Positions 1 to 36,767 of a DNA stretch of 36,767 nucleotides are shown piece after piece (position 1 is the first letter of the stretch; each line of letters begins with the position of its first letter). The position numbers and the translations under genes are program-made. Origin of the DNA: Bacteroidales bacterium (GTDB taxonomy: Bacteria; Bacteroidota; Bacteroidia; Bacteroidales; UBA932). The notes under the pieces were generated by a model. It did no database searches and was not told the DNA's origin. It was given only the letters and a program-made list of their open reading frames with translations. Where the stretch lies: the NCBI GenBank assembly GCA_024398105.1, contig JAKSJP010000026.1, positions 1-36,767 of the forward strand, written 5' to 3'.

Positions 1-53
1 TGATGATTCACTGGATGATACGCAATAATCAGGGCCTTTTTCAGTGCCCTCGA

Positions 54-73
54 CATGGCCGAGGGTGGCCATG
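54..73. repeat. Hairpin with 7-bp perfect arms
   Basis: CATGGCC (54-60) and GGCCATG (67-73) are perfect inverted repeats separated by six bases. An overlapping alternative pairing, CCCTCG (48-53) with GAGGG (61-65), could compete with it. No T-tract follows on either strand, so a simple terminator is not obvious. Role unknown. Confidence 0.6.
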
Positions 74-187
74 GGTCTCCCGGAGGAGATAACTGCCAGG
101 CCGCTGAGGAGCGCAAAAGCAGCCGGCAGTCAGCTCCTTGCCGACCTGTAAGCCGACCTGCGTTTTGCCGATTGGTGATTTAACTAG

Positions 188-255
188 CTTTTTGCACAAA
201 CGGTAAGGCGGCAGACTTTTTGCACAAACGGTAAGGCAGCTGACTTTTTGCAAAT
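188..255. repeat. 28-bp tandem repeat, about 2.4 copies
   Basis: Copy 1 starts at 188, copy 2 at 216 and a partial copy 3 at 244, an exact 28-bp period. The first 22 bases of copies 1 and 2 are identical (CTTTTTGCACAAACGGTAAG followed by GC). Copy 3 keeps only CTTTTTGCA before diverging into one arm of the inverted repeat at 245-266. The period is about 2.7 helical turns. This could be an array of protein sites or slippage-derived sequence. Confidence 0.85.
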
Positions 256-396
256 CGGAGTGCATGACAACCATCATTCTAGGGTCCTAGAATAGCGTTT
301 CGCATGCACACATAGGCCTGGCGGTGCCAGGAGTGCATCGCAATGCGCCACCCAGTGCACAGAACGAGGGACTGCATGCACTCCGTTTTGCAAAAA
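245..396. repeat. Inverted-repeat-bounded segment (22-bp arms, 108-bp interior)
   Basis: The left arm at 245-266 and the right arm at 375-396 are reverse complements at 21 of 22 positions; the core is CATGCACTCCG followed by TTTGCAAAAA. The interior holds a perfect hairpin (ATTCTAGG at 276-283 with CCTAGAAT at 286-293) and a weaker CCTGG/CCAGG stem (317-321 with 327-331). There is no coding capacity. It resembles a MITE-like or structured-RNA element, but no target-site duplication was confirmed. Confidence 0.6.
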
Positions 397-413
397 CGAG
401 GGCATAGGCACTA

Positions 414-1004
414 CTATCTCATGCTGAACTCGCATCCGCAGTAGAGCTGGTTGTAGAAGTCCTGCTCCCTGATGATCTCGGAGCGGCGCTGCTGAAGCCC
501 GCCCTTGCGCCAGTTCTGGGACCACCAGCGGACGTCGTCGAAGCCTTCGCACGCCTCGAAGCCGGCCTGGTCGATCTGCTCGAGGCTTTTCCATCGGGAT
601 GAGGCGAGAGTGGTCGTAAGTACATGGTACCCCTGCTCATGGGCGTACGCCGCTGCACGTCGGAGCCTGAAGCGGAAGCACTGAAGGCAGCGCGGCCCGC
701 GCTCGGGGCAGTCCTCGAGACCGGAGGCGACGGCGGTGTTCCAGGTACCATGGTCATATTCGTCCTCGACGAAGCCGACTCCGTTGGTCTCGGCCCATCG
801 GCGGCACTCGTCGCGGCGGATCGTGTATTCCTCGGACGGGTAGATGTTGGAGTTGCTGTAGAAGATGACGGGCTCGAGCCCTTCCTTGAGCATGCACTCG
901 AGGATAGCGCCGGAGCAAGGGGCGCAGCAGGCATGGAGAAGGACTTTCGTCTCTCCTTCCAGGACCTCCTTATGGAGCCAGTCGTCTGGTTTCTTCTTTC
1001 CCAT
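414..1004 (-). CDS. queH: Epoxyqueuosine reductase QueH
   Basis: QueH reduces epoxyqueuosine to queuosine in tRNA, the last step of queuosine synthesis, and is a non-homologous alternative to the cobalamin-dependent QueG. Visible family marks are HACCAPCS near residue 24 (Cys26, Cys27, Cys30), a CLQC pair followed by FRFRL, and a C-terminal YCGCEFS. These cysteines are expected to bind Fe-S and metal. Length is 196 aa from the chosen start. An in-frame ATG at 1025 exists, but a TATATTTG -7 box (1020-1013) lies between it and the ATG at 1004, so the downstream start is preferred. It is divergent from the NhaC-type gene. A GGTACCATGG word lies inside at 744-753. Confidence 0.9.
   Translation of the reverse strand: MGKKKPDDWLHKEVLEGETKVLLHACCAPCSGAILECMLKEGLEPVIFYSNSNIYPSEEYTIRRDECRRWAETNGVGFVEDEYDHGTWNTAVASGLEDCPERGPRCLQCFRFRLRRAAAYAHEQGYHVLTTTLASSRWKSLEQIDQAGFEACEGFDDVRWWSQNWRKGGLQQRRSEIIREQDFYNQLYCGCEFSMR
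744..753 (+). repeat. GGTACCATGG motif, copy 1
   Basis: Exact copy inside queH, in the orientation opposite to the gene. On the gene strand it encodes His-Gly-Thr. Confidence 0.8.
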
Positions 1005-1012
1005 TTCGCTGA

Positions 1013-1020
1013 CAAATATA
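1013..1020 (-). promoter_or_regulatory. -7 element (TATATTTG) of queH
   Basis: Read on the minus strand, 1020-1013 is TATATTTG, an exact match to the Bacteroidota -7 consensus TAnnTTTG. A start about 7 bases downstream falls at about 1006, next to the ATG at 1004, implying a leaderless or nearly leaderless mRNA. No clear TTG lies 19-21 bases upstream. Confidence 0.5.
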
Positions 1021-1041
1021 GGCAAATACGGGCAGATTCAG

Positions 1042-1049
1042 TACCTTTG
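1042..1049 (+). promoter_or_regulatory. -7 element (TACCTTTG) of the NhaC-type gene
   Basis: TACCTTTG matches TAnnTTTG exactly and ends only four bases before the ATG at 1054. The predicted transcription start coincides with the start codon, so the message would be leaderless. The -33 element is not clear. Confidence 0.45.
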
Positions 1050-1053
1050 TCCT

Positions 1054-2349
1054 ATGGAAAAGAACTTGTCAAACAAAAAGCTGAACGGATGGCTCGCACT
1101 GAGCCCTCTGCTGGTCTTCCTTGTAGTCTATCTCGTCTCGTCGCTTGTGGCGAAGGATTTCTACAAGGTGCCGGTCGCGTCGGCTTTCCTTATCGCTTCG
1201 GTCTATGCACTGGCCACGACCCGTGGTACCATGGACCAGAGAATCAGTATTTTCTCTCGCGGCGCCGGCAACAGCAACGTCCTGCTGATGATATGGATAT
1301 TCGTCCTGGCAGGAGCGTTCGCGAATACTGCGAAGGAGATCGGCTCGATCGACGCGACGGTCAACCTGACCCTGATGGTCGTGCCTGACAAGCTGCTCCT
1401 GGCGGGTCTTTTCCTGGCTGCGTGCTTTATTTCCATGGCAATAGGCACCAGCGTAGGTACCATAGTCGCCCTTGTCCCGATCGCTTCAGGCATCGCTTCT
1501 GAGATCGGGGTGCCGGTGGCAATGATGACTGCAATCATCGTAGGCGGCGCCTTCTTCGGTGACAATCTTTCCTTCATTTCCGACACTACGATCGCCGCTA
1601 CGCGTACCCAGGGCTGCTCTATGGCCGACAAGTTCAAGGCCAACATCTGGCTTGCCGGACCTGCGGCGCTGATCGTCGCGGCGCTCTACCTGTTCATGGG
1701 AGCTGACATCAGTTCAGTACCTTCGGTCGGATCTGTCAGCTGGGTGAAACTGTTTCCATATCTTGCTGTGATGGGCCTTGCCATCGCAGGTATAAACGTC
1801 ACTCTTGCGCTGTGTGCCGGCCTGGTCCTGAATGCGGCTATCGGCATGATAGGCGGCAGCCTCGGATGGATTGATTTCCTCGGTGCAATCGGCACCGGCA
1901 TCGCAGGCATGGGAGACCTTATCATCGTCACTCTGCTGGCCGGCGGAATGCTTGAGGTCATCCGTCACAACGGCGGATTGGACTTCCTTACCAAGGGCCT
2001 GTCGTCCCGGATCCATGGCAAGAGAGGCGCAGAGCTGAGCATCGCCGCTCTGGTGGGCGTGTCGAATCTCTGCACTGCCAACAATACGATCGCGATCATC
2101 ACGATGGGCGGCATCGCAAAGGATATCTCTGACCGTTTCGACCTCGATTCCCGCAAGGTGGCGAGCATTCTGGATACTTTCTCCTGCATCGTGCAGGGCA
2201 TCATCCCTTATGGTGCGCAGCTGCTGATGGCCTCCGGCCTCGCCGGCATATCTGCCGCCTCCATCATCGGCTACCTCTACTATCCGCTCGCACTCTTCAT
2301 CATCGCCTGCCTGGCGATCGTCTTCCGTTTTCCGCGGCACCTCGCGTAG
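1054..2349 (+). CDS. NhaC-family Na+/H+ antiporter
   Basis: This 431-residue polytopic inner-membrane protein begins MEKNLSNKKL and then shows about 10-12 hydrophobic segments. The conserved NhaC/Na+-antiporter signature is visible as GGAFFGDNLSFISDTTIAA in the first half and VSNLCTANNTIAI in the second. The family exchanges Na+ (or organic-acid pairs such as malate/lactate) for H+. The substrate cannot be told from sequence. The frame stays open upstream to 865, but that part overlaps queH and precedes the -7 box, so ATG 1054 is preferred. It is convergent with the dehydrogenase at 2405. A GGTACCATGG word lies at 1225 and a one-mismatch copy at 1456. Confidence 0.85.
   Translation: MEKNLSNKKLNGWLALSPLLVFLVVYLVSSLVAKDFYKVPVASAFLIASVYALATTRGTMDQRISIFSRGAGNSNVLLMIWIFVLAGAFANTAKEIGSIDATVNLTLMVVPDKLLLAGLFLAACFISMAIGTSVGTIVALVPIASGIASEIGVPVAMMTAIIVGGAFFGDNLSFISDTTIAATRTQGCSMADKFKANIWLAGPAALIVAALYLFMGADISSVPSVGSVSWVKLFPYLAVMGLAIAGINVTLALCAGLVLNAAIGMIGGSLGWIDFLGAIGTGIAGMGDLIIVTLLAGGMLEVIRHNGGLDFLTKGLSSRIHGKRGAELSIAALVGVSNLCTANNTIAIITMGGIAKDISDRFDLDSRKVASILDTFSCIVQGIIPYGAQLLMASGLAGISAASIIGYLYYPLALFIIACLAIVFRFPRHLA
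1225..1234 (+). repeat. GGTACCATGG motif, copy 2
   Basis: Exact copy inside the NhaC-type gene, read in frame as Gly-Thr-Met. Confidence 0.8.
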
Positions 2350-2404
2350 CGGTGTCGCCCCGACCCAGGACGGATGAAACGAAGGTCTGGTCGGCGAGGA
2401 GGTA

Positions 2405-3331
2405 CTACCAGCCCATCCTGATGTTGTTCGCCATCTCGTCGGCAAGACGCTGACGGGCCTCGCGGGTGGTCCATGCGATGTGAGGCGAGAAGATTATCCT
2501 GCTCATATCCTTCAGATGCATCAGAGGACTGTCGAGCGGAAGCGGTTCCTTGACGAACACATCGATCGCAGCACCTTTGATAAGGCCTTCGTCGAGAGCC
2601 CTTGCGAGATCTTCCTCCACCTCGATGCCTCCGCGTCCGGTATTGACGAGGACGGCGCTCCTCTTCATCATCTTGAACTGCTCATAGCCGATAAGACCGG
2701 CTGTCCTTTCATTATAAGGAGCATGGATGGTGATCGCGTCGGACCTGCGGAGAAGTTCCTCAAGGCCTACGCTAGGATATTCCGTACAGTGCGAAGTGCC
2801 GGAAGTCGAATAATAGATGACCTCCATGCCGAAAGCTTTTCCGATAGAAGCGACCTTCTGGCCGATGGCTCCCATGCCGACGATGCCGAGCACCTTGCCG
2901 GTGCTTTCGGTGAACGGATTGCTTGGGTCGGTGTGGATCTTACCCTGGGAATAGACGCCTGACTTGACGAAATTGTCATAGTAGAATGCGTTTCCGAGAA
3001 GGTTGAGGATGTGCATGAAAGCGCACTGTGCGACAGAGTCTGTAGAGTAACCTGCTACATTTCTTACAATTACGTTCCTTTTTCCGCATGCTATGGTATC
3101 AATATTGTTGATACCGGTTCCGGCTTCACAGACGAGCCTGAGCTTAGGTGCATGGTCAAGGAACTCGTCGTCAACCCTTACCTTGTTGACGATGGCGACT
3201 TCGCAGTCGGTGCATCTTTCGAAGGACTGCTGTCTGTCGCAGTCGGGGTAGCAGATGAACTCACCAAGTTTCTCTATCTCAGTCATCGGGGTGTCGCCCA
3301 TTGTGGCGGCGTCAAGAAATACGATTTTCAT
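2405..3331 (-). CDS. D-isomer-specific 2-hydroxyacid dehydrogenase (NAD-dependent)
   Basis: 308 residues with the family's two-domain plan. The N-terminal substrate half contains CEAGTGINNID. A Rossmann domain follows with GIVGMGAIGQ near residue 150. The catalytic set is Arg in VNTGRGG, Glu in DVFVKEP and His in SPHIAW. Enzymes of this class reduce 2-keto acids (pyruvate, glycerate, phosphoglycerate) to D-2-hydroxy acids. The closest functional guess is a glycerate or lactate-type dehydrogenase; the substrate is not resolved. It is monocistronic and divergent from the efflux operon. TATATTTG at 3364-3357 on its strand gives a promoter with a short leader. It ends ARMGW-like (NNIRMGW), a few residues shorter than many homologues. 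Confidence 0.85.
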   Translation of the reverse strand: MKIVFLDAATMGDTPMTEIEKLGEFICYPDCDRQQSFERCTDCEVAIVNKVRVDDEFLDHAPKLRLVCEAGTGINNIDTIACGKRNVIVRNVAGYSTDSVAQCAFMHILNLLGNAFYYDNFVKSGVYSQGKIHTDPSNPFTESTGKVLGIVGMGAIGQKVASIGKAFGMEVIYYSTSGTSHCTEYPSVGLEELLRRSDAITIHAPYNERTAGLIGYEQFKMMKRSAVLVNTGRGGIEVEEDLARALDEGLIKGAAIDVFVKEPLPLDSPLMHLKDMSRIIFSPHIAWTTREARQRLADEMANNIRMGW

Positions 3332-3356
3332 TGTAGCAAATGTCTGGTTTGTCCGT

Positions 3357-3364
3357 CAAATATA
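3357..3364 (-). promoter_or_regulatory. -7 element (TATATTTG) of the 2-hydroxyacid dehydrogenase
   Basis: Minus-strand TATATTTG lies about 26 bases before the ATG at 3331. A possible TTG at 3389-3387 is 22 bases away, a loose spacing. It sits back-to-back with the efflux operon promoter, so the two units share a roughly 70-bp control region. Confidence 0.5.
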
Positions 3365-3383
3365 CGAAAAACTGAAAAAACAC

Positions 3384-3413
3384 TTGCAATTACAAAAACT
3401 TGTACTACATTTG
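3384..3413 (+). promoter_or_regulatory. Promoter of the efflux operon
   Basis: TTG at 3384-3386, a 19-base spacer and TACATTTG at 3406-3413 match the Bacteroidota sigma-A type consensus. The predicted start is near 3420, inside the palindrome at 3416-3437, which suits repression by a bound regulator. The leader to the ATG at 3480 is about 60 bases. Confidence 0.75.
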
Positions 3414-3415
3414 CA

Positions 3416-3437
3416 GTGTATTAATACGCTAATACAC
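3416..3437. promoter_or_regulatory. 22-bp palindromic operator (GTGTATTA-N6-TAATACAC)
   Basis: GTGTATTA (3416-3423) and TAATACAC (3430-3437) are perfect 8-bp arms around a six-base spacer. The site directly follows the -7 box and covers the predicted transcription start. Its form resembles operators of the YtrA subfamily of GntR regulators, which often control ABC exporters. No GntR gene is in this window, so the link to that family is inference. Confidence 0.65.
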
Positions 3438-3479
3438 CCGACGGAGGTTCTGAAGGTGTGTTGAAAGAATGACAGAAAG

Positions 3480-4202
3480 ATGCTGATAGAACTGAAAAAC
3501 ATAAATAAGACCTACGACAACGGACAGCCGTTGCATGTGCTCAAGGGTATTGACCTCGAGATTGAGAGAGGCGAGTTCGTCTCTATCATGGGAGCGTCGG
3601 GCTCAGGCAAATCGACCCTTCTGAACATCCTCGGAATCCTCGACAACTATGACACCGGCGAATATTACCTGGACGGCAAACTCGTGAAAAACTTAAGTGA
3701 AAACCGCGCCGCTGAATACCGGAACACTATGATTGGCTTCATTTTCCAGTCTTACAACCTGATCAACTTCAAGACTGCAGTAGAGAATGTGGAACTCCCT
3801 CTGTTCTATCAGGGAGTCCCTAGAAAGAAAAGGCACGAGATGGCGATGGAATACCTCGACCGTCTCGGCCTCAGGGAATGGGCCGGACACTATCCTAACG
3901 AAATGTCCGGAGGACAGAAGCAGAGGGTGGCCATTGCCCGTGCACTTATCACAAGACCTCAGATCATCCTTGCGGATGAACCTACCGGTGCACTTGACTC
4001 AAAGACATCTGTAGAGATCATGAATCTTCTCAAGGAACTCAACGAGAAGGAGAACATGACCATCGTGGTCGTGACTCACGAAAGCGGAGTGGCGAATGCC
4101 ACCAACAAGATAGTCCATATCAAGGATGGACTGATCGGAGAGATAGAAACAAACATTGATCACAATGCCTCACCGTTCGGCACCGGAACCATAATGAAAT
4201 AA
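3480..4202 (+). CDS. ABC transporter ATP-binding protein (MacB/LolD type)
   Basis: A cytoplasmic ATPase of 240 aa with every functional motif: Walker A GASGSGKS (38-45), Q-loop Gln90, signature MSGGQ (142-146), Walker B IILADE (162-167) and H-loop His200. It is the size of a stand-alone MacB/LolD-type nucleotide-binding subunit. It is the first gene of the operon, followed 21 bases later by an FtsX-fold permease, another permease, a membrane fusion protein and a TolC-like factor. It should therefore power a tripartite, mechanotransmission-type exporter of drugs, peptides or lipoprotein-like substrates. The substrate cannot be assigned. Confidence 0.92.
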   Translation: MLIELKNINKTYDNGQPLHVLKGIDLEIERGEFVSIMGASGSGKSTLLNILGILDNYDTGEYYLDGKLVKNLSENRAAEYRNTMIGFIFQSYNLINFKTAVENVELPLFYQGVPRKKRHEMAMEYLDRLGLREWAGHYPNEMSGGQKQRVAIARALITRPQIILADEPTGALDSKTSVEIMNLLKELNEKENMTIVVVTHESGVANATNKIVHIKDGLIGEIETNIDHNASPFGTGTIMK

Positions 4203-4223
4203 TATTGAAAAACTTCCTTTCCG

Positions 4224-5483
4224 ATGAAAGAACTCTTCCACGAAATATGGAGCTCGCTGAGACAGAACAAGCTCCGTACGACTCTTACGGGACTCGCCGT
4301 GGCGTGGGGCATTTTCCTTCTCATAGTCATGCTCGGGGCCGGAAACGGCCTGCTGAATGCTCTTCTGAACAATTCCAGCGGACTTGACGATTCGATGCTC
4401 GTGAACGCAGGATGGACCTCGAAGGCATATGCAGGATACGAGCGCGGACGCAGGGTGTACATGGATACCCAGGACCTGGAACGTCTCTCCGGACCGGCAT
4501 TCGCGGGGAATGTAGATGAGGTATGCCCTGTGGTCAGCCAGAGCGCGCAGCTCACCTATGGCGACTACTATCTCAACTGCGACCTTACGGGAGTTGATGG
4601 TCCGTACCGCAAGATTCTCAAGGTCGACGTCATCCATGGACGCTTCATCAATGCCAGGGATAACAGGGAGATGACCAAGGTGGTCTGCCTGGGCGACAAG
4701 ACTGCCCAGGATCTGATCGGCAAGGGAAACGATCCGAAGACGCTTGTCGGCCAGTACATCAACATAGGAGCCTTTTCCTACAAGGTGGTAGGCATATTCG
4801 ATATGCCTGAAGACAATTCCATGGTGACGGTATATGCGCCGTACACCACCATCAACACCATATACAACAAGGGAAAGCGCATCGAGCAGATCAGCTTCTC
4901 CGTAAAGGGAATCGGGACCGTCGAGGCTGCAGAGGACCTTGAGAAAAGATACAGGACATCGGTCAACATCCACCATAAGGCTGCTCCTGACGACAGGAGG
5001 ACAGTCCGTATCCAGAATTCCTTCACTGCCAACAAGCAGGTGGCCAAGGCCGTGAGCATACTCCATATAGCGATATGGGTTCTCGGTTTCATGTCCCTTG
5101 TCAGCGGAATTGTGGGCGTCTCCAATATCATGCTGATCACTGTCAAGGAGCGTACCCATGAATTCGGAATCAGAAAGGCGATCGGTGCCAGTCCATGGTC
5201 TATCCTCAGCCTGATCATGACAGAGAGCGTAACAATCACGACAGTGTTCGGCTACCTGGGCATGTTCCTGGGAATGGTGACAACGCAGATAATGGACAAG
5301 ACGATGAGCGGGAACACCGTAGATATGGGAATCGCGCAGATGAAGATGTTCGACAATCCTACAGTAGGACTTGACGTGGCTGTCGAAGCTACCATGTTCC
5401 TTGTCATCGCCGGTACCGTGGCAGGCCTCATTCCTGCCTACAAGGCATCGAAAGTCAAACCTATTGAAGCACTCAGAGGGTAA
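4224..5483 (+). CDS. MacB-like ABC permease, first copy
   Basis: 419 residues with the MacB/FtsX plan: one membrane helix at about 20-42, a periplasmic core domain of about 240 residues, then three C-terminal helices from about 285. The conserved segment SGIVGVSNIMLITVKERTHE and the following RKAIGASP coupling helix are clear. It lacks an ATPase domain, which is supplied by the upstream gene. Its stop codon overlaps the ATG of the second permease by one base (TAATG), suggesting coupled translation and a heterodimeric permease pair. A near-copy of the decamer (GGTACCGTGG) lies at 5412. Confidence 0.9.
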   Translation: MKELFHEIWSSLRQNKLRTTLTGLAVAWGIFLLIVMLGAGNGLLNALLNNSSGLDDSMLVNAGWTSKAYAGYERGRRVYMDTQDLERLSGPAFAGNVDEVCPVVSQSAQLTYGDYYLNCDLTGVDGPYRKILKVDVIHGRFINARDNREMTKVVCLGDKTAQDLIGKGNDPKTLVGQYINIGAFSYKVVGIFDMPEDNSMVTVYAPYTTINTIYNKGKRIEQISFSVKGIGTVEAAEDLEKRYRTSVNIHHKAAPDDRRTVRIQNSFTANKQVAKAVSILHIAIWVLGFMSLVSGIVGVSNIMLITVKERTHEFGIRKAIGASPWSILSLIMTESVTITTVFGYLGMFLGMVTTQIMDKTMSGNTVDMGIAQMKMFDNPTVGLDVAVEATMFLVIAGTVAGLIPAYKASKVKPIEALRG

Positions 5484-6730
5484 TGAAAAAGTTTTTTGAC
5501 ATAGACTCCTTCAAGGAGATAGTCGAGTCCCTCGCCAGGAACAGGAGCCGCAGCCTTCTGACCGGATTCGGAGTGTTCTGGGGTATCTTCATGCTGCTCT
5601 TCCTGATGGGTGGCGGCGATGGAATACAGAAGATGCTGATAAAGAATTTCGAGGGCTTCGCGACGAACTCCGGCTTCATCATCCCTAATGAGACATCCAA
5701 GCCTTACAAGGGCTTCAAGAGCGGCAGGACTCTCCGTTTCACCCAGGACGATGTCGACGCGATCCGCCGCAAGGTCCCTGAGATCAGGACAATCTGCGGC
5801 ATCATAGCCATGTGGGGCAACAATGCGGTCTATGAAGACAAAACCGTCAGCTGCGTGGCCAGAGGACTCAGCCCTGACTATCAGGATATTGAAGCAATGT
5901 CAATGAAATACGGCCGTTTCCTGAACAAGGTAGACCTCGAACAGGAGAGAAGGGTATGCGTCATAGGGGAGAATATCTGGAAGGAACTGTTCCCGGATGA
6001 GGAGAACCCATGCGGAAAGTTCATCCAGGTGGGAGGAATTTATTTCCAGATCGTCGGTGTGGACATCCACCATTCGGCTGTCAACATCAACGGAGATTCC
6101 CGTAACTCGGTCATGATACCTATGACGGTCGTTCAGAAGATATTCGGCAGGGGACAGCAGGTCGACTTCGTGGCCATGGTAGCCCAGCCGGGAGTGAGAA
6201 TCAAGGACGTGATAGGGAGGTGCAATGAAATACTGTCCGACAGGCTGTACTATGAACCCGAAGACACCAAGGCCGTCATGGCGATCAATGCGCAGGAGAT
6301 GTTCGGAATCGTGGACAATCTCTTCAAGGGCCTGGACCTTCTGATATGGCTGGTCGGCTTCGGAACCCTTCTGGCCGCTGCGATCGGCGTGTCCAACATC
6401 ATGATGGTGACCGTCAAGGAACGCACCGTTGAGATCGGAATACGCAGGGCGATAGGTGCGACTCCGAGGATGATACTGACTCAGATCATGTCAGAGAGCA
6501 CAATGCTGACTGCGGTCGCCGGAATCCTGGGCATCATAGTTTCCGTGGGCATACTCCAGATAGTGGAGATAGGCGTGTCCCATTCAGAGATGCCGGTTCC
6601 GTTCCAGGTCAGTTTCGGCTCAGCTCTGCTGGTGCTGCTGATAATAATAGTGTTGGGCATCCTTTCAGGTCTGGCTCCTGCCATGAGGGCGATGGAGATC
6701 AAGCCTGTGGATGCGATGAGGGATGAATAA
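5483..6730 (+). CDS. MacB-like ABC permease, second copy
   Basis: 415 residues with the same topology as the preceding permease: an N-terminal helix, a large periplasmic domain and three C-terminal helices. It has the equivalent motif GVSNIMMVTVKERTVE followed by RRAIGATP. The two permeases share recognisable segments, such as SKPYKGFKSGR here against SKAYAGYERGR upstream, so they probably arose by duplication. Translation starts inside the previous stop codon. A pair of distinct half-permeases with one ATPase suggests a heterodimeric membrane core. Confidence 0.9.
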   Translation: MKKFFDIDSFKEIVESLARNRSRSLLTGFGVFWGIFMLLFLMGGGDGIQKMLIKNFEGFATNSGFIIPNETSKPYKGFKSGRTLRFTQDDVDAIRRKVPEIRTICGIIAMWGNNAVYEDKTVSCVARGLSPDYQDIEAMSMKYGRFLNKVDLEQERRVCVIGENIWKELFPDEENPCGKFIQVGGIYFQIVGVDIHHSAVNINGDSRNSVMIPMTVVQKIFGRGQQVDFVAMVAQPGVRIKDVIGRCNEILSDRLYYEPEDTKAVMAINAQEMFGIVDNLFKGLDLLIWLVGFGTLLAAAIGVSNIMMVTVKERTVEIGIRRAIGATPRMILTQIMSESTMLTAVAGILGIIVSVGILQIVEIGVSHSEMPVPFQVSFGSALLVLLIIIVLGILSGLAPAMRAMEIKPVDAMRDE

Positions 6731-6749
6731 TTAAAAAGTAACAAGTTAT

Positions 6750-7826
6750 ATGAAGAAGTATTTCTACATGGCAGTGATCGCCATAGTATTTGTGGGGACT
6801 TTTGCGTTCCTCTACAGGAAATCACGACCTGAACAGATCAATTACGAAGAACTTGCGGCTGCCGTGAAGGATATCGACAGGGTTTCTGTCGTGACCGGAA
6901 AGATCGTGCCTCGTAACGAGGTCAATGTGAAGCCTCAGATCAGCGGCATCATCTCCGAACTCTACAAGGAGGCCGGCCAGCAGGTACAGGAGGGCGAAGT
7001 CATCGCCAAGGTCAAGGTCATCCCTGACATGAACTCTCTCAGTTCTGCCCAGAGCCGTGTGCGTCTTTCGCAGATCAACCTTGAGCAGGTCCAGAAGAAC
7101 TATGACAGGGAGAAGGCTCTCTACGACAAGAAGCTTGTGAGTGCAGAGGAATATGAGCAGTCACGTCAGCAGCTCTCCCAGGCAAAGGAAGAGGCTGCGG
7201 CTGCCCAGGAGGCGCTCGAGGTGATAAGAGACGGTGTGTCGAAGAACAATGCTTCTTCAAGCTCGACCCTCATCCGCTCGACAATCACCGGCCTTATCCT
7301 TGACATCCCTGTCAAGGTAGGTAACTCCGTCATCCTCAGCAATACATTCAACGACGGTACGACAATCGCCACGGTTGCCAACATGAACGACCTCATCTTC
7401 GACGGAAACGTCGATGAGACCGAAGTGGGACGCCTCCGGGAGAACATGCCTGTGACCATCACCATCGGTGCGCTCCAGAATCTCAAGTTCGATGCGGTCC
7501 TCGAGTATATCTCTCCTAAGGCTACTGAGACCAACGGCGCGAACCAGTTTGAGGTGAAGGCTGCCGTGAAGGTGCCTGGCGACCAGATGATACGCTCCGG
7601 CTACAGCGCGAACGCATCTGTAGTCCTCGAGACAGTGGAGCAGGTGCTTTCTGTTCCTGAGAGTGCAGTGGTGTTTGAGAATGACAGGAGTTTCGTGTAT
7701 CTCCTTAAGGACGGCAAGTACGTCAGGACTGAGGTCGAGACAGGCCTCAGCGACGGAGTCGACATCGAGATCAAGTCGGGACTCGGCGAGGGCGACAAGG
7801 TGCGTGGCAACAGAATATACGAATAG
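6750..7826 (+). CDS. Periplasmic adaptor (membrane fusion protein, MacA/HlyD type)
   Basis: 358 residues. A single N-terminal membrane anchor (about 5-22) is followed by a split lipoyl domain (VNVKPQISGIISELY...GEVIAKVKV), an alpha-helical hairpin (about 95-155) rich in Gln, Glu and Lys, then beta-barrel and membrane-proximal domains ending VPESAVVFENDRSFVYLL. This is the standard adaptor that links an inner-membrane ABC exporter to a TolC-like channel. It lies 19 bases after the second permease and 3 bases before the outer-membrane factor. Confidence 0.9.
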   Translation: MKKYFYMAVIAIVFVGTFAFLYRKSRPEQINYEELAAAVKDIDRVSVVTGKIVPRNEVNVKPQISGIISELYKEAGQQVQEGEVIAKVKVIPDMNSLSSAQSRVRLSQINLEQVQKNYDREKALYDKKLVSAEEYEQSRQQLSQAKEEAAAAQEALEVIRDGVSKNNASSSSTLIRSTITGLILDIPVKVGNSVILSNTFNDGTTIATVANMNDLIFDGNVDETEVGRLRENMPVTITIGALQNLKFDAVLEYISPKATETNGANQFEVKAAVKVPGDQMIRSGYSANASVVLETVEQVLSVPESAVVFENDRSFVYLLKDGKYVRTEVETGLSDGVDIEIKSGLGEGDKVRGNRIYE

Positions 7827-7829
7827 GCT

Positions 7830-9152
7830 ATGAGAAAGTTTTTTACAATATTGATGGCAGCGTCGGTCGGGCTCTGGGTACAGGCCCAGGAACGGCAGGT
7901 ACCATGGTCCCTTGCGGACTGTGTCGACTATGCCCTCGAGCATAATATAACGGTGCGCCAGCAGGAGATTTCGGTGGCGCAGAGGGAAATCGAGCTGAAT
8001 ACGGCCCAGAACAGCCGTCTTCCGGGTGTGAGCGGCAGCATGTCTGAGAATTTCTCGTTCGGACGAGGCCTTTCGGCGGACAATACCTATGAGAATTCGA
8101 ACTCGACTTCGACGGGTATCAGTCTCGGCGCGGATGTCCCTGTGTTCCAGGGCTTCAGGATCAGGCACAACATCGAGCTCCAGAAGCTGAACCTTGCGGC
8201 AGCGGCTGCGGATCTTGACAGGATCAAGGACAATATCAGCGTGCAGGTAGCGCAGGCATACGTGCAGATTCTCTACAATATGGAGATACTTGAGGTCGCC
8301 AAGAACCAGGTGGCTATCGATTCGCTCCAGGTCGAGAGGATCGAGGCAATGGTGGAGAACGGCAAGGCAAGCGCGGTCCAGCTCTCTCAGCAGAAGTCGG
8401 CACTCAGCCAGAGCAAGTACTCCAAGACCATGGCTCAGAACAACCTGAACCTTTCGCTGCTGGATCTTTCGCAGCTTCTTGAACTTAGCTCTCCGGAGGG
8501 CTTCGCTGTGGCAAAGCCGGATCCTTCGTCGCTCCAGCCGGGCATACTTGAGACTCCCGAGCAGGTCTATGCAGCCGCTGTCGGAGTGAAGCCTTCGATC
8601 CAGGCGGAGATGACAAGGCTCGATGCGGCTTCGACCCAGATCAGTCTTGCCAGAAGCTATCGTCTGCCTTCGATCTCTCTCAGCGGAGGTGTGGGAACTA
8701 ACTATTATACATCTTCTGTCCGTGCGGCGACGGCCTTCACCCAGCAGATCAAGAACAACTTCAGCCAGTATGTCGGTGTGAATCTGTCGGTTCCGATTTT
8801 CAGCCGTTTCTCGATCAGGAACAGCATCAGAAGCAGCCAGCTCAGCTATATGAACCAGGAACTTCAGGTCGAAAGCGCCAAGAAGAGCCTCTACAAGGAG
8901 ATCCAGCAGGCCTATGCTAACGCCGTCGCTTCGCAGGCCAAGTACATCAGCGCGATGGAAAGCGCTGCAAGTGCGCAGGAGTCGTTCGACCTCGTCCAGG
9001 CCAAGTACGAGACAGGAAAGGCCAATATAACAGAGTTCAACGAGAGCCGGAGTACCATGGTCAAGGCCCTTTCCGACCTTGCCCAGTCCCGATATGAAAG
9101 CTATTTCAACTCAAAGGTCCTGGACTTCTACAAGGGAATTCCTTTGAGGTAG
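7830..9152 (+). CDS. TolC-like outer membrane efflux protein
   Basis: 440 residues with a signal peptide (MRKFFTILMAASVGLWVQAQ) and the two-repeat outer-membrane efflux protein fold. SLADCVDYALEHNITVRQ opens the first repeat and PEQVYAAAVGVKPSIQAEM the second, each followed by long helices. It should form the trimeric outer-membrane exit duct for the exporter encoded upstream. It closes the operon, with a rho-independent terminator 47 bases after its stop. A GGTACCATGG word lies at 7898 in a Val-Pro-Trp frame, and a one-mismatch copy lies at 9051. Confidence 0.92.
   Translation: MRKFFTILMAASVGLWVQAQERQVPWSLADCVDYALEHNITVRQQEISVAQREIELNTAQNSRLPGVSGSMSENFSFGRGLSADNTYENSNSTSTGISLGADVPVFQGFRIRHNIELQKLNLAAAAADLDRIKDNISVQVAQAYVQILYNMEILEVAKNQVAIDSLQVERIEAMVENGKASAVQLSQQKSALSQSKYSKTMAQNNLNLSLLDLSQLLELSSPEGFAVAKPDPSSLQPGILETPEQVYAAAVGVKPSIQAEMTRLDAASTQISLARSYRLPSISLSGGVGTNYYTSSVRAATAFTQQIKNNFSQYVGVNLSVPIFSRFSIRNSIRSSQLSYMNQELQVESAKKSLYKEIQQAYANAVASQAKYISAMESAASAQESFDLVQAKYETGKANITEFNESRSTMVKALSDLAQSRYESYFNSKVLDFYKGIPLR
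7898..7907 (+). repeat. GGTACCATGG motif, copy 3
   Basis: Exact copy inside the TolC-like gene, read in a different frame as Val-Pro-Trp. Confidence 0.8.
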
Positions 9153-9198
9153 ACATATACGTATACGTAGATCATTTTTGATGAATTAATGCATTTGG

Positions 9199-9241
9199 GC
9201 AGGTGTCGTTGAGAAACGAGGCCTGCTTTTCAGATTTTTTT
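9199..9241 (+). terminator. Rho-independent terminator of the efflux operon
   Basis: Stem GCAGG (9199-9203) with CCTGC (9222-9226) continues inward as TCGTT (9206-9210) with AACGA (9215-9219) around a GAGA tetraloop. It is followed by TTTT, CAGA and a seven-T run. It lies between the TolC-like gene and the GH31 gene. Confidence 0.8.
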
Positions 9242-9277
9242 GCTATCTTGCTGCATTACACTTTCAAACTTTGAATC

Positions 9278-11611
9278 ATGAAAAGGATACTAGCATCTAT
9301 TCTTATGCTCATAGGCGTGGTTGCCTATGCCCAGCCTGTCAAGGTGACTTTCTATTCGCCTTCGACAGTCAGGATCCAGAAGGCCCCGCAGGGCGGGACA
9401 TTCTCCGACAAGGAGAGCCTGTCGGTCATCGTTTCTCCTGAAAAGGTCCTGCTCAGGACCAAGCAGGGCAAGGACGGCACGGTCTATACGACTTCGTCTC
9501 TTGTCGTGACTGTCTCTAAGGACGGCAACGTGACCTTTGCTTCCGCGAAGGGCGGCACGCTTCTCAAGGAAGGAAGCTATTCGTTCACAAAGAGGACTGA
9601 AGGCCTCGACAAGGACTCGTATATCGTCAAGCAGACCTATTCGCTTGAGAGTGAGGAGCCTATCTATGGTCTTGGCATCCTCCAGGACGGTCAGTTCAGC
9701 CTCAGGGGCAAGAAGCGCTACATGCGTCAGGACAACACCGAGGACTTCGTGCCGATCATCCAGTCTGTGAAGGGCTATGGCATCCTCTGGGACAATCCGT
9801 CGACTACCAACTTCCGTGACAATGCCGAGGAAGGCTGCGTCTTCGAGTCCGAGGTCGGCGAGCAGGTTGACTATTATTTCATCTATGGCGGAAGCGCAGA
9901 CGGCGTGATCGCCGGCATCCGCTCTCTCACAGGCACAGTCCCTATGCTCCCTATGTGGAGCTATGGCTTCATGCAGAGCCGCGAGAGATACAAGAGTTCT
10001 GCTGAGATCCTCGGCGCTCTCAACGGCTACCGTGAAAGGGGAGTCCCTATCGACTGCGTCATCCAGGACTGGCAGTACTGGGGCAACAACTATCAGTGGA
10101 ACGCGATGGAGTTCCTCAACGAGGAGTTCCGCCGTCCACAGGCCATGATCGATGAGATCCATGCCAAGAACGCACACATGCTCATCTCTATCTGGGCGTC
10201 GTTCGGTCCTATGACCAAGCCTTTCCGTGAGCTCGATTCGAAGGGCCTCCTTCTCCATTTCGGAACATGGCCTCAGAGCGGTCTGAGTGACTGGCCTCCT
10301 CGCAGGGACTATCCTTCAGGCGTTCTCCCTTACGATGCGTTCAGTGCTGAGGCGAGGGACATCTACTGGAACAACCTTCTCCGTCTCGAGAACATGGGCA
10401 TCGATGGATGGTGGATGGACTCTACCGAGCCTGACCATCTTGACTATAAGGACAGCGACCTCGACCAGATGACCGCCATGGGCTCATACAGGTCAGTGCT
10501 CAACGCATACCCTCTCATGTCAGTCACAGGTGTTGTCGACAAGCAGCTCACCGTTTCGGAGAGAAGACCTATGATCCTTACCCGTTCTGCATACGCAGGA
10601 CAGCAGAGGACCGGTGCAAACACATGGAGCGGCGACGTACAGTCTACTTGGGACGACTTCCGTCACCAGATTCCTGCCGGCCTCGGCTTCACCCTCACCG
10701 GTAACCCTAACTTCAACTCTGATATCGGCGGTTTCTTCCCAAGCGGCTACAACAAGAGGGGCGAGACCCAGACCTGCCATATGAATCCTCTTTTCCAGGA
10801 ACTCTATGTCCGCTGGCTCCAGTTCGGCCTCTTCAACCCTATGATGAGAAGCCATGGCGAGAGCTCAAGACGTGAGATCTGGGAGTTCGGCAAGAAGGGC
10901 GAACCTGTCTACGACGCTATCGAGAAGGCCATCAGGATGAGATACGAGCTCATGCCGTATATCTACAGCACTTCATGGAAGGTGTCTTCTGACAACGGCA
11001 GCTTCATGAGAGCTCTCTTCTTCGATTTCGCGAAGGATAAGAACACCTGGAACAACAACTACGAGTTCATGTTCGGCGACGAAATCCTCGTGGCACCTGT
11101 AAGCAAGGCGCTCTTCACACGCGAGGAGAGGACATGGTCAGAGGAGAAGGTCGACTGGACCGCTCCTAAGACCTTCGACGTCTATCTTCCTGCAGGCGTG
11201 AAGTGGTATGACTGGTGGACCGGAAAGGTCTACACCGGAGGCCAGACCATCGCGGCAGACGCACCTATCGACCGTTGCCCTGTCTATGTCAAGGCCGGAA
11301 GCATCGTTCCGATCGGACCTGACGTGCAGTATGTCAACGAGAAGCCATGGGACGACCTCGAGATCCGTGTCTACCCAGGTGCGGACGGCAGCTTCACCCT
11401 CTACGAGGACGAGGGCGACAACCAGAACTACAAGAACGGTGCATACTCGACCATCAAGTTCACCCTTAAGGGCAGCACCCTCACCATCGGCGCCCGCAGC
11501 GGCTCTTACAACGGCATGCTCGGCAGCCGCACCTTCCGCATCGTCGTAGTCGGCAAGGATGGCCAGAAGACCGTCAACTACAACGGCTCTGCCGTTTCTG
11601 TGAAAATCTAA
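9278..11611 (+). CDS. Secreted GH31 alpha-glucosidase/alpha-xylosidase
   Basis: 777 residues with a type I signal peptide (MKRILASILMLIGVVAYAQ), so it is periplasmic or surface-located. The order is an N-terminal beta-sandwich (galactose-mutarotase-like), a (beta/alpha)8 catalytic barrel from about residue 220, and C-terminal sandwiches including a DUF5110-like end with LYEDEGDNQNY. Family marks are GIDGWWMDSTEPD with nucleophile Asp381, TWSGD with acid/base Asp453, SDIGGFF and GDEILVAPV. It releases alpha-linked glucose or xylose from oligosaccharides; the two cannot be told apart here. No SusC/SusD genes are adjacent, so it is not part of a visible polysaccharide-utilisation locus. Confidence 0.9.
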   Translation: MKRILASILMLIGVVAYAQPVKVTFYSPSTVRIQKAPQGGTFSDKESLSVIVSPEKVLLRTKQGKDGTVYTTSSLVVTVSKDGNVTFASAKGGTLLKEGSYSFTKRTEGLDKDSYIVKQTYSLESEEPIYGLGILQDGQFSLRGKKRYMRQDNTEDFVPIIQSVKGYGILWDNPSTTNFRDNAEEGCVFESEVGEQVDYYFIYGGSADGVIAGIRSLTGTVPMLPMWSYGFMQSRERYKSSAEILGALNGYRERGVPIDCVIQDWQYWGNNYQWNAMEFLNEEFRRPQAMIDEIHAKNAHMLISIWASFGPMTKPFRELDSKGLLLHFGTWPQSGLSDWPPRRDYPSGVLPYDAFSAEARDIYWNNLLRLENMGIDGWWMDSTEPDHLDYKDSDLDQMTAMGSYRSVLNAYPLMSVTGVVDKQLTVSERRPMILTRSAYAGQQRTGANTWSGDVQSTWDDFRHQIPAGLGFTLTGNPNFNSDIGGFFPSGYNKRGETQTCHMNPLFQELYVRWLQFGLFNPMMRSHGESSRREIWEFGKKGEPVYDAIEKAIRMRYELMPYIYSTSWKVSSDNGSFMRALFFDFAKDKNTWNNNYEFMFGDEILVAPVSKALFTREERTWSEEKVDWTAPKTFDVYLPAGVKWYDWWTGKVYTGGQTIAADAPIDRCPVYVKAGSIVPIGPDVQYVNEKPWDDLEIRVYPGADGSFTLYEDEGDNQNYKNGAYSTIKFTLKGSTLTIGARSGSYNGMLGSRTFRIVVVGKDGQKTVNYNGSAVSVKI

Positions 11612-11638
11612 TCCGCTGCCTGTCAGCGCCTTAAGCAT

Positions 11639-11668
11639 AACCCTGTGGTGCGATCGCACTACAGGGTT
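11639..11668 (+). terminator. Long palindrome after the GH31 gene
   Basis: Arms 11639-11653 and 11654-11668 are reverse complements at 14 of 15 positions, giving a near-perfect 30-bp palindrome centred on GATC and followed by TTTCGCTT. It could end GH31 transcription, though the T-tract is weak. It shares the CCTGT.GTGCGA core with the hairpin at 11704-11735. Confidence 0.55.
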
Positions 11669-11703
11669 TCGCTTATCTGTCTGTCCGTCAGGTACTTAGC
11701 TGT

Positions 11704-11735
11704 TTTCCTGTAGTGCGACTTCGCCTACAGGGAAA
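11704..11735. repeat. Second hairpin of the CCTGTAGTGCGA family
   Basis: CCTGTAG (11707-11713) pairs with CTACAGG (11725-11731), continuing inside as GCGA (11715-11718) with TCGC (11721-11724). One outer T/G wobble extends the stem into TTT/AAA. It clearly resembles the palindrome 40 bases upstream. Two related palindromes in one intergenic gap suggest a REP-like interspersed family or tandem terminators. Confidence 0.6.
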
Positions 11736-11759
11736 TGGGTAACTTGCTGGGAATCAGGC

Positions 11760-11795
11760 ATATAAACAAAAAAACTCCGATGCGTCCATCGAAGT
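11760..11795 (-). terminator. Terminator of the tRNA unit
   Basis: Read on the minus strand, ACTTCGATG (11795-11787), a four-base loop and CATCGGAGT (11782-11774) form a 9-bp stem with one wobble, followed by seven T residues (11773-11767). It lies downstream of tRNA-Met. Confidence 0.75.
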
Positions 11796-11840
11796 TCTGC
11801 CTGCAGGTCCTATCCTGCCGATATATTGTGTTGTAATTTG

Positions 11841-11914
11841 TAGCGGGAGTGGGTCACGATCCCACGACCTCCGGATTATGAATCCGACGCTCTAACCAGC
11901 TGAGCTACCCCGCC
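11841..11914 (-). tRNA. tRNA-Met (CAT anticodon)
   Basis: The 74-nt cloverleaf on the minus strand has acceptor GGCGGGG with TCCCGCT, D-stem GCTC/GAGC, anticodon loop TTCATAA (CAT) and T-stem GTGGG/CCCAC. The 3' CCA is not encoded. The CAT anticodon could also be a lysidine-modified tRNA-Ile; sequence alone does not settle this. It lies 58 bases after tRNA-Gln on the same strand. Confidence 0.9.
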
Positions 11915-11929
11915 ATCAGGTCTTTTCAT

Positions 11930-11968
11930 TAAAAAAGCACGGACTGCTTGATGGCAAAAACCCGTGCC
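11930..11968 (-). terminator. Terminator-like hairpin between the two tRNAs
   Basis: On the minus strand GGCACGG (11968-11962) pairs with CCGTGC (11942-11937), and a run of six T residues (11936-11931) follows. This sits between tRNA-Gln and tRNA-Met. It may release tRNA-Gln or serve as a partial terminator, since no clear promoter precedes tRNA-Met. Confidence 0.55.
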
Positions 11969-11972
11969 TTGG

Positions 11973-12043
11973 TTGAGATAGAAGGACTCGAACCCTCACT
12001 GACAGAGCCAGAATCTGTAGTGCTACCATTACACCATATCTCA
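11973..12043 (-). tRNA. tRNA-Gln (CTG anticodon)
   Basis: The 71-nt cloverleaf on the minus strand has a perfect 7-bp acceptor (TGAGATA/TATCTCA), D-stem GTGT/GCAC, anticodon stem ACAGA/TCTGT with loop TTCTGGC (CTG), and T-loop TTCGAGT. CCA is not encoded. A strong promoter lies 31-62 bases upstream. Confidence 0.93.
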
Positions 12044-12073
12044 ATGCTCCGACATTCTTTTGGAATGGGACTG

Positions 12074-12105
12074 CAAATCTACAACAGTTTTGTCAATTTG
12101 CAAAG
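12074..12105 (-). promoter_or_regulatory. Promoter of tRNA-Gln
   Basis: On the minus strand CTTTG (12105-12101), a 19-base spacer and TAGATTTG (12081-12074) match the Bacteroidota promoter consensus fully. The predicted start is near 12067, about 24 bases before the tRNA. Confidence 0.8.
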
Positions 12106-12155
12106 TTTTTATCAGATTTTTTCAATGAAATCCTGAAAAACTGAAGGATGAAGAG

Positions 12156-12656
12156 TTATTTTCTGTAGATCAGGGCGGTCGCCCATACCTGGCAACCCTC
12201 GCAACGTCCTACAAAGCCCATCTTCTCGGTCGTGGTCGCCTTGATGGAGACGCAGTCGCAGGAGACGCCCATCACCTGGGCGAGTGTCTCGCGCATCAGC
12301 GGGACATAGGCGGCGATCTTCGGCTTCTGGAGGGCGATAGTTATGTCGCAGTTGCCGACTGCCCATCCTTTCTCGCAGATAAGGTCGACTACCCGCTTGA
12401 GAAGTATCTTGCTGTCGATGCCCTTGAACTCGTCGGAGTTGTCAGGAAAATGGTGGCCTATGTCTCCGAGGGCAAGGCAGCCCAGGAGCGCGTCGCAGAG
12501 GGCGTGGATGGCCACGTCTCCGTCTGAATGTGCCACGAAACCAACCGGAGCGTCGATCTCGACGCCGCCTAACCACATCCTGATTCCCTCGCCGAGAGGG
12601 TGGACATCATATCCGTTGCCGACTCTGAATGGGCATCCGTTTAAACTGTCGTTCAT
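12156..12656 (-). CDS. ispF: 2-C-methyl-D-erythritol 2,4-cyclodiphosphate synthase
   Basis: 166 residues, the normal length for IspF. It catalyses cyclisation of CDP-methylerythritol 2-phosphate in the MEP isoprenoid pathway. The metal site is visible as GYDVHPL (Asp17, His19) and HALCDALLGCLALGDIGHHFPD (His51), with the substrate-binding AHSDGD before it. The C-terminal TTTEKMGFVGRCEG motif is also typical. It is divergent from the small membrane-protein gene. TACTTTTG on the minus strand at 12684-12677 fits a -7 box 21 bases before the ATG. Confidence 0.95.
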   Translation of the reverse strand: MNDSLNGCPFRVGNGYDVHPLGEGIRMWLGGVEIDAPVGFVAHSDGDVAIHALCDALLGCLALGDIGHHFPDNSDEFKGIDSKILLKRVVDLICEKGWAVGNCDITIALQKPKIAAYVPLMRETLAQVMGVSCDCVSIKATTTEKMGFVGRCEGCQVWATALIYRK

Positions 12657-12696
12657 CCTGTAGAAATTACTTTTTACAAAAGTAAAGAAAAATAGT

Positions 12697-12704
12697 TAAA
12701 TTTG
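12697..12704 (+). promoter_or_regulatory. -7 element (TAAATTTG) of the mutL cluster
   Basis: TAAATTTG matches TAnnTTTG. It lies 25 bases before the ATG at 12730, head-to-head with the ispF -7 box (12684-12677). No clear -33 TTG is present. Confidence 0.5.
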
Positions 12705-12729
12705 TTGTTTAAGACTAAAAGACAAGACT

Positions 12730-13029
12730 ATGGCATCATTCGGATGGTTTGGAGAACAGGAACACAAAGTGTTCAATTATAAGCCGATCTATTTCGATCA
12801 GGAAGAGGAAGAACGCCGCCGCAGGTTCGGCAGGGTAGATGGTACCATGAACAAGAAGGACGCAGACGGAAACGACGCCCCAGGCTCGTCAATCCAGGGT
12901 GCGTTCCGAAACGGTAACTATGCGAAGCGCAGAGGCGGTACCAAGGCCCAGTCGATAATCGGCCTGATCGGCCTCATCCTGGCGTGCATCGTGCTCTTCC
13001 AGATGGCAAAGTTCTATACACTCCTGTAG
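12730..13029 (+). CDS. Small membrane protein upstream of mutL, function unknown
   Basis: 99 residues. The first two thirds are hydrophilic and charged (MASFGWFGEQEHKVFNYKPI, then EEEERRRRFGRVDG). A single membrane helix lies near the C-terminus (about 76-94, SIIGLIGLILACIVLFQMAK). Good codon structure, a -7 box upstream and a 9-base gap to mutL support a real gene. Similar short proteins occur in other Bacteroidales, though I cannot name a characterised family. The C-terminal anchor predicts a cytoplasmic N-terminal domain. GGTACCATGA and GGTACCAAGG near-copies of the decamer lie inside it. Confidence 0.8.
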   Translation: MASFGWFGEQEHKVFNYKPIYFDQEEEERRRRFGRVDGTMNKKDADGNDAPGSSIQGAFRNGNYAKRRGGTKAQSIIGLIGLILACIVLFQMAKFYTLL

Positions 13030-13038
13030 CCTTCTGAT

Positions 13039-14832
13039 ATGGATATCCGTATACTCCCCAGCAACATCGCTAATCTCATTGCCGCCGGCGAAGTCGTCCT
13101 GCGGCCTGCTTCCGTTGTGAAGGAGCTTATGGAGAATGCTGTCGATGCGGGCTCCACTCAGGTGTCAGTCGTCATCAAGGACTCCGGCAGGACTCTCATC
13201 CAGGTGATAGACAACGGATGCGGAATGGATCCGGACTCGGCTGTCGTCTGCTTCGAGAGACATGCGACTTCAAAGCTCCACAGCGCCGAGGACCTCAACA
13301 ACATCTGCACTTTCGGTTTCCGTGGCGAGGCTCTCGCTTCGATCGCGGCCGTATCGGAAGTCACATTGAGGACAAGGCGCGAGGAAGACGTCGTAGGCTG
13401 CGAGGTCGCCTTTGCTGATTCCCAGCACCTTTCGACCGTCGAGACCTCCTGCCCGACCGGCTCGAATTTCTCAGTAAGGAACCTGTTCTACAACGTGCCG
13501 GCCAGAAGGAAATTCCTCAAGTCCGACAACGTCGAGTTCAAGCATATCATCGAGGAGTTCACCAGGGTCGCCCTGACGCGTCCCGACATAGGATTCTCGC
13601 TCAACCACAACGGCAAGGACATCTATGTCCTCCGTCCAGCCAAGGGCCAGAAGTTCAGGATCCAGGACCTCCTCGGCAATTCAGCCGTCGACGCGGTGGT
13701 CGACATAGCAGCTGAGACATCGGTAGTGGACGTCTCCGGCTATGTCTGCCGTCCGGACCTTGCCCGCAAGACGACCGGCAACCAGTTCTTCTTCGTCAAC
13801 GGCAGATATTTCCGCAGCCCGTATCTCCACAAGGCAGTCATGAAGGCATACGAAGGCCTTGTAGCTGACGGCGCGGTCCCTTCGTACTTCATCTTCCTGA
13901 GCGTCGACCCTCATACGATCGACGTCAACATCCATCCGGCCAAGACGGAGATCAAGTTCGAGGACGAGTCGGTCATATTCCAGGTCATCTATGCCTGCAT
14001 ACATGAGGCTCTGGGCCGCAATTCCTTCGGAACGGCACTCGATTTCGACACCGCCGGCGCTCCGGAGATCCCTGCGTTCGGCCGTTCGTTCGACCAGTTC
14101 CATCCGACTGTCGAGGCTCCGGTCGAGGCCCTTGATCCGACCTACAATCCTTTCGACGAACCTACAGGCCAGCAGGCCTATGACCATGGTACCACGATCG
14201 CGCAGTACAGCTCATACATCAGCAGGCACGAGGACTATGGCAAGCTCTTCGAGGACCGTTCGCTCGCAAGCTCGGCGAACATAATCGTCGATGGCCGCTA
14301 TATCGTGTCGAAGGCAAGGTCGGGACTGATGGTGGTCCATATCCAGAGGGCCCGCGAGAGAGTGCTCTACGAGCGTTTCCTCAAGGCGATAACCGCTAAC
14401 GGACATGTCTCCCAGGCCGCTCTTTTCCCTGTCCAGGTGATGGTCGGCGCGCAGAACCGCCTCGTGTTCGACGAGCACAGGATGCTGCTGGAGTCGCTCG
14501 GCTTCGACATATCCGCGTTCGGCAATGACACCATAGTCGTGAACGGAGTGCCGGAAGGCTTCTCATGCGACCCTGCCAAGGTAGAGGCCCTGATGGCCGA
14601 CGTCCTGATCGCTCTCGACGAGGACCACAGCTCCCTTCCTGGGGTCATGGAATCTTCAATGGCTGAGAAGTTCGCGAGGATGGGCGCCGCTTCAGGACGG
14701 CCTCTCACATCCCAGTCCGAGGCGCAGGGCCTGATAGATTCGCTTTTCGCATGCGAGGATCCAGAACGTACCTGCAGCGGACATAAGATTATGAACATCA
14801 TCCAGGTGGATGATCTAGACAAGAAATTCTGA
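13039..14832 (+). CDS. mutL: DNA mismatch repair protein MutL
   Basis: 597 residues. The N-terminal GHKL ATPase is intact: ELMENAVDAG, DNGCGMD, GFRGEALASI, then the FFVNGRYFRS and DVNIHPAKTEIKF segments. A Pro/Asp-rich linker (about 340-415) leads to a C-terminal dimerisation domain. There the usual nuclease motif DQHA-x2-E-x4-E is replaced by HIQRARERVLYE and no CPHGRP is present, so latent endonuclease activity seems absent. It couples MutS mismatch recognition to downstream repair. The stop overlaps the rhomboid start by one base (TGATG). It carries the single reverse-oriented exact CCATGGTACC at 14184. Confidence 0.95.
   Translation: MDIRILPSNIANLIAAGEVVLRPASVVKELMENAVDAGSTQVSVVIKDSGRTLIQVIDNGCGMDPDSAVVCFERHATSKLHSAEDLNNICTFGFRGEALASIAAVSEVTLRTRREEDVVGCEVAFADSQHLSTVETSCPTGSNFSVRNLFYNVPARRKFLKSDNVEFKHIIEEFTRVALTRPDIGFSLNHNGKDIYVLRPAKGQKFRIQDLLGNSAVDAVVDIAAETSVVDVSGYVCRPDLARKTTGNQFFFVNGRYFRSPYLHKAVMKAYEGLVADGAVPSYFIFLSVDPHTIDVNIHPAKTEIKFEDESVIFQVIYACIHEALGRNSFGTALDFDTAGAPEIPAFGRSFDQFHPTVEAPVEALDPTYNPFDEPTGQQAYDHGTTIAQYSSYISRHEDYGKLFEDRSLASSANIIVDGRYIVSKARSGLMVVHIQRARERVLYERFLKAITANGHVSQAALFPVQVMVGAQNRLVFDEHRMLLESLGFDISAFGNDTIVVNGVPEGFSCDPAKVEALMADVLIALDEDHSSLPGVMESSMAEKFARMGAASGRPLTSQSEAQGLIDSLFACEDPERTCSGHKIMNIIQVDDLDKKF
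14184..14193 (-). repeat. GGTACCATGG motif, copy 4 (reverse)
   Basis: CCATGGTACC inside mutL, the only exact copy in reverse orientation. It encodes His-Gly-Thr. Confidence 0.8.
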
Positions 14833-15527
14833 TGGCATATTATAGCTACACACCGAACAGGGGAGGATTCCTTTCAAACCTTCCTCCTGTGACCAAGAAC
14901 CTCTTCATCATCAACGTGCTGATGTTCATCTTCACGATGGTTAACGAGGACTTCATGATATCAGTATTCGCGATGTTCTATCCGGCTTCGCGCTTCTTCC
15001 ATTTCTGGCAGCCGCTGACCCATATGTTCATGCATGGAGGTTGGATGCACATCTTCTTCAACATGTATGCGCTGATAATGTTCGGAACAGTCGTGGAGAG
15101 GGCGCTTGGCTCGAAGAAATTCCTGGTATTCTACTTCGTCACAGGACTTGGAGCAGTGGCGCTCCATACCGGAGTCCAGTTCCTCCAGGCTCAGTATTTC
15201 CTTTCGGACATCAACCAGAACCTGGTTGCATACAGGGACATGCTCAGGACTCCTACTCTCGGAGCATCCGGTGCGATCTTCGGACTTCTCGTAGGCTTCG
15301 CGATGCTTTATCCAGAGTCTATCCTGACTCTCATCTTCCCACCGGTCTCGCTCAAGGCTAAATGGTTCGTTCTTATCTACTGCGCCATCGAGCTCCTGCT
15401 TGGAGTCAGAGGCGTGACAGACGGCGTGGCCCATTTCGCGCACCTTGGAGGAGCCCTCTTCGGATGGCTGCTCATCCTATGGTGGAAAAAGACAGGAAGA
15501 TACTACGAAAGAGATAACTGGTTCTAG
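14832..15527 (+). CDS. Rhomboid-family intramembrane serine protease
   Basis: 231 residues with about six membrane helices. The catalytic dyad is clear: Ser146 in GASGAIFG and His204 in HFAHLGG. The HxxxN signature of the oxyanion helix is present (His73 in HIFFNMYA). It cleaves substrate helices within the inner membrane; the substrate is unknown. It is translationally coupled to mutL and followed two bases later by the EEP protein. Confidence 0.92.
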   Translation: MAYYSYTPNRGGFLSNLPPVTKNLFIINVLMFIFTMVNEDFMISVFAMFYPASRFFHFWQPLTHMFMHGGWMHIFFNMYALIMFGTVVERALGSKKFLVFYFVTGLGAVALHTGVQFLQAQYFLSDINQNLVAYRDMLRTPTLGASGAIFGLLVGFAMLYPESILTLIFPPVSLKAKWFVLIYCAIELLLGVRGVTDGVAHFAHLGGALFGWLLILWWKKTGRYYERDNWF

Positions 15528-15529
15528 GA

Positions 15530-16657
15530 ATGGAAGATCCGAGGGCATTGCTGAAATCGCGTCAGAAGAAGGCGTCGAAAGGTAAGAAGAAGGGAACGAC
15601 CTTCTTCGGAATTACCGCGCGTACTCTGATGATGGCAGCGGCAGGCCTTCTCGTCCTGACCTACCTTTCAGTCTTCTTCAATCCGGCCAAGGCCTGGGTG
15701 ATGACGATCATCGGACTGGCTTTCGCACCTGCAGCCGCATTGAACCTGTTCCTGCTCCTGTGGTCTATAGCCCGCCGCTCAAAGGCGGTGCTGATTCCGC
15801 TTGTCGCGCTTCTCCCTTCGCTTATCGTCATCGGCAGATACTTCCAGTTCAAGGACGGAGGTGCAGAGGACAACGGCAATGCCGTGACTGTCGTATCCTA
15901 TAATGTCGGGCGCTTCGCATCCTCTGCCAAGAGGCTCGGGGTGAAGAGTCAGCAGGAATGTGCCGACTCTGTGGTGAAGTATCTCAAGAGCCTGGATGCT
16001 GACATCATCTGCCTCCAGGAATTCTATATGAAGGACGTGAACAAGGTCAAGAGCTACATGAAGGAGAACTTCAAGGGCTACGAGGCTGAGTACTATGTCT
16101 ATCCTGATGCCAAGGGCTGCTACGGCAACGTCACCCTCAGCAGGTACCATCTCCAGGACAAGGGAACACTTGACTTCGATGAGAGCGCAAACCTGGCAAT
16201 CTCGTGCGACTGCACAATCAACGGCACGAAGATGAGGATATACAACTGCCATTTCCAGAGCTACAGCATATCCCTCTCGCACATAGTCAAGAATATCCGT
16301 GGCAACTACAAGGAGACAATGAAATATGCCGAGGACAAGCTCCGCTACTCGATCGCCCTCAGGCCTAAGCAGGTCGACCTCGTGATGGACAACATCGAGG
16401 AATGTCCTGTCGAGTCGATCGTCGTGGGAGACTTCAACGACAATCCTACTTCCTACACCTACCATAGGCTCTGCCGTGGAAGGAAGGATACTTTCGTCGA
16501 TGCAGGAAAGGGGCCGGGCGCGACCTATGCCTATCTGTTCCCGTTCCTCAGACTCGACTATATACTCTATCCGAAGGACTGCTCGGCAGTCAGCCATAGA
16601 GTAGACAAGGTCCGCTGGTCGGACCACTATCCGATAATCTCGAAAATCAATATCTAA
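15530..16657 (+). CDS. Membrane-anchored endonuclease/exonuclease/phosphatase family protein
   Basis: 375 residues. A basic N-terminus (KSRQKKASKGKKKG) and three membrane helices (about 31-50, 57-80, 87-103) precede a complete EEP domain. Catalytic residues seen are Asn125 (VSYNVGRF), Glu164 (CLQEFY), His241 (NCHFQS), Asp301 and Asn303 (GDFNDNP), and Asp365 with His366 (SDHYPI). The fold covers DNase I-like nucleases and inositol- or sphingomyelin-type phosphodiesterases; with this topology the domain probably faces the periplasm. The substrate is unknown. It starts 2 bases after the rhomboid gene. Confidence 0.85.
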   Translation: MEDPRALLKSRQKKASKGKKKGTTFFGITARTLMMAAAGLLVLTYLSVFFNPAKAWVMTIIGLAFAPAAALNLFLLLWSIARRSKAVLIPLVALLPSLIVIGRYFQFKDGGAEDNGNAVTVVSYNVGRFASSAKRLGVKSQQECADSVVKYLKSLDADIICLQEFYMKDVNKVKSYMKENFKGYEAEYYVYPDAKGCYGNVTLSRYHLQDKGTLDFDESANLAISCDCTINGTKMRIYNCHFQSYSISLSHIVKNIRGNYKETMKYAEDKLRYSIALRPKQVDLVMDNIEECPVESIVVGDFNDNPTSYTYHRLCRGRKDTFVDAGKGPGATYAYLFPFLRLDYILYPKDCSAVSHRVDKVRWSDHYPIISKINI

Positions 16658-16660
16658 GAT

Positions 16661-17284
16661 ATGAGAAAACCTGTCAACGAAATCCTTGCCGAAGCGGTCA
16701 AGGTTCTCAGGGAAGGAGGAATCATCCTCTATCCTACCGACACGATCTGGGGAATAGGCTGCGACGCCACCAATCCGGAGGCCGTGGCCAAGGTCTATGA
16801 GATCAAGAAGCGCTCAGACAGCAAGTCGCTCGTACTTCTGGCTGACAGCCTTGACATGGTCGGAAAATATGTCAAGGAGATCCCGGACATCGCCATCCAG
16901 CTTGTCGAGGTCAATGACAAGCCTATGACCTTGATCTATCCTGGCGCCTTCGCGGGAAAGAAGCCTGCCGAGGGAGAGAAGGCTGTCGCAGACAGGCACT
17001 ATCTGGCATGGAACACCGTCGCAGAAGACGGCACCGTCGGAATCAGGGTGCCTTTGATGGATTTCTGCAGGAACCTCTGCTACAAGCTCGGAAGGCCTGT
17101 CGTGTCGACATCTGCGAACATCTCCGGCGAACCTTCCCCACAGGAGTTCAGCGACATCCCGGAGGAAATCGTGAAGGCGGTGGACTATGTCGTCGAACCA
17201 TATCTTGAGAAGGAATCTACCGGCAGCGCATCCCAGATCCTGAAGGTCGGCCTGCGCGGCGAAATCGAGATCATAAGAAGCTAG
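16661..17284 (+). CDS. tsaC: L-threonylcarbamoyladenylate synthase (YrdC/Sua5)
   Basis: 207 residues. It makes threonylcarbamoyl-AMP from threonine, bicarbonate and ATP for t6A37 modification of ANN-decoding tRNAs. Visible YrdC marks are YPTDTIWGIGCDA, the KKRSDSKSLVLL basic loop, GTVGIRVPL and STSANISGEPSP. It lacks the extra C-terminal Sua5 domain, so the short TsaC form is the better name. It is in the dense mutL-dacB cluster. Confidence 0.92.
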   Translation: MRKPVNEILAEAVKVLREGGIILYPTDTIWGIGCDATNPEAVAKVYEIKKRSDSKSLVLLADSLDMVGKYVKEIPDIAIQLVEVNDKPMTLIYPGAFAGKKPAEGEKAVADRHYLAWNTVAEDGTVGIRVPLMDFCRNLCYKLGRPVVSTSANISGEPSPQEFSDIPEEIVKAVDYVVEPYLEKESTGSASQILKVGLRGEIEIIRS

Positions 17285-17288
17285 GACC

Positions 17289-18005
17289 ATGGAGATTTTC
17301 TACGCCAGTGAAGTCAGCGGCAGTCTCTGCATCCTCGATGCCGAGGAGTCTGCCCATGCCGTGAAAGTGCTCAGGCATCGCACCGGCGATGAGATATGCA
17401 CGATCGACGGAGAAGGTACCATGTACCGTTGCCGCCTTGTCGACGATTCTCCGAAAGGAGCGTCTGCGACGATCGAGGAGAGCTTTCCTCAGTGGGGCTC
17501 GCATCCGTATGACCTGACTCTCGCGGTCTGCCCGACCAAGAACAACGACCGTTTCGAGTGGTTCGCGGAGAAGGCGACCGAGGTCGGGGTGGATACTATA
17601 GTACCGGTGATCGGCGACCGTTCGGAGCGCAAGGTCTATAAGACGGAGAGGCTCCGCAAGATAGTGCTCTCGGCTACCAAGCAGTCCCTGAAGGCGAAGC
17701 TTGCCGCCGCTGAGGAGCCGATGAGCGTAAAGCAGTTCATCAAGGAAGCCCCGGCAGACGCACTCAAGCTGATCGCGTACTGTTTCGAGGGAGAGAAGGA
17801 GAAAGTCACCATCAAGTCGGCCCTTGACAGCTATGAAGGCAGCAGGATCGTGGTGATGATCGGTCCGGAAGGCGATTTCTCTCCGGAGGAGGCCCGCCTT
17901 GCGATTGAGAACGGATTCATTCCGGTAAGCCTTGGGAATTCAAGGCTGCGTACTGAGACCGCCGGCGTGACGGCAGCTGAGGCAGTCTATTTCAGATATA
18001 TGTAG
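17289..18005 (+). CDS. rsmE: 16S rRNA (uracil-1498-N3)-methyltransferase RsmE
   Basis: 238 residues, matching RsmE length. An N-terminal PUA-like part (EESAHAVKVLRHRTGDEI) is followed by a SPOUT methyltransferase domain whose SAM knot reads MIGPEGDFSPEEARLA and SLGNSRLRTETAG. KATEVGVDTIVPV is also typical. It methylates U1498 near the ribosomal decoding site. A GGTACCATGT near-copy of the decamer lies at 17415. Confidence 0.93.
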   Translation: MEIFYASEVSGSLCILDAEESAHAVKVLRHRTGDEICTIDGEGTMYRCRLVDDSPKGASATIEESFPQWGSHPYDLTLAVCPTKNNDRFEWFAEKATEVGVDTIVPVIGDRSERKVYKTERLRKIVLSATKQSLKAKLAAAEEPMSVKQFIKEAPADALKLIAYCFEGEKEKVTIKSALDSYEGSRIVVMIGPEGDFSPEEARLAIENGFIPVSLGNSRLRTETAGVTAAEAVYFRYM

Positions 18006-18008
18006 AAT

Positions 18009-18500
18009 ATGTACATCGGAGTCATTTCAGATACCCACGGAGTGTTCAGCGACGAGTTCAAGGAGTTCTTCGAACCGGTCGACGAGATATGGCATGCAGG
18101 CGATTTCGGAGGTAATATAGACTTTGTCCACCAGATATCGGCATTCAAGCCGCTGGTCGGGGTCTATGGCAACTGCGATGCGCAGGAAATCCGTTTCGAG
18201 TGCCCGCTGGTCCAGCTTTTCAACTGTGAGGACCTGAAGATACTGATGACCCATATCGGAGGTTACCCGGGAAAGTATCCTCTGAATGTCAGGGCGATGA
18301 TCGATGCGCATCATCCGGATATCTTTGTCTGCGGACATTCGCATATCCTCAAGGTGATGAATGACAGGGAACACAATCTCCTCGCGATCAATCCAGGTGC
18401 GGCCGGCCTCCAGGGCTGGCAGATCGAGAGGACCGCGTTGAGGTTCCACATTGACGGGAAGGACATACACGACATGGAAGTCTTCAGGCTTCCGCGTTAG
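18009..18500 (+). CDS. YfcE/MJ0936-type metallophosphoesterase
   Basis: 163 residues. The dinuclear-metal calcineurin-like site is complete: SDTHG near the start, HAGDFGG, GNCDA, MTHIGGYPG and CGHSH. Small proteins of this type hydrolyse phosphodiesters in vitro; the physiological substrate is generally unclear. It lies 3 bases after rsmE. Confidence 0.9.
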   Translation: MYIGVISDTHGVFSDEFKEFFEPVDEIWHAGDFGGNIDFVHQISAFKPLVGVYGNCDAQEIRFECPLVQLFNCEDLKILMTHIGGYPGKYPLNVRAMIDAHHPDIFVCGHSHILKVMNDREHNLLAINPGAAGLQGWQIERTALRFHIDGKDIHDMEVFRLPR

Positions 18501-18527
18501 TCACATGAAGGCGTCAGGCCTATAATA

Positions 18528-19904
18528 ATGAACGCTATGGCAGTGAACAAGGAAAAGACAGTATGGTTCTGCAGCAACTGCGGAAACGAATACTCCAAGT
18601 GGATGGGCAAGTGCCCTGCCTGCGGGGAGTGGAATACTATGGTGGAGAAGACGGTGGCGACGGGAAAACCTAAGCACAACGCCGTGGCGGCAGCGGCTTC
18701 GCAGGGCCGTGTGCCTCAGAAACTCAATGAGATCGGCTCGGCACAGGAGAACCGTTTCTCTCTAGGAATGGGCGAACTTGATCGTCTCCTCGGCGGCGGT
18801 CTTGTCGAAGGCTCGCTCGTGCTTATCGGCGGCGAACCTGGCATCGGAAAGTCGACATTGTCCCTCCAGATACCTCTCGGATGCAATCTCAGGACCTTGT
18901 ATGTGTCCGGAGAGGAAAGCCCCAGGCAGGTCAAGATGAGGGCCGACCGACTTGGCGGCGACAACGGCAACTGCGAGATCTACAGCGAGACCCTGATGGA
19001 GAACATCATCGCCCAGGCCCAGGAGATGAGACCTCAGCTGATGATCGTGGACTCCGTCCAGACGATGTACTCGCAGAACGTAGACTCTTCCGCAGGCTCC
19101 GTCTCGCAGATCAAGGAAGTCACATCGATGCTCCTCCATTTCGCGAAGTCCAGCGGCATCCCTGTGATCCTTATCGGCCACATCACCAAGGACGGCTACA
19201 TCGCCGGTCCTAAGATACTTGAACACATAGTCGATGTCGTACTCCAGTTCGAAGGCGACGACAAAGGCTCATACAGGATACTCCGCAGCATCAAGAACCG
19301 TTTCGGATCGACTTCCGAACTCGCGGTCTTCGAGATGACAGGCACGGGCCTGCGCGAGGTCACCAATCCTTCCGAGATGCTTATGCCTATGCACGAGCAG
19401 GGGCTCAGCGGAACGGCCATCGCCGTGATGCTCGACGGTCTGCGTCCGTTCCTCTTCGAGGTCCAGGCCCTTGTCAGCACGGCTGCCTATGGTACCGCAC
19501 AGCGAAGTGCCACCGGTTTCGACGTCCGCAGGCTGAACATGCTGCTTGCCGTCCTCGAGAAGAGAGCCGGCTTCAAGCTCACCATGAAGGACGTCTTCCT
19601 CAACATGGCCGGCGGCCTCCGCATAACCGAACCGGCCTGCGACCTTGCTGTCGTCGCGGCTGTCCTTTCTTCGACCTTCGACTTTGCTCTGCCGTCTGAC
19701 ATCTGCTTCGCCGGCGAGGTCGGCCTGAGTGGCGAAATCCGTCCGGTAAGCCAGATGGACCGCAGGATCATGGAGGCCGAAAGGCTTGGTTTCAGGAAGA
19801 TCTTCGTCTCGAAGTATTCTTCCCTTGACAAAAGCGCGGCCGGCTCGATAGAAGTAGTCAGGGTCGCTGACATCCCTGCACTCGTAAAGTCAATTTTCAG
19901 ATAA
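18528..19904 (+). CDS. radA: DNA repair protein RadA
   Basis: 458 residues. It has an N-terminal C4 zinc finger (Cys15, Cys18, Cys29, Cys32), a RecA-like ATPase with Walker A GEPGIGKST (103-111), the RadA-specific KNRFG motif, and a C-terminal Lon-protease-like domain (AGGLRITEPACDLAV, then CFAGEVGLSGEIRPV). It promotes branch migration in recombination. The start could also be the ATG at 18537, giving MAVNKEKT; the two cannot be separated by sequence. 27 bases separate it from the phosphoesterase. Confidence 0.95.
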   Translation: MNAMAVNKEKTVWFCSNCGNEYSKWMGKCPACGEWNTMVEKTVATGKPKHNAVAAAASQGRVPQKLNEIGSAQENRFSLGMGELDRLLGGGLVEGSLVLIGGEPGIGKSTLSLQIPLGCNLRTLYVSGEESPRQVKMRADRLGGDNGNCEIYSETLMENIIAQAQEMRPQLMIVDSVQTMYSQNVDSSAGSVSQIKEVTSMLLHFAKSSGIPVILIGHITKDGYIAGPKILEHIVDVVLQFEGDDKGSYRILRSIKNRFGSTSELAVFEMTGTGLREVTNPSEMLMPMHEQGLSGTAIAVMLDGLRPFLFEVQALVSTAAYGTAQRSATGFDVRRLNMLLAVLEKRAGFKLTMKDVFLNMAGGLRITEPACDLAVVAAVLSSTFDFALPSDICFAGEVGLSGEIRPVSQMDRRIMEAERLGFRKIFVSKYSSLDKSAAGSIEVVRVADIPALVKSIFR

Positions 19905-19907
19905 GCC

Positions 19908-21419
19908 ATGAGAATCCTCGCTACAATCCTTCTTGCTGTCCTGATTGCCTTTCCATCTGCGGCCCAGCCTGCCAGACAGACTGAGGCTCAGGACTATATC
20001 AAGGCCATACTGGCGACTGAACCTCTTCGCTCCGCCCAGCTTGGAGTCAAGGCACAGAAAGTCAGCGGGGAAGTGATAGCCGAGATCGACAGCCATAAGA
20101 AACTTGTCCCGGCGTCCAATGTCAAGCTCATCACGACAGGATCCGCGATGGCAGAGCTTGGCGACGGCTTCCAGTTCGAGACGACCCTTGCCTACAATGG
20201 AACGATAGAAGAAGGCATCCTCAAGGGCGATCTCTATATAGTCGGTGGCGGAGACCCGACTCTTGCCTCGAAGGACTCCATCGCGGTGACAGCCGAGTCG
20301 CTTTTCTCGCAGTGGAGATCCATCCTCTCAAAGGCGGGAATCAGGAAGATCGAAGGTAACATAGTCGGAGACGGAAGATATTTCGACGGCGAAAAGGAAC
20401 TCTCGTCCTGGCTTTACGAGGACATCGGCACTTACTATGGTACCGGCGCTGACGGCCTGTGCTTCTATCGCAACATACAGGACTTCAACGTCTCACCGGG
20501 CCCATCGGTAGGATCTCCGGTCAAGGTGGCTCCAAGCTATCCGAAGGTACCATGGATGCAGTTCACCTACAACTGCTCGACAGGCATCAAGGGCAGCGGC
20601 GACAAACTCTATCTCTATACGACAGATGTCGCTCCTGTCGCTGAACTGAGAGGCACTTTCGCCGTCGACAGAAAGACCAAGAAACTCGAGACCAGCAACA
20701 AGTTCGGAGCCTATACCTGCGCGTGGATGTTCCGTGAGAATCTTGTCGCAAATGGCATCCCGGTCAGCGGAAGCGCGGCCGACATAGATGCATTGGGCAA
20801 GGTGCGCACGTCCCTTGACCCTGTGACCGTCACTGTGAAAGCCCTGGAGCAGAGCTCTCTCAAGACAATTGGCTCCACCCAGTCTCCGACACTGCGCAGG
20901 ATCGCGTTCATCACCAACCAGCGCAGCGACAATTTCTACGCAGAGGCGATGTTCAGGATGCTGGGAAAGAAGAAAAAGGGCTCGGCGGACTATGCCAAGT
21001 GCGCGGTGGCCGAGACCGATGCCCTCAGGAGGCTCAGGCTTGATACGGAGAACGGAATCTCCATCGTCGACGGCAGCGGCCTTTCCAGGAAGAATCTCGT
21101 GTCGCCTGCCTTCTTCTGCGATTTCCTCAAGGCTATGCTTGATACCCCTGTGTGCGAGTCCTTCGTGAACTCGCTCCCGCAGCCAGGGAAAGGTACTCAG
21201 GCGGGCAGGATGCAGGGAGAGGCGGCCGCTTCAAGGGTATATTACAAGAGCGGTTCCATGGATGGTGTGCGTTGCTACTCGGGCTATGTCGTCCCGTCTG
21301 ACGGAGGAAAGGAAGACACCATCGTCTTCTCGGTCATGGTGAATAATTACACCGGTCCTAGCTACAAGATACTCAGCCAGATAGACAAGCTGATCGCACT
21401 GATAGCCAAAGAGAACTAG
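19908..21419 (+). CDS. dacB: D-alanyl-D-alanine carboxypeptidase/endopeptidase (PBP4, DacB)
   Basis: 503 residues with a signal peptide (MRILATILLAVLIAFPSAAQ). It has the three class C penicillin-binding motifs: SNVK (Ser70, Lys73), SDN in NQRSDNFYAEA, and KSG in YYKSGSMDGVR. The long domain between the first two motifs is typical of PBP4. It acts in the periplasm on peptidoglycan cross-links and pentapeptide stems. It is the last gene of the mutL cluster, convergent with the deformylase homologue. It has a GGTACCATGG word at 20546 and a one-mismatch copy at 20435. Confidence 0.93.
   Translation: MRILATILLAVLIAFPSAAQPARQTEAQDYIKAILATEPLRSAQLGVKAQKVSGEVIAEIDSHKKLVPASNVKLITTGSAMAELGDGFQFETTLAYNGTIEEGILKGDLYIVGGGDPTLASKDSIAVTAESLFSQWRSILSKAGIRKIEGNIVGDGRYFDGEKELSSWLYEDIGTYYGTGADGLCFYRNIQDFNVSPGPSVGSPVKVAPSYPKVPWMQFTYNCSTGIKGSGDKLYLYTTDVAPVAELRGTFAVDRKTKKLETSNKFGAYTCAWMFRENLVANGIPVSGSAADIDALGKVRTSLDPVTVTVKALEQSSLKTIGSTQSPTLRRIAFITNQRSDNFYAEAMFRMLGKKKKGSADYAKCAVAETDALRRLRLDTENGISIVDGSGLSRKNLVSPAFFCDFLKAMLDTPVCESFVNSLPQPGKGTQAGRMQGEAAASRVYYKSGSMDGVRCYSGYVVPSDGGKEDTIVFSVMVNNYTGPSYKILSQIDKLIALIAKEN
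20546..20555 (+). repeat. GGTACCATGG motif, copy 5
   Basis: Exact copy inside dacB, read as Val-Pro-Trp. Confidence 0.8.
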
Positions 21420-21446
21420 TGGCAGTTGGCGGAAACCGCCTGCCGG

Positions 21447-22184
21447 CTATTCAGAGCCGGTCTTCCTGATGATCCTGGCAATCCATTCAGGCTTCTCGTA
21501 CAGACCTTTTTCCTTGTAAGGCCTGCGGTCTTCCATCCAGCTTTCATTCACATAGACAGAATCAGCCTTGTCGGTATAGAGTACGCCGTCGAGGTGGTCG
21601 CACTCGTGCTGGAAGATGATGGCAGTGTAGCCGCTGATATGTTCGGTGACTTCAGACAGAGACCTCGGGTCCTTGTAGGAGATGACCACATTGCTGTATC
21701 TTGGGACATTTCCGCGCAAAGGTGCGACAGAAAGGCAACCTTCGGGGCCTAGGCTTACTTCGCCATAGAGAGAATCGATATGGATGTTTGCATAGACTTC
21801 GTAAGGCTCGTTCTCCTTGTCCATCCTGCAGACGGCAATCACTCTGTGGTTGATGCCGACCTGGGGGCCTGCGATGCCGACTCCGCCCTGCTGGTCGGAC
21901 TGGACTGTCGCAAGCATCTTGCTGGCCAGGGTAGTGAATTCAGGAGACTTGAGCTGCCAGTCTGTAAAGTCGTAGGACTTCTTCCTCAGGACAAGCGAAT
22001 CCTCCCGGTCAGCTACGTCGAGGACATACATCACGCTCCCGGACTTGTGGATGATTCTCTTTTCGCCCCTTGACAGGAATCTCTGTCCTGTGGCAGGGAT
22101 GCCCATGTAGAGTGCTATCGCTACGACTGCCGCGATGAGGACAATGCCTGAGATTGAGTTGTTTTTCGATTTCTTCTGGTTCAT
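21447..22184 (-). CDS. Membrane-anchored peptide deformylase homologue
   Basis: 245 residues against about 160-190 for ordinary deformylases. Residues 12-29 form a hydrophobic helix preceded by a basic stretch (MNQKKSKNNS). The C-terminal 160 residues carry the deformylase signatures GIAGPQVG (usually GIAAPQ), EGCLS with Cys150, and HECDH with His193, Glu194 and His197. All metal ligands and the catalytic Glu are present. With this anchor the domain would sit in the periplasm, unless the helix is inverted, so cytosolic N-formyl-Met removal is doubtful. It may be a divergent paralogue; a normal def gene is expected elsewhere. A hairpin ends 17 bases before its ATG. Confidence 0.8.
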   Translation of the reverse strand: MNQKKSKNNSISGIVLIAAVVAIALYMGIPATGQRFLSRGEKRIIHKSGSVMYVLDVADREDSLVLRKKSYDFTDWQLKSPEFTTLASKMLATVQSDQQGGVGIAGPQVGINHRVIAVCRMDKENEPYEVYANIHIDSLYGEVSLGPEGCLSVAPLRGNVPRYSNVVISYKDPRSLSEVTEHISGYTAIIFQHECDHLDGVLYTDKADSVYVNESWMEDRRPYKEKGLYEKPEWIARIIRKTGSE

Positions 22185-22201
22185 GGTCTGCGCTTAAACA
22201 A

Positions 22202-22248
22202 TTTTTCGCCCTGCCACCCGGAAAAACATAAGGTGGTAGGGCGAAAAA
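22202..22248 (-). terminator. Terminator of the 92-aa gene
   Basis: TTTTTCGCCCTGCCACC (22202-22218) and GGTGGTAGGGCGAAAAA (22232-22248) form a 17-bp stem with one G/T mismatch and T-runs on both strands. It follows the 92-aa gene and ends 18 bases before the deformylase ATG, so it may also act as an attenuator. Confidence 0.75.
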
Positions 22249-22267
22249 TATGTCGTTAGTCCGGGAA

Positions 22268-22546
22268 TTACTTCTTGCTGATGACGATCGAGCTGAGCTT
22301 CTCGTAGAGAGCGTCAACCTTCTCGCACATCTCCTTGCGGAGACCTGCATAGTAAGCGGCCTTCTTGCCTTCTACAGACTCGTTAGCTGCATCCTTCATG
22401 TTGTTGTAGAGGTCGATAGCCTCCTCGATGACAGCTGCGACTTCGTCAGAAGCCTTATTAGGGTTGATGGCGAGGAAGAGAGTGCAATCGTCTACGAATT
22501 CGCCTACAAGGTATTCAACGTCTTTCTTGAAATCTCTGAGATTCAT
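22268..22546 (-). CDS. Small acidic helical protein, function unknown
   Basis: 92 residues, no signal peptide or membrane segment, predicted almost fully helical (DEVAAVIEEAIDLYNNMKDAANESVEGKKAAYYAGL). It resembles conserved Bacteroidales proteins of unknown function. Support for a real gene is strong: a full promoter at 22600-22570, a clean terminator at 22248-22202, and codon use biased like well-expressed genes. A cytosolic role is likely; nothing more can be said. Confidence 0.85.
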   Translation of the reverse strand: MNLRDFKKDVEYLVGEFVDDCTLFLAINPNKASDEVAAVIEEAIDLYNNMKDAANESVEGKKAAYYAGLRKEMCEKVDALYEKLSSIVISKK

Positions 22547-22569
22547 ATTGTGGTATTTTAAATGTTGCT

Positions 22570-22600
22570 CTAAGATAGGGATTTTTCTAAAGAAACCAAA
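22570..22600 (-). promoter_or_regulatory. Promoter of the 92-aa gene
   Basis: Minus-strand TTTG (22600-22597), a 19-base spacer and TATCTTAG (22577-22570) match the consensus at all but one base. The predicted start is about 22563, 17 bases before the ATG at 22546. Confidence 0.65.
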
Positions 22601-22614
22601 GGTTGAAGAGGAAA

Positions 22615-23496
22615 TCAGTCAAAAATTCTTCGTGCGAACAGGAAGTTGCTGAAATTCTCATAGCAGTCCGGGTCTCCTTCACGGATCGAGTTCACCCTGA
22701 CGAGCTGCGACGCATGGACCATATGGGCGTCGCCGATATATATTCCGACATGGCTTACCCTTCCGGTCTCATGGTTCCCGAAGAACAGCAGGTCACCAGG
22801 TTCGAGTTCCGCCAGGTCCACGGGCTTTCCCAGCCTGGCCTGTTGCGAGGCGTTCCTTGGCAGTACGCGTCCGTTCATCAGGGCGGCGTAGCTTGTCAGT
22901 CCGCTGCAGTCGAATCCCTTAGGGGAGTTTCCGCCCCAAAGGTATGGGACGCCTACGTACTTCAGGGCCTCTTTGACGACAGCCGCTCCGGTGCAGGCCT
23001 TGCCCGATGCCCATGCTGCCTCGCTCACGAGGTCCTTCTTCGACACCCAGCCCTCGCGCCCGCCCGGCGTCGAGACAGGGTACATGCCGTGGCGTACGGT
23101 ACCATGGTCCTTGTGCCCGTTGATGAGGATGTCGCCTCTGACGAGGTCGGAGACGGGGGTGGACCTGGTGCTTGGCTTGCTGTAGATGACTGAGGTCCTG
23201 GCGGTGCAGACCAGTTTGCCGGCACTTGGGAAAGCAGCCTCGCCGGAGTCCAGGCGGCTGAGAGCCATTTCGTTGACCCATGCCTTGTAGCCGTCTGGAG
23301 TGCTGACCTTCACCCAGTAGCGGTCGGTCTCGAGGATCTCGACTACCGTCCCCATCAGAGCCTGGGTGCCCATCTCGGCGGCGTAGTCAGGCTCCTCCCG
23401 CAGGTTGGCTACGGATATGTCGACCACTGCCTTGCCCTGTGCAAGGACTGAGAGGGATATCGTGATGAGGCCTATGGCCAGTATCAGTTTCTTCAT
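22615..23496 (-). CDS. Secreted SH3-NlpC/P60 cysteine peptidase
   Basis: 293 residues starting MKKLILAIGL with a signal peptide cleaved after SVLAQ. Two bacterial SH3-like domains (about 25-82 and 95-160) precede an NlpC/P60 domain with Cys197 (FDCSGLTSYAA), His249 (RVSHVGIYIG) and His261 (HMVHAS). This layout matches gamma-D-glutamyl-diamino-acid endopeptidases that trim peptidoglycan stem peptides. The frame is open 29 codons further upstream to 23583, but that part overlaps the radical SAM gene and lacks a signal, so ATG 23496 is chosen. It follows the radical SAM gene by 34 bases. A GGTACCATGG word lies at 23098. Confidence 0.92.
   Translation of the reverse strand: MKKLILAIGLITISLSVLAQGKAVVDISVANLREEPDYAAEMGTQALMGTVVEILETDRYWVKVSTPDGYKAWVNEMALSRLDSGEAAFPSAGKLVCTARTSVIYSKPSTRSTPVSDLVRGDILINGHKDHGTVRHGMYPVSTPGGREGWVSKKDLVSEAAWASGKACTGAAVVKEALKYVGVPYLWGGNSPKGFDCSGLTSYAALMNGRVLPRNASQQARLGKPVDLAELEPGDLLFFGNHETGRVSHVGIYIGDAHMVHASQLVRVNSIREGDPDCYENFSNFLFARRIFD
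23098..23107 (+). repeat. GGTACCATGG motif, copy 6
   Basis: Exact copy inside the minus-strand NlpC/P60 gene, opposite to the gene direction. The gene strand encodes His-Gly-Thr. Confidence 0.8.
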
Positions 23497-23530
23497 TGCT
23501 TTGTCTGTTATCGTGTCTGTGCCGGACGGC

Positions 23531-26048
<2,518 letters not shown>

Positions 26049-26894
26049 TTGAAAAGGGCTCTCGCCATATCGCTGACGGCGCTAGTGCTGGTCTCATGCA
26101 ACTTTGTTACTTCATTGGTGCATGAGGGCGAGCTCGTAGCCAAGGCGGGATCCCATGAACTTTATTCTACAGAGCTCGAATCTTATATCCCTAAGGGCTT
26201 GTCCCCGGAAGACAGCACCTCGTTCGCCCAGCAGTATATCAATACCTGGGCCATGGAGCGTCTATATGAGGACATGGCCAACAGGGAACTCAGTAAGTCT
26301 GACCTTGATGTGACAAAGGAACTGGATGACTACAGACGCTCTCTCCTCAAATACAGGTATGAGCAGTCCTACGTCAACCAGAGGCTTGACACCTCCATCT
26401 CTGAAAACCAGATCAGCGACTACTTCAAGTCACATCAGGACCAGCTCAGACTTACCCTTCCTATCCTCAAGGCACGATACGTGACGGTCCTGAAGGATTC
26501 TCCTAATCTTACAAAGATCAGGAAGGAGCTTTCAGTGGATGATTCACAGATGATGGCTGCCGACAGCGTCCTTTTCATGTCGACCCTCAGGAATACTGAC
26601 TTCGGAGGCAGCTGGGTCGAGGCTCCTGTCCTTGCCCGCGAATTCGGAACCGACTATGTGACAGCGCTTTCCTCAATGAAAGGCGGATACATCGAGACCA
26701 CCGATGAGGCCGGTAACCACAACATCGCATATGTCTATGAGCTGATCAAGGCCGGCGAGGTGGGCCCCGAGGAATTCTATAGGGAGAGAATTAAAGATAT
26801 TATCCTTGGCTCAAGAAAGCAGACCCTGCTGAACAATTTGGAACGGGACTTGCTTGAAGAAGCGCGTGAACAAGGAAATTATGTGATTTATTAA
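26049..26894 (+). CDS. SurA-like periplasmic lipoprotein, TTG start
   Basis: 281 residues. The first codon is TTG, immediately after the guaB stop codon in the same frame; the next in-frame ATG is about 65 codons on, after the signal, so TTG is the only start that keeps the lipoprotein signal. The lipobox is LVSC with Cys17. The rest is charged and helical, with a SurA-like N-terminal layout (VAKAGSHELYSTELESYI) and a C-terminal helix (YRERIKDIILGSRKQTLLNNLERDLLEEA). No clear complete parvulin core was seen. Overlap by one base with the SurA-like gene suggests they work together in outer-membrane protein folding. Confidence 0.8.
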   Translation: MKRALAISLTALVLVSCNFVTSLVHEGELVAKAGSHELYSTELESYIPKGLSPEDSTSFAQQYINTWAMERLYEDMANRELSKSDLDVTKELDDYRRSLLKYRYEQSYVNQRLDTSISENQISDYFKSHQDQLRLTLPILKARYVTVLKDSPNLTKIRKELSVDDSQMMAADSVLFMSTLRNTDFGGSWVEAPVLAREFGTDYVTALSSMKGGYIETTDEAGNHNIAYVYELIKAGEVGPEEFYRERIKDIILGSRKQTLLNNLERDLLEEAREQGNYVIY

Positions 26895-28267
26895 TGATGA
26901 AGAAATTTCTGACAATAGCAGCCATGTTCCTCATGGCTCTTACAGCAAGCGCACAGAGATATCCGGACGGACTTATCGACAAGACTGTAGCGGTCATCGG
27001 TAACGAGATGATCACGATCAGTACTCTCGAGCAGGAGATCCAGTACATGAGATCCCAAGGCATAGCGTCTGATGCAAACATGAGATGCAATATCCTCGAG
27101 AGCGTCCTTGAGTCGAAGCTTTTCCTCATGCAGGCAAGGATCGACTCCTTGACTGTCAACAACGATATGGTGTCGCAGAGCGTCACCCAGCGTGTCGACC
27201 AGGCCAAGACGACTCTCGGAGGCGATGAGGAAGTGGAGAAGTACTTCGGAAAGAGCCTCTACAAGCTCCGTCAGGAGTGGACAAAGCAGCTCGAGGAGAA
27301 CAACCTTACCCAGCAGATGCAGCAGGAGATCGCAGGAAGGGTTCCTGAGACCACCCCTTACGATGTGAAGGTATTCCTCGCCCAGACCGATCCGGAGGAC
27401 CTCCCTATGGTCCCTGTCCGCTATCAGCTCAGTCAGATCGGAATCTATCCTGACCGTGAGGCCGCAAACCTCGCAGTGAAGGAGAAGCTCCTCGCAATCC
27501 GCGAGAGAATCATCAACGGCGAGAGATTCGCTACCCTCGCACGTATCTATTCTGAGGATCCGGGCAGCGCAAGAAAGGGCGGTGAGCTCGGTATGGCATC
27601 CAAGTCAATCTTCTGGCCGGTGTTCTCAGACGCAGCCATGTCGCTCAAACCAGGTGTCATCTCACAGATCGTAGAGACCCCTGACGGTTTCCACCTTATC
27701 GAAGTCCTTGAGAAGAAGGGTGACATGTTCAACGCAAGGCACATCCTCATGAAGCCTGAGTACACGGTCGACGACCGCGAGAAGGCTTTCCATACGCTTG
27801 ACAGCCTCCGTCACCAGATCATGGTGGATTCTCTTTCCTTCACTCAGGCGGCGCGTTTCTTCTCAGAGGATCCTGCGACAAGGACCAATGGCGGTCAGAT
27901 GGCTGATCCTAACACAGGATCGTCATATTTCGAGATCGACCAGCTGAAGCCTCAGGACTACAACGCTATCAAGGATCTCCAGGAAGGTGAGATATCTGAA
28001 TCATTCGAGTCTCTCGACAATGAAGGCAGAAGTGGAAACACCATATACAAGATAGTGAAGGTGGACAAGATCATCCCATCGCATCCTGCTTCCTTCGAGC
28101 ACGACTACAGCCTGCTTGCCGATGAGGCCCGGGCAAAGGCTGCCATGGATGAGATTGACAAGTTCCTGGAGGAGAAGATCGCATCCACCCATATCACCAT
28201 CGATCCTCTCTACAAGGACTGCGACTTCGCACGTGAGTCCTGGAAGACTAAGGTTATAAAGGAGTAA
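26894..28267 (+). CDS. surA: SurA-like peptidyl-prolyl isomerase (two parvulin domains)
   Basis: 457 residues with a signal peptide (MMKKFLTIAAMFLMALTASAQ). An N-terminal chaperone region (about 28-170) is followed by two parvulin-type domains: the first around FATLARIYSEDPGSARKGGELGMASK, the second from ARHILMKPEY through FSEDPATRTNGGQMADP. A C-terminal helix returns to the chaperone module. It escorts unfolded outer-membrane proteins across the periplasm. ATG 26894 overlaps the previous stop (TAATG); ATG 26897 is an equal alternative. It overlaps the next gene by one base too. Confidence 0.9.
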   Translation: MMKKFLTIAAMFLMALTASAQRYPDGLIDKTVAVIGNEMITISTLEQEIQYMRSQGIASDANMRCNILESVLESKLFLMQARIDSLTVNNDMVSQSVTQRVDQAKTTLGGDEEVEKYFGKSLYKLRQEWTKQLEENNLTQQMQQEIAGRVPETTPYDVKVFLAQTDPEDLPMVPVRYQLSQIGIYPDREAANLAVKEKLLAIRERIINGERFATLARIYSEDPGSARKGGELGMASKSIFWPVFSDAAMSLKPGVISQIVETPDGFHLIEVLEKKGDMFNARHILMKPEYTVDDREKAFHTLDSLRHQIMVDSLSFTQAARFFSEDPATRTNGGQMADPNTGSSYFEIDQLKPQDYNAIKDLQEGEISESFESLDNEGRSGNTIYKIVKVDKIIPSHPASFEHDYSLLADEARAKAAMDEIDKFLEEKIASTHITIDPLYKDCDFARESWKTKVIKE

Positions 28268-30954
28268 TGTCATTCTGGAGGAATCTGATATTATCGGCAG
28301 TTCTTATCGTCCTGTCGGTTCCGTCCTTCGCACAGAAGAAAACTGAGCAGGTTGACTCTTTGGTCAATCTGCTCAGTGCTCAGTCTATGGAGCTCATAGA
28401 GAAGCACGGAGTCAACTACAGGAAGGTCACAGGACCTGCCCGCTTCCTCCACAACAATACATATCTCATCTGTGACACCGCTCTGTGGAATGTCAACAGA
28501 GAGGAGATCGAGGCCTGGGGCCATGTGAAGATCCTTCAGAACGAGACCGTCCTCACCAGCGACAAGCTGACTTACATCATCGAGGAGGACCTGGCAAAGT
28601 TCAGGGGAACGGTCGTTCAGCTGGAAGACAAGGACCACAATACCCTCAGGACGAAGCATCTTGACTACAATACCAAGGACAGTGTTGCCGTGTTCCGTAA
28701 CGGAGCATCCATGAGGGACAAGGACGGACAGATCATCGAGAGTCTCAACGGTACCTATGATTCCAAGATAAAGCTCTTTACATTCACTGACAATGTGAAC
28801 ATGTTCACTGACAGCATCTTTGTGAAGACTTCCAGGATCGAGTACGACACAAACCGCGATTTCGCGGTTTTCGGCAGGAGTACCGACGCGTGGAAGGACG
28901 ATGACATGCTGTCTGCTGAGGCAGGATGGTACGACAGGAGGAAGGAGACTTTCTTCTTCCGTGACAAAGTCCATATCATGACGCAGGATCAGGAGGCGTG
29001 GTCGGATTCTCTCTTCTTCAAGAGGAATACCATGGACGTGGAGATGCTTGGCAATGTCCAGCTTACTGATACGACAAGGAATGCTTCTGCCGTGGCAGGA
29101 AGGCTTGAGTATATTGATTCTCTCGGTCAGGTGACATTGACCAGGAATCCTGCTATAGTCGGCGTGACGGATTCGACGGGCACTGCCAGGGATACTGTGT
29201 ATCTTGGCGGCAATGTCCTCAGGATGCGTTCGATAATGAAGTTTGAGATTGATTCTCTTGAATATACCTATGCGGCCAAGCGTCTTGAGGATATTAATTC
29301 GGACCCTGTCGGCGCGTATAGGAAGTCTGCCTACGAGGAGGCGCGCAAGGCTGCAGAGGATGCCAAGAAGAACGATGCCGCCTATAAGGCCGAGCAGGAG
29401 GCGAAGGCCAAGCGCGATGCCCGTGCCCAGGAAGAGGCTCAGCGTACCCAGACCGAGCCTCAGTCGGAACCGCCTTCTGAAGAGCTCAGTCCAGACCCTT
29501 CCGAGGGCGAAGCCCCGATAGAAGAGCCTCCGGTAGAAGGCGAAGCTCCGGTAGAAGAGTCCCCGGTCGAAGGCGAATCTCCTGTCGAGGCAGATGAACC
29601 GATCCCGGATCCGGAGCCGGAACCGGCACCAGACCCTGAACCAGCACCAGAGCCGGATCCGGAACCAGAGCCGGAACCGGAACCTGAGCCTATGGTTCCA
29701 GAGGCGCCTAAGGATTCGACCAAGGTCGCTTTCCTTGAGGCGATAGGAAAGGTGCGTCTCTACAGGGACGATTTCCAGATGCGTTGCGATTCGCTCAAGT
29801 TCAATGAGCTTGACTCTCTCGTGCGTCTGCACAAGGAACCTATCGTCTGGAACGAGGGTAACCGCCAGTACGCTTCCGACAGTATATATGTGTCATTCGG
29901 TCAGAATAATCTCGACAAGGCCTATCTGATGTCAAATGCGTTTGTGACTGTCGAGGAGGCTCCTGACTGCTATGACCAGATACGAAGCACGGAGATGCTT
30001 GCTTTCTTTGACGAGGAGGGCCTGCTGAGGCGTTTCGATGCGCTAGGCGGGGCCGATGCAATATTCTATCTGCAGGAGGACAGTACTTTCGCGACTGTCA
30101 ACAGAAGCCAGTCGAAATTGCTCAGTGCGACCTTCCGCGAAGGAGAGCTTGAAGGCGTGGACTATTACCAGGATCCGAAGAACAATGCTTTCCCTCTGGC
30201 CCAGATGGCCAAGGACGACAGGGTGCTCAAGGGCTTCAACTGGCAGCCTGATATACGTCCGGCAGGACCTGAGGACATTACGGACTATGTCCCTAGGGCT
30301 ACGCAGAGGAAGATGTATGCGTCACGTCCACGTGCGAAGTTCCATCAGACAGACATCTATTACCCTGGCTATATGTCAGGCGTCTACAAGAAGATTGAGG
30401 AGAATGAGCGTAAGGCTCAGGAAAGGCGTGATGCCCAGGAGCGAGCGAAGAGTGATGCCGAGGTCGCTGAGGCTGAAAGCCCTTCTGGAGACGTCCCTGC
30501 AGATGAGGACGCAACTGCTCCAGGGGAGAACGGTGATGACGTCAGCATTGACGTGGATGTTCCGGATACGGACGGTTCCGATGGTGAGGCCCTGGATCAG
30601 GGTGGCGGCGACGGCGCAGGTACCATGGTCTCGGATTCGACTGCCGTTTCGGTTCCTGAACTCTCCGCGAAGGAGCTTCTGAAGAAGCAGAGAGAGGACG
30701 AGAGACTTGCGAAGCAGGCTGAAAGGGAGGCTAAGTGGGCCCGTCTGGACAGTCTGGATGCGGCCAAGGCCGCTGCGAAGGCGGAGAAGCTGGCCGAGAA
30801 GGAACGCCAGAAGAAACTGAAAGTGCTTAAGGCACGCAGCCGTCAGGAAGAAAAAGACGCTGCCCGCCTTGAGAAATATCGTCTCAGATACGAGCAGCGT
30901 AAGGAAAAGAAATCCAAGGAGGAAAAGCCTGTACTTCCGCTTAAGCAAGATTGA
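28267..30954 (+). CDS. OstA-like (LptA/LptD N-domain) envelope protein with Pro/Glu-rich insert
   Basis: 895 residues with a signal peptide (MSFWRNLILSAVLIVLSVPSFAQ). Residues about 45-340 show repeating beta-jelly-roll segments of the OstA/LptA type (NREEIEAWGHVKILQNETVLTSDKL). A low-complexity block rich in Pro and Glu (about 399-481) interrupts the protein. A second OstA-like part follows (LEAIGKVRLYRDDFQMRCDSLKFNELDS), then an acidic region and a basic Lys/Arg/Glu-rich coiled-coil tail. It probably acts in lipopolysaccharide transport to the outer membrane with the chaperones encoded upstream. No LptD barrel was seen. Its end overlaps tdh tail-to-tail by 14 bases. Confidence 0.8.
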   Translation: MSFWRNLILSAVLIVLSVPSFAQKKTEQVDSLVNLLSAQSMELIEKHGVNYRKVTGPARFLHNNTYLICDTALWNVNREEIEAWGHVKILQNETVLTSDKLTYIIEEDLAKFRGTVVQLEDKDHNTLRTKHLDYNTKDSVAVFRNGASMRDKDGQIIESLNGTYDSKIKLFTFTDNVNMFTDSIFVKTSRIEYDTNRDFAVFGRSTDAWKDDDMLSAEAGWYDRRKETFFFRDKVHIMTQDQEAWSDSLFFKRNTMDVEMLGNVQLTDTTRNASAVAGRLEYIDSLGQVTLTRNPAIVGVTDSTGTARDTVYLGGNVLRMRSIMKFEIDSLEYTYAAKRLEDINSDPVGAYRKSAYEEARKAAEDAKKNDAAYKAEQEAKAKRDARAQEEAQRTQTEPQSEPPSEELSPDPSEGEAPIEEPPVEGEAPVEESPVEGESPVEADEPIPDPEPEPAPDPEPAPEPDPEPEPEPEPEPMVPEAPKDSTKVAFLEAIGKVRLYRDDFQMRCDSLKFNELDSLVRLHKEPIVWNEGNRQYASDSIYVSFGQNNLDKAYLMSNAFVTVEEAPDCYDQIRSTEMLAFFDEEGLLRRFDALGGADAIFYLQEDSTFATVNRSQSKLLSATFREGELEGVDYYQDPKNNAFPLAQMAKDDRVLKGFNWQPDIRPAGPEDITDYVPRATQRKMYASRPRAKFHQTDIYYPGYMSGVYKKIEENERKAQERRDAQERAKSDAEVAEAESPSGDVPADEDATAPGENGDDVSIDVDVPDTDGSDGEALDQGGGDGAGTMVSDSTAVSVPELSAKELLKKQREDERLAKQAEREAKWARLDSLDAAKAAAKAEKLAEKERQKKLKVLKARSRQEEKDAARLEKYRLRYEQRKEKKSKEEKPVLPLKQD
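30619..30628 (+). repeat. GGTACCATGG motif, copy 7
   Basis: Exact copy inside the low-complexity tail of the OstA-like gene, read as Gly-Thr-Met. The surrounding protein sequence is disordered, so there is no obvious protein-level reason for it. Confidence 0.8.
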
Positions 30955-31900
30955 GTTTCTTCCTCAGATTCTCGAGCATGTCGACAGTCATTGCCTCGAG
31001 GTCATAGCTAGGCTTCCAGTCCCACTCTTCTCTTGCACAGCTGTCGTCCATCCTGTCTGGCCATGAGTCAGCGATCTTCTGACGTACAGGGTCGTTCACA
31101 TATTTCATCTTGAAACCAGGGACATGCTCGCAGATCTTCTTGTAGATGATCTCGGGGTCGAAACTCATCGACGCAATGTTGAATGAGTTCCTGTGGATGA
31201 GTCTTGAAGGGTCGGCGTCCATGATGTCGACTGCGGCTTTGAGGGCATCCGGCATGTACATCATGTCCATGAATGTGCCTGGGTTGAGAGGACAGGTGAA
31301 TTCTTCGCCCTTGACTGCTGAATAGTAGATGTCGACCGCGTAGTCTGTGGTGCCGCCGCCTGGGAGCGTCGTGTATGAGATTAAGCCAGGGAAGCGTACC
31401 GAACGTGTGTCGACTCCGTATTTGCTGAAATAGTAGTCGCTGAGGAGCTCGGTTGCCACCTTTGTCACTCCGTACATCGACTTAGGCCTCTGGATGGTGT
31501 CCTGGGGAGTGCCGACCCTCGGGGTGTTCGGACCGAATGATCCGATCGAGCTTGGGGTGAATACGGCGCAGCCCTGTTCCCTTGCGATTTCAAGTATGTT
31601 GATCAGTCCATCCATCTGTATTCTCCATGCGAGGAGTGGCTTGCTCTCGGCTACTGCAGACAGGAGGGCAGCGAGGTTGTAGACTGTATCGATGTTGTAT
31701 TTCTTTACGATTTCTGCGAGCTGTGCGCCGTTGAGGACATCTGCCACTTCGGCAGGACCTGACTCGAGAAGAGCTCCTTTTGGCTCAGCGCCAGGTATAT
31801 AGCCTGCGACGATGTTCCCTTCTGGAATCATGCCCCTGAGCTTCATTGTCAGCTCAGATCCGATCTGTCCGGTGGAACCAATTACGAGTACATTTTTCAT
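30941..31900 (-). CDS. tdh: L-threonine 3-dehydrogenase, SDR (GalE-like) type
   Basis: 319 residues from ATG 31900. The nucleotide-binding GSTGQIG (8-14) and the YGVTK catalytic pair are clear, as are TPSSIGSFGPNTPR and a TDH-like C-terminus (SWPDRMDDSCAREEWDW). It oxidises threonine to 2-amino-3-ketobutyrate with NAD. The frame extends 11 codons upstream to 31933, but the Rossmann start at MKNVLVIG is preferred. It is divergent from kbl, which uses its product. Nucleotide-sugar epimerase is the main alternative, made unlikely by the neighbour. Confidence 0.9.
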   Translation of the reverse strand: MKNVLVIGSTGQIGSELTMKLRGMIPEGNIVAGYIPGAEPKGALLESGPAEVADVLNGAQLAEIVKKYNIDTVYNLAALLSAVAESKPLLAWRIQMDGLINILEIAREQGCAVFTPSSIGSFGPNTPRVGTPQDTIQRPKSMYGVTKVATELLSDYYFSKYGVDTRSVRFPGLISYTTLPGGGTTDYAVDIYYSAVKGEEFTCPLNPGTFMDMMYMPDALKAAVDIMDADPSRLIHRNSFNIASMSFDPEIIYKKICEHVPGFKMKYVNDPVRQKIADSWPDRMDDSCAREEWDWKPSYDLEAMTVDMLENLRKKLNLA

Positions 31901-31930
31901 TTTGTTACCAATCAGTGGGTTTTTGCTTGG

Positions 31931-31938
31931 CAAATTTA
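31931..31938 (-). promoter_or_regulatory. -7 element (TAAATTTG) of tdh
   Basis: Minus-strand 31938-31931 reads TAAATTTG, 30 bases before the ATG at 31900. It also places the transcription start downstream of the ATG at 31933, supporting the shorter start. Confidence 0.5.
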
Positions 31939-31981
31939 TGTCAAAATCCTGAAATGGTAAAAGATTTATACGAATTATTTG

Positions 31982-31989
31982 TAAATTTG
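31982..31989 (+). promoter_or_regulatory. -7 element (TAAATTTG) of kbl
   Basis: TAAATTTG at 31982-31989, 34 bases before the kbl ATG. It is the same octamer as the tdh box on the other strand 43 bases away, so the divergent pair has mirror-image promoters. Confidence 0.55.
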
Positions 31990-32023
31990 TAAGTCATTCA
32001 ATTGATAACCAAAAGCTAAGTAT

Positions 32024-33214
32024 ATGTACGGCAAATTTCAGCAGCATCTTCAGAAGGAACTGACCGACATCAAGGAAGCCGGCCTTTACAAGAACGAGCG
32101 CAACATCGCTTCGGCACAGTCCGCAGAGATTACTCTCCAGGACGGCTCGGTTGCTCTCAACTTCTGCGCAAACAACTATCTCGGCCTTGCAGATTCACCT
32201 CGCCTGATCGAGGCTGCAAAGAAGGCCATGGAGTCACGCGGATACGGAATGTCTTCAGTCCGTTTCATCTGCGGCACACAGGATCTTCACAAGGAACTCG
32301 AGAAGGCTGTCTCTGACTTCTTCAAGACAGAAGACACCATTCTCTACGCATCATGCTTCGATGCCAATGGCGGTGTGTTCGAGCCTCTCCTCACAGCGGA
32401 GGACGCCATCATTTCAGACTCGCTCAACCATGCTTCCATCATCGACGGCGTACGTCTCTGCAAGGCTGTACGCTACAGATATGCCAATGCTGATATGGCT
32501 GACCTTGAGCGCTGCCTCCAGGAGGCTCAGGCACAGAGATTCCGTATCATCTGTACCGACGGTGTGTTCTCAATGGATGGAAACGTCGCTCCTATGGACA
32601 AGATCTGCGATCTCGCTGAGAAGTACGACGCACTCGTGATGGTTGACGAAAGCCATTCTGCAGGTGTGGTAGGAAAGACAGGCCGCGGTGTCGCTGAGCA
32701 GTACGGTTGCTACGGCAGGATCGATATCTTCACCGGTACCCTCGGCAAGGCATTCGGTGGTGCAGTCGGTGGATTCACAACCGGCCGCAAGGAGATCATC
32801 GACATGCTCCGTCAGCGTTCACGTCCATATCTCTTCTCGAATTCCATCCCACCTATGATCGCGGCAGCCGCTATCGAGATGTTCAAGATGCTCGGCGAGA
32901 GCAACGAGCTCCACGACCGTCAGCAGGAGAATGTGACTTACTTCCGTGAGAAGATGCTTGCTGCAGGCTTCGACATCAAGCCTACACAGTCAGCCATCTG
33001 CGCTGTAATGCTCTATGATGCTCCGCTCTCACAGAAATTCGCGGCGAAGATGGCAGAGGAAGGCATCTTCGTGACAGGTTTCTACTATCCGGTCGTTCCT
33101 AAGGGCCAGGCCCGCATCCGCGTCCAGCTTTCTGCTGCCCACAAGAAGGAGCACCTTGACAAGGCGATCGCTGCCTTCATCAAGGTCGGCAAGGAACTCG
33201 GTGTGATCAAGTAG
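32024..33214 (+). CDS. kbl: Glycine C-acetyltransferase (2-amino-3-ketobutyrate CoA ligase)
   Basis: 396 residues, an alpha-oxoamine synthase of normal size. PLP sites visible are DESHSAGVVGKTGRG and TGTLGKAFGG with Schiff-base Lys242. FCANNYLGL and the RPYLFSN segment are typical of Kbl. It cleaves 2-amino-3-ketobutyrate with CoA into glycine and acetyl-CoA, completing the Tdh pathway. Its partner tdh lies divergently 123 bases away. Codon use suggests good expression. Confidence 0.94.
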   Translation: MYGKFQQHLQKELTDIKEAGLYKNERNIASAQSAEITLQDGSVALNFCANNYLGLADSPRLIEAAKKAMESRGYGMSSVRFICGTQDLHKELEKAVSDFFKTEDTILYASCFDANGGVFEPLLTAEDAIISDSLNHASIIDGVRLCKAVRYRYANADMADLERCLQEAQAQRFRIICTDGVFSMDGNVAPMDKICDLAEKYDALVMVDESHSAGVVGKTGRGVAEQYGCYGRIDIFTGTLGKAFGGAVGGFTTGRKEIIDMLRQRSRPYLFSNSIPPMIAAAAIEMFKMLGESNELHDRQQENVTYFREKMLAAGFDIKPTQSAICAVMLYDAPLSQKFAAKMAEEGIFVTGFYYPVVPKGQARIRVQLSAAHKKEHLDKAIAAFIKVGKELGVIK

Positions 33215-33240
33215 TATCATCCGCCGGAAGGTGGAATATG

Positions 33241-33316
33241 AAACAGACAGACCTCTGAGACAAGGGCGACATTTTCCAAAGTTACTTGGAGCCCTGTTTC
33301 AGAGGTCTGTCTGTTT
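33241..33316. terminator. Bidirectional terminator hairpin with 18-bp perfect arms
   Basis: Arms AAACAGACAGACCTCTGA (33241-33258) and its exact complement (33299-33316) close a loop that itself folds (AGGGC 33263-33267 with GCCCT 33291-33295, and an inner CCAA/TTGG). It lies between convergent kbl and pepT and ends TTTTGATT on the + strand. It is longer than most intrinsic terminators. Confidence 0.75.
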
Positions 33317-33326
33317 TGATTCTTGC

Positions 33327-34547
33327 TTATTCAGCGAAGTTGCGGATGATGTTGAGGATCACCTCGGACGCCTTCTCCATGGACTCGAGAGGAACGAATT
33401 CCATCTTGCCGTGGAAGTTCAGTCCGCCTGCGAAGATGTTAGGGCAAGGAAGACCCTTGAAGCTGAGGTTCGCACCGTCGGTACCGCCGCGGATAGGCTG
33501 GATCTTAGGCTTGAGGCCTGCCATCTCCATGGCCTTCACGGCCTTCTCGATGATATGGTAGTGCGGCTCGACCATCTCGCGCATGTTGTAGTACTGGTCC
33601 TTGATGACAGCTGTCGCTGTGCCATCTCCCCACTTGCTGTTGATGAAGTCCACGCACTGCTGCATGGTGACCTTCTTTGCCTCGAACTTCGCGCGGTCGT
33701 GGTCACGGATGATGTAGGCGATGTCTGCCTCCTCTACACTGCCCTCGAGGGCGATCAGGTGGAAGAATCCTTCGTAGTCCTGGGTGTACTCAGGACGCTG
33801 GTTGACAGGGAGCAGGGCGTTGAGCTCGCATGCTACCTGTAGTGCGTTCTTCATCTTTCCCTTCGCATAGCCAGGGTGTACGTTGCGGCCCTGGATATGG
33901 ATCTTTGCTGAGCCTGCGTTGAAGTTCTCGAACTCGAGCTCGCCGACTGCGCCGCCGTCCATCGTGTAGGCGAAATCGGCGCCGAACCTGGCTACGTCGA
34001 ACTTCACTACACCACGGCCGATCTCCTCGTCTGGAGTGAAGCCGATCTTGATTTCGCCATGCTTGAATTCAGGATGGCTTACAATATACTGCACAGCATC
34101 CATGATCTCGGCGATGCCGGCCTTGTCGTCCGCGCCGAGGAGGGTGGTTCCGTCTGTGGTGATGAGGGTCTGGCCCTTGTAGTCGAGCATCTCAGGGAAC
34201 TCTGATGGCTTGAGGAAGAGGCCAGGGTTGCCCTTGAGGGCGATCTCGCCGCCATCGTAGTTCTCGATGATCTGAGGCTTCACGTCCTTGCCTGATGCAT
34301 CTGGAGATGTGTCGGCGTGGGCGATGAAACCGATTGCGGGAACCTTCGCATCGATGTTTGAAGGAATTGTTCCCATTACATAGCCATATTCGTCGATGGT
34401 CGATGCTACGCCCATCGCGTTGAGTTCGTCGTTGAGAAGGTTCAGGAGGTCAAGCTCCTTGGCGGCGCTTGGCTGTGTCTCGCTGTTCTCGTCCGACATT
34501 GTGTCGATTGACACGTATCTGAGGAATCTGTCAAGAATCTTTTCCAT
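33327..34547 (-). CDS. pepT: Peptidase T (tripeptide aminopeptidase)
   Basis: 406 residues, the usual PepT length. The M20B dinuclear zinc site is seen in FIAHADTSPDASG, LLGADDKAGIAEIM and FTPDEEIGRG, with HPGYAKGKM and IRGGTDGANLSFKGLPCPN in the dimerisation and C-terminal parts. It releases N-terminal residues from tripeptides in the cytoplasm. It follows the OPT transporter gene by 31 bases on the same strand, so imported peptides are probably its substrates. Confidence 0.95.
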   Translation of the reverse strand: MEKILDRFLRYVSIDTMSDENSETQPSAAKELDLLNLLNDELNAMGVASTIDEYGYVMGTIPSNIDAKVPAIGFIAHADTSPDASGKDVKPQIIENYDGGEIALKGNPGLFLKPSEFPEMLDYKGQTLITTDGTTLLGADDKAGIAEIMDAVQYIVSHPEFKHGEIKIGFTPDEEIGRGVVKFDVARFGADFAYTMDGGAVGELEFENFNAGSAKIHIQGRNVHPGYAKGKMKNALQVACELNALLPVNQRPEYTQDYEGFFHLIALEGSVEEADIAYIIRDHDRAKFEAKKVTMQQCVDFINSKWGDGTATAVIKDQYYNMREMVEPHYHIIEKAVKAMEMAGLKPKIQPIRGGTDGANLSFKGLPCPNIFAGGLNFHGKMEFVPLESMEKASEVILNIIRNFAE

Positions 34548-34578
34548 ATTGATTGTTGTGTTGTTTCTGTGTCTGTGC

Positions 34579-36549
34579 CTACTTCTTGTCAGCCTTGAGG
34601 GATGAGCAGACCATGAAGGCGATGAGTCCGAGGAATGGGATTATTGCGACTGCCTCGCCCCAGCTCTCGTTCCAAGAGTACATGAAGACGTCTACCTTCG
34701 CGAACTTGAGGATGGCGCTTACCACACCCATGAGGGCGCCGCCGGCGATGAATCCGGAAGCGATGAGGGTACCCTTCTCCTGACGTGCGTCGTTGACTTC
34801 CTTTTCCTTGCTTCTTGTGCTTACGTACCATGAGATGGCTCCGCCGACGAGAAGAGGGAGGTTGAGGTCGATAGGTATGAACATGCCGAGTGCGAATGCA
34901 AGTGCAGGCACCTTGAAGAAGGTGAGCACGATTGCGAGGACTGCGCCGATTCCATAGAGGAGCCAAGGTGCTCCGCCGCCGTTCATCATAGGCTGGATGA
35001 CAGCTGCCATGGCGTTTGCCTGAGGTGCCACGAGGGCGTTGTCACCGGAGAATCCGTATGTCTTGTTGAGGACCATCATGACGCCGCATACTGTCGCTGC
35101 AGACACGAATGTGCCCACGAACTTCCAGATCTCCTGCTTCTTAGGGGTAGTTCCGATCCAGTATCCGATCTTGAGGTCTGTGATGAATGAACCTGCTACT
35201 GAGAGCGCAGTGCAGACTACTCCTCCGATCACCAGGGCCGCTGCCATTCCGGCGTCACCCTTGAGACCTACGGCTACGAGGATGAGGGATGCGATGATGA
35301 GGGTCATGAGGGTCATTCCGCTGACAGGGTTGGTTCCTACGATCGCGATCGCGTTGGCTGCGACGGTCGTGAAGAGGAACGAGATGACGGTCACGATGAG
35401 GAGGCCGATGATTGCCTGCCAGATATTGTTCACGACGCCGCCGAACGCGAAGAATGTGAACACAGCGAGGAGGGCGATGACGATTCCGAAGACGATGGTC
35501 TTCATCGGGATGTCCTGCTGGGTGCGCTCAGGAAGGGCTTCCTTGCCTTCCTTGCGGCGGAACTCGTTCACTGCGAGTACGACTGCGGACCTGATGACGC
35601 CGAATGACTTGATTATGCCGATGATGCCGGCTGTCGCGATGCCGCCGATTCCGATATGCCTTGCGTATTCCTTGAAGATCTGCTCAGGGGCCATCTGGCC
35701 TATGGTCATGGTTATGCCAGTTCCCATGAGATCGATGACCTGGCCGCCCCAGATAAGGTTCATGGCAGGTATGATCACGAGCCATACGAGGAATGAACCG
35801 CAGCAGATGATGAATGCGTATTTCAGACCGACGATGTAGCCCAGACCGAGGACGGCTGCGCCTGTGTTGATCTTGAGCATGAGCTTTGCCTTCTCGGCGA
35901 TCGTCTGGCCGACTCCGCAGACTGTTGTGGTGAGTGTCTCACCCCATGCTCCGAAGGTGGCGACGATGAAATCGTAGAGACCTCCGATGAGGCCGCTGAG
36001 GAGAAGGGTCTTGGCGCTGTTGCCGCCGCCTTCACCGCTTACGAGTACCTGTGTGGTAGCAGTCGCCTCAGGGAATGGATATTTGCCATGCATCTCCTTC
36101 ACAAAGTACTTCCTGAAAGGAATGAGGAAGAGGATGCCGAGTACGCCTCCGAGCAGTGACGAGAAGAACATCTGCCAGAAGTTCACGTCTACTCCTAATA
36201 TATAGATTGCAGGGAGCGTGAAGATCGCTCCGGCCACGACAGCGCCTGAACATCCGCCGATAGACTGGATGATGACGTTCTGTCCGAGTCCGTCCTTCTT
36301 CTTAAGGGCGCTGGTGAGTCCGACCGCGATGATCGCGATAGGGATTGCTGCTTCGAATACCTGTCCGACCTTGAGTCCAAGGTAGGCTGCTGCGGCCGAG
36401 AAGATGATGACCATGACGATTCCGACGAGGACTGAATAAGGGGTCACCTCGACATAGTTCTTCTCTGGGCTGAGGAGAGGCTTGTACTCCTCTCCGGGTC
36501 TAAGTTCTCTCTGTGCGTTTTCGGGCAGAGAAAAGTTCTGTTTTTCCAT
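34579..36549 (-). CDS. OPT-family oligopeptide transporter
   Basis: 656 residues with a soluble N-terminus (MEKQNFSLPENAQRELRPGE) followed by some 14-16 hydrophobic segments. OPT family features include AAYLGLKVGQVFEAAIPIAI, GKYPFPEATATTQVLVSGEGGG and a mid-protein GTNPVSGMTLMTLI. OPT proteins are proton-coupled importers of small peptides or metal-chelator complexes. Its pairing with pepT favours peptides. TATCTTTG at 36589-36582 on its strand is a good -7 box. Confidence 0.93.
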   Translation of the reverse strand: MEKQNFSLPENAQRELRPGEEYKPLLSPEKNYVEVTPYSVLVGIVMVIIFSAAAAYLGLKVGQVFEAAIPIAIIAVGLTSALKKKDGLGQNVIIQSIGGCSGAVVAGAIFTLPAIYILGVDVNFWQMFFSSLLGGVLGILFLIPFRKYFVKEMHGKYPFPEATATTQVLVSGEGGGNSAKTLLLSGLIGGLYDFIVATFGAWGETLTTTVCGVGQTIAEKAKLMLKINTGAAVLGLGYIVGLKYAFIICCGSFLVWLVIIPAMNLIWGGQVIDLMGTGITMTIGQMAPEQIFKEYARHIGIGGIATAGIIGIIKSFGVIRSAVVLAVNEFRRKEGKEALPERTQQDIPMKTIVFGIVIALLAVFTFFAFGGVVNNIWQAIIGLLIVTVISFLFTTVAANAIAIVGTNPVSGMTLMTLIIASLILVAVGLKGDAGMAAALVIGGVVCTALSVAGSFITDLKIGYWIGTTPKKQEIWKFVGTFVSAATVCGVMMVLNKTYGFSGDNALVAPQANAMAAVIQPMMNGGGAPWLLYGIGAVLAIVLTFFKVPALAFALGMFIPIDLNLPLLVGGAISWYVSTRSKEKEVNDARQEKGTLIASGFIAGGALMGVVSAILKFAKVDVFMYSWNESWGEAVAIIPFLGLIAFMVCSSLKADKK

Positions 36550-36581
36550 ATTTATATTATATATGTATTGACTTATCTCGC

Positions 36582-36589
36582 CAAAGATA
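36582..36589 (-). promoter_or_regulatory. -7 element (TATCTTTG) of opt-pepT
   Basis: Exact TAnnTTTG match on the minus strand, 33 bases before the ATG at 36549. The -33 element is not clear. Confidence 0.5.
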
Positions 36590-36659
36590 ACGCTTTTTCA
36601 TCCGTATCCCTTACTAAAAGGATTAAATTGAAAATATTTCAAAAAAAAGATGAAAAAGA

Positions 36660-36690
36660 TTTGGAAGTAGAGAAATTGTCCGTATATTTG
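36660..36690 (+). promoter_or_regulatory. Strong promoter, probably of an rRNA operon beyond the window
   Basis: TTTG (36660-36663), a 19-base spacer and TATATTTG (36683-36690) are a perfect consensus promoter. It is preceded by an A-rich stretch and followed by an inverted repeat, CCGTTT (36694-36699) with AAACGG (36707-36712). The purine-rich leader after it contains GATCATTGACAATACTG and has no start codon with an open frame. Such leaders often precede 16S rRNA in Bacteroidota; the rRNA itself is outside the window. Confidence 0.6.
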
Positions 36691-36767
36691 CAGCCCGTTT
36701 GAAACAAAACGGACGAGATCATTGACAATACTGAGAGAGAAACAAAGAGGTAAAGAAGTATAGAAAC

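Follow-up and report, generated by a model that had tools for sequence, protein, structure and literature searches.

The 36,767-nucleotide stretch of DNA analysed here, referred to in its whole length as the window, is part of the genome of an uncultured gut-type bacterium of the Bacteroidales (G000; 2,429,203 bases in 48 contigs, 91.76% complete). Its gene content is ordinary: the 20 scanned ORFs include MutL, RadA/Sms, IMP dehydrogenase, PBP4, a TolC-like protein, peptidase T, and others. Judged by the IMP dehydrogenase, the closest named entries, in a comparison that may omit very near ones, come from uncultured Bacteroidales and include Candidatus Cryptobacteroides merdavium, which makes Cryptobacteroides a probable genus. 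Across the window recurs the decamer GGTACCATGG, for which a preliminary description had listed seven exact copies (744, 1225, 7898, 14184 on the reverse strand, 20546, 23098, and 30619); all seven are found at these positions. The copy at 744..753 (+) is followed by TC and forms the full word GGTACCATGGTC. TC also follows the copies at 7898..7907 (+), inside the TolC-like gene 7830-9152 (family match below the cut-off) and read in the frame Val-Pro-Trp; at 14184..14193 (-), antisense to the MutL gene 13039-14832 in the frame His-Gly-Thr; at 23098..23107 (+), antisense to the reverse-strand ORF 22615-23583 in the same frame; and at 30619..30628 (+), inside the ORF 28267-30954 (weak LptA/YhbN-type match, below the cut-off) in the frame Gly-Thr-Met. 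AC follows the copy at 1225..1234 (+), inside the NhaC-like gene 865-2349 (family match below the cut-off; frame Gly-Thr-Met), while the copy at 20546..20555 (+) in the PBP4 gene 19908-21419 (frame Val-Pro-Trp) is followed by AT and is without the last C of the longer word GGTACCATGRWC. The variant GGTACCATGT, which retains the core GGTACCATG, is located at 622..631 (-) and at 17415..17424 (+), the latter inside the ORF 17289-18005 in the frame Gly-Thr-Met. A further variant, GGTACCATGA followed by AC, lies at 12841..12850 (+) inside the ORF 12730-13029, again in the frame Gly-Thr-Met.

Allowing at most one mismatch to the decamer, the window reveals 20 matches, compared with a mean of 1.33 and a maximum of 5 in 100 dinucleotide shuffles. 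Of the one-mismatch copies, 13 are present instead of the nine listed earlier: the site given as 12947 starts at 12937, and those at 1221 (-), 6174 (-), 7902 (-), and 21252 had been overlooked. About half of the GGTACC sites were said to continue as the core, which agrees with our count of ten GGTACCATG and 20 GGTACC in the window. The excess is not restricted to the window: at the genome's total of 250 exact copies, a stretch of this length would contain 3.8, and a count of at least seven has a probability of 0.09.

Genome-wide, G000 contains 250 exact copies of GGTACCATGG (120 forward, 130 reverse), 393 copies of the degenerate form GGTACCATGR (198 forward, 195 reverse; approximately one per 6 kb), and 248 copies of GGTACCATGRWC (128 forward, 120 reverse). 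The sequence read in detail comprises the window and 40 stretches of at most 20 kb, together 805,827 bases or a third of the genome; sample 1 consists of the window and further stretches (437 kb), sample 2 of separate, independent stretches. Compared with a third-order Markov model, 55 copies of GGTACCATGG in the 437-kb sample stand against 1.35 expected, while in the 806 kb 145 copies of GGTACCATGR and 101 of GGTACCATGRWC stand against 5.5 and 0.77, respectively. A reversed-word control is uninformative for GGTACCATGG, as it is identical when reversed. Synonymous-codon shuffling of 577 called genes (695 kb, 100 shuffles) leads to the same result: 110 copies of GGTACCATGR are observed versus 12.2±3.5 (maximum 22), and 74 of GGTACCATGRWC versus 4.9±2.3 (maximum 11). 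Neither outcome named in the preliminary description as refuting a DNA-level signal was thus observed: the excess is genome-wide, and it lies well above what the Markov model and the codon shuffles predict, both computed over a third of the genome. GGTACCATGRWC(C) is a DNA-level word, which is found genome-wide, on both strands, and mostly within genes.

The decamer turned out to be an excerpt of this word: its iteration is real, but the real word is longer and its last base, G, is looser (R). After GGTACCATG, the next base in sample 1 (n=102) is G in 55, A in 38, T in 6, and C in 3 cases; of the same 102 cores, 89 have T or A as the second base and 78 have C as the third. The word proper is thus GGTACCATGR, and GGTACCATGRWC is its longer form. 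The RWC extension is present in sense frame 0, in antisense frames 0 and 2, and in intergenic sites, i.e., in every class with more than five sites, which makes it a DNA-level feature with no codon effect. The word includes the palindrome GGTACC and, where its final base is G, also CCATGG.

Of the 158 core sites in the two samples together, 120 lie within called genes; the gene caller is crude (ORF length and codon usage), so that some sites will have been assigned wrongly to coding or intergenic DNA. All six reading frames are represented, though unevenly: Gly-Thr-Met accounts for 53 of the 120 in-gene sites, His-Gly-Thr for 35, antisense frame 2 for 18, and the other three for 14. This fits a word that settles at positions tolerated by the protein. 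The earlier argument that protein or codon constraint is insufficient is thereby upheld, and such constraint is rejected on the codon shuffles and the diversity of frames. The two gene strands are used without bias (42 sense and 36 antisense in sample 1, 21 and 21 in sample 2), and no clear polarity relative to replication was seen, with 89 to 69 sites by GC skew in 806 kb (binomial p 0.13). Chi and KOPS are likewise over-represented asymmetric words, yet they are strand-biased along replichores; with 198 forward and 195 reverse copies in the assembly and the GC-skew count above, a strand-polar signal of this type was rejected.

With overlapping pairs collapsed, 36 stretches of 20 kb contain 3.4 sites on average with a variance of 4.9 (p 0.04), which is a near-random spread, and no regional domain is visible in the assembly, which is in 48 pieces. 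Among the genes of one site-free stretch (L024, six proteins scanned) are Omp85, an MgsA-type ATPase, and QueA, which we would call core genes; a second one (L211) reveals a single protein with a family, a GDSL lipase, of four scanned. A site-rich stretch (L018, part of its genes scanned) encodes a glycosidase, an alcohol dehydrogenase, a cation ATPase, and a permease.

Sites between genes were considered separately. In sample 1, nine sites at about six separate places fall in gaps of at most 400 bp (three convergent, six co-directional, none divergent), whereas eight control words place none of their 84 matches in such gaps. Of five intergenic sites that were folded, four form hairpins stabler than shuffles (z -2.6 to -4.1) and one does not. 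This pattern of sample 1 resembles the one reported in PMC5217627 for the USS of H. influenzae. Sample 2, however, has no site in its 10 kb of gaps, so that both samples together yield nine sites versus 4.5 expected from gap length. Terminator pairs at 3' ends, which looked strong in sample 1, failed in sample 2, and the hairpin signature is therefore not counted as evidence.

The word excess is private to G000 among the genomes searched. GGTACCATGR occurs in 0-28 copies in 399 other genomes of the genus (taken from a larger group), with no excess in any of them, and GGTACCATGRWC reaches at most nine copies in 392 other genomes of the order. For GGTACCATGG, 36 genomes of the genus contain 0-9 copies each and 119 in total, against the 250 of G000 alone, and 24 genomes of other families contain up to 17. 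By one protein, the closest sampled relative is G158, sharing 54% of it, and the compared set is accordingly without a true sister species.

Orthologues were taken as best tblastn hits of at least 50% identity, with no tree; 90 of 320 genes of sample 1 qualified, and 14 sites could be aligned. The word occupies poorly conserved residues: identity under it is 19 of 44, compared with 23128 of 33243 elsewhere (Fisher p 0.0004), in a small sample with distant relatives. Twelve of the 14 aligned sites differ from the relatives by substitution, and the other two coincide with alignment gaps in variable regions; at 6 and 7 residues, these gaps exceed the length of the word. Insertion of a motif-sized or mobile element was thus rejected as a general origin, being possible for the two gap sites.

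Viewed as a whole, these features may represent a private code for DNA exchange or chromosome marking, written in a dyad-leaning word of 12-13 bases that a dedicated putative binding protein would have driven to hundreds of copies without methylation; we consider this a serious possibility, though short of an even one. Somewhat more tentatively, and as our leading explanation, we propose that the word is maintained by biased DNA exchange in the manner of an uptake sequence. A species-specific DNA-binding protein would recognise the word; DNA bearing it would be favoured in exchange between cells, by uptake, recombination, or both; and alleles carrying it would keep winning. Such molecular drive is the usual proposal for uptake sequences. 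Like the DUS of the Neisseriaceae and the USS of the Pasteurellaceae (AAGTGCGGT), the word of G000 is sharp, close to ten bases in its core form, and present in hundreds of copies; it is over-represented genome-wide on both strands and within genes, where it is read in several frames, sits at tolerant residues, and forms inverted pairs. It differs from them in its occurrence in the Bacteroidales, its sparser distribution, its lean towards a dyad, and the 3'-end terminator pairs of sample 1 that were not repeated in sample 2.

Several points argue against exchange. Classic uptake words are denser than the one copy per 6 kb found here. They are also biased to core genes, and the site-free, core-like L024 and the rich metabolic and transport stretch L018, one stretch each, do not fit such a bias. 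The weak dyad is more in keeping with a dimeric protein than with the uptake receptors that are known. In favour of exchange, a ComEC-type competence domain is present in G000, in an ORF of 370 aa with one TAG flagged within the matched stretch, but the domain is matched in 10 of 14 control genomes as well, and being so widespread its presence proves little. To our knowledge, no uptake specificity has been described in the Bacteroidota, nor any earlier word of this kind in the phylum. A literature search that left out most subscription papers returned neither an uptake sequence or highly iterated palindrome for the Bacteroidota nor a motif or methylation report for Cryptobacteroides. GGTACCATGG itself occurs in 652 papers; among the matches listed, titles and opening abstract lines contain nothing on a genomic word, and several look like cloning work, in which KpnI-NcoI primers would account for the sequence.

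Biased exchange is closely rivalled by a dimeric DNA-binding protein of nucleoid, segregation, or division-site type, whose sites on the dyad GGWYCATGGTACCATGRWCC would be selected for chromosome organisation; both explanations require a putative recognition protein. We rate this second explanation as possible, if on the unlikely side. It draws on the dyad tendency of the sites, of which GGWYCATGGTACCATGRWCC is the ideal form. CAT precedes 30 of the 158 GGTACCATG sites, compared with a background of 1.9% (p 6e-21), and CAG precedes 17. Dyad centres scoring 18, 19, and 20 of 20 number 7, 3, and 4 in sample 1, where a Markov-3 model expects 0.0 per class; taken from 17 to 19, there are 20 centres versus 0.8. 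Inverted overlapping pairs are enriched, with 15 CATGGTACCATG sites in 806 kb containing 30 of the 158 GGTACCATG matches, and a second type of overlap, GGTACCATGGTACC, occurs at five sites (10 counting both strands). Most sites, on the other hand, possess one good half of the dyad only, and an asymmetric word with palindromic parts could yield both overlaps under drive, so that the dyad alone is no proof of a dimeric binder. The non-overlapping sites of sample 1 (n=74) lean towards the left half as well (C at -3 in 33, A at -2 in 30, G at -6 in 33) and somewhat favour such a binder. This lean is missing in antisense frame 2 (3, 2, and 2 of 12, in the same order), which means that codon effects may contribute.

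Comparison with known chromosome-organising proteins points in both directions. Noc, SlmA, and MatP bind dyads that occur in many copies, as is the case here. However, their site sets are smaller and regional, whereas G000 carries several hundred copies with a near-random spread, no regional restriction is seen in its 48 contigs, and the excess is found in one genome only among the relatives searched. Concerning phages as bearers of the dyad, 13 viral contigs match CATGGTACCATGRWCC with a single match apiece, which looks like chance.

According to the preliminary description, the signal might be comparable to HIP1 or to a modification site, and this part of its proposal is weakened. An orphan methyltransferase together with biased mismatch repair could make and maintain a word. 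Words of the HIP type are generally accompanied by methyltransferases for their sequence, and the word of a single genome resembles the alternate HIPs of exceptional cyanobacteria, both according to PMC4390886. The palindromes GGTACC and CCATGG within the word are in line with such an origin. Its high iteration, genome-wide occurrence, restriction to one lineage, and construction on palindromes are shared with HIP1 (GCGATCGC) and the alternate cyanobacterial HIPs. In contrast to these, the conserved word GGTACCATGRWC is longer, asymmetric, and not a palindrome, and its twelve to thirteen specified, asymmetric positions are many for a methyltransferase site. No match to the DNA-methyltransferase families PF01555, PF00145, PF02086, or PF02384 was found in G000 at E≤0.001, while the same searches matched 11, 10, 4, and 13 of 14 known genomes, respectively. 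With no match to these four families in an assembly from which 8% of the genome is missing, it is unlikely that methylation made the word, and we regard the HIP1-like explanation as improbable.

An equally poor candidate is a relict, i.e., a word whose drive was recent but is over and which is now in neutral decay. The 27 one-mismatch variants of GGTACCATGR sum to 213 versus 118 expected in 806 kb, with an excess of 56 for transitions and 39 for transversions, as decay would leave behind. Yet the word is sharp: its 145 exact copies exceed the one-mismatch excess of about 95, and decay would therefore have to be recent. An ordinary cause, be it codon bias, an amino-acid motif, a repeat element, or a KpnI-NcoI cloning or adapter artefact, is scarcely credible despite the prevalence of GGT ACC ATG (Gly-Thr-Met), for codon-shuffled genes fall far short of the observed counts, antisense and intergenic sites share the RWC extension, flanks vary between sites, the called reading frames continue through them, and the excess is missing from genomes of the same genus.

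Uptake drive, methylation-biased repair, and selection for protein binding have long competed to explain how short words come to fill genomes, in a debate that draws mostly on few bacterial groups, and the word of G000 adds an independent case from another phylum. If the explanation as a private code is true, the code arose inside a single genus, and the other members examined there are without it. The absence of the word from the searched relatives allows this gain to be polarised, and the absence of matches to HIP1-type methyltransferase families helps to separate two standing explanations.

Finally, 13 relatives (53-590 kb) were inspected for dialects of their own by means of the top six dispersed 9-mers of each. 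None reveals a comparable combination of excess and spread, in samples small enough that a sparser word could escape; an 80-kb subset of G000 contains the word 20 times versus 0.9 expected, across 16 one-kb bins. The top word of G016, GAGGGTGCA, belongs to a 74-bp tandem-repeat family. G120 carries the rare word AACGTTTAA in 8 copies versus 0.13, in 5 bins. In G158, CAAAGATAG is promoter-like (26 versus 2.1), and CAGGCTGTC shows a mild dispersed excess.

Four DNA-methyltransferase families (PF01555, PF00145, PF02086, and PF02384) gave no match in the Bacteroidales genome GCA_024398105.1; of 14 control genomes, between 4 and 13 give a match, depending on the family. A ComEC-type domain is encoded at positions 1132-2244 of L191, one of the stretches (L numbers) of this genome, in a short ORF of 370 aa, which itself contains the word as GGTACCATGGAC (L191:1390-1401).

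Words of the TATATTTG type are enriched in the 437-kb sample of the genome, which includes the window (51 observed versus 6.9 expected). In the same sample, TAnnTTTG is mainly intergenic (137 of 219 sites), a placement that would be expected of the Bacteroidetes promoter word.

The palindrome GACCTAGGTC occurs at 13 sites in 806 kb of the genome, where approximately 0.1 are expected. It forms arrays, often with a spacing of 25 bp between copies, in the gaps adjoining formyltransferase/YebC genes (L013:14486-14808) and glutamine-cyclotransferase/TonB-receptor genes (L025:5290-5408). Arrays of an approximately 51-bp repeat with ACGTAGGTGG are found at L194:38-1852, L206:32-348, L207:86, and L208:5285-5457, several of them at contig ends, and a distinct 72-bp array with GGGTCGGCAC is present in L202, L203, and L206. 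Relative G016 carries dispersed 74-bp tandem-repeat arrays with TGAGGGTGCA (L118, L120, and L122), of which 122 copies were counted across its whole genome; a search of nine further genomes gave 1-8 copies per genome.

Within the window, an 18-bp tandem repeat (CCGGAACCAGAGCCGGAA, 29605-29690) lies inside the ORF 28267-30954 and probably encodes a Pro/Glu-rich stretch. Two tRNA genes, 11841-11914 and 11973-12043, are located on the minus strand.
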